Positions 1 to 64,000 of a stretch of DNA of 64,000 bases are shown here, in pieces. Position numbers and translations under genes: made by a program. The number at the start of each line of letters is the position of its first letter. Within the stretch, counting starts at the first letter, position 1. The stretch comes from Mesostigma viride. Taxonomy: Eukaryota > Streptophyta > Mesostigmatophyceae > Mesostigmatales > Mesostigmataceae. The notes under the pieces were generated by a model. The model was not told the DNA's origin and ran no database searches. It saw only the letters and a list, made by a program, of their open reading frames with translations. The stretch spans positions 389,093 to 453,092 of the forward strand of contig RPFO01000082.1 in assembly GCA_009746045.1 (NCBI GenBank). Direction: 5' to 3'.

Positions 1-1484
<1,484 letters not shown>

Positions 1485-1835
1485 TTAATGAAATAAGTTT
1501 ACCTGTGCGTGGTGTTGATTTGTCAGTTTGCTACGCCTTTGGTTGTCATGTTGACGTTTGTCATGTTAACATTTGTGGACATTTTGTCATGTTAACAATT
1601 TTTTTGGCCTTCGTTTGTTAACGTCTTGACATTTCTTGACACATCACCTTGGTTTGTCAGTGTATTGACATTTTTTTCCGTGTTGATATGTTGATATTTC
1701 AAAGATTGTCAAGGTTTTGTCAACCTTTCAACATTCTGTCAAGGTTTGTCAAGCCTTTGATGTTATCATGTCAAGCTTTTGTCAAGTTCTGTCAAGGTTT
1801 GTCAAGGTCATGTCAGTTGATATGTCAAGAATCTA
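1485..1835. repeat. Degenerate TTTGTCAA-type short repeats
   Basis: The motif TTTGTCA/TGTCAAG and close variants recur every 10-25 bp over about 350 bp, and again at 2,218-2,255. Clusters of short degenerate motifs like this are typical of subterminal regions of CACTA or hAT-type DNA transposons. No matching terminus was found on this side, so the repeat is described without assigning an element. Confidence 0.6.
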
Positions 1836-2285
1836 TATTACTAATTTGGCAATGTAAGGTAATCCGACACTATTCAGGGCATCACCGAGTACGCGGCCAA
1901 TCCAGAAGGGGCGGACTGACTGACCACCAATCCGCGCCAAGCGCACGGAAGAACTGCCAACCAATCCGCGCAAAGCTCCCAGCGAGCGAAGCGAGCGGCC
2001 GCTTTAGCGGCCTCCTCTCTGGAGGGCAGCGAAGGAGACCGTCAGTCCGTCACGATTCCTCTCCGGAGTGCAGCGAAGGAGTACGCTTCTACGAACTACA
2101 GTATGCGTCTACAGCGGGCAGCGGGCAGTCCCTCCATGGTCTCTCTACCGCCAAAAATTGATTAATTTTTTTTTTTTTTTGGCTGTGTGAAGCCAGCGGG
2201 TCACACTAGAACTATTTGACAATTCTTGACAAACAATTGTCAAAGTTTGTCAACACTCCGTTCCTAGTGTGGCAGCGAGGATGGC
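1836..2285. other. Probable transposon debris with short inverted repeat
   Basis: GC-rich non-coding sequence, including a segment (about 1,985-2,090) with the phrase GCAGCGAAGGAG, which recurs inside the CACTA-like element at about 42,839-42,850. At 2,208-2,274 an inverted repeat of CACACTAG(G)AAC encloses TTTGTCAA motifs. This resembles a small CACTA-type end pair, but no target-site duplication is visible. Confidence 0.35.
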
Positions 2286-2660
2286 ATGCCTGCACCAAGG
2301 AAGAGGAGGGGTAAGCAGCCTGCAGCAGAAACTGATTCCTCCATCTGCAGCGGCAGTGATAATGGTAGCCAAGAGGATGTGGCTCCACCTAGCAGCGACA
2401 GTGATGACCCATGCAGCTACAATGCGTCTGAACCTGCACGGGGAAGCGTGGACGGAGGGGGAGAGGAAGGAGGCAGCCTGCAGCAGAAAATGCTGCTGAT
2501 TCTGCCCGTGGTGGCGATGGCCGCGAGTATGCGGCTGAACCTACGCGGGGGAATCGTGGGCAGAGGGGGAGAGGGGGTAGGCAGCACAAGAATGTGGCTG
2601 AACCTAGCCGGGGCGACCTTGCACCAACGAGGAGAAGTGCAAGGGCGTATGGAAAAGTGA
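2286..2660 (+). CDS. Possible low-complexity coding fragment, unknown
   Basis: A 124-codon open frame starts with ATG and a basic stretch (MPAPRKRRGKQ) followed by Ser/Asp/Glu-rich sequence. It is built from imperfect ~110-bp repeats, so openness may come from the repeat rather than selection. It may be a leftover exon of the transposon whose right end is at 3,175. No family recognised; weak call. Confidence 0.15.
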   Translation: MPAPRKRRGKQPAAETDSSICSGSDNGSQEDVAPPSSDSDDPCSYNASEPARGSVDGGGEEGGSLQQKMLLILPVVAMAASMRLNLRGGIVGRGGEGVGSTRMWLNLAGATLHQRGEVQGRMEK

Positions 2661-2814
2661 GCTACGCTGAAGCAGATTGTAGCAACTCGTCTAGTGACTG
2701 AAATTGATGTTCTTATTAAACTTGAAGAGCTGTACTCCAACTGCACAAGAAATTATTATAATTTGTAATCAAAGTGATTTCTGGTTGCGTGGTATGAATG
2801 CGATTTCTCTGTGT

Positions 2815-3175
2815 GCATGAGGTTTCTCAGTTTTTCTCAGGCCTTAAGTTTCCCAGATATTCTCAGTCTCAGATTTTCTCAGGCAGCAACCTGAGAAAAA
2901 ACCGGGCGCCTGAGAAATTTCGTTCCTGAGAAAAAAAAATCTCAGGCCAGGCGACTTTCTCAGGCTGATCTCAGTTTATTCTCAGTTTTCTCAGTTTTCT
3001 CAGGTGATTTTCTCAGTTTTCCTGAGAAAACTGAGATTTTTCTCAGTTGATCTCAGGAAATCTCAGGAAATCTCAGGACATCTCAGGAAATCTCAGGAAA
3101 TCTCAGGCAGCCTTCCTGAGAAAACTGAGAAAACTGAGAAAAACTGAGAAAAATCTCAGATCTGAGTTCCTAGTG
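2815..3175. mobile_element. Right end of a CACTA-like element with CTCAG subterminal repeats
   Basis: CTCAG(G)/CTGAG motifs recur every 8-15 bp in both orientations across ~350 bp and stop at GTTCCTAGTG (3,166-3,175). Immediately after, the sequence becomes homologous to gene A exon 1 of copy 2 (position 23,262 there). The junction base triplet AGT is what a 3-bp target duplication would leave. The reversed end reads CACTAGGAAC, fitting the CACTA (CMC/EnSpm) pattern. The left end is not in the window or was lost. Confidence 0.55.
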
Positions 3176-3660
3176 AGTCGCGTCGGAAGCGGTTGTCCGA
3201 TTTGTTAGCAATGGCCGCAAGCTTTGCTGACGAGTACGCGGCTCTCGACAAGAAGGACATGGAGAAGGAGAAGGCGGAGAGGGAGGCCATCGAGAAGGCG
3301 GAGAGGGAGAGGGTGGAGAGGGAGGAGAAGGAGATGGTGGAGAAGGCGGAGAGGGAGGAGGAGGAGAGGGAGTACAAGGAGAAAAAGGCTGCCCAGGAGA
3401 AGGAGCACAGGATCCTGGTGGCGAAGCAGAAGGAGGAGGCGAAGAAGAAGACGGAGGCGGCAGCGAAGTCAATTCTTGCGGAGGAGGCCGCTCTTTTTTT
3501 GCAGATGCGACAGGAGAGGATGAAGGCGGAAGAGGCTGCGAGGAAGGAGGAGGAGGAGGCTGCGAGGAAGGAGGAGGAGGCTGCGAAGGCGGTTGAGGGG
3601 GAGAAGGACGACAACGTGAAGAAGGGGTGGGCTCCCGAAGGATGTTCAGTCGATTATCAG
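3176..3660 (+). CDS. Gene A copy 1 exon 1 remnant (Glu/Lys/Arg coiled coil)
   Basis: Encodes a highly charged helix rich in EKAERE-type repeats (long coiled coil), ending SVDYQ before the donor GTATGT at 3,661. Residues just before SVDYQ differ completely from copy 2 because a 23-bp segment (3,615-3,637) is inverted relative to 22,804-22,826. Confidence 0.75.
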
Positions 3661-3797
3661 GTATGTTTATTGATGTGAGACGTACATTTCTCAGATGGCT
3701 TTTGAACGGCGTGTGTGTATCGTAGAAAGGGTGGGATTTTATGTCATACATTGATCCTAAGGGTATAGCTGCGGAGAGACGTTGACTTAGGAGTTAA

Positions 3798-5517
3798 CTC
3801 GTCGTCTGTCCCAACTCAGTCCTCACAGGAGGACTGAGTTGACAATTTTCAACCGCGTGTAGCGACTAGGTGGGGGGTCCATCCCAAATGTTTTGATGTG
3901 GATCGGGGGTGTACTAGATGTCATTTTGTTGGCAAAAATACTGCATATGTGAAAACTTGACCCGAACACCTGAAAATTACACGGACGATGGGCACCCCTC
4001 GCGAATTTGCATTTTTCGGGATAAGAACGAGTGGGAAAAATTCAATCAAATCCTCGTGCATGAAGAAAAAATATAGGCATGTAAACAATATAGTTCCTGA
4101 AACGTGGAAAAAAACTGGGCTCGATTTGGCCACTGCAACTGCCTGAAACAATTAAAAAACTCTCAGTCCTCAGGAGAGGAATGGGGCTTTTGCTAACTTT
4201 GCTAGCATGTAAGTGCGGTCATACTACACACCACCGTGGCCACCAACCATCCCAATCAACTCATTTCCCTTCAAGCATTACAGGACAACACACTTGCATC
4301 ATCATACTTCAGGTATATCATACCTTATCATGTAGTGAGAGCCTATGCATGCATGTAGGGAATGGGCTTGGATACCCTACCAACAAAGGGTTATGTTATA
4401 AGTGTCAACCACCAATATAATGGGTAGGTTAAGCATATTTCCATTGTTTCTAACAACAATAGATATGGATATAACTGTTTTGCCTTGCCATGATGTGGCC
4501 AACATAGTTGCTGGCACATGATGGCAGTGGTTTGTCACCAAGACTTTTCACTCACCCGTAAAAGCTTGAATGCACCCTTGACGCGGCCCGTGGCCTCAAA
4601 ATCATGCAGTATGAACGTAGCAAAAGAATAACTAACATCTATGAAGGTGTTTAAACCTGCACAGCTCCTAAAACCCTGCACAACTACACTGGGTCAAGGC
4701 AAATGCCTGATAACATCATCTGAAAAGGGGGTTTTAGAGAGGGCAGGCAACGGTCAAGAAAGAGCATCAAGACTTGAACCTGACAACGCCTCGCAAGCTT
4801 AAACTCATGTACGAACATCAAGAAACGAAGAGGCAACGATTATCCGGCTTTACCTGGCACGGCTAGCGTTACCTTGGCCCAGGCGGTGCCCGCAAAAGTG
4901 GCACTTTGCGGCACATAGACCATGACGTGACAGAATGGTCGAAATACTCAAATCTATACTGTCACTCAATTTATTCTAATACAATGCATGTTAAAATGTA
5001 GAAAGAAACCTATCAGTCATTGAAATTTCGCCGGAAAGCAAGCGCAGTCATCAATTCCGTCGACCTGCCTTATCGCAGTTTTTTCCAGCAAGAACAGTGC
5101 CGACACCGGGTAAATCGCATCCCCGCGAGCTAAAAATGTATTTTTATCATCTTTAGGGCATGTTAAATCTATTTCCTGAGTTTGGACAGCTAACTCGTCC
5201 GCAAACGTAAACTGCATGCATGGGCGCGAGCCGCCATGGCTAGGTCGTGCATTTCCGGAACTCGCGTTTCACGTGGAAAAGTACCCTTACCACCTGTACT
5301 TTAACCGTACATTTAGCCGCTCATACCAAATCAAAAAAAATCCCAAAAATATGTCCAAGAAAGATCTTTTCACGTAGTATTTGAATAAATTTTGAGAGAA
5401 TTTTTTTGTCAAACATTCTGACCGGGGCGAATTTTCTACGAAACCCAAAAACTCGGTCCTCTAGAGAGGACTGAGTTCAACTCAGTCCTCCGTAGAGGAC
5501 CAGGGACAGACGACGAG
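3798..5517 (+). mobile_element. TTAA-target non-autonomous DNA transposon (element T1, 1,720 bp)
   Basis: Lies in the intron between exons 1 and 2 of copy 1 and is absent from the same intron of copy 2. It is flanked by TTAA (3,794-3,797 and 5,518-5,521), and the empty site in copy 2 has one TTAA. Ends are perfect 15-bp inverted repeats CTCGTCGTCTGTCCC, followed by inner palindromic blocks of AACTCAGTCCTC. No transposase frame is present. TTAA duplication is characteristic of piggyBac and Kolobok transposons. The interior (about 4,860-5,300) is homologous to element T2 at 18,823-20,525, but the ends are not. Confidence 0.88.
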
Positions 5518-5573
5518 TTAAGGTTGTTGACGACGACGGTGTGTGGCCTTTTTTTTACTCTTGTTGTCTGCAG

Positions 5574-6623
5574 CCCTCCACGGTGGCCATTCTGAAACAG
5601 TACCTGGCTCAGACTGAGTCTGAGGCTGGGGTGAGTCGTAAAGCCGAAAAGGGCTTGAGAGGCTTGATCCGCTTTCTTTCGGCCGAGATAGCGTTTGCAG
5701 AGAAGTCCGGTGTCGTCGTGGACCGTCCGGAGTCGGCACACATAATTTGGAAGAACGACCGCCTGGGCCGTCTTGCATTGTTCGAAGCCACAAAGCGAGC
5801 CATTCATGGGAAGAGGGTCGTTGGTGACGACATTTATGAGGTTTTGAAGATCGCGCAGTCGTGCATCCTTAATCTGAAGGAGGATGTCGGACGTTACTTT
5901 CCCCGTCGTGCTTTAATATGGTCGACGCTCTTTGATGAGGTTGAAAAGTTCGAGGTCCACATTGGCTTCACATGCATCGAGGCTTCCTATATGGAAACCT
6001 TGAAAACCACTGCGTTGCATCAGCTCTTTAAACTCATGACTGGAGATATGAGAGCGGATTCGAGGGCTTCACTGTCGGAAGATGAAGTGTTTGATATTGT
6101 CAGGCAAGGATTTGTTGACACGTCCAACAGTGACTTTATCGTAATTGTGCCGGGAAGAATGAATGACGTAGGAGGATTGGAGGAGCGCGCACATGAAGTG
6201 ATCGCGCATTTGGACATGGCAAGAGACCACTTACTGCAATCTTTTGTTAAGTGGCGGACTGACTTTCTTGTCAGCCCGGACGCCAGCCTTTCGCGGGAAG
6301 CGGTCGCTTTCTTTTTGGATTGGGCTGGACAGGTGATCCAAAGTTTCCGGCACCGGGAGGACTTCCATGTTATTCAGACATATAAGCCATACCGGGAAAT
6401 CGTCCAGGAATGGTTGGATCAAATCTCGTTGGTTGATTGTCTCCAGAGTATCCGAACCAAGACAGACACGGAGTGGTCTGATTTAGAGGCGGGAGGCCAT
6501 TGGCAGTCCCTCGAGTTGTTCTTCGAGGCGGAATTGAGGCGGCAACTGGAAAAGGAGAGAGCCCATCAAGTGCCGATATGGCCTTTGGGGAAGATTTTGA
6601 GGAGGTGGAAGTTCTACGTTTCG
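5574..6623 (+). CDS. Gene A copy 1 exon 2 (350-codon domain)
   Basis: Open exon from acceptor CTGCAG at 5,573 to donor GTACGT at 6,624, phase 0 on both sides. Encodes a mostly helical globular domain beginning PSTVAILKQYLAQ and ending LGKILRRWKFYVSV. Nearly identical to 21,538-22,587 and clearly homologous to 37,397-38,459. Unknown family. Confidence 0.8.
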
Positions 6624-6730
6624 GTACGTTAACTTGCCGATATCGTTTATCGATTTGGGTTGTTTCCATTCCCTGAATAGGGCTCTATATGCTGACCAAC
6701 CTTCATGGTTTGTCCTGTCATATCATGCAG

Positions 6731-7244
6731 GGGGGCTCCATGCCAGGGGACGTATCGGAGGATTAACGAATTTGTCAGACTTGGTTGATAAGGTGGGTGC
6801 TTGTCCGTCGAGTTTCCACGAGCATCTTACATGGGGTCTAGCTGCAGGTAGACCCTCACCCTTTTATTGAGACTGACATGTTCGGCTAATTTCAACGGTG
6901 CCCCCAACCAATCTGTTGTCTTTTTTCAGGGGGCGGCTGCGGCGATGGCTGTTGACAGTGCTGGTATTTGGTCTGGACTCGAGATGGAAATGGTAAGCAT
7001 TAAACGATATCCGGATGTCTGCATTTCGCCTGAAGTTTTAGTGAGCGCATTATGCGAAATATACAAATGTCGACTAATTTTGATTTCCAATGAGCTGTCG
7101 TATTCGGTGTTGACAGGCGGGGGTTTGGCCTCAGCAGGCGCTGCCGGAGAGGAAGAAAACGCTGGAGGAGATGAGGATGGGGGGGATGAAAACGCTGGAG
7201 GAGATGAGGATGGGGGAGACGCTGAGGGAGAAGTGGCTGTGCAG
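6731..7244 (+). CDS. Gene A copy 1 exons 3-5 (short linker exons)
   Basis: Three small exons at 6,731-6,792, 6,930-6,992 and 7,117-7,244. Exon 3 lost one base relative to copy 2 and reads into TAA. Exon 4 is open (21 codons). Exon 5 has one G fewer in a G run, so the acidic frame (GEEENAGGDEDGGD repeats) is shifted. The intron at 6,793-6,929 carries a CTGCAG-centred palindrome. Confidence 0.65.
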
Positions 7245-7370
7245 GTACGTTCATCCGCCGCGAGTTCGTGTGATTTTTTTCGTGCTGAGGGGTATCTCCG
7301 CAGAGAGACGATGGTGCAACAATCGAACTGAGGTCAAGTCCCTTCTTGTTCGTTTTTTTTTGTCATGCAG

Positions 7371-7911
7371 GCGGGGGCTGTCGCTGGGGGTACTGCGGGG
7401 GGGAAGGCGGCGAAGCCTCCATTGACTGAGCATGAAAGGGAAAAGCTGGATTCCCGCAAGAAGGTTGCGAAGGATCATATTATTGCTGTTGGCCTGATCA
7501 TGCTTAAGTCTCCGCCCGATGGCGTCGATTCGGAGGGACCTGCGGGGTCCGAGTTTCGCAAGTACCTGACACGACTTGAGGCGGAAGTCGATGCCGATTT
7601 CGATACGGAGGTGTTGGGTGCGCTACCTTAATAGTGAATTGGCATATGAATTTGTAAATCTGGTGAAGTCGAAAGCCACCAAGAATTTCAAGTGGCAGCC
7701 TAAGGAGTACTCAGAGGCAAAGGTTGACAAGATCGAGAAATTCATGAAGGCTGATTTTCGTCGTCGGGCCGCTGAGGGAAAAAGGGCGCTGAATGCGGTG
7801 GCAAAGGCCAACAGTAAGAAGAACGCGGAGGCGAAGGCGGCGGAGAAGGAGGCGAAGAAGGCGGAGAAGGAGAAGGCTAAGGAGGCCAAGAAGCAGCAGA
7901 AAACTGGACAG
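7371..7911 (+). CDS. Gene A copy 1 exon 6, frameshifted
   Basis: Starts after TCATGCAG. Encodes AGAVAGGTAGGKAAKPP..., then a region matching EFRKYLTRLEAEVDADF, then in another frame ELAYEFVNLVKSK and a Lys/Ala/Glu-rich helix. The frame breaks near 7,615, a few bases from the point where copy 2 carries the T2 transposon. Copy 3 equivalent: 39,199-39,707. Confidence 0.7.
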
Positions 7912-8100
7912 GTACGATTGTTGTGAAAATTTAGACCTCTCGCTGCGGGTAGACGCTGACTGGCTGCGGGACTTGGTGTTTAGTGTCAGTAAGGTATTAT
8001 TCCAACAGAACTTTGTTCGTCCCTGAACAGGATGTCGTGGTCGGCCTAAATATTACTGACTTGAGCAAATCCTGCGGTCCTTTTCGATTTTTTACTTCAG

Positions 8101-9268
8101 GATGACGGGGGGGACGAAGACGCCACGGTGGAGAAGAAGTTACCTGGTCATGACGCCGTGTTCGCGCTGGTGAAGGATATGCTCAAGTACTGCTCGAGTA
8201 GGCGGATGGCGGACGTCGATGACCTGCCAAACTGGCCCGAGTTCTCCCCCTTTCTTGAGCTGCTCCGGTCACTCAACAAGCTTTTTAAGGAGGGGGTGCT
8301 CACGAGCAGTGGGAACCCGGACACCGACCCTATCATTGAAAGCTGGAAGCCTTCGAAAAAGGTCGACTCGAACAAGGAGGTCAGGGACCAGAACATCCGG
8401 AAGGCCAATTCTCTCAGGGAAACGCGTTGGATTCGGCCGGCCGATTTTCAGCAGACCGGATGTTTCAGTATGCGGATCCAGACGGTCAACGCGCTTATTT
8501 TGCCAGAGGCTTTGAGGCAGCGGCGTTTAAACCTTGAAACCATTAAGGAGAACGGCCGCATTCTCCTCAATGCGCGGGACAACGCCTTGCACTTCAAGGT
8601 TGTTGTCCCGGTCTGGCAGTTCCCTTTCCAGGCGCTTGCCGAATCTCAACCTGACCTGTTCGACAAGCAAATCTTGTGCATGCCGGATTTCGTCAAGTGG
8701 CTGAAGCATTCACCACGGCGCCAAGATTGACGCGGAGGATGTGGGGTCCAGGTACTTCCGGCCCCTTTCGGATACTGAAGTCGACGTGTGGCTTAACACG
8801 GAGTCCACCACCTCTTTCCTCGCGAGAGGACTTGAGTGGCGTACCTACGCCAGGGTGGACGAGGTGGAAGCAGTTTTGCCTCAGGAGATCGAGGGCAGTC
8901 GGGATGTTTTCAACCTGCTGTGCAATACTGCGATGAAGTCCTACGATCCGAAATTTTTTGAGGAACGGGTACCGGTACCGTATCTGGTTCTCCGGTACGC
9001 GGTGGTGGATGGGAACCACTACTTTAAGGGGTTAAAGTCGTTTCTCAGGGGGCCGGATGGCGGGTGGGGAGAGGTTCGGGCAATGATGTGCGAGGGTGGG
9101 GCGGAGTCCAATTTCGCAAAGACTCCTAAGGAGGCGGAGCACGCCTTCCAGGACCTGTTGCGGAAATTCCGTGGTGGTTACATGGGTACGAACGTCATTC
9201 TTCTCAAGGGTGGCGACCTGCTCCCGTCGTGGAGTGAGCTGCGAAATCTACCTAAGGCAAAAGAAGAT
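8101..9268 (+). CDS. Gene A copy 1 exon 7, one frameshift
   Basis: Encodes the domain containing FSPFLELLRSLNKLF, RETRWIRPADF and VGSRYFRPLSD. One extra base near 8,711 splits it, whereas copy 2 is open across 389 codons. The following intron (9,269-9,523) holds three palindromes at about 9,290, 9,357 and 9,446. Confidence 0.78.
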
Positions 9269-9523
9269 GTAAGCTATCTATTTTGGCAGGGTCTAGCTGC
9301 GGGTAGACCCTCGGAATTTTCGTGGTTGTTTTTTGTGTGCGCTTCAAGTTTTTTGCGAGGGTCTCGCTGCAGCTAGACCCTCTCCTTTTTTTTGTTGGAA
9401 TTTTCGTTGCGTATTGTCGGCCGTTTCTTTTTCGAATTTTGTTAGGGTCTATCCGCAGCTATACCCCTCGCCTTTTATGACTGAGTTTTGTCGTTGCTCG
9501 CTCGATGTTAATTGATGTCGCAG

Positions 9524-12013
9524 GCGGTGCTGACCGGCAAGCTGGAGAAGCTGTTCGACATCGCCAAGGGGGCGAATTCGGAGGACTTAGCCGTGGCGGA
9601 TCGTACGCTGGGCCAGGCGTTGCTTGACGTGTGGAACTACAACAAGCTATATCTATACGGCAAAGTCACGCGTGGGAAGGGCCACTATATTGCGGATGGC
9701 CACTACACCAATCTGCTCACGTACATCCTCCCGGCTATGCGGCAAGCGGGGGGAAGGGAAGGGAATGTGGAGCCGGCAGCGGTGGATGTACACGAGGAGG
9801 AAGCAGAAGGAAAGAAAAAGCCGGCCCACAGCATTGCTTCAGTGCATTCCGCTTACAGTCGCACGCTGGCCAACACGTTTCTCCGTCTGACACAGGAGCA
9901 GACTGATGATCCTGCCTCAACGAAACCCGCGCCTGAGGAGGTGATGATGCAAAGGTGCAAATTCGCCAATGCAGAGGGGGAGAAGAAAGGCCAGAAGGTC
10001 TCTTGGACTTCTTTCAGGAACTTGGCCAGCCTTCCTATGATGGACGCCGTGATCGATTGCATCATGAGCTGCCAGGTTGGACCGGAAAAGCTCACCAAGT
10101 TGGTGGAGATCGCCAAGGATGTGCTGGAGTGCCTGCGGCTGACCATTTGCGCCAGATTCAAGGAGGATGTGACGCTGGAAGCGCGATGCAAGGACGCAAA
10201 TGGCAAGGAGTTTGTGGCGTCTCATATTTTCGAACTCGTCTTCAATCTCCATCCTCTCGCTCGGCCGGTCGGCAGGAAGGAGATTGTGGCCAGATACCGG
10301 GAATTTTGGGATGTGGCCGTCATCATAACGAGGAACATCGCCTACCTTCTTAAAGCCAAAAAACACGCCGCACATCTGAGGATTCCGAGAAAGGATATCA
10401 GTAATGGCAAGATCGACTTTCAGGAGATTCTGCTAAAAGAGAGCGAGGACAAGACGGTGGGTTTGGCACTTTTTGCTCCGGAAGCGTTCAGGAAGTACGC
10501 TCCAAAACTTGGATTACTCGAAGGGGGGTGAAGGAGGCGGCGATGAAGGGGCCGGTGAAGGGGCTGGAGAAGGGATCGAAGGGGAAGGGGAAGGGGAAGG
10601 AGACGGAGGCGAAGAAGGAGGAGGAGGAGTGGGACGTGAAGTATGAGTGGCAGAGTGTGGACTGGGGCCGTCGCCGGGTCTGGTTTTGCTGTCAGTTACT
10701 AGACGGTGATGATGATGACAAGTCGCTCGTCAAGCAGGTGGCAGGCGAGGTTGCCTCAGCTTCAGCCCGCCCCTTTCCCTTGGGCTATAGGTCCCTTCCG
10801 TGCCTGAGCCTGCTGAACTTGGCGAACATTTGGGGTGATAAGTGGAGTAACTTTCAGTCCAGGTGGTGGGCGTTCGGTCCTTGCCCGAAAGCTTCGGACA
10901 TTCCCCAACCGGGCGGGATGTACGATCATGTGCTGAAGGCTTGCGCCCACGACTTTTTCTCCAGGTTCGAACCGATGGTGATCGTGTTTGGTACCGAGAC
11001 GGAGATTAAGGGGTTTCAAGAGATAGTGGAAAGGATCGGGAAAGGGAGTGAATTGTGGGAGCGGCTTGAACAGGGGGAAGGTGATGGGGGGCCTAGGCTC
11101 GGAAGGGCGAAGAAGCGAAAAGCTTCCCACGAAGCTGGGGGATTGTCCGCCGTGGTGGAGAGGGATGACCAACAGTTGTTGGAGGGAGGGGATGGAGGGG
11201 ATGGAGGTCCGGCAGGAGGGTCTAACCGCGGAGAGACCCCCGTCGAGGTCAGAACGCAGCAGGCCGAACAGATACGGGGCCTGAAGGTGATTCGGATCCG
11301 CCTGCGGCGAAGAAGCCCGCTTCTCAAGTGACTCGACGGGCAGTCGTGTCACTTGTTGAGGATGATGGAGGTGGGCCTTCCAAGCCTGCCGCGTCGCAGC
11401 CCGTTTTTCAGGTTCCGAAGAAGCAGCTTCGGGTTCCCCCGGCGACTCTGCCCACCCCGGCGCCTCTGCCCAGTTCTCAGGTACCGAAGAAGCAGCTTCG
11501 GGTTCCCCCGCCGACTCTGGCCATTTCTCAGGTACCGAAGAAGCAGCTTCGTAAGCCAGTTGTGGCAGTGGCTGATTCGGACGACGATGCTGAGGAGGAG
11601 GAGGAGGAGGAGGAGGACGACGATGCTGAGGAGGAGGAGGGGGAGGAGGAGGAGGAGGAGGAGGAGCAGCAGCCGTTGCTACCAAGAAATCCGCCAAGGG
11701 TGGGAAGGCTGCGGAGCACGTTGCTTCCAAGAAATCGGCCAAGGTGGGAAGCCTCCCAAGCCTGCCCTGCCTCAGAAACGGCGTCGAAAAGCAGTTGTGC
11801 TTTCAGATTCGGACGATGAGGAGGAGAAGGAGGAGGAGGATGGCGGCGGAGAGGAGGAGGACGGGGGAAAGGAGCGCGTTGCTTCCAAGAAGTTACCCAA
11901 GACCGCGAAGACTGCCAAGGTTGCCGAGCCCGCCAAACCCGCCCCGGCGCCTGCCCCCCACCCCCAGACGGGGTCTACCTGCGAGCAGAGGTCGAAGGAA
12001 AAGGCCAAAAAGG
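9524..12013 (+). CDS. Gene A copy 1 exon 8 (largest exon)
   Basis: Begins AVLTGKLEKLFDIAKG. Contains TLGQALLDVWNYN, VIITRNIAYLLK, LRIPRKD, a 100-residue segment ending VIVFGTETEIKGFQEIVERI, then a low-complexity tail with three VPKKQLR repeats, acidic runs and KKSAK repeats. Frameshifts lie near 10,523 (6 G instead of 7) and 11,745 (3 G instead of 4). Two palindrome-like sequences are inside the coding part (11,218-11,239 and 11,971-11,993). Confidence 0.75.
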
Positions 12014-12136
12014 GTAAGAAAAAATCTGCGAGTGAATTCTGGTATGTAGAGTGTTTTGATTTTTTACGGTTGGCAGTCCGATTTCTACTAACTCGATTTT
12101 AGTCATGCGTTGATGGCATGATCGGTTTGCTCGCAG

Positions 12137-12699
12137 GTAATGAGGATGTGGAGCAGTTACTTCGCTTGGCTAATGTGGCGGTGGGCTTCGGACCAGCGGC
12201 TGTACATGCTGACACTTCCGGACGGGAGGAGCCTAAGGGGGCGGAAGACAGTCAGGCGGGCGATGAGGATGATGACAAGCCCACGTTGGAAATGAGACTT
12301 ATGGACGGGGAAATGGGGTTCGGAGCACCAGAGGCCTTTTGGTGTGATGGGTGGACTTTAGCCATTATGCAAGCAGGGAACAAGGATACGGCTACGCCAA
12401 TGTATGCCAAGCTAGAAGACGTCATGCTTTATGGGCAGGTGTCTGGATACGACACCAAGTGGAGGGACGTCGCATTTAAGTTTTTCGCTGAGGGGGAGAA
12501 GGGAGGGAAGTTGAAGAACAAGTTGTGGTGGATGCCGCTGGACTACGCGATGAAGGTGGTAAAGCTGACGGATGGCAAGAGCTGGAAGGATGTGGAAGTC
12601 TGGGCGCCTGCAAAGGAGATCGATAAGAAGAGGAGGAACTCGAAAACGGAACAGCAGATCGCGGAAGCGAAATTACGGAAGAGGCCCTCGAAAGTGTGA
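12137..12699 (+). CDS. Gene A copy 1 last exon
   Basis: Phase-1 junction joins the glycine codon across intron 12,014-12,136. Encodes GNEDVEQLLRLANVAVGF, then an acidic linker, MRLMDGE, GQVSGYDTKWRDV and WWMPLDYAMK, ending with a basic tail. Open to TGA at 12,697. Differs from copy 2 by one residue (Pro for Arg before MYAKLED). Confidence 0.85.
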
Positions 12700-12920
12700 G
12701 GGAAAGTTAGCACTTGGACATGCGCTGGCAATGCTCGTCCTATGGTTAATACAAAGGTTAGGATGATGTCGAGTCTCTCCACGTAAAATTTACATGAATT
12801 ACTAACTTTCAAGCCTCTCGATGTGGAATGTACGCTCAAATTGACATGAATTAAGCATTATGACACCAAATTAGCTCGAAAATACGCGATCGGACGCCAA
12901 ATTCGCGCGAAAAAAAGATA

Positions 12921-12993
12921 TCGGACGATTGAAACTAGCGTTTTTTTCTTGCAAAATGCGCCAAAAATGACCCCATTCCGCGTGGGACCACCC
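12921..12993 (+). repeat. Element terminus of copy 1
   Basis: Same 73-bp terminal block as 13,461-13,533 (reverse) and 34,518-34,581, ending GGGACCACCC. It sits 220 bp beyond the gene A stop, as in element X. Confidence 0.85.
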
Positions 12994-13440
12994 AGCACCC
13001 CACCACCATCATCCATGCGTGCCAGCACCCCACCACCATCATCCATGCATTCCAGCACCCCACCACCATCATCCATGCGTGCCAGCCACCCACCACCACC
13101 ATCCATGCGTGCCAGCACCCCACCACCATCATCCATGCGTGCCAGCACCCCACCACCATCATCCATGCATTCCAGCACCCCACCACCATCATCCATGCGT
13201 GCCAGCCACCCACCACCACCATCCATGCGTGCCAGCCACCCACCACCACCATCCATGCATGCCAGCCACCCACCACCACCATCCATGCATGCCAGCACCC
13301 CACCACCATCATCCATGCATGCCAGCACCCCACCACCACCATCCATGCGTGCCAGCACCCCACCACCACCATCCATGCATGCCAGCCACCCACCTCCACC
13401 ATCCATGCATGCCAGCCACCCACCACCACCATCCATGCGT
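12994..13440. repeat. 30-bp minisatellite at the centre of the palindrome
   Basis: Fifteen units of 30 bp (AGCACCCCACCACCATCATC plus ATGCGTGCC-type ends) with a few variant types. Because 30 is a multiple of three, it reads open in several frames on both strands (STPPPSSMRA and reverse), which are not treated as genes. It separates the two element termini. Confidence 0.97.
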
Positions 13441-13460
13441 GATTTTTTTGGGGAGTGGTT

Positions 13461-13533
13461 GGGTGGTCCCACGCGGAATGGGGTCATTTTTGGCGCATTT
13501 TGCAAGAAAAAAACGCTAGTTTCAATCGTCCGA
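13461..13533 (+). repeat. Left terminal inverted repeat of element X
   Basis: Outer 24 bp match the right end exactly in reverse. Then follow 13 bp unique to this end and a further ~36 bp of match with one mismatch. Beyond it lie several GCGAATTTGGC-like subterminal motifs, echoed by GCCGAAATTT motifs at the other end. Confidence 0.85.
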
Positions 13534-13754
13534 TATCTTTTTTTCGCGCGAATTTGGCGTCCGATCGCGTATTTTCGAGCTAATTTGGTGTCATAATGCT
13601 TAATTCATGTCAATTTGAGCGTACATTCCACATCGAGAGGCTTGAAAGTTAGTAATTCATGTAAATTTTACGTGGAGAGACTCGACATCATCCTAACCTT
13701 TGTATTAACCATAGGACGAGCATTGCCAGCGCATGTCCAAGTGCTAACTTTCCC

Positions 13755-14317
13755 TCACACTTTCGAGGGCCTCTTCCGTAATTTGGCTTCCGCGATCTGC
13801 TGTTCCGTTTTCGAGTTCCTCCTCTTCTTATCGATCTCCTTTGCAGGCGCCCAGACTTCCACATCCTTCCAGCTCTTGCCATCCGTCAGCTTTACCACCT
13901 TCATCGCGTAGTCCAGCGGCATCCACCACAACTTGTTCTTCAACTTCCCTCCCTTCTCCCCCTCAGCGAAAAACTTAAATGCGACGTCCCTCCACTTGGT
14001 GTCGTATCCAGACACCTGCCCATAAAGCATGACGTCTTCTAGCTTGGCATACATTCGCGTAGCCGTATCCTTGTTCCCTGCTTGCATAATGGCTAAAGTC
14101 CACCCATCACACCAAAAGGCCTCTGGTGCTCCGAACCCCATTTCCCCGTCCATAAGTCTCATTTCCAACGTGGGCTTGTCATCATCCTCATCGCCCGCCT
14201 GACTGTCTTCCGCCCCCTTAGGCTCCTCCCGTCCGGAAGTGTCAGCATGTACAGCCGCTGGTCCGAAGCCCACCGCCACATTAGCCAAGCGAAGTAACTG
14301 CTCCACATCCTCATTAC
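13755..14317 (-). CDS. Gene A copy 2 last exon
   Basis: 187 codons, open. C-terminal domain with MRLMDGE, FWCDGW, YGQVSGYDTKWRDVAFKFF and WWMPLDY, all conserved in copy 3. Basic tail ending RKRPSKV. Confidence 0.85.
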
Positions 14318-14440
14318 CTGCGAGCAAACCGATCATGCCATCAACGCATGACTAAAATCGAGTTAGTAGAAATCGGACTGCCAACCGTGAAAAATCAAAA
14401 CACTCTACATACCAGAATTCACTCGCAGATTTTTTCTTAC

Positions 14441-16927
14441 CCTTTTTGGCCTTTTCCTTCGACCTCTGCTCGCAGGTAGACCCCGTCTGGGGGTGGGGGG
14501 CAGGCGCCGGGGCGGGTTTGGCGGGCTCGGCAACCTTGGCAGTCTTCGCGGTCTTGGGTAGCTTCTTGGAAGCAACGCGCTCCTTTCCCCCGTCCTCCTC
14601 CTCTCCGCCGCCATCCTCCTCCTCCTTCTCCTCCTCATCGTCCGAATCTGAAAGCACAACTGCTTTTCGACGCCGTTTCTGAGGCAGGGCAGGCTTGGGA
14701 GGCTTCCCCACCTTGGCCGATTTCTTGGAAGCAACGTGCTCCGCAGCCTTCCCACCCTTGGCGGATTTCTTGGTAGCAACGGGCTGCTCCTCCTCCTCCT
14801 CCTCCTCCTCCTCCCCTCCTCCTCCTCAGCATCGTCGTCCTCCTCCTCCTCCTCCTCCTCAGCATCGTCGTCCGAATCAGCCACTGCCACAACTGGCTTA
14901 CGAAGCTGCTTCTTCGGTACCTGAGAAATGGCCAGAGTCGGCGGGGGAACCCGAAGCTGCTTCTTCGGTACCTGAGAACTGGGCAGAGGCGCCGGGGTGG
15001 GCAGAGTCGGCGGGGGAACCCGAAGCTGCTTCTTCGGAACCTGAAAAACGGGCTGCGACGCGGCAGGCTTGGAAGGCTCACCTCCATCATCCTCAACAAG
15101 TGACACGACTGCCCGTCGAGTCACTTGAGAAGCGGGCTTCTTTGCCGCAGGCGGATCCGAATCACCTTCAGGCCCCGTCATCTGTTCGGCCTGCTGCGTT
15201 CTGACCTCGACGGGGGTCTCTCCGCGGTTAGACCCTCCTTCCGGACCTCCATCCCCTCCATCCCCTCCCTCCAACAACTGTTGGTCATCCCTCTCCACCA
15301 CGGCGGACGATCCCCCAGCTTCGTGGGAAGCTTTTCGCTTCTTCGCCCTTCCGAGCCTAGGCCCCCCATCACCTTCCCCCTGTTCAAGCCGCTCCCACAA
15401 TTCACTCCCTTTCCCGATCCTTTCCACTATCTCTTGAAACCCCTTAATCTCCGTCTCGGTACCAAACACGATCACCATCGGTTCGAACCTGGAGAAAAAG
15501 TCGTGGGCGCAAGCCTTCAGCACATGATCGTACATCCCGCCCGGTTGGGGAATGTCCGAAGCTTTCGGGCAAGGACCGAACGCCCACCACCTGGACTGAA
15601 AGTTACTCCACTTATCACCCCAAATGTTCGCCAAGTTCAGCAGGCTCAGGCACGGAAGGGACCTATAGCCCAAGGGAAAGGGGCGGGCTGAAGCTGAGGC
15701 AACCTCGCCTGCCACCTGCTTGACGAGCGACTTGTCATCATCATCACCGTCTAGTAACTGACAGCAAAACCAGACCCGGCGACGGCCCCAGTCCACACTC
15801 TGCCACTCATACTTCACGTCCCACTCCTCCTCCTCCTTCGCCTCCGTCTCCTTCCCCTTCCCCTTCCCCTTCGATCCCTTCTCCAGCCCCTTCACCGGCC
15901 CCTTCATCGCCGCCTCCTTCACCCCCCCTTCGAGTAATCCAAGTTTTGGAGCGTACTTCCTGAACGCTTCCGGAGCAAAAAGTGCCAAACCCACCGTCTT
16001 GTCCTCGCTCTCTTTTAGCAGAATCTCCTGAAAGTCGATCTTGCCATTACTGATATCCTTTCTCGGAATCCTCAGATGTGCGGCGTGTTTTTTGGCTTTA
16101 AGAAGGTAGGCGATGTTCCTCGTTATGATGACGGCCACATCCCAAAATTCCCGGTATCTGGCCACAATCTCCTTCCTGCCGACCGGCCGAGCGAGAGGAT
16201 GGAGATTGAAGACGAGTTCGAAAATATGAGACGCCACAAACTCCTTGCCATTTGCGTCCTTGCATCGCGCTTCCAGCGTCACATCCTCCTTGAATCTGGC
16301 GCAAATGGTCAGCCGCAGGCACTCCAGCACATCCTTGGCGATCTCCACCAACTTGGTGAGCTTTTCCGGTCCAACCTGGCAGCTCATGATGCAATCGATC
16401 ACGGCGTCCATCATAGGAAGGCTGGCCAAGTTCCTGAAAGAAGTCCAAGAGACCTTCTGGCCTTTCTTCTCCCCCTCTGCATTGGCGAATTTGCACCTTT
16501 GCATCATCACCTCCTCAGGCGCGGGTTTCGTTGAGGCAGGATCATCAGTCTGCTCCTGTGTCAGACGGAGAAACGTGTTGGCCAGCGTGCGACTGTAAGC
16601 GGAATGCACTGAAGCAATGCTGTGGGCCGGCTTTTTCTTTCCTTCTGCTTCCTCCTCGTGTACATCCACCGCTGCCGGCTCCACATTCCCTTCCCTTCCC
16701 CCCGCTTGCCGCATAGCCGGGAGGATGTACGTGAGCAGATTGGTGTAGTGGCCATCCGCAATATAGTGGCCCTTCCCACGCGTGACTTTGCCGTATAGAT
16801 ATAGCTTGTTGTAGTTCCACACGTCAAGCAACGCCTGGCCCAGCGTACGATCCGCCACGGCTAAGTCCTCCGAATTCGCCCCCTTGGCGATGTCGAACAG
16901 CTTCTCCAGCTTGCCGGTCAGCACCGC
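14441..16927 (-). CDS. Gene A copy 2 exon 8
   Basis: About 829 codons. First ~330 residues form a conserved domain (LGQALLDVWNYN, GHYTNLLTYILPA, KGQKVSWTSFRNLASLP, VIITRNIAYLLK). Next ~180 residues end in VIVFGTETEIKGFQEIVERIG. Then a low-complexity part has three VPKKQLR repeats and hydrophobic-acidic motifs (VVSLVEDD, VVAVADSDDD, AVVLSDSDD). These resemble SUMO-interaction motifs (inference). The frame slips in the GAG/GGA run near 14,810. Confidence 0.8.
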
Positions 16928-17182
16928 CTGCGACATCAATTAACATCGAGCGAGCAACGACAAAACTCAGTCATAAAAGGCGAGGGGTATAGCTGCGGAT
17001 AGACCCTAACAAAATTCGAAAAAGAAACGGCCGACAATACGCAACGAAAATTCCAACAAAAAAAAGGAGAGGGTCTAGCTGCAGCGAGACCCTCGCAAAA
17101 AACTTGAAGCGCACACAAAAAACAACCACGAAAATTCCGAGGGTCTACCCGCAGCTAGACCCTGCCAAAATAGATAGCTTAC

Positions 17183-18349
17183 ATCTTCTTTTGCCTTAGG
17201 TAGATTTCGAAGCTCACTCCACGACGGGAGCAGGTCGCCACCCTTGAGAAGAACGACGTTCGTACCCATGTAACCACCACGGAATTTCCGCAACAGGTCC
17301 TGGAAGGCGTGCTCCGCCTCCTTAGGAGTACTTGCGAAATTGGACTCCGCCCCACCCTCGCACATCATTGCCCGAACCTCTCCCCACCCGCCATCCGGCC
17401 CCCTGAGAAACGACTTTAACCCCTTAAAGTAGTGGTTCCCATCCACCACCGCGTACCGGAGAACCAGATACGGTACCGGTCGCCGTTCCTCAAAAAATTT
17501 CGGATCGTAGGACTTCATCGCAGTATTGCACAGCAGGTTGAAAACTTGCCGACTGCCCTCGATCTCCTGAGGCAAAACTGCGGCCACCTCGTCCAACCTG
17601 GCGTAGGTACGCCACTCAACTCCTCTCGCCAGGAAAGAGGTGGTGGACTCCGTGTTAAGCCACACGTCGACTTCAGTATCCGAAAGGGGCCGGAAGTACC
17701 TGGACCCCACATCCTCCGCGTCAATCTTGGCACCGTGGTAATGCTTCAGCCACTTGACGAAATCCGGCATGCACAAGATTTGCTTGTCGAACAGGTCAGG
17801 TTGAGATTCGGCAAGCGCCTGGAAAGGGAACTGCCAGACCGGGACAACAACCTTGAAGTGCAAGGCGTTGTCCCGCGCATTGAGGAGAATGCGGGCGTTC
17901 TCCTTAATGGTTTCAAGGTTTAAACGCCGCTGCCTCAAAGCCTCTGGCAAAATAAGCGCGTTGACCGTCTGGATCCGCATACTGAAACATCCGGTCTGCT
18001 GAAAATCGGCCGGCCGAATCCAACGCGTTTCCCTGAGAGAATTGGCCTTCCGGATGTTCTGGTCCCTGACCTCCTTGTTCGAGTCGACCTTTTTCGAAGG
18101 CTTCCAGCTTTCAATGATAGGGTCGGTGTCCTGGTTCCCACTGCTCGTGAGCACCCCCTCCTTAAAAAGCTTGTTGAGTGACCGGAGCAGCTCAAGAAAG
18201 GGGGAGAACTCGGGCCAGTTTGGCAGGTCATCGACGTCCGCCATCCGCCTACTCGAGCAGTACTTGAGCATATCCTTCACCAGCGCGAACACGGCGTCAT
18301 GACCAGGTAACTTCTTCTCCACCGTGGCGTCTTCGTCCCCCCCGTCATC
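17183..18349 (-). CDS. Gene A copy 2 exon 7
   Basis: 389 codons, open, phase 0 at both borders. Starts DDGGDEDATVEKKLPGHDAVFALVKD. Conserved blocks shared with copy 3 (40,111-41,270): FSPFLELL, KLFKEG.LTSSG, SRYFRPLSD, VVDGNHYFKGLKSF and GGTNV.LL-like. The block spacing suggests one folded domain. No family recognised. Confidence 0.82.
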
Positions 18350-18538
18350 CTGAAGTAAAAAATCGAAAAGGACCGCAGGATTTGCTCAAGTCAGTAATCT
18401 TTAGGCCGACCACGACATCCTGTTCAGGGACGAACAAAGTTCTGTTGGAATAGTACCTTACTGACACTAAACACCAAGTCCCGCAGCCGGTCAGCGTCTA
18501 CCCGCAGCGAGAGGTCTAAATTTTCACAACAATCGTAC

Positions 18539-20788
18539 CTGTCCAGTTTTCTGCTGCTTCTTGGCCTCCTTAGCCTTCTCCTTCTCCGCCTTCTTCGCCT
18601 CCTTCTCCGCCGCCTTCGCCTCCGCGTTCTTCTTACTGTTGGCCTTTGCCACCGCATTCAGCGCCCTTTTTCCCTCAGCGGCCCGACGACGAAAATCAGC
18701 CTTCATGAATTTCTCGATCTTGTCAACCTTTGCCTCTGAGTACTCCTTAGGCTGCCACTTGAAATTCTTGGTGGCTTTCGACTTCACCAGATTTGCGAAT
18801 TCATATGCCAATTCACTCTTAACCCCTAAATGGTCTGGCTGCCGATTTTCCGCCTAAAACTGAGTTACAGCCGACACGTCGGCCCCTTCTCGGGGGACCA
18901 AATGCCGCGAAAACTATTGAGAATTAGGAAAACTTTAGCTGAGAAGATCGAAAGTTTATAATTTTCCTCACAGCATGGTACTAGGGTTTGCATACTTCTG
19001 ACAAAGTTATGGAGGTGTTCTGGTCGGTCGAAGTACAAGGGGTCAGGGTACTTTTTCGCGTACAACGTGCATTCCGGAAAACGACGACCCGGCCATGGCG
19101 GCTTGCGCCCACGCATGGCATTTACGTTTTCGTTCGAATTTTCTGACCAAACTCAGGAAATTGATTTTATACGTCCTAAAGATCACACAGGCCAATTTTT
19201 GGTTCGCGGGAATGCCATTTGATAGGTGTCGGCAGCGTTCTTGCTGGAAAAAACTGCGATCAGGCCGGACGATAGAAACGTTGACAGCAATACCTTTCCG
19301 GCGTATTTTAAAGGATATATTGGTTTCTTTGTACTTTTTATGATACATAGTAGTCGTAAACGTGCAAGGGTGGCCAGAAATCGCCGAATCCAGCGACCAT
19401 GCTGCACAACTTTGGCGTGCCGAAATGCGCCATTTTGCGGCCACCGCCTGGGCCAAGGTAACGCCATCCATGCCTGGTAAAGCTTAATCATCGTTTTCCT
19501 ATCGATGTTTGACGTTTATATATACGTTCTAGCTTGTGTAGCACATTCTTTTTGCACTATACATGCTCTTTCTTGACCCTGGCCTGGCCCCTTTCTAAAA
19601 CACCCTTCTTAGATGCTTCCATCAGTCAGTTGACCTGCCACAGGGTGATGGTGATAAGTTTTAGAGGCTGTATGGGTTTGAATACCTCCATGTATGTTTG
19701 TTATACATTTCCCACACACATATTGCATGAGTGTGAGGCAGTTGGCTGGTCTCTGTGGCATCATCAAGCATGTAACCGGTGAGTAGAAGCTTCCCATTGT
19801 CAGCATGTGCCACCAGGTGTGCTGGCCATCACCTGGCAAGCTATAGCAGCTTAGGCCTAGTTTATCCTTGCTAGGGCAGGCTGAAATAGGCTTAAAATCA
19901 CTAGTTTGTTGGTGGCTGCCTCCTAGAATGCATGCCTTGCGTAGGGTATCCATACCACGTTACCTACGTGCATGGACAAGGTGGCACCTGCACATAGGTG
20001 CCATGTAAGGGCAGTGTGATGATGCAGTTATGTTTCCCCATCATTGTGGAAGGGAAATGTATTGTGTGGCATGGTTGGGGGCCATATTAGTAGGTATTAG
20101 TAGGTAGTATGCCCACTCCTACCCCCTTGGTTGCTTTTTACCATCGGTACCCCTATGGGCTGTACTGGGTGTAACTGCTGGTATACCCACCCAAATGATG
20201 ACCCCAATGGCTCAAACTGTTCAGCAACTAATTGTTTATCATACCTGAAGTGGTAGGTGCCTAGCTCTTACAACATAATTCAAAATGCACATTCTACCAA
20301 AAATGAAAACGCTCGTCTTGACCCCCCTGACTTTGACGGCTGCCAGTTATACATGGCCTACCCTGCATATATGTAAGGTTGTGATATACCAACCCGAAGG
20401 GCAACTCATGGACATGCTTGGCCCCCAAGGACAGCCATTGGATATGGGTGGGTTGGATGGCATCTGGTTTGCAAAATTGTGAAGTTACAGCCGATGCATC
20501 GGCAGTATTTCTGCCCATTTAGGGGTTAAAGGTAGCGTCACCCAACACCTCCGTATCGAAATCGGCATCGACTTCCGCCTCAAGTCGTGTCAGGTACTTG
20601 CGAAACTCGGACCCCGCAGGTCCCTCCGAATCGACGCCATCGGGCGGAGACTTAAGCATGATCAGGCCAACAGCAATAATATGATCCTTCGCAACCTTCT
20701 TGCGGGAATCCAGCTTTTCCCTTTCATACTGACTCAATTCGGGCTTCGCCGCCTTCCCCCCCGCAGTACCCCCAGCGACAGCCCCCGC
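18539..20788 (-). CDS. Gene A copy 2 exon 6, split by transposon T2
   Basis: The coding parts are 20,788-20,526 and 18,818-18,539. Removing T2 with one TTAA gives a continuous 181-codon exon (EFRKYL domain, AYEFANLVKSK, then a Lys/Ala/Glu helix). With T2 present the frame ends shortly after EVLGDATFN. Copies 1 and 3 also have a broken frame at nearly the same codon. Confidence 0.8.
18823..20525 (-). mobile_element. TTAA-target non-autonomous DNA transposon (element T2, 1,703 bp)
   Basis: Inserted in a coding exon of gene A and flanked by TTAA at 18,819-18,822 and 20,526-20,529. Terminal inverted repeats CCCCTAAATGG are followed by inner palindromes of the type TTACAGCCGAnnnnTCGGC. The piggyBac-like CCC start and TTAA target fit the piggyBac or Kolobok class. 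The interior is homologous to T1 in the same orientation relative to gene A, but the terminal ~100 bp are unrelated to T1. No transposase frame. Confidence 0.9.
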
Positions 20789-20914
20789 CTGCATGACAAA
20801 AAAAAACGAACAAGAAGGGACTTGACCTCAGTTCGATTGTTGCACCATCGTCTCTCTGCGGAGATACCCCTCAGCACGAAAAAAATCACACGAACTCGCG
20901 GCGGATGAACGTAC

Positions 20915-21430
20915 CTGCACAGCCACTTCTCCCTCAGCGTCTCCCCCATCCTCATCTCCTCCAGCGTTTTCATCCCCCCCATCCTCATCTCCTCCAGCGT
21001 TTTCTTCCTCTCCGGCAGCGCCTGCTGAGGCCAAACCCCCCGCCTGTCAACACCGAATACGACAGCTCATTGGAAATCAAAATTAGTCGATATTTGTATA
21101 TTTCGCATAATGCGCTCACTAAAACTTCAGGCGAAATGCAGACATCCGGATATCGTTTAATGCTTACCATTTCCATCTCGAGTCCAGACCAAATACCAGC
21201 ACTGTCAACAGCCATCGCCGCAGCCGCCCCCTGAAAAAAGACAACAGATTGGTTGGGGGCACCGTTGAAATTAGCCGAACATGTCAGTCTCAATAAAAGG
21301 GTGAGGGTCTACCTGCAGCTAGACCCCATGTAAGATGCTCGTGGAAACTCGACGGACAAGCACCCACCTTATCAACCAAGTCTGACAAATTAGGTAAATC
21401 CTCCGATACGTCCCCTGGCATGGAGCCCCC
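20915..21430 (-). CDS. Gene A copy 2 exons 3-5
   Basis: Exons 21,430-21,368 (GGSMPGDVSEDLPNLSDLVDK, 21 aa plus junction), 21,230-21,168 (21 aa) and 21,043-20,915 (43 aa, acidic NAGGDEDGGD repeats). All are open and phase 0 here, unlike copy 1. They form a flexible acidic linker between domains. Confidence 0.75.
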
Positions 21431-21537
21431 CTGCATGATATGACAGGACAAACCATGAAGGTTGGTCAGCATATAGAGCCCTATTCAGGGAATGGAAACA
21501 ACCCAAATCGATAAACGATATCGGCAAGTTAACGTAC

Positions 21538-22587
21538 CGAAACGTAGAACTTCCACCTCCTCAAAATCTTCCCCAAAGGCCATATCGGCACTTGATGGGC
21601 TCTCTCCTTTTCCAGTTGCCGCCTCAATTCCGCCTCGAAGAACAACTCGAGGGACTGCCAATGGCCTCCCGCCTCTAAATCAGACCACTCCGTGTCTGTC
21701 TTGGTTCGGATACTCTGGAGACAATCAACCAACGAGATTTGATCCAACCATTCCTGGACGACTTCCCGGTATGGCTTATATGTCTGAATAACATGGAAGT
21801 CCTCCCGGTGCCGGAAACTTTGGATCACCTGTCCAGCCCAATCCAAAAAGAAAGCGACCGCTTCCCGCGAAAGGCTGGCGTCCGGGCTGACAAGAAAGTC
21901 AGTCCGCCACTTAACAAAAGATTGCAGTAAGTGGTCTCTTGCCATGTCCAAATGCGCGATCACTTCATGTGCGCGCTCCTCCAATCCTCCTACGTCATTC
22001 ATTCTTCCCGGCACAATTACGATATAGTCACTGTTGGACGTGTCAACAAATCCTTGCCTGACAATATCAAACACTTCATCTTCCGACAGTGAAGCCCTCG
22101 AATCCGCTCTCATATCTCCAGTCATGAGTTTAAAGAGCTGATGCAACGCAGTGGTTTTCAAGGTTTCCATATAGGAAGCCTCGATGCATGTGAAGCCAAT
22201 GTGGACCTCGAACTTTTCAACCTCATCAAAGAGCGTCGACCATATTAAAGCACGACGGGGAAAGTAACGTCCGACATCCTCCTTCAGATTAAGGATGCAC
22301 GACTGCGCGATCTTCAAAACCTCATACATGTCGTCACCAACGACCCTCTTCCCATGAATGGCTCGCTGTGTGGCTTCGAACAATGCAAGACGGCCCAGGC
22401 GGTCGTTCTTCCAAATTATGTGTGCCGACTCCGGACGGTCCACGACGACACCGGACTTCTCTGCAAACGCTATCTCGGCCGAAAGAAAGCGGATCAAGCC
22501 TCTCAAGCCCTTTTCGGTTTTACGACTCACCCCAGCCTCAGACTCAGTCTGAGCCAGGTACTGTTTCAGAATGGCCACCGTGGAGGG
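21538..22587 (-). CDS. Gene A copy 2 exon 2
   Basis: 350 codons, fully open. Same domain as 5,574-6,623. Conserved blocks versus copy 3 include an REAVAFFLDWAGQVIQSFRH-like segment, a YKPYREVVQEWL segment and the terminal WPLGKILRRWKF block. No known family recognised. Confidence 0.82.
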
Positions 22588-22780
22588 CTGCAGACAACAA
22601 GAGTAAAAAAAAGGCCACACATCGTCGTCGTCGTCGTCAACAACCTTAACTCCTAGGTCAACGTCTCTCCGCAGCTAGACCCTTACGATCAATGTATGAC
22701 ATAAAATCCAACCCTTTCTACGATACACACACACCGTTCAAGCCATCTGAAAAATGTACGTCTCACATTAATAAACATAC

Positions 22781-23971
22781 CTGATAATCGACTGAAAATC
22801 GTTCGTGAAGAAGGGGTGGGCTCCCGTTCTCGTCCTTCTCCCCCTCAACTGCCTTCGCAGCCTCCTCCTCCTTCCTCGCAGCCTCCTCCATCTTCCTCGC
22901 GGCCTCTTCCGCCTTCATCCTCTCCTGTCGCATCTGCAAAAAAAGAGCGGCCTCCTCCGCAAGAACTTCCTTCGCTGCCGCCTCCGTCTTCTTCTTCGCC
23001 TCCTCCTTCTGCTTCGCCACCAGGATCCTGTGCTCCTTCTCCTGGGCAGCCTTTTTCTCCTTGTACTCCCTCTCCTCCTCCTCCCTCTCCGCCTTCTCCA
23101 GCCTCTCCTTCTCCTCCCTCTCCACCCTCTCCCTCTCCGCCTTCTCGATGGCCTCCCTCTCCGCCTTCTCCTTCTCCTTGTCCTTCTTGTCGAGAGCCGC
23201 GTATTCGTCAGCAAAGCTTGCGGCCATTGCTAACAAATCGGACAACCGCTTCTGACGCGACTCCCGAACCGGCGATTCCGGGTCTTCAGGCCTCCCGTTA
23301 GTCTGATCGCGCTCGTCCTCCTCAACAAGCTCACTGATAGACTTCCTCAGCTTCCTGAGCTCTTTGGTGCGGTCGTCTTCCTCTACCCACTCGGCCGCAG
23401 GCTTACGCTTAGAACTGGAATGCTTGGGGGACGGCGAGCGGGACGCAGCAGCGGGGGACTTGGGTGGCGGCGAGCGGGACTTGGGGGAAGCAGAGCGGGA
23501 CGGCGAGCGGGACGGAGTTGCGGGGTTCTTGGTTGACGGCGAGGGGGACTTGCGAGAAGGAGAGCGGGACGCGGTAGCGGGGGGAACTTTGGGCGGAGAG
23601 GGGGACTTGCGGTTCGGCGAACGGGTCGCAGTTGCGGGGGACTTGGGGGACTTGCGGGGCGGCGAGCGGGACGCAGTAGCTCCGGCCGACTTGGGGGGCG
23701 GCGATGGAGACTTACGGGGCGGAGAGCGGGACGGAGCGCGAGACGCAGCAGCGAGAGGGTTGGGGGGTATAATTCTGTCCAACTCGCTGGGGGGCAAGTT
23801 GGACTTGGAGGGCGAAGGGGACTCGGTGGGGGGGGACCTCGCAAGATCTTTTACGGGACCGAACTGCAACGGAGGAAACTCCTCCGTTGCCGTTCGGTCC
23901 GGCGAGGTGTTCGACGTCATCTTGGGTGAAACGGGAGTGGCCTTGACAGAATCGGAATAGGAGGACGACAT
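22781..23971 (-). CDS. Gene A copy 2 exon 1 (SP/RS-rich domain plus coiled coil)
   Basis: 397 codons, open, phase 0 at the donor GTATGT (22,780). Residues 1-45 are Ser/Thr-rich and contain EEFPPL, shared with copy 3. Residues ~60-210 are SRSPxRKSP-type repeats, basic and probably disordered. Residues ~215-265 are acidic with a helix, and ~265-375 a long E/K/R coiled coil. SP/RS repeats are common in nuclear and RNA- or chromatin-associated proteins. Confidence 0.82.
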
Positions 23972-24039
23972 CTGCAGAACAATATCAAAAAAGCAAGTTT
24001 CACAAATGTCATTCAGAATCTGAATCGCCGGCAGAAAAA

Positions 24040-24515
24040 CGATGGGGAGGGTCTCGCTGCAGCTAGACCCTTTCGTGGATTCTAAAAGGGACATTTAGTT
24101 TAATGCAAAACTTTGGCGTCTCGCTGCAGCGAGACCCTCACTTCAAGCAAAAACAAATCATTTTTAGGGTGAGCGAAAACAAGCAACCTCCCATCATGCA
24201 AACATAAAAAAGTATACATTCCTTGGGGTCTCGCTGCAGCGAGACCCTAACGTCAAACAAAAACAAATAATTTTTAGGGTGAGCGAAGAAAGCCCACTCC
24301 CATCTTGCAAACATTAAAAGTCGACATTCGCAGGGGTCTCGCTGCAGCGAGACCCTAACACCGATACAAAAACAAATCATTTTAAGGGTGAGAAAAGAAA
24401 GACCCCCCCATCATGAAAACATGAAAAATTGACATTCCTTGGGGTCTCGCTGCAGCGAGACCCTTACGTCAATACAAAAACAAAATTCCGAGGGTCTACC
24501 CGCAGCGAGACCCTT
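24040..24515. promoter_or_regulatory. Palindrome-bearing tandem array upstream of gene A (X)
   Basis: Six palindromes with arms like GGGTCTCG/CGAGACCC around CTGCAG lie at 24,049, 24,115, 24,226, 24,334, 24,442 and 24,492. Three of them are exact 22-bp palindromes spaced 108 bp apart inside a ~108-bp tandem repeat that also contains AAAACAAATCATTTTTAGGG. It lies in the 5' leader or first intron of gene A. Binding site for an element-encoded protein is inferred, not shown. Confidence 0.75.
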
Positions 24516-24530
24516 ACGACCACGTATAAA

Positions 24531-25515
24531 TACATGTGGGGGGGGATGCTATGTATAAATGCATGTGGGGGGGTGCTGGCATTAATAATTAAATGTGGGG
24601 GGGTGATGGCATGAATAAATAAATGTGGGGGGGTGCTGCCATGAATAAAAGAATGTGGGGGTGTGATGGCATGAATAAATGAATGTTGGGGGGTGCTGGC
24701 ATTAATAATTAAATGTGGGGGGGTGATGGCATGAATAAATAAATGTGGGGGGGTGCTGCCATGAATAAAAGAATGTGGGGGGTGATGGCATGAATAAATA
24801 AATGTGGGGGGTGCTGCCATGAATAAAAGAATGTGGGGGGGTGATGGCATGAATAAATAAATGCGGGGGGGTGCTGCCATGAATAAAAGAATGTGGGGGT
24901 GTGATGGCATTAATAAATGAATGTTGGGGGGTGCTGCCATGAATAAAAGAATGTGGGGGGTGATGGCATGAATAAATAAATGTGGGGGGTGCTGCCATGA
25001 ATAAAAGAATGTGGGGGTGTGATGGCATGAATAAATGAATGTTGGGGGGTGCTGGCATTAATAATTAAATGTGGGGGGGTGATGGCATGAATAAATAAAT
25101 GTGGGGGGGTGCTGCCATGAATAAAAGAATGTGGGGGTGTGATGGCATGAATAAATGAATGTTGGGGGGTGCTGCCATGAATAAAAGAATGTGGGGGGGT
25201 GATGGCATGAATAAATAAATGTGGGGGGGTGCTGCCATGAATAAAAGAATGTGGGGGGGTGATGGCATGAATAAATAAATGTGGGGGGTGCTGCCATGAA
25301 TAAAAGAATGTGGGGGTGTGATGGCATGAATAAATGAATGTTGGGGGGTGCTGGCATTAATCATTAAATGTGGGGGTGTGATGGCATGAATAAATAAATG
25401 TGGGGGGGTGATGGCATGAATAAAAGAATGTGGGGGTGTGATGGCATGAATAAATGAATGTTGGGGGGTGCTGGCATTAATAATTAAATGTGGGGGGTGA
25501 TGGCATGAATAAATA
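24531..25515. repeat. G-rich minisatellite array 1 (~31-bp units)
   Basis: Units like ATGTGGGGGGGTGCTGCC followed by ATGAATAAA, with variants (GATGGCATG, GGCATTAATAATTAA) arranged in a higher-order pattern. The G-run (5-8 G) is on the plus strand in every unit. Reading frames across it are repeat artefacts. Confidence 0.95.
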
Positions 25516-25519
25516 AATG

Positions 25520-27322
25520 ATACGTAGCATCACCCCCCCACATGTATTGATACGTACGTAGCATCACCCCCCACATGTATTGATACGTAGCATCACCCCC
25601 CACATGTATTGATACGTAGCAGCCCCCCCCATGTATTGATACGTAGCAGCACCCCCCCACATGTATTGATACGTAGCAGCACCCCCCACATGTATTGATA
25701 CGTAGCAGCACCCCCCACATGTATTGATACGTAGCAGCACCCCCCCACATGTATTGATACGTAGCAGCACCCCCCCACATGTATTGATACGTAGCAGCAC
25801 CCCCCCACATGTATTGATACGTAGCAGCACCCCCCACATGTATTGATACGTAGCAGCACCCCCCCACATGTATTGATACGTAGCAGCACCCCCCACATGT
25901 ATTGATACGTAGCAGCACCCCCCACATGTATTGATACGTAGCAGCACCCCCCCACATGTATTGATACGTAGCAGCACCCCCCCACATGTATTGATACGTA
26001 GCAGCACCCCCCCACATGTATTGATACGTAGCAGCCCCCCCCACATGTATTGATACGTAGCAGCACCCCCCCACATGTATTGATACGTAGCAGCACCCCC
26101 CACATGTATTGATACGTAGCAGCACCCCCCCACATGTATTGATACGTAGCAGCACCCCCCACATGTATTGATACGTAGCAGCACCCCCCCACATGTATTG
26201 ATACGTAGCAGCACCCCCCCACATGTATTGATACGTAGCAGCACCCCCCACATGTATTGATACGTAGCAGCACCCCCCACATGTATTGATACGTAGCAGC
26301 CCCCCCCACATGTATTGATACGTAGCAGCACCCCCCACATGTATTGATACGTAGCACCCCCCCACATGTATTGATACGTAGCAGCACCCCCCCACATGTA
26401 TTGATACGTAGCAGCACCCCCCCACATGTATTGATACGTAGCAGCACCCCCCACATGTATTGATACGTAGCAGCACCCCCCACATGTATTGATACGTAGC
26501 AGCACCCCCCACATGTATTGATACGTAGCAGCACCCCCCCACATGTATTGATACGTAGCAGCACCCCCCCACATGTATTGATACGTAGCAGCACCCCCCC
26601 ACATGTATTGATACGTAGCAGCACCCCCCCACATGTATTGATACGTAGCAGCACCCCCCCACATGTATTGATACGTAGCAGCACCCCCCCACATGTATTG
26701 ATACGTAGCAGCACCCCCCACATGTATTGATACGTAGCACCCCCCCACATGTATTGATACGTAGCACCCCCCCACATGTATTGATACGTAGCAGCACCCC
26801 CCACATGTATTGATACGTAGCAGCCCCCCCCACATGTATTGATACGTAGCAGCACCCCCCCACATGTATTGATACGTAGCAGCACCCCCCCACATGTATT
26901 GATACGTAGCACCCCCCCACATGTATTGATACGTAGCAGCACCCCCCCACATGTATTGATACGTAGCAGCACCCCCCCACATGTATTGATACGTAGCAGC
27001 ACCCCCCCACATGTATTGATACGTAGCAGCACCCCCCCACATGTATTGATACGTAGCAGCACCCCCCACATGTATTGATACGTAGCAGCCCCCCCCACAT
27101 GTATTGATACGTAGCAGCACCCCCCCACATGTATTGATACGTAGCAGCACCCCCCCACATGTATTGATACGTAGCAGCACCCCCCACATGTATTGATACG
27201 TAGCACCCCCCCACGTGTATTGATACGTAGCAGCACCCCCCCACGTGTATTGATACGTAGCAGCACCCCCCCACATGTATTGATACGTAGCAGCACCCCC
27301 CCACATGTATTGATACGTAGCA
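25520..27322. repeat. C-rich minisatellite array 2 (~29-31-bp units), inverted to array 1
   Basis: About 60 units of CACATGTATTGATACGTAGC plus AGCACCCCCC. The reverse complement shares the core ATGTGGGGGGGTGCTG with array 1, so the two arrays face each other at ~25,517. Length variation in the C-run shifts the frame between units, so the long open frames on the minus strand are not genes. Confidence 0.95.
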
Positions 27323-27325
27323 GCA

Positions 27326-27482
27326 CAATTTTAGTCAGCCTACCATCCACGTTGCGGCAAAAGATCACCTTTTTTTGTGTTTCGGCAAAATGAAGATTTC
27401 TTGCAAACTATCGTTATGCAGGCAGGTAGCAACGTCCGATGTTATAATCCGGCAGGTAGCATGCAAACGTCGAAACGATATG
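27326..27482. repeat. Direct repeat, left copy (~157 bp)
   Basis: Begins ACAATTTTAGTCAGCCTACC and ends CATGCAAACGTCGAAACGAT. A diverged copy lies at 27,892-28,050 with 409 bp between. No coding content. Confidence 0.85.
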
Positions 27483-27891
27483 AAGGGGAAAAAAAGCATC
27501 AAACAGGAGCACCGATTAGAAACGCAGCAAATGCAGTATGTGCACATCTACACCTATAACCTAACCAGACCAAAGGCATAGCAAACATGGAAAGGGTGAC
27601 CCAAGTGAAAGCCTAGCACCACCATGATCGACATGTGCGAGACCAAGAAACGCTCCATGGCAACTAGACTAAAGGGATGGATGCCAGATGTGGATTAGGA
27701 TCGGCTTAGCTGACTCTACCGAGATGTCTGCAGGGTTTAGCTAGCAACGAAAAGAAGGAAGCCAGACATTTTTATCACTCTTGCTGCAACATAGAGTTTC
27801 TTGCGATGGCAGCAAGGACATGTCTTCGCCCAGCTGGCTAACTGTGTCGTCGGCGTGCATGCGCTGTTTAGTTGCCGTTTTTGATAGAACA
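27483..27891. other. Spacer between direct repeats, no gene seen
   Basis: Ordinary non-coding sequence. Could be an insertion or simply part of a tandem segmental duplication. Confidence 0.4.
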
Positions 27892-28050
27892 ATTTTAGTC
27901 AGCCTACCATCCAGGATGCGGCAAAAGCTCACCTTTTTTTCGTTGTGCGGCGAAAGCAGACCGATTTCCTTGTAAACTTCCGGCACCAGGCAGGTATCAA
28001 CGTAGGATTTTATAATCCAGCAGGTAGCATGCAAACGTCGAAACGATATG
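27892..28050. repeat. Direct repeat, right copy (~159 bp)
   Basis: Second copy of 27,326-27,482 with scattered substitutions and small indels. Confidence 0.85.
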
Positions 28051-28371
28051 GCAGCTCGTATCAGCTATGGGGTCTCTCTGCGGCTGCGCTTCTTTTTCGA
28101 TGGGCGATGGGACGGTCGCAATTCGCAAAACGGACGCGGCGTCACAGGGCTGAACGGTATTGAAAAAATTGGAAACGTGGCATCCTCGTTCCTCCCCACG
28201 GAACTGAAAACTGGAAGCGCGGCGCTGGTGCAAAAGCTCGATCCCATCTTTTGGAACCAAGCTAGCGGATTGGACGACATCCAATATGCCGTCACCCGTG
28301 CTTGTGGCCGCAGGTATAAAAAGAGACGACCTCCAGCCCATTTACCTGGGAACATTCGGATGTTTGGCTGA
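28048..28371 (+). CDS. Possible small coding region or leader exon, unknown
   Basis: A 107-codon frame from ATG (MAARISYGVSL) includes a degenerate palindrome at its start (28,069-28,085) and a stretch of ordinary composition (GVTGLNGIEKIGNVASSF). A donor-like CAG/GTATAA follows at 28,313. Joining it to the exon at 28,790 would hit a stop, so it is not an obvious gene B exon. Function unknown. A GGTTCGATTCC-like box (tRNA T-arm) lies nearby at about 28,409. Confidence 0.2.
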   Translation: MAARISYGVSLRLRFFFDGRWDGRNSQNGRGVTGLNGIEKIGNVASSFLPTELKTGSAALVQKLDPIFWNQASGLDDIQYAVTRACGRRYKKRRPPAHLPGNIRMFG

Positions 28372-28539
28372 CATCGTTACCATGCGAAATGTACAATGAG
28401 GTTCTGGGTTCGATTCCTGGTGTGGTCATGGAAATAAATTTTTTTCTGCACATCTACTGAAATCAGTCATAGCACCAAACGGTCACGCTGCAGCGAGACG
28501 CTATAGCCCTGGAGGCCGCTGATAAACCTGACATCCGGT

Positions 28540-28789
28540 GTCTTACTATCATAGATTGCCGAACTATATAATAATAATAGTCTATACCACTTTTTCTTGT
28601 AAATGATTTACTAAATAATGATTCTATATACTTTAACATACCATATTATTAAAGTATGTGGAATTTAACCATGCTATTCACAATATATTATAAAATCTTT
28701 TGCAAAATATACTGTAATTAGTATATATATTTTCTGATAAACAATTTTATCAATGCTACTGTGTTATTTTTGTTATTCTCGCCATGCAG
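28540..28789. other. AT-rich segment before gene B, probably intronic
   Basis: Strongly AT-rich (TATATAAT-like runs) compared with its surroundings and ends in an acceptor-like CGCCATGCAG at 28,789. It is best read as an intron in the gene B 5' leader. No open frame. Confidence 0.4.
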
Positions 28790-28822
28790 GTATCTGAGTG
28801 TTCTGGGAGAACTAATAAGAGA

Positions 28823-31800
28823 ATGAGCCGCGAAGGTGAGGAAAACCTGAAATCTTTTCGTCCTTATTGGGGTCTCTCTGCAGCTAGACCATTTATAACC
28901 ACAAGCAATAGCTTAAATTCAAGGGTCTCGCTGCAGCTAGACCCTCTTTATGGTTGCTATAAAATTAATGAATCAGAAGTCTGTGATTTAACAATCGCAC
29001 GCCGCAATGAAGGGTCTAGCTGCAGCGAGACCCCAATCTTGGTCGGGGTATGCTAAGTTCACCACATCAGGTAATCTTTTCGTCTAACGGAAAAAGCCCC
29101 TCTAAGGGTCTAGCTGCAGCTAGACCCCAATCGTGGTAAAAAATGATACACTTTCGAACTTTGTCTGTAATTGTCGCTTTTCCCAACGATACTCGATTTG
29201 CATGGATTTCGTTGTGCCGGTCGTCATGGCATGCAGCACGCGAACGGGTGGGAGTTTTCGCCCTTGCGTCCGGTCGTCCAGGATTCAGTGCAATTAAGTT
29301 GAACACCGGGACGAAGCAGTCAACTGGCGCAAAAAGGGTTTTCGGAGATGAGAACCAGAATCCAGCGCAGCCTGAAGCCAAGGAAGTCAAGCGGCCGGGA
29401 GAATACTCGAAATCAAAGAGGGTTATTGGGGAATATTTCGCTGACCAGGCGTTTGAAGCGGCTCAGGCGATGACAAAACCCGAGGGGCGGGGGCCGGCTT
29501 TCGACCAGATGATTGCTGGCTTTAACTCTAGGGCCGCTGAACTAGGTCACGGGAAGTATCATGAGGAGGCGAAAAAGCTTTACAATCAGGAGCGGATGGC
29601 AGAACTGAACAGGTTCTGGGTGGCTCGGATTAACGGCTTTTTTGATGGTCTGACCAAAAGCGACGCAGACAGAGACGTCAGGATGGTGCTGATGTCCACG
29701 CTTTACTGTGGTGACGACTTGGAGAAGGAGTTTTCGGCCGCGGAGTTGGAGAACCTGACGGGGATGGACGCCAAGAAGATTCGCGGAATTCGCGCGATAC
29801 GAAGGCAGCAGAAGTTGGACTACCTCAGACACGCGCAGGCTCGCAAGGGGCGCCCTTTGCCGCAATTCGTGATTGACGCGATAGTGGACGCGTGGATGCA
29901 CGATGATGAGTCGCGCGCCTCCTCCCAGATGAAGGATGTCAAGCGCACTTACAGCAGGGAGGGTCGTGGCAATCACGGGGTGCTCGTCGCCGTTGAGGGA
30001 GCGCGCTATTACATGACCTCCAAGGAGGACATGTACAATCACTTTCTCGAAAAGCATGCGTACTGGAACAAAAGGAGTAACCAGTATGATAAGGACGTGG
30101 GCATTCACGTGGGCTACACGACCTTCTGCAAATACGCGCCCGATTGCATCAAGGGCAAGTGGAAGGAGAGGAACCTGTGCGCGTGTGAGAAGCACGTCAC
30201 CATGCAGTCGGCCATGGGGGCGTGGACCAAGCACTCCAATGCGAACCACGGCAAGAACTGCAAGTGTGGCGCGGAGTGTGCGGGATGCTCCAAGTACAGA
30301 GAGCCGGACGGTACTTGCGGAATGTGGAAAGCCATTCACTCGACGGACTGGATCAAGCACTTTCACTGCCCGGTGTCCGCCGAGACTGACGGCAGGGATA
30401 ACGGGCTGCGTGAAGGGGGCGGAATGGGCGGGGGGATGGAAGAGGGGGAGGGGGAAGATGAATGGCGGGGACGGGACCTGGAAGACCTCGACATTTCTGA
30501 GAGGCTGGTGGAGGACGAAGATGGGGTGCCGAGGACGGAGAGGGTTCACCGCATACTGAAGATGGCGTGTGTGGAGGGGTTCTGTCCTGAGGAATCATGC
30601 GGCATCCATAATAACTGGGTGCAGTGTGATCGGGACAAGAATTCCACGGAGATTCTGAATTGGTTCAAGTTCGAGATGGTGGAGCAGACTGTGACCCGAC
30701 GGGTGAATGTGAGTTGGTTTCGATTTTATTTCTCCGTTAATATGTTGTTGACTTTTTTTTTTGTGACCTATAGCTGCAGCGAGACCCTTTGTGAGTTGCA
30801 GTTATCTTATCGAAATGCGATTTTATTGCAAATCGAAACTGTCTGCGGACCTTTGCGAAACAGGGCGAGACCGATGGCAGGGCGGCGAAGAAGGTGAAGC
30901 GGCCCGAGCAAGTCCAAATGAGGTCCACCCCAGCTGAGCTGCGGGACGAGATTCTTAAGATGTGGGACAAGTTCACCGTGCACTGCTTTACGGCCTGGTC
31001 GCAGGCGGATACAATCAAGGATCGGGAGAAGAATCTGAGAGAGGGGGACGTGCTCGTGCACGGCGACTGGGCCGAGAACTACGAGAACAGCAGCTACGTC
31101 CAACTGCAGTCGCAGTACTTCCACAAGCGCAGCCACATCCTGATGCCCATGATCGTGCGTTATCGGCTCAACGGCGAGCTGGAAAAGCGCGTCTTCTTTT
31201 TCCTGGGGGATTCCAGTATCAAGCGGGGCGAGCGCGCACTCGTATACGCTCTTCGCAAGATTCTGGAAACCCTGCGGGTAGAAGTAGGGGTAGAGGTGCG
31301 AAACCTGTACATGTGCTCGGACAACTGCGCGGTGCAGTTTAAGTCCAGGTACGTGATTAACCAGATTAACGGTCTGCTCATGGGGGATCCCGACCTGCAG
31401 GCCTTTGAGTTCCACTACATGGGGGAGCAGCATGGGAAGGGGGAGGTGGATGGTCAAGGAGCGAAGTGCAAGTGCGTCTTGAGGGAAATGCAGAGGATTC
31501 CCGAAAACCAGCACATACTTGAGACCCACCAGCTAGTCGCCTACTTGAACCAGAACTGGCAGGGCGGCAAGACATCGAGCAGGGAGTCGGCCCGCGCGCG
31601 GGCCGAGAACGTCACTCGCCACTTCTTCCTTTTACCCCCGGTACGGAATTTTGTGTTATTTCAGGTTTTAAGACGTCAACTGCCGCTGTTCTATAAAAAT
31701 TCAAACCCAATAAAGGTATCTCTGCAGAGAGACCCTATATACTGTCCATGGGTTGCTTTTCTTTTAGGTATGAAATTTCGCTTGTTCTTTCGGTATGAAG

Positions 31801-32869
31801 GGGTCTCTCTGCAGCTATACCCTGTGTCGAATTTCGATCACTTGATATCTTGTCGTACGTTGTTATTATGATTCGAATGGGGTCTCTCTGCAGCTATACC
31901 CTGTGTCGAATTTTGATCACTTGATATCTTGTCGTACGTTGTTATTATGATTCGAATGGGGTCTCTCTGCAGCTATACCCTGTGTCGAATTTTGATCACT
32001 TGATGTCTTGTCGTTAATTTTTTTTTAAGGGGTCTCTCTGCAGCTATACCCTGTTTTATTGGTTTTTGGTCAATTTTGCTAATTTGAACGGTATTCTTTT
32101 TGTCCTAACTATTTGATGACAGGACGTCGAGTCCGGCCGACGCGCGGAGGTTGAGGAGGTGCCTGGCATCAAGAAGGCGCATTGGTGGCGACTGGACAAG
32201 TCCGACCCTGGCCTTTTGATGATTAGGCGCTATTCCTGCTACTGTCCGCCCTGTTTGGCTGGGCGGTTTGAGGGATGTCTAAGCGAGTGGTCGTTTATCA
32301 TCGAGTTCAATGATGCAGGAAGCTCGATGAAAACTGTCCGTTTGCTGCCACCGAGCCAGCCCAACCCTCCGGTTCGCATGGTGACGCGGGGGGAGCAGCT
32401 GAAGGACAAGCGGGAGGCGATGGGCCGGCAGATGAGACTCCACGACTATGTGGCAGTTCCATCGGACAAGGACACGGATCACGATCCCATCCACCCGTTC
32501 TGGTTGGCTGAGGTTGTAAGCGAAGCCGGGCCGATCGTGTTAGACGAGAACTTCGAGAGGTGGGTCGAGGGCCGGAACGGACGGGAGAAGGAGCTGTTCC
32601 TCGCCGGGAACGGCATTCTTCCCGTTCGGATTTGGAAGCGGGATAAGCATGACCCCCTGCATTTCACGCTCAACGTTGAGGATTGGCCACCGTCACGCCA
32701 GCCCGAGCTTGTGAATTGCTATCTCTGCGTCGCTCCGGCTCTCCGGCTAGAAGCACGCGTGCGCAGCGACGGAATGTGTGCCGACATCAGGATGAGCAAG
32801 GAGCTCGACAAGTGGCTTACTACGCTGGTGATCAAGGATGAAGCCCCGGAGGGGCCGGCACCGACTTAA
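28823..32869 (+). CDS. Gene B: Cys-rich DDE/RNase H-like transposase-type protein, 4 exons
   Basis: Exons 28,823-28,835, 29,237-30,708, 30,864-31,640 and 32,123-32,869 join in phase (1,0,0) to 1,002 residues without a stop. The tiny first exon is chosen because its ATG is the first after an upstream in-frame stop and its phase fits the acceptor GGCATGCAG exactly. An alternative start is ATG 29,143 without that splice. Visible parts: helical N-terminus; Cys/His cluster (about residues 299-355, FCKYAPDC, CACEKHV, CKCGAECAGC) and GFCPEESC (about 452); then HGDWAENY (D563), CSDNCAVQFK (D648), HGKGEVDGQG (E689 or D691); and a C-terminal YSCYCPPC cluster. This order matches an uncharacterised transposase-like family I recall from animals and protists. 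It presumably moves element X. Confidence 0.85.
29237..30708 (+). CDS. Gene B exon 2 (N-terminal helical region and Cys clusters)
   Basis: 490 codons. Contains a VTREGR-type linker region, a helix rich in RRQQKLDYLRHAQARKG (possible DNA-binding), and Cys/His groups likely to bind zinc. Also a GGGMGGGMEEGEGEDEW acidic spacer. Donor GTGAGT at 30,709; the following intron has one palindrome at about 30,768. Confidence 0.82.
30864..31640 (+). CDS. Gene B exon 3 (catalytic-type core)
   Basis: 259 codons carrying the three acidic motifs (D563, D648, E689/D691) with spacing 85 and 41 residues, as in an RNase H-like nuclease fold. Begins GETDGRAAKKVKRPEQVQ with a basic, NLS-like KKVKRP. Donor GTACGG at 31,641. 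Confidence 0.85.
31641..32122 (+). promoter_or_regulatory. Gene B intron 3 with tandem palindromes
   Basis: A 482-bp intron holding one palindrome at ~31,712 and four in a ~79-bp tandem repeat (31,800, 31,879, 31,958, 32,029). Each has arms GGGTCTCT/AGCTATACCC around CTGCAG and is followed by CCTGTGTCGAATTT(T/C)GATCAC. Expansion of one palindrome-bearing unit inside an intron. Confidence 0.85.
32123..32869 (+). CDS. Gene B exon 4 (C-terminal region)
   Basis: 248 codons plus TAA. Starts DVESGRRAEVEEV. Contains the Cys cluster YSCYCPPCLAGRFEGC and a folded tail ending EAPEGPAPT. The paired Cys motif after the catalytic core is typical of the same transposase-like family. A palindrome follows the stop at about 32,884. 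Confidence 0.82.
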   Translation, partial: DVESGRRAEVEEVPGIKKAHWWRLDKSDPGLLMIRRYSCYCPPCLAGRFEGCLSEWSFIIEFNDAGSSMKTVRLLPPSQPNPPVRMVTRGEQLKDKREAMGRQMRLHDYVAVPSDKDTDHDPIHPFWLAEVVSEAGPIVLDENFERWVEGRNGREKELFLAGNGILPVRIWKRDKHDPLHFTLNVEDWPPSRQPELVNCYLCVAPALRLEARVRSDGMCADIRMSKELDKWLTTLVIKDEAPEGPAPT

Positions 32870-33165
32870 ATTAACAAGAAATTGGGGTCTCGCTGCGGGT
32901 AGACGACGCCCTAGTTTCGGCTCGTATTATATCTTTAGAGTGGGGCTTCAGTAGGGTGTAAAAAGGTGGCCGCATATATTGTATATATTTTTGGAGATCT
33001 TTCTGTGGTCAAGTTTAAGGGTAGTTGATAATTTTTTGCGGCCTTCAATTAACAGTTATTTTTTACTGCAACATAATTTTATGCTGTATATTTAAATAAT
33101 GATAAGGATTTCGATATTTTTTTGCACAATCTATTCGACATTTGTTTCTGCATGTCGAGAATTTA
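32870..33165. other. Gene B 3' region, AT-rich, no gene
   Basis: Holds one degenerate palindrome (32,884-32,905) and AT-rich sequence with AATAAT-like runs. Presumed 3' UTR and intergenic spacer. Confidence 0.4.
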
Positions 33166-33370
33166 TTGCTCCACCCCCACAAAAAAAATCGTTCCGGAAC
33201 TGTTCGAAGCGAATAGCACTGACAGGATTCGAACCCGGGTCCACATTAATGTTCGGAGTGAGGTAGGCCAGCCATCATGTTCCGCACTGAAATCTGGCTC
33301 GGGTCCGATCCCTTCCATTGCTCTTCGCTTCGAACAGCTCCGGAACAAGTTAGGTTTGGGGTTGGAGCAA
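33166..33370. mobile_element. 205-bp MITE with TA target duplication
   Basis: Ends TTGCTCCAACCCC-type form ~50-bp imperfect inverted repeats (33,166-33,217 with 33,319-33,370, both containing CTGTTCGAAGCGAA) and are flanked by TA on each side. TA duplication fits the Tc1/mariner class. The middle contains, on the minus strand, GGGTTCGAATCCTG, a tRNA T-arm or Pol III B-box look-alike. Confidence 0.72.
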
Positions 33371-33695
33371 TAAATACTTATTTGCCGGGCGCAGTTGTCA
33401 TTCCGCCTAGTACAATTGCGTCACTAGTACAATTTTTGTCTGGGTACGGTACGAACCAATAACGCAATATTTAGTATCTAATCGCCGCTGCTCTTGCTGA
33501 ATTTTATCCGGAAGCTGAAACAGGTGTCCGGTGAAGCGAATACTAGTGACTGGTGGTCGTGCCCTTCCATTACTCCTTATCGACAAATTTTGGGTTCTAC
33601 CTGCAGTTATAACCCTTGCGCGTCTGGCTGTCGGGGTCACCAATTTCCTGTCGATTGCAAGCAGCCAACCTTGCCGAAATTTAACACTGTCACAA

Positions 33696-34133
33696 ATGGA
33701 GCAGAGCAATATTTTCGGTTCTCAGCATACCTATGTGATGGTCGACAAAAATGAGCACGCTGCAAACATCAGAATTGATGTAGAGTTGCTCGGACCTTCT
33801 GCACAGTGGGGTGCAGGTGTCATTGCGTTCGGCAATGGCATGATCGATCTGGTGCCACCCGATTCAGATTTGAACCCTGCTTACCAATGCGTGCCTGACA
33901 ATCAGGCGAGAGTGGTGGTGGAGAGCACGGAAATTCCGGGCTCTCCCAATGTATCAATGATGCGCCTGAGGGCCGAGGCCCAGCAGGAGTTCCTGGCTGC
34001 TGCGGAGAACGGCGGGGCCAAGTGGAACACCAAAATGTATACAGGCGAGCCTCCCAACTACAGGGGAGACCAGTACCAGGGAGTGTACTCCTTCGGCGAT
34101 TTTGACATCGACGGATGGGGCACCTTTTTCTAG
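33696..34133 (+). CDS. Gene C: small unknown protein of element X
   Basis: 145 codons from ATG 33,696 to TAG at 34,131-34,133. The frame is open further upstream to about 33,531, so the start may instead lie in an upstream exon. Sequence MEQSNIFGSQHTYVMVDKNE, then IRIDVELLGPSAQWGAGVIAFGNGMIDLVPPDSDL and an acidic/aromatic tail (YSFGDFDIDGWGTFF). It looks like a small globular protein with normal composition. Lies on the same strand as gene B, 830 bp downstream, inside X. No family recognised. Confidence 0.5.
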   Translation: MEQSNIFGSQHTYVMVDKNEHAANIRIDVELLGPSAQWGAGVIAFGNGMIDLVPPDSDLNPAYQCVPDNQARVVVESTEIPGSPNVSMMRLRAEAQQEFLAAAENGGAKWNTKMYTGEPPNYRGDQYQGVYSFGDFDIDGWGTFF

Positions 34134-34517
34134 GCGCAATGCCTAAGTTGTCAAATACTCCGACAATGTCAAAATTGCGAATGATAAAATTACGGACATG
34201 TGCACATATATGTACTGATTCAATAAAAAATTTCGGCAATTTTGTTCCCGGCATTGATAATCAAAAGCTGCTAGCAAGCCAAGGACTTCAAAAGTGGCAA
34301 TAGATCGATGTAGGTCGTCGATAAACTTGTCTAGTCGTCATATTTCGGTCGCAAAATTCGTGCGTGGCCTGCAGGCATCGGACAAAGTGCACGCAACAGC
34401 AGGAGTCGGTTGAGTTCGAAGCACGGCAGACACAAAATTTCGGCGCAAAGTCCGTCGGGCGAAAAATTCGCTCGGCTGCCAAATTTTCGGCAAGAATTTC
34501 GGCGCAATGTCCGGTTT
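34134..34517. other. Subterminal region of element X
   Basis: Non-coding. The last ~100 bp before the terminus contain repeated GCCGAAATTT/AAATTTCGGCGC motifs, similar in kind to those inside the left end. AATAAA at about 34,222 could serve gene C polyadenylation. Confidence 0.45.
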
Positions 34518-34581
34518 TCGGACGATTGAAATTAGCGTTTTTTTCTTGCAAAAATCTACCCCATTCCGCGTGGGACCACCC
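34518..34581 (-). repeat. Right terminal inverted repeat of element X
   Basis: Ends CCGCGTGGGACCACCC, followed by GGTT. Matches 13,461-13,533 in reverse with one internal gap and one mismatch. Confidence 0.85.
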
Positions 34582-34599
34582 GGTTAGTATTGTTTTTGG

Positions 34600-35160
34600 G
34601 TAGGGTCGCTCTGCAGAGTGACCCCTACCCTTGCGCAATGTCGCAGTCTTTGTTTGTAAGGTCGCGCTGCAGAATGACCCCCTCACAATGCAAACTTCCA
34701 TTCAGTGTTTGTAGGGTCGCGCTGCAGAGTCACCTTTCCAAGATGCGTTATTCAATAACATTTTGTTTGTAGGGTCGCGCTGCAGAGTCACCTTTCCAAG
34801 ATACGTTATTCAATAACATTTTGTTTCTAGGGTGGCGCTGCAGAGTCACCTTTCCAAGATACGTTATTCAATCACATTTTGGTTGTAGGGTCGCGATGCA
34901 GAGTCACCCTTTCCAGATACGTTATTCAATAACATTTTGTTTGTAGGGTAGCCCTGCAGAGTCACCTTTCAAAGATACGTTATTCAATCACATTTTGGTT
35001 GTAGGGTCGCGTTGCAGAGTCACCCTTTCCAGATACGTTATTCAATAACATTTTGTTTGTAGGGTAGCGCTGCAGAGTCACCTTTCCAAGATACGTTATT
35101 CAATCACATTTTTGTTGTAAGGTCGCGCTGCCGAGTCACCCTTCCATGAAATATTTATAT
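34600..35160. promoter_or_regulatory. Second-type palindrome array upstream of gene A copy 3
   Basis: About ten palindrome-like sequences (GGGTCGCGCTGCAGAGTCACC and variants) begin at 34,603 and then repeat every ~58 bp inside a tandem unit containing AAGATACGTTATTCAATAAC. Their arms (GGGTCGC/GAGTGACC) differ consistently from those of element X. More degenerate ones follow at ~35,178, 35,211 and 35,308. The array lies in the intron or leader before copy 3 exon 1. Confidence 0.85.
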
Positions 35161-35398
35161 GCTATATTTTGTTGGTAGGGTCGTTCCTTAACATGGTTCT
35201 TTTGCGGAAGGGTCTCGCTACAGAATAACCCCTTCCCTGACATTAGTTACATCTTCGATTTTTTTTTCCCCAATCCTGAATGGGATTTCATCCTTGTTTC
35301 TTCTTAGGGTAGCGCTGCAGCGCCACCCCTCACGCTGATGCGAATTTACACTTTCTTCATCCGACATTGGTCTATTTGTTTTTCCTTATTTGCCGCAG

Positions 35399-36796
35399 AA
35401 GGAACAAGAGAAGGAGAGGGAACTTCAGCTTCAGAAGGAAAAGGAGGAGCAGGAGAGGGCCTCCTTGCTTCAGAAGGGAAAAGAGGTGGAGAGGGCCACC
35501 TATGTCGACAAGGTCAAGTCGACGAGCGAGTCTCCTAAGTATAGTACGCCACCCGCCTCTCCGCCCAAGGGCGTAGAGGAGTTTCCTCCTCTGTCAACAA
35601 TGCTTGCTGCCGGGGCTGGGCCAAGCTCCGTGGAGGCCTCCAAATCTCCCAAGCGGCCCGCACCTGAGGCACAGGCTGCCGGGGCTGGGTCCAGCTCCGT
35701 TGTGTCTCCACAGTCTCCCCAGCGGCCCGCCATCAACAAGGAGTCCCCCGTCCGCGGGAAGTCGACCTCAAACTCGCCGAGGTCCGCCCCCGTCGAGGTG
35801 GTTACCTCGAAGCCCAGCTCGCCGCCCAAGTCTTCTCCAAGGGCCCACCACGAGGCGTCTGAGCAGGGCAGCCCGCCGCCCAAGTCACCTCTAAGGTCCC
35901 ACCACGAGGCTTCGACCTCGAAGGTCAGCACGTCGCCCAGGTCTCCTTCAAGGTCCCTACCCGAGGCGTCGACCTCACAGCCCAGCTCGCAGCCCGCGTC
36001 TCCCCAAAGCTCCCCTCCAAAGAAGGGGGCGACCTCCAAGTCCCGATCACCGCCCAAGTCGCCTGCAAAGTCTCCAGGTCGGAAGTCTCCGCCCAAGCGC
36101 CGGTCGCCACCCAAGCGCCGGTCGTCAAACTCACCTCCGAGGAGCCGCTCCCCACAGGCAAGAAAGAAAGCAAGAGCGGAATGGGAGGAGAAGGAGGATG
36201 ACCATGAGCGGTTCCTGCGTGATCTGCAGAAGAACATTGACCTCCTGATCAGCATGGAGGACAGGGACAAGGCAGACCCAAGGCCACTGGAGGATCTTCC
36301 GGAGGAGGAAAGAAAGAGAAGGAATGACCGCATGGCACTTCTGACTTCTTATCTGGATCAGGCAACGCAGCACGCCGAAGATCTGGTGAATCTGGAGAAA
36401 AAGGACAAGGAACGGAAGGCCGCCCAGGAGCTCCTGGAAAGGGAGCAGAGGGAATGGGTGAAGAAGGAAAGGGCAGAGCGAGAGGCGAAGCAGGCAGAAA
36501 TGGAAGCTGCGGAGATGGAGGAGGCGGAGCGCAGGAAGAGGAGGGCGTCGTGGGAGCGGGACGAAAAGGAGAGAAAGGCGAATGAGGAAAGGAAAAAGAA
36601 GGACGAGGAGGCAAAGGCGAAGAGGAAGGTGCAGGAGGAGGGGAAGAGGATGATGGAGGCGGGTGTGGCGGCACGCCTGAAATACCAAGCCAAACTTGAG
36701 GAGGAGCGCAGGAAGGCGCAGGCTGCAGAAAAGTCGACGGAGGTGGATGGGAAGACCGCGGGGGTCTCGGAGAAGGAGGGTACGGAGCCGTCTCAG
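35399..36796 (+). CDS. Gene A copy 3 first recognised exon
   Basis: 466 codons, open. E/K/Q-rich start, then EEFPPL, KSP/SPPK repeats (about residues 80-250), RKKARAEWEEKEDD, and a long charged coiled coil with EREQREWVKKERAERE-type helices. Donor GTGAGA at 36,797. Counterpart of 22,781-23,971. Confidence 0.8.
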
Positions 36797-36955
36797 GTGA
36801 GAAACAGTTTTTACCCCCATTAGTGTGCGTGTTTTTTTTAACGGTTTCGTTATTCCTTATCTCTGCTAAGCTCGTCTGACCATGAATGGGTCATTTCGCA
36901 GAGTGACCCTAACCTGAACCAACAAGTATGCTTTTCCCTGTTGTTTTGATTTCAG

Positions 36956-37259
36956 AGGAAGCGGGGGGCAGACGAAAAGAAGTCAGAGGATCCCAAGAAG
37001 AGCGGGACAACAACGGAGGTGAGCGATAAGTAATCCTGTGTTTTTCGCCTTTGTTCTTTGTTCATTTGTCCTTCATTTCTGAGTTGCCGTTTCCTTCGCA
37101 TGTGTGATTAATTTATGGAGGGTCATTTCGCAGAGTGACCCTAAACTTTTTCAACGAGTATGCTTTCCTCTGTCTTGCTGCATCCAGAGGAAGAAAGGGG
37201 GAGATGAGACAGAGTCTCAGGGGAACGCCGAGGTTGGGAGTGGGGAGGAGAAATTGCGG
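36956..37259 (+). CDS. Gene A copy 3 small exons 2 and 3
   Basis: 36,956-37,018 (RKRGADEKKSEDPKKSGTTTE) and 37,188-37,259 (RKKGGDETESQ...EEKLR), both phase 0. They start with RKR/RKK and look like duplicates of each other. Absent from copies 1 and 2. The three introns around them each contain one palindrome (36,889, 37,122, 37,322). Confidence 0.7.
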
Positions 37260-37396
37260 GTGAGCTAATAATTTTTTCGCGCGTCAGTTAGTCCTTCGTT
37301 CTGTTTGAGATTTTTTTATGAAGGGTCACTTCGCAGAGTGACCCTAAACTTTTTTTCCGATTATGCTTTTTTTTCGTTTTGTGGACCTGTGTGCAG

Positions 37397-38459
37397 CCGA
37401 TCCAGTTGAGGGGCTTGGAAACTTGGAAGTCATGGTTGACGACTTACGAAAAACATCTGAACGATGACGCCAAGTCGTTCTTGAGCACCTTTGTGTCGAA
37501 GGAGATCGAAGTTGCGATCGATGACGGTGTCTGGCATGAAAGGATCTCAGTCGGGTCTGATGAGAATGTGAACCCTTGGAGTGATCCAACACTTCGTGAT
37601 CTTTTGTTCGAAGTCATGGGGCGGAGCCTTCGAGGCAAAAGGTTAAAGGGGAAAGATTGCATCTCTTTTCGACACCTTTGAGTTGCTTGTTACCGAGTGC
37701 GGGTCAACGATACCCGACGCAGCGGATGTTACAGCTTATGTTCCTCGAAGCCTGCTCGTCTGGATCAAGCTGTCTTGTGCGACCAAACAGTACTGCAAGG
37801 ACACGAGACAGCACCCATTGTCACACGAGTATTTTGACATCATCATATCTGTCTGCAGGTGGGAAATGTACCAGGTCCTAGAGCAGGGGAAGACAGGTGA
37901 GGATTGGGACACCTCCCCGCTGACGGAAATGGATGTCAATCTGCTCTTGAAGAAAGGGTTCAAGGCTGCACAGTTCGACTGGGATGTCTTCGGCGACTTT
38001 CTGGTCGCCATGGACCACTCGGTATCTCCCGAGTTGTTCAGGGCTGGTTCGGAAGTGATTGAAGATTTGGATGGGGTTAGATCGCACTTCCTTTCGTCGT
38101 ATTCAGTGTGGATGGCGCAGTTTAGGGTGAACCCAGACCCTATTCTTCCGAGTCGAGCTGTTGAATTGTTTCTTCAGTTGTGCGAGGATGAGATCCTGCG
38201 TTTTCGTCAGAGTGGGGAGTTCGACATGGCCGGACAGTATGAGCCCCCACGAAAGGAGGTTGTCGCATGGCTTGAGTACAAGGGGATCGACGACTGCCTG
38301 TCGTTAGTGACGGCGAACATAAACGAGAAATCATGGAGTCAGGACATGCTATCTCACTTGATTCTTCGGACGTTTTTCGAAAACGAACTGAGCCACACAA
38401 CTCCATCTGAGATGTGGCCGATCGGACAAGTGTTGCGGGAGTGGAGATTTGACATTGAG
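37397..38459 (+). CDS. Gene A copy 3 exon equivalent to exon 2 domain
   Basis: Begins PIQLRGLETWKSWLTTYEK and ends WPIGQVLREWRFDIE before GTAATT. One frame change lies near 37,655. Homologous over its length to 21,538-22,587 but much diverged. Confidence 0.75.
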
Positions 38460-38575
38460 GTAATTATTGACATTTGTGTACATTTTTATTCAGTCCGTTT
38501 AGATTGTGTTGTGTATTTCTTTTGTTGAAAATTGTTACTAACGATCAACGCATTTCTTTCTCTCCTTCCCGCCAG

Positions 38576-39064
38576 GAGGGTGACATTCCACGTTTTGAGG
38601 GACAAAGTCCTTCAGCGTGGAACCCGGAGGTAAGCAAATGCCGCTAAAGGTTCGGGGTCGATTTGTGAAGATAGAATATTAAAGAAATAGTTCCTGTTTT
38701 GACTGACTTTGTATATTTATCTGAACGCACGTTTCGTCTTGCAGGATGACGATCAACCTTTCGAAGAGGTCGAAGGGATGGGGACGGAGAACGTAGAGGT
38801 AGGAAATTTGTTTCATTTTACTGTTAAAGCTTAGGGTTGGGGTCGTTTCGCAGAGCCACGTTAAAACAAAACTAATGCTCGTTTTTTTTATGTCATCTGA
38901 ATTATTATTATTTTTTTTTCATGCAGGAGGTGGACGAGGAGGAAGAGGAGGAGAAGGAGCAGGAGGTGGACGAGGAGGAAGAGGAGGAGGAGCACGAGGA
39001 GGAGGAGGAGGAGGAGGAAGAAAATGAGCCCGAGCCAACTCCGAAGGGGAAGGGGAAGGCAAAG
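38576..39064 (+). CDS. Gene A copy 3 small acidic exons
   Basis: Three phase-0 exons: 38,576-38,629 (EGDIPRFEGQSPSAWNPE), 38,745-38,798 (DDDQPFEEVEGMGTENVE) and 38,927-39,064 (EEEEEKEQEVDEEEEE then EPTPKGKGKAK). They take the place of exons 3-5 of copies 1 and 2. Confidence 0.7.
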
Positions 39065-39198
39065 GTTTGTACAATGTTTTTTAAGTTTTTAACGCTGAAG
39101 GTCGCGCTGCAGAGCTAGGATGCCAGAGTTCAGATTACTCTTCTTAATACATTTCGCTTCATGTGTATGTTGTGTGTTGTTGGTATACCTTCCAGCAG

Positions 39199-39707
39199 GC
39201 TAAAAAAAGGGCGACGACGACACTCCAAGCAGCTTACCTAAAGCTTATTGCCAGAAGGAAGAAGGTGCAGACTCTGTGATATTGGCGAACTCATCCTAGG
39301 CAATCCCCCTAAGGATGTTACGATGGGTGCCGGGGAGTTTCGCAAGTATCTCACCCAACTACGCGTTGAGGCGGCGGCCGATTTCGCAATGCAATCGACA
39401 CCTTCAACGGTGACCTGGCCTATGATTTTGTCAACCAAGTCAAGTCCAAGGGCACCGAAAAGTTCAAGTGGAAACCAAAGGCGTACACGGAGGCGAAGGT
39501 GGACAAGGTCATCAAGTTCATGAAGTGGGATCTCAAGAGAAGGGATCGTGAACGGGCGAAGCTGCTTGAGGGTCAGGCAAAAGCGTCCAAAAAGAAGAGG
39601 GATGCGGATAAAAAGGAGAAGGGGAAGGATAAGGGGGAGGATGACGCGGCCGGGGGGAGAAGGGCGGGAAGGGAAAGAAGGGGAAGAAGGCGGGAGAAAA
39701 GGAAGAG
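39199..39707 (+). CDS. Gene A copy 3 exon equivalent to exon 6, frameshifted
   Basis: Contains GEFRKYLTQLRVEAAADF in one frame, then TFNGDLAYDFVNQVKSK and YTEAKVDKVIKFMKWDLKRR in another. The break lies near 39,390, the same part of the protein that is broken in copies 1 and 2. Confidence 0.65.
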
Positions 39708-40110
39708 GTGCGTTTTTTGCGGAATTTAGATTTAGAGGGGTAGCTCTGTGGAGTGAACCTTTTTACCTTCTCCGTGCTTTGCACCCTATTCGGTATTTTT
39801 TGTCTGCACGCCGACTATTTGCAAACGTTAAACTATTTATTGTTTTCCTGTCTCATCTTCGTCAATGCCTTCCTCCAGGGTGGCGAGGGGGAGAAAGGCG
39901 GAAAAGGAAAGAAGGGGAAGAAGGCGGGAGAAAAGGAAGCGGTGCGTTTTTGGTGATTTAGATTCAGAGGGGTAGCTCCGTGGAGTGACCCTTTTTACCT
40001 TCTGTGTTCTTAGCACCCTACTCTGAGATTTTCCTACGCTCGCGGACTATATGCATACGTTAAACTATTTATTGCTTTCTTGTCTCATGTTCGTCAATGC
40101 CTTCGTTCAG
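39690..40110 (+). repeat. Tandemly duplicated exon-intron unit in gene A copy 3
   Basis: The end of exon 39,199-39,707 plus its intron (39,708-39,878) is repeated as the small exon 39,879-39,941 plus intron 39,942-40,110. Both exon pieces encode KKGKKAGEKE. Both introns begin GTGCGTTTTT, carry a GGGGTAGCTC-type palindrome and end near CGTCAATGCCTTC. The duplication adds 21 codons in phase. Confidence 0.82.
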
Positions 40111-41270
40111 GGTGCCGAGGGGGAAGGAGACGGTGACGGAAGGTTGGCCGGCAATGATGCCGTTTTTGCACTCGTCAAGGAGATGCTTAACTACGTCGAA
40201 GCCAGGGGCAAGGCGCCGGCGTCGGATATATTAAAGTGGCCTACCTTCTCCCCTTTTCTTGAGCTTCTGAAAGCACTTTCAAAGCTCTTCAAGGAGGGGA
40301 TCCTGACGAGTAGTGGAAAGGTGGACAAGGAGCCGATCATCAAAGAGTGGAAGATGGCAACGACCGTGGACTCCGAGAAGGAGATCAGGGACAAAGCCAT
40401 TCGGGACGCGAATGCTGTGCGGGAATCCCGTTGGATTCGACCGAGTGACTTCATCGATACCGGTTGCAATAGCATGCGCATTCACACCGTCAACGGGCTG
40501 ATTTTGCCTGACAACATGAGGCAGCGGTTGCTAAGCGATGAGGTGTTCAGGGAGAACGGGCGCATCTTGCTGAATGCAAAGACAAACAGTTTGCATTTTA
40601 AGGTGTGCATCCCTGTGTGGCAGTTCGCCTTTCAAGCGCTTGCGGAAACCAAGCCAAGCCTCTTCGCCAAACACATCACGTCCTCTGGCCCTTACCGGGA
40701 TTGGCTGAAAAAATGCCATGGCGCTAGGACTGACGCGGAGTTCGTGGGCTCGCGTTACTTTCGCCCCTTGTCCGACAAGGAGATTGAGAAGTATCTTGGA
40801 ACCAAGTCCACCGCTTCTTTCCTCAAGAGAGGTGTTGAGTTCCGGACCTATGCACGAGTCGGGGAACAAGACGACGTTCTGCCCTTTGATTTTCAACCAA
40901 GGGAGGTCTTCAGCCTAATAAGCCAGGCCTCCTTAAAGGCATTCGACCCAAGATTTCACGAGAACATCCTGATGGCGAATATCTCGTTCTTCGATATGCG
41001 GTGGTCGACGGAAACCACTATTTCAAGGGTTTAAAGTCTTTCAAGCAATTGGAGGGGGAATGGACGCCCGGTGTGACACATGTTAAGAAACTAATGTGTG
41101 AAGGGGGGGCAGCGTCTGAGAACGCGAAGGACAGTGCCGCGGCGGCTAAACTTTTCTCATCCCTCATGGAACAATTCCATACTGGGTACGGGGGAACGAA
41201 CGTCATTCTGCTTCGGGGGGCCGACCTTCTTCCAAATTGGGACGAGTGTAAAAAGTTCCCGGAAATATCT
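40111..41270 (+). CDS. Gene A copy 3 exon equivalent to exon 7
   Basis: Encodes NDAVFALVKEMLNYVEARG, FSPFLELLKALSKLFKEG, VGSRYFRPLSD and GGTNVILLRGADLLPNWDE. A frame change lies near 40,984 (FHENILMANISFF versus VVDGNHYFKGLKSF). The next intron (41,271-41,602) has three palindromes, as does the equivalent intron of copies 1 and 2. Confidence 0.75.
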
Positions 41271-41602
41271 GTAAGTGGTAGTTCTATCTATGGCAATGGT
41301 GACGCTGCAGTTCCACCACTTCGTCGTGTTATGTCGAGTAAGGGTCGCACTGTGGAGTGACCATGTCAAAAGTCTTCCTTTATCATGCATTATAAATGCG
41401 GGAAGTCGCACACAGAAACGACAATGGCAGTCAAACTCTCATCCCGACATATTTCTGGGGTGGTTTCGCAGAGTGACCCTAACTTACCGATTTCGGCGCT
41501 GAAGACCATTTTTCGCGCTCCCGTGCGTTCATAACGTCACGCTGCAAGTCGACCCTTGAATTGTTCTTGTGTGTCAATTTTTCGTTCCTCTGTTCGTGAC
41601 AG

Positions 41603-42211
41603 GAGGTTGGGAAGAAGAAGCTGGATCGCCTATTCGAAATCTCCAAGGGCGCCAATGCCGAAGATCAGGCGGTAGCGGATCGGACGCTTGGGCAGGCGCT
41701 TCTGGATGTTTGGAATTACAACAGGCTGTACTTGCACGGCGTCGTGAAGCAGGGCAAAGGGCATTTTATTCCCGATGGCCATTACACGAACCTGCTGGCG
41801 TACATCCTGCCGGCCACCAAACAATCAGTCGGGAGGGAAGGGAGTTTGGAGGGGAGTAAGGAGGATAAGGGGGAGTTGAGGGAGGAAGAAGGCGAGCGGA
41901 AAAAAAACAAGGCCCAACCTTCCCAAATTTCAAATTACAATCGAGTTCTGGCGAACACCTTCCTGCGCCTCACAAAGGCCAGGCCGGATGATGAGAATGA
42001 CGTCACACCAGCTTCTGAGGAGACTATGACTCTCAGATGCCGGTTCGCTAACGCCGAGGGCACCAAGAAGGGGCAAAAGGTGTCCTGGACGTCTGTAAGG
42101 AACCTGGCGTCGTTTCCGATGATGGACGCTGTGTGTGAATGCATCATGAGTGGGGAGGTTGGGCCCGAAAAGCTGTCAAAGTTGGTGGAGTTGGCCAAGG
42201 ACGTACTTGAG
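41603..42211 (+). CDS. Gene A copy 3 exon 8 part 1, before CACTA insertion
   Basis: Begins EVGKKKLDRLFEISKGANAED, with ADRTLGQALLDVWNYNRLYLHG and KKGQKVSWTSVRNLASFPMMDAV. Broken after KDVLE by the element at 42,212; the codon series resumes at 45,174 with CVRQFILIKFQEK. Confidence 0.8.
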
Positions 42212-43269
42212 CACTCTGGGCTCGAACTTGGGTAATAGTGGGGTAAAATGAGGTAAAAGTGGGGTAAAAGGTAAAAAATTATTACCCTCAAGGTAATAAT
42301 GGGGTAAAAGGTAATTGTGGGGTAATTTTTTACCTTGGTTTTACCTGGTTTTTACCCTCCAAGGTAGAAATGGTTAAATATTACCCGTGTTTTACCCTCC
42401 AAGGGTAAATGTGGGTAATTTATTACCATAGTTCTACCCTAGGGGCTAATATAGGGTAATATCTGGTAATATGAGGGTAATGGAGGCTAAAACCTTATTG
42501 GTATGTATTATGTGATCAAAATGAACTACCTTCTTGGGTTTCCTGCGGTGTTGCATAACTCTGGGCCATGATTTTTTTTTTTTTAGACTACATCATTTGA
42601 AACAACCATTGCTAGCAGAACTAGGGTTAGCATCTCATGTGTCCCTAATGAAAAACCGTTGGTCCGACAGTTCGTAGAAAATCGTGATGGAAAAATCAGG
42701 CATTCGCTCGTACTCCGGAGATCTTTCGATCCTAGGTACACTACGCGCGAAGCTAGTACCACCGGTGACCGGATATACTTAAGTATATTATCCGGCCCTC
42801 GGCCGCTATACTATCTCGGTCGGGTAATGTTCGGAGCGCAGCGAAGGAGCTCCTTACTTATTGAAAAGGGACGGAAACGAGTTATCAGCGGCGACAGACG
42901 ACGGACGAAGTAGCTGCGACGGGCCACGGGCCACGGGCCACTAGCCTTACCCACCCCGCGGCAACCAACGGTCGGCCCACCAATTTAGCAGGCCAGCGTG
43001 AAATTTCAAATGATGGCCGCGGATGACGGTATGGCTGTCGACAGCCACCTGTTGTAGGTCGTGCCTGTTGGGCAAGCTACACTTTCATTGTTGGACGCTT
43101 GGAAACGGGGGGTTAACATGAAAGATGCTTAGGTATTTGATGACGGGTCTTTTGAAAATCTGGACACTGGGTGCCGTATGCTCTTAAGAGGAGAAGATTG
43201 CTGGGACCAACTGTCAGGGTAAGAAGGTGGCACCGGTAGTGACGCCTGGGTAAGGTGAGGTTTTGTTTG

Positions 43270-43830
43270 CAGGGATATGGAACGGTGTCTCATGGATATT
43301 TTGGCTTCCAGGCGGTCTGTTTCCTTTGTCTTCACGTCAGGAGCGGATGGGGGGGGGGCAGTGTGCTTACCGGGCGGTTCCATAACAACATGTTCCGCCA
43401 TGCACATATGCCACCGTCTTTTTCGATCGGTTTTGTTTTATTTCGATTTGGGACGCTTTGGAACGTGGTTGCATGCACTACTATGCTTCGAGGCCGTCTG
43501 TTTGCGTTGTGTTTCCGTCAGCAGCGGGAAAGGAGGCCCAGTTTGCTCAGCCATCACATTCGTTGCTTCACTTCCCGGATGGCAGGTATGCCTCCCGCTC
43601 TTTGTTGCTGTATTTCGATGGCGGATGTTTTCGAACGCCTTGCGATTCTTTTGCCTGCACCCACGCAGTATTTTCCCATTGTGGTTCGCTCAGCCACGGG
43701 AAGGGAGGCACCGTTGTCTTACCGAGCCTCTCCGGTGCGTCATTCCCTGTCGTGCAGGTGTGCCTTCGTTCTTCTAACTGCCGGGTCTATTGTATTTCGA
43801 CTTGGAGTGTCATGAAATGTCCCTCAACTG
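43270..43830. repeat. Degenerate ~185-bp tandem repeats inside the CACTA-like element
   Basis: Three related blocks share phrases such as GCGGTCTGTTT, GTCAGCAGCGGGAAAGGAGG and TATTTCGA. They give overlapping open frames that are not supported as genes. Confidence 0.6.
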
Positions 43831-44069
43831 TTTTGTTGGCAGATTTTCGCTATTGCAGGTACCGCTTCTCCATGTGTTACACCATTGGGACATGGCTGCA
43901 ACTACCCCAGGCACCTGCCGCCCACCTTACTTAGGCCAACTCATCCCCGTTCCTGTTTGCTGCCAATGCGTGGGCTGTGGTTGTGAAAGCAGGTATGCAT
44001 GCCACCTGCGGCATGGCCTGGACACGAGGTGGTATCCTGAGCGTCAAGCCCTGAGGTAAAAGGCCGGGG

Positions 44070-44478
44070 ATATAAAAGCGAGCATGCTCCCTTAGTGTGC
44101 GGCCCTAGCATGCTTCCTTAGTGTGCGGCCCTAGCATGCTTCCTTAGTGTGCACCGCTAGCATGCTTCCTTAGTGTGCAGCCCTAGCATGCTCCCTTAGT
44201 GTGCAGTCCTAGCATGCTTCCTTAGTGTGCAGCCCTAGCATGCTCCCTTTGTGTGCATCGCTAGCATGCTCCCTTAGTGTGCGGCCCTAGCATGCTCCCT
44301 TAGTGTGCAGCCCTAGCATGCTTCCTTAGTGTGCATCGCTAGCATGCTCCCTTAGTGTGAAGCCCTTATATCATGCTCCCTTAGTGTGCATCGCTAGCAT
44401 GCTCACTTAGTGTGCGGCCCTAGCATGCTTCTTTAGTGTGCAGCCCTAGCATCCTTCCTTAGTGTGCATCGCTAGTTT
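44070..44478. repeat. ~26-bp minisatellite inside the CACTA-like element
   Basis: Roughly 15 units of CTAGCATGCTTCCTTAGTGT plus GCAGCC or GCATCG. Confidence 0.92.
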
Positions 44479-45173
44479 CAGGTTTTTGTTTTTGTTTTGT
44501 TTTTTGATATTTAGGGAAGTTTCCAGCACGTCCTTTTAATTTAACTTAACTTAGTCCTTAGTATGATTCCCAAGTGCTCATGCATTCTTAGGTTGTGTGC
44601 ATCCCAATTAGGAACTAACCAAGTTTCCATCTCATGCTTTTGTGTGCTTGATTTTTTGTTACTTGCTGCAGGTGCTAAGGTTGTTATGACGGGGCTAGCT
44701 TGCAAGCTAGTCAATTGACTACGACAAGCAATGGTCGCTTGACATAATGAAGACCTCATGATGAAGACAATATTTGAATTCTATTTTTTCAATAAAAAAA
44801 ACTCTTGGTTGTTCATGTGCATGTGTGGAAATTTTCAAGTACATTTGAACAAGCATGTATGAATTACCCAAAGGAAGGATGAGGCAAATGTAGGGTAGCA
44901 TAGGGTAATCTAATGTTCACCTAAAATATTACCCTTTAAAAACTGAGGTAATTATGGGGTAAAATGGGGTGAACATGTACCACACAAGTAACTACCCCAC
45001 TATTACCTTGGGTAATAGTGGGGTAATAGTGGGGTAATAAAATTACCCTAAAAATTAGCGGCAAATTACCCTGGTAAAAGTGGGGTAAATGTGGGGTAAT
45101 TTCATACTGATTTCTTACTGAAATTACCCCACATTTACCCCACTATTACCCCAAGTTGGAGCCCAGAGTGGAG

Positions 45174-46961
45174 TGCGTTCGCCAATTCATCCTTATTAAG
45201 TTTCAGGAAAAGCCCGACTTGGATGGCGAATGTAAGGGGGGGGCTGATATGGAGTACAAGGCCTCTCGCTTATTTGAAGAGGTGTTCGGCTTACGACTAC
45301 TTGGGCGGATGCCAAGGAACAAGGATGTCGTCGATCGATTCCTTGCATTTTGGGAGAAGGCCGTCATCATCACGCGCAATGTCGCCTACCTCTTAAAGTC
45401 CGAAGGTCTTGCCAATCACCTAAGGATTCCGAGAAAGGATCTGATGGATAGCAAAATCGATCTAGTGGATCTCCTCGACAAAACCGCTCCGAACTTCAGC
45501 ATGAAGGGTTCGCACGGCCTTCTGGACAAGGACTTGTATCTCCACTATCAAAAAAAGATGGAAGGAGGGGAAGGGAAGAAGGAGGCGGTGGTTGAGGCGA
45601 AGGAGAAAGTTGCAGGGAAAGGGGGGGAGAAGGTGGAAGAGAAAAGTGCTGAGCCGATTGAGTATAACTGGCGCAGCATTTCCTGGGATAAGATGACCGT
45701 CTGGTATTCTTCTCATAGTCTCCCTAAAGGCGGCCCTGACAGGAAGAAGGCATTTGTGAGGAGGGTGGCGGCGGAGGTGGCGGTGGGCGACGGTGAGGGC
45801 TTCCCATCCACTTTCGCGAGGCAAGACGATGGCCTGACGCCACTACCGTGCTGTAGAATCCTGAATTTGGATGGTGAGTTCGGCCGCAAGTGGACGTCCT
45901 TCAAGGACTTCTGGTGGGGTGACCATGACCTCTTTATGGTTCCTCCAAAAAAGACAACTGTCGAACGAGCTTCCGGTTACCACAGGAAGCTTATCGAGCT
46001 AGCGACGCAGTTTTTCGAGGAGTTGCGTCCCATCGTGGTCGTTTTTGGCGGAAAGAAGTCATTGGATGGCTTCGAAGACTTACTGGTTCGGATGGGGAAG
46101 ATGCCTGACGTCTCGTGGACGTCATTGGCGAAGAAGAGGAAGGCTGAGGATGACGCGGAAGGAGATTCGGATGGGGACGAGGGAGGCGAGGGACAGGGAA
46201 AGGAAGGAGGGTCGACTCGCAGAGCGACGTCTACGGGGGGAGAGAAGTCGTCACCGCAGAAGACGTCTAAGGGGGGAGAGAAGTCGTCACCGCAGAAGAC
46301 GTCTAAGGGGGGAGAGAAGTCGTCACCGCAGAAGACGCGGGACAAAGGGAAGGGTGGGCAGCGGCCGTCTGTCCAGCCGCAGCCGGAGTCACACCCTTCC
46401 AAAAAGCTTCGAAAGGCAGTTGTTCAAATCTCGGACGACGAAGATGAAGCTGAGCCTGGCGCTTCTGCCCGGCCTGTCGCTCCTTCCGCGCCTACGCGCG
46501 TTTCAAAGTATCCCAAGAAAGAGCTTCGAAGGCAGCCAGTCGAGTCATCATCATCCTCCTCCGAGGAGGAGGAGGAGGAGGGGGAGGAGGGGGAGGAGGG
46601 GGAGGAGGGGGAGGAGGGGACGAGAGTGATGAGGAGGAGGAGGAGGAGGAGGGGGAGGAGGGGGAGGAGGGGGAGGAGGGGGAGGAGGGGGACGAGAGTG
46701 ATGATGAGGAGGAGGAGGAGGAGGGGGAGGAGGAGGAGGAGGGGGATGACGACGAGGACGACGAGGAGGGGGATGACGACGAGGAGGAGGAAGATGGAGG
46801 GAGGCGAAGGGGTGATGGAAGGGCAAGGGGTGGAGGGGCAGGAGGGTCAACTCGCAGAGCGACGTCTGAGGGGAGGAAGAAGCCTGCCGCGCCCTCCAAG
46901 GCTTCCGGCTCGTCTCGACCCAAGACAGCTGCTACTCGAGCTCAGAAAGGAATAACAAAGG
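45174..46961 (+). CDS. Gene A copy 3 exon 8 part 2, after CACTA insertion
   Basis: Resumes CVRQFILIKFQEKPD, then KAVIITRNVAYLLK, LRIPRKDLMDSKIDL, a segment ending RPIVVVFGGKKSLDGFEDLL, three copies of GGEKSSPQKTSK, a hydrophobic-acidic AVVQISDDEDE motif, YPKKELRRQP and a long Glu/Gly acidic run. The frame slips in that run (~46,618, one G short). Two second-type palindromes are in the coding sequence (46,210-46,230 and 46,844-46,865), each encoding GGSTRRATS. Confidence 0.78.
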
Positions 46962-47077
46962 GTGAGGAAATCGCTGTTTTGGTCGTGGCATGTATCCTGA
47001 ATTTTTTTTTTTATTCGTTTGCAATCTATCTACGTTGACTTTAGCCCGTCGTTGATGTGCCGATTGGTTACGCGCAG

Positions 47078-47607
47078 GTAATGAAGTGGTGCGGGCGAAC
47101 GCTGCGGTGGGCTTCGGTCCTGCAGCTAAACTTGCTGCTCAGTCTGAAGGGGTGGAAGCGAATGCGCAGAGCCAAGAGCCTTATGAGAAGCCTACGCTGT
47201 GGATGAGACTTATGGACGGGGAACAGAAACACGGAGCACCGGAGTGCTTCTGGATTGATGGGTGGGCCGAGAACACCATGAGAAGGGCCAATGCGAGTAG
47301 GGAAAAGCAAAAGTATACCAAGTTACAGGAGGTGAAGTTGTACGGGCAGGTAGGTGGATACGATCGGAAATGGAGGGACGTTTGCATGAAGTTTTTTCCA
47401 GAAGAGACAGAGGGCGGAAAGTTGCATAGGGGCAAGTTCTGGATGCCTTTGGACTATGTGAAGAGGGTGGTGACTCTGATGGACGGAAAGAGTTGGAATG
47501 ATGTGGCAAAGTGGGCACCTGCGATGTCCATCGATCCAAAGAGGAAGAAGTCCAAAACAGACCAGCAGAAATTGGAAGCAGAAGCAAGGAGCAAGAATAA
47601 GAAGTGA
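47078..47607 (+). CDS. Gene A copy 3 last exon
   Basis: Phase-1 junction as in copies 1 and 2. GNEVVRANAAVGFGPAAK, then MRLMDGEQKHGAPECFW, YGQVGGYDRKWRDVCMKFF and FWMPLDYVKRVVTLMDGKSW, basic tail, TGA at 47,605. The best conserved domain between the two lineages. Confidence 0.85.
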
Positions 47608-47900
47608 CGTTCGAAGACTTTATTTTATGTTGGACGAGTCTAAATAGTAAATTCAGTCGACTCCGTCTCAAGTGCGACGAATGTATCCATGATATTCTTC
47701 AATGAAACAATGCAATTTCACGCTATTGTAAAGTTTTTATGTCACACGAGACTTACAATGAGATAAATACCCACAAATTGTAATATTTACGTGAAATTTA
47801 TACGTTCGCAAGCCAAAATTCAAGATTTTTGCCTCAAAATTGAAGGAAAAGTGTCACACACTTGGCTTGGACCGCGGAACATTCGAAGTGGGCCCGGCCT
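47608..47900. other. Gene A copy 3 3' region and possible terminus of element Y
   Basis: AT-rich 3' flank followed by CATTCGAAGTGGGCCC near 47,888-47,903, faintly like the CATTCCGCGTGGGACCACCC terminus of X. LINE-related sequence begins right after. The assignment of this as the Y terminus is tentative. Confidence 0.35.
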
Positions 47901-48400
47901 TGCATGTACGCCTACTACAGGCCTGCACTATACCAGCTGATGCCGCATGAGCATTATGTAGTCATGTACATGTGTGCCTATGATGTGCCACACACCATTG
48001 AAATGCTCGGCCTAGCTTTATTTAGTTAGTTATGCCGTGCCCACGCAGAGAGCTACTCTCTGCTGAGACGCCATGCCCTAGCTTCTGCATAGCCATGCTG
48101 ATCCGATTTGTAATTGGCGGGCTCCACCCCATGACGGGCCCCCTTTGTGCTCTGATATAGATCACGGTGGTGCAGGTGCACTTGGTGCATCTAGAGCAGG
48201 TGTAGTTTACATCCTACCCTTGCAGGAAGTATAGCCCAGAATGTATTAAAGGCCATACATATGCCCCTTCTCAGGGCTATGTGCCACATGTACTCCCAAC
48301 GGAGTCATGTTCCATTCAATTGATTCCCCAACTTTATGAAGTGAGATGGCTATACAAAGGCTAGGGCATGGCTTCTCAGCAGAGGGTGACGGAATGCTAC
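47900..48400 (+). mobile_element. LINE 3'-end-like fragment
   Basis: Shares long stretches with 61,070-61,435 and 63,020-63,420 (TACTACAGGC, ATGTACATGTGTGCCTATGAT, CCCTTGCAGGAAGTA, CTCCCAACGGAG). This is the 3' UTR family of the ORF1-bearing elements at the right end of the window. Confidence 0.7.
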
Positions 48401-48598
48401 ATTATTATACCAGAATGCTCATAACTTTTGACTCCGGTCATGAAATTACACCGGGTTGGTTGCAATAGAGTCGCCGTCTTCTCAAGACAAACACGCTGAT
48501 ACTACTATAATTTTTGGCAGCCATCGTCCAAGATTTCGTAAGCTATCAAAAAACTCGGCACAGGCAGAGTTCGTCTTTTTCCGGATTATTACAAGCCA

Positions 48599-49300
48599 TG
48601 GCGGAATCACAGCCAGCCGCCCCCCCCCCCGCCCGCAGATGGGGAGGATTCAACGCCTAACACCATCTCGCTACTAGCAGATGCGGAAAACATAGCGACG
48701 CAGTCACAGGCCGACGCGGCGGCCATTCACGTCGGGCCCCGTCCAAGCGACATTGCGCCGGACCCGCGGACGAGATGGATAGCCAGGTCCCTCCGCCATC
48801 GGCTTCACTTCCCAGCGGGGAAATCCGCGAGGTCTCCCCCATTGTTGATGATGCTATTGACGACCGTCGCTGCCTTTAACAGCGTCTTACATGCCCACGC
48901 AGGTCAACTGTATCAGAGCACGAGTTCTTTTCGCTTACCGCCGAGCAGGCGCAGGACTATCCCGGTGCGCCGGCTACATGGCCGCCCATTTGGCATCGAG
49001 CTCTTCGCTCCCGGCAGGCCAGGCACTGCACCATCTCAGTGGAAGACATTGCAGAAATGGAAGACTGAGCCACAGCTTCGACTTTCTGTATTCTTGAGCC
49101 ACGCGCAGGACCCCAGCCTCCGCCCCGCCAGCCTCCGGGCACTCATTGCCACCTACCAAGACGCCGAGCAATTAATTAGTCGACGGAGGCCATGGCCCCG
49201 CCCAGCTCGGCCGACCTGTCGTCTACTCTGCGCCAGATCGAACACCTCCGACCGAGCTACGCGCCAGCATGGCTGAGGTGAAGGCAGCTCTGGCCACCTT
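48599..49300 (+). pseudogene. Degenerate retroelement ORF1-like sequence
   Basis: ATG at 48,599 starts MAESQPAAPPP and then, after a shift in a C-run, continues ...NTISLLADAENIATQSQADAAAIHV. Further pieces appear in other frames. The Ala/Pro-rich start resembles the other ORF1 proteins here, but several frameshifts prevent a firm call. Confidence 0.35.
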
Positions 49301-49687
49301 GCCCATGCAGCCGGCCGTCCAATATCGCCTCCCAGCTATGCAACCATGGTGAAGCAGGCTGACATTGCTAACATGATGGGGCGGACGCTGCACGGAGGCT
49401 GGCAGCGGCCCACAAGACCGCAATCGAAGACGACCAACCGGATCACGCAGTATTGTGGTACGTTTCTTCGAGGTCGCGGGTCCCCAAGAAACGGACCTAG
49501 CTCATCATCACTTGCACAACGCCTGCCTGCACCGAAACCTCATCGTGGGTCTGCACTTCATTTGGGCAACGACCGCATCCGCATTGAGTCGGCAGCATGG
49601 ACGGCTCGCCCAGGTCCTTTGAGTGCCAGAAGGTGTACTTCAAGAGCGAACGGAGCCTATACCCCAGGTCAGGCCGAGGCGGCCGGT

Positions 49688-51006
49688 CAGTGTACAGCCA
49701 TACGCAATACGCAGCCATACGGGGCCCTTGTGTATGGTGTATAATACGCCATACGGGGTATAATACGCAAACCATACGGGGACTCTTGAAAATGCTGTTT
49801 TTTGCATGGTTCAGGGGGTTCTTCAACATTCTGACCAATCAGGCATGTTTTTTTTGTGTTCTTGCAACACCACTTGCCTTTATTTAACACATCATCACAT
49901 AATATTGCCGTTGCCGTCGCTGCATGCCTACAAATACAAGCATTGTACATCTGTTGTTATTAATAATGTCTGTAAATAGCACACGGTCAGTCGGCCAACT
50001 TGCCAAAAGTAATAAGACATTGTGCCAGAAACAGACATCTTGCCTACTCGTGGTAGGCCACCATGCAATATTGATCTACATGAAGCAAGAATCCATACGG
50101 GCTGCCAACAATGTGGCTAGCGTGCAGGATACCATGCATGCCAGCAACCCGACCCAGCTTCCCTAAACCATTAACACATATGGTACGGTGGCTGGCTAGC
50201 AGCAGCCTGCATGGCTAAATAAGGCATTTATGTGCATCGCGAGTCACACCAAATACCCCGCAGCCTGCGACGTAATGCCTCCGGCGGCCTCTTGCACTCG
50301 CTCACTCTTGCCTCCTTCGCGTACGTAGCGCCCATGATATGGCGGGTGCTAGCCTTGCTCGGGTGGTAGAACCCGAGAATTCTGCATCCAAAAGTGTGCA
50401 CGTCACTTAGCTTGTAGTTACCTGTCGGCTGCCCTTTCTTGTTGAGAGTCTGTTCTTTCACGATGTGTGTCCAGACAGTCTCGAATACGGCCTGCATCTC
50501 GTCGGCCCAGTCATCATCGTGTTCCATAGACCCACACCATCACCGTCGCTAGCCATGGTGCCTGGATGTCAATTGTGCTACGATTAAATGTTAGGTGCCA
50601 GATGCGCGCCCTTGTTGGCAGACAACATAACTTCGTCACCTAATTTCCTCGTCCTTCGTCTCCTAGACCCTAGTCCGACACGCAGCAATCTGCAGCAATG
50701 CACGTACAGTCGTACATGCACGGCCAGCTTGGCACCTGCATGTCGTTTATTTGTCGCGGAGTTCCAGGTCGCCTAGATACAGTCTAGTTCCGGCTCCACG
50801 TGCCGTCCAAAATGATGCCAGAAGCTACTTCGTACGCAAAAATACGCAAAAAATACGCAAAAAATACGCAAAAAAATACGCAATACGCAAAAAATACGCA
50901 AACCATACGCAGTGCGTATTTTTTTTCCCATACCCATACGGAAATCTTGCGTATGGCGTATAATACGCGCCATACGGCGTATTATACGCCGTATGGCTGT
51001 TCACTG
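49688..51006. mobile_element. hAT-like non-autonomous transposon (1,319 bp)
   Basis: Flanked by a perfect 8-bp duplication CGGCCGGT (49,680-49,687 and 51,007-51,014). Ends CAGTGTACAGCCATACG and CAGTGAACAGCCATACG are inverted. Both subterminal zones are rich in CATACG/CGTATG and ATACGCAAAA motifs. An 8-bp target plus CAGTG ends fit the hAT superfamily. A 99-codon minus-strand frame (50,527-50,228) starting MEHDDDWADEMQAVFETVW is the only sizeable frame. Confidence 0.9.
50228..50527 (-). CDS. Small frame inside the hAT-like element, unknown
   Basis: 99 codons with a good ATG context and ordinary composition (VFETVWTHIVKEQ, KLSDVHTFGCRILGFYHPSK). It could be a remnant of an element- or host-derived gene. 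No family recognised and no splice partners seen. Confidence 0.3.
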   Translation of the reverse strand: MEHDDDWADEMQAVFETVWTHIVKEQTLNKKGQPTGNYKLSDVHTFGCRILGFYHPSKASTRHIMGATYAKEARVSECKRPPEALRRRLRGIWCDSRCT

Positions 51007-51985
51007 CGGCCGGTGTCCACATCATCGGCGGTGTCGGGGATCATCGAGCATGCTCCCAAGCATTTTGAAGCGATCACGGAACGGGACCCCCTCCGAGTCT
51101 AGCGCAGCCGGGGCTTCGGCGGGGAACTGGTAGCCCCAATCACCATCGCCTCAGTTTTGACACTAATATCTCGATCCCCATCACCCGCACCTCCAAGCCC
51201 AGACAGTCCAGCCAGGTCTGAATGTGCCAACTTGCTCGGGCGCCCGATGAGGGCGGTATCATCCGCATAAATCAGGTCGGACTGACGCGGTAGCCACTGA
51301 GGGCCACCGCCGCCATAGTTCGCGATCGTTAAGAATGTCTGGACAAGCCGGGCTCGAACAGTAAGGCGTACACGTACGTAACAGTTAAGCGTGCACGTGC
51401 CTGCATGGCTCATCATGACACGTGTGATCCACGACAATAATGCAAATTTCATATGAACAGATATGCATTCATATGAACAGATATGGGGACAGGACACGAA
51501 CTCACCACACCCTGTGGTGACGGGGAATGGTGGGGTGGTGCCTTCTGCAGTCCGCACTACTGCCCGATCAGTGCGGGAAAGGGAAAAAGAAAAGAAAATG
51601 TAAATAGTAATAACAATTCGAACAAAAATAAATAAAGACAAATTAAGGAAAGGGTAATAATAACAACAAAACCAAAAACGGAATAAAGAAATAGGTGATC
51701 GCTGGGATATGAGTGAGGCACAGGCCCGATGTTGGAGTATGGGTCCGAGGAGTTCGATGTTTCAGCGCCCATGGTGCCCGGCCGGGCCGGGGTCTCCTAT
51801 CCAACAGGCTGTCTAAAGCCTCGTGCCCAGCTTGATCCAACGAAAAGGTGTAAGGTGAAAAGGGGGTAGGCAGTGAAAAAATAGACAGGGTGAACAAACA
51901 TATAACAGTGACGGGCTAATTTAAAGAGATATATAGTCACTAGGCGGCCACCTCGGCGAGAGTGAGTGACTGAGCTTCGAATAAA

Positions 51986-52560
51986 ATGTCGAACAACAAG
52001 ATTGTCAAGAAACTTACTTACGATAACGATGAGGACGGGCAGGATCGGCGGAAGCCCAAGGATAACAGGAGGCCGGCTGGCGATGCGGCTCCATCTAAAA
52101 AGAAAAAAAGGCAAAACAAAAACAACAAGGGCCAGGCTGAGGGGCCGGCTTCCACCACCCGGAAAACCGCTGCAGAACCCCCCTCCCCTGAGCACCAAGA
52201 AGGTACAGGTGGAGGATGGCGGCTCCTGCAAAGGAGTCCGCGGCTCAGAACCCTCCTTCCCTGCGGCCGCGACAGCAGACAATGCCGAAGCGGCCACGGC
52301 CAACGAGGCGATGGCGAACAACTCCACAGGCGGCGCGGGCGCATTGCTGGCCCCTGCATCCTCCTCGTCTCCGCGGCCAGGAAGGAGCGATCTGCGGAAG
52401 CGATGATAATCGCGGATGCGCAGGCACAGGGCAAGGAGCGAGGCGCGCGCCCCATAAAACACGAGGGCATGTCGAAAAAGCCGTGTCTGTCGACGTCAAA
52501 GGTGGAAAACAACCAGTCGACGTCAAATTACGTCGCGCTCATGTGCACAGACCAGCTAGG
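51986..52560 (+). pseudogene. Degenerate LINE ORF1-like sequence
   Basis: ATG 51,986 gives MSNNKIVKKLTYDNDEDGQDRRKPKD, Lys-rich, then Ala-rich segments continue in other frames (AAATADNAEAATANEAMANN; AMIIADAQAQGKERGARP). Two frameshifts. A nucleic-acid-binding ORF1 is the likely origin. Confidence 0.4.
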
Positions 52561-52935
52561 TTCGCCTGGGCGACTGCGCTTAAGGTTTCAGGCGATATGC
52601 AGAGGGCGAGGCGAGCCTGGGAGGGATCTGGGCGACGTACCATGCACCAGTGCGCAACTAGTGTCACCGCTGCCTTCCGGACCTGAGGGCGAAGCTTCAG
52701 CTAGCTGCAGCCGGAGCTGCAGACGTATTTTCAGGGCTTAGTGCAGCCGCCAGGCTGCGAACGTGCGTATATGCTCGTCATATAACATTGCGTAATAGCT
52801 TCGGAAAATCATATCGATATCAGCGTGTGTGTCTTAGAAGGACGAAGCGATTGTGATATTCACAGCCGGCTTTGGTGCCCAAACGTGAAGTTATGAGCGC
52901 CGACGTCAGCCATGGCTACCTCGTGCCTCGTGGCA
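52560..52935 (-). mobile_element. LINE 5' UTR and ORF1 start, minus strand
   Basis: Reverse complement of 52,935-52,740 matches the 5' UTR found at 58,796-58,936 and 61,440-61,598 (GAGGTAGCCATGGCTG, CTGTGAATATCACAATCG, TTCCGAAGCTATTACGCAAT), followed by a damaged ORF1 start. Confidence 0.7.
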
Positions 52936-53008
52936 GTCGCTAGTGGGATGGGACTGAATTCGGTGTTCAAGATGGGATGGGACTGAATGCGGAGTGGGAG
53001 GGAGTGAG

Positions 53009-53097
53009 TTAATTAATTAATTAATTAGGAACATAACTCCGGGTTGGGAGTATATGTAGCACATAGCCCAGAGTCATAGCCAGAGTGTATGTAGCAC
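53009..53097 (-). mobile_element. LINE 3' end fragment with (AATT)n tail, minus strand
   Basis: Reverse complement reads GGGCTATGTGCTACATATACTCCCAA..., then GGAGTTATGTTCC and AATTAATTAA, the same tail junction as at 63,430-63,495. Confidence 0.65.
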
Positions 53098-55822
53098 ATA
53101 GCACTAACGGCCGTCAGGCCTGTCTGGACTACGTGGTGGTACGGCAGCCCACTGAGGTGCACCTCGGTTCTGGATGCCCGAGTGTTTGACACGCCCACGG
53201 TGTGCTCTGACCACCGGTTGGTGCGCGCGACCCTTCGGCTCCGGTTCCACGTCCCCGCGCCGCGCCGCACTGGTCCGCCCTGACTGGCCTGCTTTACGTC
53301 CGGTCAAGGGAGATCCTGAGGACTGGACGGACGCCGAGCACGAGCTAGCGGAACCGGTGCCGCCAGGAGTACCTGTCGGCCCTGGACGCCCGGGCGGACG
53401 TCGACGAGCTGGACAAGGGTGCCCCCAACGCAGCCATTTTTGCGGGCTTTGCGGCCCGTGCCCCATTGCTGGCGGCCCGGCACCTGCCGGTCATGCCCCG
53501 CCGCCGCCCCGGCCCGCTCTACCGCCAGGACCCCAAGGTCTTGGCCGCCCGGCACCGCCTCAAGCGTAACCGGGACCCGCTGCAGCAACCAGTGCTCAAG
53601 GCCGCCCTCGTGGCGGCCTACGAGCACGCTCAGGACGCGGAGGCGGCCCAGTGCATCGCGGATGCCAAGGCCTGCGCCAGGCTCGCAACCAGGGCAAGGA
53701 CACGTGGTACCACCTCGACCGGCTCGGCGGCCGGCGGCAGCGCACCCCGGTGGAGCACACGGGGGACGGCACGGCGCCGGTCAGCCTTGATCGACCGCTG
53801 GTTGGCCCACAATGTTTCCTTGACCGGTGGGGCTCGCGCCCCCCCCCCGCCGCTTCACCCCGAGACGGCCGCCCGCCTCGGGGTCGCCGGACCCCCGCCG
53901 CCGCCAGCGCCCCCCTCCTCGGGGCCGCGGACTACCAAGTCCCCGCCTTGCAGGAGGGCTGCCTTGCCACTGCCGACGTCGTCCCCCCCTTCACTTTGAA
54001 GGAATTGTCCAGACGGCGCCCTTGCTCGCCTGCGGTACGATGCGGCGGTCGGTGCCGACCGGCACCTTTCTGCTGAGCTGCTGAAGACCCCTGATCTGGC
54101 GGTTAGGGACCTTCCAGATGCTGGTGTTCTTCAACCGTGTCCTGCTCTCTGACGAGCCTCCGCCTGCTGAGTGGCAGACGGCCATCCGCGTCATGCTGTA
54201 CAAGAAGGGCTCTGCTGCTGACCCCGGCAACTACCGGGGTGTCTGCCTCCAGAGCGCCGCGCTGAAGGTCTTCATGCGCATGATGCTGCACAGGCTCCGC
54301 GCCGCGCTGGACCCACACCTGGGTGAGTCTCAGATGGGTTTCCGTCGTGGTCGTAACACTGTCATGGCTGTGTTTGTCGCGCGCCGGTTGATGCCAGGAG
54401 GAGGTGCGTCGACTTCCCCCTGACAGTTTGCCGCTGGTCTTCATTTTTGTTGACTATATCAAGGCCTTTGACACGGTTCTCTGGGAGGCTCTTTGGGCCA
54501 TCCTATAGCTCTGGATCGGGTACCACCTGCGTTTATTGCTGCCATTCGCCGACTGTATGAGGGCTCACAGGCAGTAGTGCGGACTGCGGAGGGCACCACT
54601 CCACCATTCCCCCTTCACCACGGGGTGTGGCAAGGTTGTGTCCTGTCCCCATGCCTGTTCATTATTGTCGTGGATCACGTCATGCGCCGCCGGGCACGTG
54701 CGCGCTTTACTGCTCTTAAGGGGTTCGAGCCAGGCTTGGACATCCTTAACGTGAAAGAGCACGGCGGGGTTAGACCTGGTTACCGCCTTGCCGACCTGAC
54801 AGTTATGCGGATGATACCACCCTCATCGAGAGCCCCGAGCACATTCAGACCTGGCTGGACTGCGTGGGCCTGGAGGCGCGGGCGGCGGGGCTGGAGATTA
54901 GTGTCAAAACTGAGGCGATGGTGATAGGGGCATCCAGTAAACCACCGCTGCCGCGCCTGCTCGACGGGACGGAGGTCCCGTTCCGCGACCGTTTCAAGCT
55001 GTTGGGGAGCTGGCTTCCTGACACCGCCGACGATGTGGACACCCGCATCGGCCTTGCCTGGGCCAAGCTTCGTTCGCTCACACCCTACTGGCGCTCGAAG
55101 GGCCTGGACGGGCACCGCAAGCGCATGCTCTTCAAGGTCCTCGTCCTCACGGCCGTGCTCACGTATGGCCCGCCGAGGCGTGGACCCTCCCACCCAAACT
55201 GCATGGCAGCTCGGCTCGACGGCACAGTTTACAGGATGCTCCGACAGGTCCTTAACGTAGGTTTCTCCGAGCGTCCGTCATCAGAGTCTTTGTATCATGG
55301 CATGCCTCGTGTTTCGGACGAGATTAGGCAGCGTAGGATAGCATTTGTAGGACACCTTGCCCGCACCAGCCAGGTCGACACCACCCTTGGTCTGGCCGGC
55401 CCCCAGCGGCTTGGCCAGCCATGGGGCGGCACATTCTGACCTGGCCTGGCCCCGCGGACATTCCCAAAAGGGTAGGGAAACCTGTCACCAACTACGATCA
55501 GATGTTGCTGGACGACCTAGTGGTCCCAGCCCAGTTTGAGCACCGCATCCACTCTCTCTCCCGTCTTTGGACTGGCAGCCATGCAGGACAAGACGCGGTG
55601 GAAGAAGATTGTCAAGGCGCACTGTCACGCCCGACCCTGTGGGCAAGCCACCTCCCCCCAAGCGGAGGAGGCGTTTTGATGAGTAGTGTAGTTAGGATTT
55701 TCTAGATAGAGTTAGGATAGTTCGATCACGCGGCTTCCTCCGTACCCCATCCATCATGAAATATGTGCTACATGACCTCCCCACGGAGGCATGTTATAAT
55801 TTAATTTAATTTAATTTTAATA
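53097..55822 (+). pseudogene. LINE ORF2 (endonuclease end plus reverse transcriptase), frameshifted
   Basis: The APE-type endonuclease C-terminus appears as CLDYVVVRQPTEVHLG and VFDTPTVCSDHRLVRATL (SDHRLV signature, about 53,190-53,260). Then a linker, RT blocks YKKGSAADPGNYRGVCL and GESQMGFRRGRNT (54,190-54,360), FVDYIKAFDTVLWEALW (about 54,450), GVWQGCVLSPCLF (about 54,630), YADDTTL (about 54,810, needs a frame change) and SVKTEAMVIGASS. The C-terminal part ends with KPPPPKRRRRF-like and a 3' UTR ending CCCCACGGAGGCATG and a short AATTT tail. At least four frame changes; 5'-truncated. Confidence 0.85.
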
Positions 55823-56460
55823 GCCCAGAGTATGGCGCCGAGGCGTGGACCATCCCACCCAAACTGGCAGCTAGGCTAGACGGCACGGCCCGTTACTTTA
55901 CAGGATGCTCCGACAGGTCCTTAACGTAGGTTTTTCCGAGCGTCCGTCATCAGAATCTTTGTATCATGGCATGCCTCGTGTTTCGGACGAGATTAGGCAG
56001 CGTAGGATAGCATTTGTAGGACACCTAGCTCGCACCAGCCAGGTCGACACCGCCATTGGCCTGGCCGGCCCCCAGCGGCTTGGCCAGCCAGGGCGACACA
56101 TTCTGACCTGGCCTGGCCCCGAGGGCATTCCCAAAAGGGTAGGGAAACCTGTCACGACCTACATCCAGATGTTGCTGGACGACCTAGTGGTCCCAGCCCA
56201 GTTTGAGCACCGCATCCACTCTCTCACCCGTCTTTGGACTGCCATGCAGGACAATCTACGCGGTGGAAGAAGATTGTCAAGGCGCACTGTCACGCCCGAC
56301 CCTGTGGGCAAGCCACCTCCCCCCAAGCGGAGGAGGCGTTTTGATGAGTAGTGTAGTTAGGATTTTCTAGATAGCTTAGAGTTAGGAGTAGTTCGATCAC
56401 GCGGCTTCCTCCACCCCATCCATCATGGAATATGTGCTACATGACCTCCCCACGGAGGCA
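55823..56460 (+). pseudogene. 5'-truncated LINE ORF2 C-terminus
   Basis: Second, almost identical copy of the last ~640 bp of the preceding LINE (MLRQVLNVGFSERPSSE... to KRRRRFDE). It begins TAGCCCAGAGTATGGCGCCG and ends at the long AATTT tail. Confidence 0.85.
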
Positions 56461-56827
56461 TGTTATAATTTAATTAATTTAATTTAATTTAATTTAATTT
56501 AATTTAATTTAATTTAATTTAATTTAATTTAATTTAATTTAATTTAATTTAATTTAATTTAATTTAATTTAATTTAATTTAATTTAATTTAATTTAATTT
56601 AATTTAATTTAATTTAATTTAATTTAATTTAATTTAATTTAATTTAATTTAATGTATTTTAATTTAACTTAATTTAATTTAATTTAATTTAATTCAATTT
56701 AATTTAATTTAATTTAATTTAATTTAATTTAATTTAATTTAATTTAATTTAATTTAATTTAATTTAATTTAATTTAATGTAATGTAATGTAATTTAATTT
56801 AATTTAATTTAATTTAATTTAATTTTA
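56461..56827. repeat. (AATTT)n LINE tail, ~366 bp
   Basis: About 73 AATTT units with a few variants (AATGT, AATTC). It sits exactly at the 3' end of the LINE copy and so is its poly-repeat tail, greatly expanded. Confidence 0.95.
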
Positions 56828-57025
56828 ATAGCCCAGAGAAGGGGCATATGGCCTATCAGGGAGTGAATGCGGTGCTCAAACTGAGCTACTGAGCTGGGAC
56901 CACTAGGTCGGCCAGCAACATCATGGAGACAACCAGCGCAGGCCAGAAATCGGGAGAATCCGGACCATGGTCAGCTCGAGCCTGCCGTTATCTTGTGTGA
57001 TGCATACAGCAACATATCTGTGTGA

Positions 57026-57247
<222 letters not shown>

Positions 57248-57289
57248 GTGACAGTGTAGTTCATGGCATGCAGGTTTACCCAGCGTTCT

Positions 57290-57477
57290 AGGAATGTCCT
57301 TGCTTGGGGCCAGGCCAGGTCAGGATGTGCCGCCCTGGTTGGCCAAGCCGATGGGGGCCGGCCAGACCAAGGGCGGTATCTACCTGACTGGTGCAAGCAA
57401 GATGTCCTTCAAATGCAATCCTACGCTGCCTAATCTCGTCCGAAATACGAGGCATACCCTGATACAAAGACGCTAAG
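57290..57477 (-). mobile_element. LINE fragment of the AATTT-tailed family
   Basis: Reverse complement matches 55,265-55,450 (CGGACGAGATTAGGCAGCGTAGGAT-type region). A similar scrap lies at about 56,899-56,930. Confidence 0.7.
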
Positions 57478-58814
57478 TAAGTAAGTAAGTAAGTACTTGC
57501 GTGTCATGCGCAAAGGCATGCCACGGAGTACTATGCTAATCTCATTAGAAAAATAATTACACAAAAGTTTGAACAAATATCGTCTGCATCATCCCCCAAC
57601 CGTTAAGCACTAGATCTATGGGGATGTAATCCTCATCCGAGCTGTCCTCTACTGTAATGGCAGACGAGGCGGTAGTGTAGCGGCTATCCTCAGGGCCAAT
57701 AACCTCCACCTGCGGACTTCTACCGGCCTGGCTAGCAACGGGCCGCGGGGCCCGTGGGGAGAAAACAGGAGCATCCCCCTCGGGAAGGAGCTTATCGCAG
57801 ATGGCAGCCCATTTCTCCTTGTCAATCATGCGGGCGCGGAGTACGGATAGTCCCAGACTGAGCCCTGCATCTTCAAGCAGTTGTGTCACATAGGTCCGGG
57901 TCGCGCCGCGCCGGTGCCCGGCGCGCGCAAGTTTGCCAGTGGGTTGCGATGGGTCAAGGGGACCCTGCCATAGGAGGAGGTGTCTACCTGGTTGGCCCGT
58001 CTTAAGCCCCCCGGCAGGGCCCACATCGGTATTCACCTGGTCTGTGCGGGCAAGATGGCCGGCAAAGAGGAGGCGGCGGTGTCGGATGGTATGGGTGACA
58101 AGAGGGAGCTCGCAGTAGAGCTCGGCCCGGGTGCGGCGTTCTTGGTAGCGGACGCCGAGGATATGACGGAGCATTCGAGTGACGGTGCCGTCAAGCTGCT
58201 GGCTCAGCGCCTGGTCCAGGGTCCACGCCTCGCAGCCATAAAGGAGGATGCTGAGGACAAGGGCCTTGAACAGAATGCGCTTGCGTCGCTCACTCAGGTA
58301 GCGACAGGTCCAGAACCTGTCGAGGCGGCGGAGGGCCGCCCAGGCCTGGCCAATGCGGGTGTTGATGTCGTCGGCCGTGGAGGGAAGCCAGCTGCCAAGA
58401 AGGAGCTTGAAGCGAGTCGCCGGGGGGACGGGGCTGCCGTCCAGCAAGAGGAGCTAGGGTGGGTGGGGCTATCCCAGCAGGGAAGCCGATGGCCATGACC
58501 TCCGTTTTCTTGCTCAGGATCATAAGCCCCACCGCCCGCGCTTCCAGAGATAAGCTGTCTAGCCACAGTTGGGCTGACTCTGGGGTTTCCACGAGTGTCG
58601 TGTCATCAGCGTAGATCAGATCGCTCAGGCGGTAGGGTGGGTCAACCCCGCCGTAGCTGGCGTACTCCGTGATCTCGATCCCCGGCGGGCGCCCCTCCAC
58701 CCGGGCGAAGCGGGCTTGTGCACGCCGCATAATATAGTCCACGTCATAATGATGAATGGGGTATGGTTGGCAGTATCTTGCAGCCTGTGAATCCACGAGC
58801 CACGAGGTAGCCAT
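57478..58814 (-). pseudogene. LINE ORF2 C-terminal half, minus strand, ACTT-tailed family
   Basis: YMRRAQARFARVEG and DLIYADDTTLVETPES (YADD box near 58,600), then SKKTEVMAIG, a thumb/connection region (FKLLLGSWLPSTADDINTRIG, LFKALVLSILLYGCEAW) and a C-terminal tail. 296 codons are open after one frame change near 58,440. 3' end with a short ACTT tail at 57,478-57,495. 5'-truncated. Confidence 0.85.
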
Positions 58815-60360
58815 GGCTGTCGGAGCTCATAACTTTCACGTTTGAGCACCGAATTCAGCTGTGAATATCACAATCGCTTCGTCTTTCTTAGAAGCACATG
58901 CTGATATAATTTTCCGAAGCTATAACGCACTATACGATGAGCAAACGCCTCTCGACGCAACGCAGCCTGGCGGCTGCGCTCAGCAATGAAAATACGCCTG
59001 CAGCCCCGGCTGCAGCTTCGCCAACCGGCCAGACAGAAGGCAGCGGCGCCACTAGCCAAGCTCTAGTGGTCGCCCATCCCCCTGCTGAGCCCGCATCGCC
59101 AGCAGCGTCGCCCGAACCCAAGCGCAGTCGTCCTGACGGGCTTTTGGACGAGTACGACTTTGACGCCAGCCAGCCCGGCTTTTTTGACAAGCTCACACCC
59201 GATCGCATCCTGGGCTACGTGTTTTTCGGGACGCATGCCTCTCTTATAGAACTATGCAAGCAGCTTTCCCACCAAGGTCGCCTTGTCAATGCCTTCTCCC
59301 AGAGGCGCTATTTCGACAAGGCCGTCCTCAACGCCCGCCGCCCCCACCTTCAGCAATTCGCCCTTTTTCCCTCCTTGGACGCTCCATCGAGGAGCTTTGG
59401 CCCCCGAAGCCCCTCACCACCACCTTAACCAAATCCTCCATCCGCTCACTCCTCAAGGAGGCCCTCGAGCAGCACGTGGCCCCCATCGCTGCAGATGTGG
59501 CGGCCATGGGCAGCACGTTGGCTGCCGAGCTCCCCCTCCTCTCCACCATTTCCACCGCCACCTCCACCCTCCTCGCCTCCTCCACCGCCGCCATCCCCTC
59601 CTCCGACTCCATCACCGCCCAGCTCCGCGACATCGACCAGCGCCTCAAGGATAATGCAATCGCTATCGAGGTCTTGCAGAACACCGCAGGCCTCACCGCC
59701 CAGGCAGTGAAGGACATTGCCGCCAAGCCAGCCCCGGCTGGCCTGGCCGGCGATGCTCCTCCCATCACGACCTGGGCGGACATGCTTAAGCAGCACACCA
59801 CCTCCACCACCTCCGCCGTCGCAGCACAGCTCCAGCGGCAGACGCTTGACCTCCGCGAGGAGGCCGAGCTCGCCAAGCGCAGCCTTAACGTCATTGTCAA
59901 GAATCTCAAGATGGAGGAAGGTGAGAATTCCGAGAAGCTTGCGCGTGCTTTTGAGAGAGAAATCCTTGATCGCATGGGCCTTACTGGTGAGATCGAGCTG
60001 GCCGCCCACCGCCTTCCCCGCGCGCGGGGTAAGGCAGGGCCGCCCCCGCTCCTTCTCACCTTTAAGACCCCGGCGGACAAGATTTCTTTTCTCCGACGCC
60101 GCAAGCGGCTCGAGAAGACTCTCTTCACCCTTGATGACGACCTGACCCTGGCGCAGCAACAACGGCGACGGGAGCTATGGCCGACCTACCTCCAGCTCCG
60201 GCAGACCAAGGCGGGGCAGCCGGTGTACTGGAAGGGGGCGGCCATCTACGTCGGCCACAAGCCCTGGCAGGCGACCCCCGCGGCCCCAGCGACTCCAGGC
60301 GCCCCAGCTTAGGGGAATACAGCAGTAGTAGTGTAGAATAGATAGACCGTGGCCATGTAC
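58796..60360 (+). mobile_element. ORF1-bearing LINE derivative, copy 1
   Basis: 5' UTR from ~58,796 and ORF1 at 58,937-60,312 directly followed by 3' UTR (GGGGAATACAGCAGTAGTAG). There is no ORF2. The 3' UTR resumes at 61,062 after a 701-bp insertion and runs to ~61,435. Confidence 0.75.
58937..60312 (+). pseudogene. LINE ORF1 protein, copy 1, one frameshift
   Basis: MSKRLSTQRSLAAALSNENT start, Ala/Pro-rich leader, YDFDASQPGFFDKL block, then a frame change near 59,370, coiled-coil-like Ser/Thr/Ala region, RRM-like core (LNVIVKNLKMEEGENSEKL, PPLLLTFKTPADKISFLRRR) and C-terminal DDDLTLAQQQRRRELWP block. The order RRM then basic CTD is typical of L1-type ORF1 RNA chaperones. Confidence 0.82.
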
Positions 60361-61061
60361 ATTCTGATCAGACACTCCGCAAAGGTGAAAACCTTTGCGT
60401 TCAGTGCCGGGCCGCGGAAAACGCGGAAAACGCGATCTGCAAATGAATCCGACCGGAATCGAACTGGGGACCTCTCGCACCAATTTTGCTGACTATAGGA
60501 CGGACGTCTCCGGTTACCATGGCATCGCCAACTTACACCTACAGTCATCCGCAAAAGTTCTCCTGTCCGGGGAGTGATGCAAGCCTTTCGGATTTGGTAC
60601 TAGATAAATCACTCGAGATCTGTGTGTAGGAGTACTACACACGTGTCTGCACGCGAGACTTGTTCAGTCTCGCACCGTGAGACGGGCTGAACACGGCTGA
60701 ATCCTTCTTTAGAAGGGGGCGTAGCCGGTACTATCGAAATCAGCCAAGCGTATATTCTGATCAGACACTCCGCAAAGGTGAAAACCTTTGCGTTCAGTGC
60801 CGGGCCGCGGAAAACGCGGAAAACGCGATCTGCAAATGAATCCGACCGGAATCGAACTGGGGACCTCTCGCACCAATTTTGCTGACTATAGGACGGACGT
60901 CTCCGGTTACCATGGCATCGCCAACTTACACCTACAGTCATCCGCAAAAGTTCTCCTGTCCGGGGAGTGATGCAAGCCTTTCGGATTTGGTACTAGATAA
61001 ATCACTCGAGATCTGTGTGTAGGAGTACTACACACGTGTCTGCACGCGAGACTTGTTCAGT
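60361..61061 (-). mobile_element. Dimeric SINE-like insertion with tRNA-like promoter
   Basis: Two copies of a 307-bp unit (60,361-60,667, 60,755-61,061) joined by 87 bp, inserted in the ORF1 element 3' UTR and flanked by CATGTAC (60,354-60,360, 61,062-61,068). On the minus strand each unit has an A-box-like TAGTCAGCAAAATTGG and, ~20 bp on, a perfect B-box AGTTCGATTCC, but no anticodon arm. This is a tRNA-derived SINE pattern. Confidence 0.7.
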
Positions 61062-61435
61062 CATGTACATGTACGCCTCCTAGAGGCCCTATCCCAGCTA
61101 AGCCACGCGCTTTATTTCATCATGTACATGTGTGCCTATGATGAGCCACACTCCAGACGATGCCTAGCCTTATTTAGTAATGTTGTGCCCATGCAGGGAG
61201 TCACTCCCTGCTGAGAAGCCATGCCATAGCTCTTGTATAGCCATGATGATCTTCCCCCTCACAGGCATGCTCCCCCCTTACCCGGGCATAGCGTGATAGA
61301 CCATGAGGGTGCGGGTGCCCTGGTGCACCTAGAGCAAGTGTTGTTTACATTCCCACCCTTGCAGGAAGTAGCTTAGAATGTATTATAGGCTCATATGCCC
61401 CTTCTCGCGAGTATTATGTAGCGCGAGTATTATGT
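61062..61435 (+). mobile_element. 3' UTR remainder of ORF1-bearing element copy 1
   Basis: Continues the 3' UTR after the SINE-like insertion and parallels 63,020-63,390. Confidence 0.65.
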
Positions 61436-61439
61436 AGCC

Positions 61440-63480
61440 ACGAGCCACGAGCCACGAGCCACGAGGTAGCCATGGCTGACGGCGGAGCTCATAACTTTCA
61501 CGTTTGAGCACCGAATTTAGCCGTGAATATCACAATCGACGCGTCTTTTTATGACGCACATGCTGATCTAATTCTCCGAAGCTATTACGCAATATACGAT
61601 GAGCAAACGCCTCTCGACGCAACGCAGCCTGGCGGCTGCGCTTAGCAATGAAAATACGTCTGCAGCCCCGGCTGCAGCTTCGCCAACCGGTCCAGAAGGC
61701 AGCGGCGCCACTAGCCAAGCTCTAGTGGTCGCCCAGCCCCCGCTGGCCGCCTCGCCAGCAGCGTCGCCTGAACCCAAGCGCAGTCGCCCTGCCGAGCCGA
61801 CCTGGGAGGAGTTCGACTTTGACGCCAGCCAGCCCGGCTTTTTTGACAAGCTCAACCCCGACAAGATCCTGAGCTACGTGTTTTTCGGATCGTATGCCTC
61901 GCTTCTCGAGATGTGCAAGCAACTCTTCCATCAGGGCCGCCTCACCGATGCTTTCCAGAGACGCACCCACAACTTCGACCAAATCCTCAAATGCCGCCGC
62001 CCCCACCTTCAGATTCGCGTCCTTTTCTCCCTCCTCGGCCGCTCCCTCGAGGAGCTTTGGCCCCCAAAGCCCCTCACCACCACCTTAACCGAATCCTCCA
62101 TCCGCTCACTCCTCAAGGAGGCCCTCGAGCAGCACGTGGCCCCCATCGCAGCAGATGTGGCGGTCATGGGCAGCACGTTGGCTGCCGAGCTCCCCCTCCT
62201 CTCCACCGCCACCTCCACCATCTCCACCGCCACCTCCACCCTCCTCGCCTCCTCCACCGCCACCACCTCCACCTCCGACGCCATCACCGCCCAGCTCCGT
62301 GACATCGACCAGCGTCTTAAGGACAACGCCATTGCTATCGAGGTTCTGCAGAATACCGCAGGCCTCACCGCCCAGGCGGTGAAGGACATTGCCGCCAAGC
62401 CAGCCTCGGCTGGCCTGGCCGGCGATGCTCCTCCCATCACGACCTGGGCGGACATGCTTAAGCAACATACCACCTCCACCACCTCCGCCGTCGCAGCCCA
62501 GCTCCAGCGGCAGACGCTTGACCTCCGCGAGGAGGCCGAGCTCGACAAGCGCAGCCTCAACGCCATACTCAAGAACTTGGACATGGAAGAAGGTGAGAAT
62601 TCCGAGAAGCTTGCACGTGCGTTCGAGAGCAAAATCCTTGCACGCATGGGCCTTCTTGGTGAGATCAAGCTGACCGCCCACCGCCTCCCCCGCGCGCGGG
62701 GTAAGGCAGGGGCGCCTCCGCTTCTTCTCATCTTTGATAGCCCAGCGGACAAGATTTCGTTTCTCAGACGCCGCAAGCGGCTCGCGAATACTCCCTTCAC
62801 CGTGGACGACGACTTGACCCTGGCACAGCAACAACGGCGACGGGAGCTATGGCCGACCTACACCCAGCTCCGGCAGACCAAGGCGGGCCAGCCGGTGTAC
62901 TGGAAGGGGGCGGCCATCTACGTCGGCCACAAGCCCTGGCAAGCGACCCCCTCGACCACCGCGGCCCCAGCAACTCCAGCCCCAGCCTAGGGGAATACAG
63001 CAGCAGTAGTGTAGACAGTGGCCTTGTACATGCCCGCCTACTACAGGCACTATACCAGCTGAGGCCTAGCCTTTTTAGTCATGTACATGTGTGCCTATGA
63101 TGAGCCACACTCCAGACGATGCCTAGCCTTATTTAGTAATGTTGTGCCCATGCAGGGAGTCACTCTCTGCTGAGAAGCCATGCCATAGCTCCTGTATAGC
63201 CACGATGATCTTCCCCCACATGCCACGCTCCCCCTTAACTGGGCATAGCGCGATACATCATGAGGGTGCAGGTGCCTTGGTGCACCTAGAGCAGGGGTAG
63301 CTTACATTCCCACCCTTGCATGAAGTAGCCTAGAATGTATTAAAAGCCATATGCCCCTTCTCAGGGCTATGTGCTACATCTACTCCCAACGGAGTGATGT
63401 TGATAATTAATTAATTAATTAATGCCCCTTCTCAGGGCTATGTGCTACATATACTCCCAACGGAGTTATGTTCCTAATTA
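61440..63480 (+). mobile_element. ORF1-only LINE derivative, copy 2
   Basis: 5' UTR 61,440-61,598, intact ORF1 61,599-62,990, then 3' UTR 62,991-63,400 and a short AATT-repeat tail (63,400-63,425). The last ~60 bp of the 3' end are repeated once more at 63,424-63,495. No ORF2 sequence lies between ORF1 and the 3' UTR. Confidence 0.78.
61599..62990 (+). CDS. LINE ORF1 protein, copy 2, intact
   Basis: 463 codons, open, ATG start. Ala/Pro-rich residues 1-65; WEEFDFDASQPGFFDKLNPDKILSYVFFG-type N-domain (about 70-150); Ser/Thr/Ala helix with heptad character (about 175-250); RRM-like core (LNAILKNLDMEEGEN, about 320-335; LLLIFDSPADKISFL, about 370-385); C-terminal DDDLTLAQQQRRRELWP (about 400-417) and WKGAAIYVG. 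An RNA-binding chaperone that would coat LINE RNA in a cytoplasmic particle. May be recently active, since the frame is preserved. Confidence 0.85.
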   Translation: MSKRLSTQRSLAAALSNENTSAAPAAASPTGPEGSGATSQALVVAQPPLAASPAASPEPKRSRPAEPTWEEFDFDASQPGFFDKLNPDKILSYVFFGSYASLLEMCKQLFHQGRLTDAFQRRTHNFDQILKCRRPHLQIRVLFSLLGRSLEELWPPKPLTTTLTESSIRSLLKEALEQHVAPIAADVAVMGSTLAAELPLLSTATSTISTATSTLLASSTATTSTSDAITAQLRDIDQRLKDNAIAIEVLQNTAGLTAQAVKDIAAKPASAGLAGDAPPITTWADMLKQHTTSTTSAVAAQLQRQTLDLREEAELDKRSLNAILKNLDMEEGENSEKLARAFESKILARMGLLGEIKLTAHRLPRARGKAGAPPLLLIFDSPADKISFLRRRKRLANTPFTVDDDLTLAQQQRRRELWPTYTQLRQTKAGQPVYWKGAAIYVGHKPWQATPSTTAAPATPAPA

Positions 63481-63483
63481 GTT

Positions 63484-64000
63484 AATTAATTAATAATGAT
63501 GAATAGATATGGGGAGAGCACACAGCCCTGCCACACCCCGGTGTGCAGGGGGAACGCCGGAGTGACGCCGTCGGCGGTACACACCTGGGCTTGGGACCCT
63601 TCATAGAACTGGCGGATGATCTCAACGATGTACGATGGGACACGGAACAGGTGAAGGACAACCCACAGGGCGTCCCATGTAACCGTATCGAATGCCTTGG
63701 TGTAATCCACGAAGATCAATAGCAATGGCAAGAGGCCGGGGGCCAGGCGACCCACTTCCTCGATCAGGCGGCGCGCGGTAATAGTGACCATAACACAATT
63801 GCGACCAACACGGAAGCCCATCTGGGACTCACCTAGGTGGGGATCGAGGCTGGCGCGCATGCGGTTCAGCAGGAGACGCATGAAGACTTTCAGCACGCAG
63901 CTTTGGAGGCATACGACAAAGACGCTAATGACCTATGCGTGGAAAACCCTACATTCAGGAGCTGTCGAAGCATCCTGTAAACCTTGCCGTCCAGCTTGGC
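63484..64000 (-). pseudogene. LINE reverse transcriptase, minus strand, runs off the window
   Basis: Palm motifs: LDPHLGESQMGFRVGRNC, FVDYTKAFDTVTWDALW, GVWQGCVLSPYLFII. The frame is open over 63,486-63,896. At 63,897-64,000 related C-terminal LINE sequence continues out of register. Ends abruptly at 63,484 at the AATT repeat. Confidence 0.82.

Follow-up and report, generated by a model that had tools for sequence, protein, structure and literature searches.

Lineage-specific palindromes in nested transposons of Mesostigma viride as candidate binding sites of an element-encoded dimer

The stretch of Mesostigma viride DNA analyzed here (64,000 nucleotides, referred to as the window) carries dozens of palindromes of about 22 bp, which were said in a preliminary description to fall into two types, each confined to its own element. 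This raised the question of what reads these palindromes, and why their sequence differs between related elements lying side by side.

The 440-Mb assembly that contains the window showed two elements, X and X', both nested inside a diverged relative, E3. X was a complete transposon of 21.1 kb (13461..34581, plus strand). Its inverted ends (TIRs; GGGTGGTCCCACGCGG) lay at 13461..13484 on the minus strand and 34558..34581 on the plus strand, the flanking target duplication (TSD) was GGTT, and an empty target was present in another copy (L024). X had previously been assigned to 24,049–34,581 only, and the 'copy 2' listed beside it was its own minus-strand half.

The supposed 'copy 1', placed with X, belonged to X', an inverted sister with 99% identity to X. 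Its gene-B half occupied 1..12993 (plus strand), the half with genes A and C was located left of the window, and its TSD was AGCA. Unmatched DNA of about 5.7 kb, the end of which lay in the window at about 3,174, split X' close to its start. Comparison of repeats and copies identified the segment separating X' from X (12994..13460) as a fragment of the central 30-bp array of E3.

'Copy 3' was the right half of E3 (34582..47895, plus strand), which by its TIRs and gene model comprised a leader array and gene B3; the left half was found beyond the left edge of the window. The right TIR of E3 (GGGCCCACTTCG) matched at 47875..47895 on the minus strand, with the TSD GGCC. A 2.9-kb insertion in this half (about 42,230–45,160) was absent from L024. 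Thus, all three elements had inverted ends and a TSD fixed at 4 bp, and the TIRs of X and E3 differed in sequence, the ends being GGGTGG or GGGCCC. The observed/expected CpG ratio was 0.87–1.02 in the gene regions of X and E3, 0.58 in the centre of X and 0.89 in the right flank, and showed nothing clear either way as a record of silencing. ARAGORN found no tRNA genes, and viral contigs held no relatives of either palindrome pattern or of genes A and B.

Three genes were modeled in X. Gene B (13755..23971, minus strand) had nine exons with GT-AG introns, all in phase 0, and was broken by a 1.7-kb insertion (18,822–20,529) that another copy lacked. Gene A (29143..32869, plus strand) was transposase-like, with three exons (29,143–30,708; 30,864–31,640; 32,123–32,869) matching those of gene A in E3; its first exon and first donor were set by hand. 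Gene C (33696..34133, plus strand) encoded 145 aa, 60–62% identical in E3.

Gene A matched protein P0001, and a profile search with it also matched P0002 (E 1.2e-12), which in turn matched Pfam DUF7869 at E 4e-4, below the curated cut-off. Pfam searches with gene A and P0001 themselves gave no match; the literature searched contained no mention of the term DUF7869. With regard to a possible RNase H-fold DDE transposase, acidic motifs were conserved between gene A and P0001 in a comparison of sequence. The exons of gene B gave no Pfam match of note. Searches of solved structures yielded no credible relative. When exon 7 of gene B was compared with 5.8 billion proteins, none passed among the best 8000 candidates scored. 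The start of gene B was rich in serine, arginine and proline, reminiscent of splicing factors, and exon 2 was its most diverged exon.

The palindromes were 22 bp long, and consisted of two 9-bp half-sites, roughly GGGTNNNNC, flanking a 4-bp YGCR core as spacer. A PWM trained on the palindrome sites themselves detected 61 window sites scoring above 14 bits, whereas 10 order-1 Markov shuffles gave 0.0 on average. The palindromes were therefore real, and the signal was stronger genome-wide. These sites ran from 3,761 to 46,844, a wider range than the 24,049–46,865 first given. Two weak sites (11,971 and 14,462) scored only 8 bits each. The site at 20,167 was within the 1.7-kb insertion, outside X proper, and was still counted among the 38 sites left of 34,581. 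A non-redundant set of 22 X and 20 E3 sites omitted it, together with the X' copies and repeated array units.

The arms varied more than the short list of sequences originally given for them. Position 4 of the half-site was near-fixed in both lineages, and positions 4, 6 and 9 together in X only. Spacing was strict in X, where all 17 convergent half-site pairs had a gap of 4 bp; among the close convergent pairs of E3 type, 3 of 11 had other gaps. Watson-Crick pairs between the two arms were as frequent as after shuffling, in X (147 versus 146.3, P 0.47) and in E3 (109 versus 112.0, P 0.83). This suggested that the half-sites vary independently within a palindrome, as fits a DNA-binding dimer and not a covarying RNA hairpin.

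The type of palindrome followed the lineage. Position 6 of the half-site was T in the X lineage and G or A (R) in the E3 lineage: among the 63 listed sites, 75 of the 76 half-sites lying left of 34,581 had T there, compared with 1 of the 50 lying to the right. Leave-one-out typing was correct for all 42 non-redundant sites. The switch lay between 33,593 and 34,603, with the X TIR ending at 34,581, and both this position and the confinement of each type to its own element agreed with the preliminary description. The random mixing of types within single elements that would have spoken against it was checked for and not seen.

The left half of E3, unseen at the time, was predicted to be situated left of the window and to carry R-type palindromes; it was located there, and 16 of its 18 half-sites were R. 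The exceptions in E3, three T half-sites among 68 examined at this locus, were one at 35,210 and one each at the tandem sites C557:354,768 and 354,886.

Genome-wide, exact matches numbered 1837 for the T type (0 in the reversed control) and 699 for the R type (13). Mixed-type matches numbered 83 (17 in the control), and 67 of these shared a single sequence, that of one E3 site. A third type, with C, was dismissed, since it occurred 11 times in the genome and 11 times in the control. On contig C1, neighbouring palindromes agreed in type in 44 of 44 pairs. Equal frequency in host introns, the other objection named beforehand, was addressed as density over the whole genome: exact T-type sites occurred at about 4 per Mb (1837 in 440 Mb), and X had 28 listed sites in 21 kb.

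Most sites were non-coding, 26 of 28 in X and 23 of 25 in E3. The T-type sites of X were found in the gene B leader and its 108-bp array (24049..24513; at 24,049, 24,116, 24,226, 24,334, 24,442 and 24,492), in the gene B introns (16985..22682; at 16,985, 17,071, 17,141, 18,494, 20,848, 21,305 and 22,661) and upstream of gene A (28480..29127; at 28,480, 28,870, 28,923, 29,012 and 29,106). Others were in the gene A introns (30766..32051; at 30,766, 31,714, 31,801, 31,880, 31,959 and 32,030, with a 79-bp array containing four of these), directly past the gene A stop codon (32885..32906) and in the gene C leader (33593..33614), the last two by PWM. An exonic T-type site (15214..15235) encoded GSNRGET and aligned with the E3 site at 46,209.

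In E3, the PWM placed 12 R-type sites in the leader (34603..35328), mostly in a 58-bp array. Further R-type sites were in the gene B introns (36888..41555; at 36,888, 37,120, 37,323, 38,840, 39,099, 39,738, 39,970, 41,297, 41,342, 41,458 and 41,534), and two were exonic (46209..46865; at 46,209 and 46,844). Genes A, B and C each had leader sites in both lineages. The three tandem arrays had one palindrome per unit and units unrelated outside it; many other sites were single. Palindromes were present in 15 of 21 introns, which were longer than the others. No site was within about 950 bp of either X TIR (first 14,462, last 33,593).

X and E3 also shared the slots in which the palindromes sit. 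With slots drawn by hand afterwards, 12 were occupied in both lineages, 4 in neither and 2 were discordant, despite introns that no longer align. The conservation of position proposed earlier thus stands. The equal number of sites per intron needed correction: the intron before exon 8 had three sites in X and four, all weak, in E3. Six of eight gene-B intron slots agreed on presence or absence, which is too few taken alone. For donor-to-site distances in four introns, 2 of 24 permutations were equally good.

Among X copies, palindromes changed less than their flanks (6/902 versus 56/3535, P 0.02), counting only palindromes not used in finding the copies; the copies themselves were found via a palindrome pattern, so that palindrome conservation among them is partly ascertained. 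In two E3 copies, palindromes were no better conserved than flanks (3/286 versus 6/1140, P 0.91).

Short derivatives of X (MITEs) retained the X TIRs and X-type palindromes, two in eight of nine loci, with a 4-bp TSD in all eight short derivatives. Because the palindromes were the means of finding the MITEs, it is unproven that these depend on the tag; for the same reason, the zero variation in their palindromes was left out as evidence.

From these features we infer that the palindromes are probably binding sites of a homodimeric protein, encoded by the element, that marks its own lineage. Each monomer would read one 9-bp half-site, with the two half-sites facing across the YGCR spacer, and position 6 would be the chief letter distinguishing self from other. 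Since sites are present in arrays as well as in leaders, introns and 3' ends, such a protein would cover the non-coding DNA of its own family while leaving relatives alone. By analogy with VANC of VANDAL elements, the likeliest effect would be anti-silencing, keeping the element's own DNA open, which would also explain the tag on gene-free MITEs. Gene B is the first candidate for the binder because its exon 2 diverges most.

Alternatively, the sites may serve transposition, as accessory sites of the transposase or of some helper, in the way that the subterminal repeats of En/Spm serve TnpA, and their typing would follow from co-evolution of ends and transposase. The TIRs do differ between X and E3, and the MITEs keep both TIRs and palindromes. 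The sites, however, are spread over introns and leaders and avoid the ends of X, a location that disfavours subterminal accessory sites, and pairing of ends has no need of conserved one-per-intron slots. We regard this role as unlikely. Transcriptional autoregulation, in which a regulator encoded by the element would bind in leaders and introns and so govern how genes A, B and C are expressed, appears somewhat more doubtful still: it accords with the leader sites of all three genes in both lineages, but most sites are deep in introns, one pair is exonic, and the gene-free MITEs carry sites.

A hairpin read in the transcript, for splicing or RNA binding, would suit the intronic sites and the splicing factor-like start of gene B. 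In E3, sense-strand mismatches were often G-T (35 wobbles versus 16 A-C or C-A cells). Yet pairing including wobbles did not exceed shuffling (149 versus 149.7 in X; 134 versus 133.9 in E3), the mismatches in X were chiefly C-T, G-G and A-G, arrays and MITEs also contain sites, and no Rfam family reached its gathering threshold. We rejected the hairpin as very improbable on the independent variation of the arms, which leaves the E3 wobble excess unexplained. Spread by insertion, as tiny mobile inserts or introner remnants, would account for the repeated occurrence of one short sequence in introns and for the greater length of these introns. Flanking direct repeats of 3, 4, 5 or 8 bp were found at none of 42 sites, one site having 2 bp and one 6 bp. 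Moreover, two diverged lineages share slots, and palindrome-masked introns were unlike one another in X except for one pair, and in E3 only neighbouring tandem introns were alike. In view of the missing repeats we rejected this origin, which is scarcely credible.

VANC-like self-recognition may have arisen independently outside Mutator, a tentative reading to which we give somewhat less than an even chance. About a dozen orthologous slots would have been re-addressed to another dimer specificity, mostly through a single base in each half-site, with the introns otherwise rewritten. Sister lineages would coexist, even nested, without cross-recognition, and MITEs would ride along via the tag. Self-recognition by sequence would then not be confined to Arabidopsis VANDALs, and how related elements avoid helping each other would become testable by binding assays. 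The system would also be suited to studying shifts of DNA-binding specificity, since one genome contains both lineages, each type has hundreds of sites in matching slots, one base acts as the main switch, and MITEs offer small natural substrates.

Among known systems, En/Spm (CACTA) likewise encodes a protein, TnpA, whose presumed binding sites are numerous short repeats within the element. In contrast to En/Spm, the present elements have ends of GGGTGG or GGGCCC, sites that are not subterminal and a TSD of 4 bp. The KDZ transposons (Kyakuja, Dileera, Zisupton) resemble the present elements in their large size, GGG-like ends and a transposase region rich in Cys, but the TSD of Zisupton is 8 bp, and no sequence match to KDZ transposons tested positive.

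The targets of VANC are short family-specific motifs in introns, intergenic and terminal non-coding regions and tandem repeats (PMC5735166, PMC10398659); that of VANC21 is YAGTATTAY, and the paper describing it does not use the word 'palindrome'. The present motif differs from these in that it is a 22-bp dyad whose spacer is fixed, its single sites match in position between two lineages, and the elements have a 4-bp TSD. The VANC analogy first suggested for these palindromes holds for features of the motif: it is short, specific to one family and different in related families of one genome, mainly non-coding, and amplified in tandem repeats. The comparison partly supports a system of sequence-specific self-tagging that resembles VANC in these motif features.

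The region (C557:389,093–453,092, on the contig C557 of a 440-Mb assembly) contained three elements of one kind, nested. X, a complete TIR transposon, spanned window positions 13,461 to 34,581. Its ends had ACCCCATTCCGCGTGGGACCACCC in common, and it was flanked by GGTT on both sides. At locus L024, a further copy of E3, the X target was empty, with one GGTT only. X', the inverted sister of X, had its TIR at C557:370,157 and the TSD AGCA. E3, the diverged relative, carried the TIR GGGCCCACTTCGAATGTTCCG at C557:352,464 and 436,987 (window 47,895) and the TSD GGCC, and both X and X' were nested inside it. What the preliminary description had called copy 1 was the gene-B half of X', the gene A/C half lying left of the window.

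In X, the plus strand carried genes A and C and the minus strand gene B, modelled with 9 exons; 30-bp arrays filled its centre. The gene models were drawn from GT-AG signals and conservation of the reading frame, and not from transcripts. At the amino-acid level, X and E3 were 60 to 62% identical in gene C, 50 to 67% in gene A and, exon by exon, about 25 to 65% in gene B. Gene C (window 33,696–34,133) encoded a 145-aa protein. In both lineages, coding exon 1 of gene B (window 22,781–23,971 and 35,400–36,796) encoded a serine/proline/arginine-rich stretch and then a charged, coiled-coil-like one. The 30-bp tandem arrays (window 24,526–27,326 and 12,992–13,441; 8,660–10,000 of locus L022) occupied the centre of the element, separating gene A from gene B, in each lineage and were palindrome-free; X and X' were both inserted in or beside that of E3.

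Gene B of X contained a 1.7-kb insertion (window 18,822–20,529) with a palindrome at 20,167. Loci L013–L015 covered a further X-family element without it. A 72%-similar sequence was present in X' (window about 4,593–5,307), related inserts having hit two sister copies. In the window, E3 was broken by insertions and at least one of its model exons (40,111–41,270) was out of frame; its sites may therefore be noisier. A 2.9-kb insertion in its gene B (window 42,230–45,160) had GGGGTAA-type short repeats at the borders and was missing from L024. To the right of E3 was a LINE-like repeat in two copies (88%; window 58,793–60,337 and 61,452–63,015). Similar pieces were found on both flanks, which suggested that E3 may have inserted into one.

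The window gave 61 palindromes above 14 bits (mean over 10 shuffles 0.0), each with two 9-bp half-sites around a YGCR core. The most frequent half-site letters were GGGTCT[AC]GC in X and GGGTC[GA]CTC in E3. Among the 42 non-redundant palindromes, every one of the 84 half-sites had T at position 4. Position 6 was T (T-type, or X-type) in 43/44 half-sites in X versus 1/40 in E3, where it was mostly G or A (R-type, or E3-type); none of 20,000 label permutations equalled this. Along the direction of transcription, the E3 half-sites at window 34,603–46,865 were asymmetric at this position, with G 14, A 5 and T 1 on the left and the opposite bias, A 13 and G 7, on the right.

Convergent half-site pairs within 30 bp were separated by 4 bp in 17/17 X-type cases and in 8/11 E3-type cases, the others having gaps of 14, 18 and 24 bp. 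The arms paired at the level given by independent half-sites (22 and 20 sites; power moderate). Few palindromes were exonic (2/28 in X, 2/25 in E3), and 15 of 21 introns held one. Intronic sites lay at least 20 nt from the donor and at least 46 nt from the acceptor.

Exact matches were counted genome-wide, with the reversed pattern as control. The T-type with a CTGCAG core was found 1837 times (control 0) and the R/R type 699 times (control 13), figures unfit as an abundance comparison because the T-type pattern was stricter (core and position 5 fixed). The C/C type, with C at position 6, gave 11 exact matches, the same as its control (11). Mixed palindromes, T on one side and R on the other, occurred at 83 places, 42 plus 41 (controls 12 plus 5). 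By hand count, 67 of these were one identical sequence, that of the E3 site at C557:354,768. The remainder were 1 one-base variant, 8 copies of an unrelated repeat, 2 X-type-like sites with one side altered and 5 others. The repeat, GGGTCTCTACGCACTACAACCC, was recurrent in the assembly (G000) and was a palindrome of neither type.

On contig C1, where both listings were complete (32 T-type and 26 R-type sites), neighbours within 25 kb were of the same type in 44/44 cases (shuffled mean 21.9, maximum 33 in 10,000). Together with the contrast at position 6, this bore out the earlier proposal of palindrome types specific to each element.

Before the sequence was read, the gene A half of E3 was predicted to lie left of X' and to carry R-type palindromes, and it was found so. 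A PWM scan of C557:349,093–370,192 gave nine sites above 12 bits, with R at position 6 in 16/18 half-sites; the two T half-sites were both in a tandem pair in intron 2. These sites occupied the slots used in X: the gene C leader, just past the gene A stop codon, gene A introns 2 and 1, and upstream of gene A. L024 (98% identical) had 24 sites above 14 bits, with R in 48/48 half-sites.

Eighteen element slots were drawn by hand after the data had been seen. Twelve held palindromes in both lineages: the gene C leader, the 3' end, introns 2 and 1 and leader of gene A, and the upstream array, leader, introns 1, 5, 6 and 7 and exon 8 of gene B. Four were empty in both: introns 2 and 8 and the 3' end of gene B, and the 3' end of gene C. 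The concordance gave a Fisher P of 0.008 on hand-typed counts. The view that position was conserved while sequence had changed held for the 12 common slots, but not for B intron 3 (one palindrome, in X only) or B intron 4 (E3 only).

With palindromes masked, orthologous introns of X and E3 gave no alignment; the lowest P in 11 comparisons, 0.045, carries little weight among 11 tests. The exonic palindrome aligned between X and E3 at the peptide GGS[NT]R. Three tandem arrays had one palindrome per unit and were otherwise unrelated. The motif was therefore amplified more than once.

Among X-family copies, palindromes differed at 7/1408 bases versus 97/5588 in the flanks (64 site-copy pairs; P 1.2e-4), and at 6/902 versus 56/3535 (P 0.02) for sites not matching the copy-finding pattern. 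In two E3 copies (13 sites), palindromes were not less variable than their flanks (3/286 versus 6/1140, P 0.91). All these P values are rough, since site-copy pairs are not independent.

At 9 of 15 fetched loci (L005–L012 and L015, on contigs C1 and C2) there were short elements, or MITEs, whose ends resembled those of X and whose palindromes were X-type. They were located via their palindromes, so these counts cover palindrome-bearing MITEs only. Eight had two palindromes, 225–227 bp apart, and L009 had one. Seven had 131 bp in common with the right end of X (about 94%). Where both ends were located, the TSD was 4 bp in 8/8; seven measured 585–588 bp and one 1,340 bp. The copy at L010 lay within gene C of an X-family element.

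The fixed spacer, the dyad, the independently varying half-sites and a type that tracks element and not host suggested that the palindromes are most likely read by a dimeric DNA-binding protein, predicted to be encoded by the element. A host factor was not expected in this role, as two lineages within one nucleus should not then keep two exclusive types, although horizontal arrival of one lineage would get round this objection. For an element-encoded reader, gene B would be the first candidate, because its exon 2 was the most diverged part (about 25%) and gene A was transposase-like. The protein closest to gene A was P0001 (45% identity), and the profile match P0002 touched Pfam DUF7869 below the cut-off; from these two matches no named superfamily was assignable.

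A titles-level search of the literature on palindromes in transposon introns and related systems found nothing describing this arrangement, which is weak evidence of novelty. As to their effect, anti-silencing would be our first guess, by analogy, with accessory sites for transposition and sites of transcriptional autoregulation placed behind it. The guess was based on non-coding spread and tandem amplification, in which the palindromes match the VANC targets of VANDAL as described in PMC5735166 and PMC10398659. X was not assigned to the VANDAL elements, the likeness being one of motif features.
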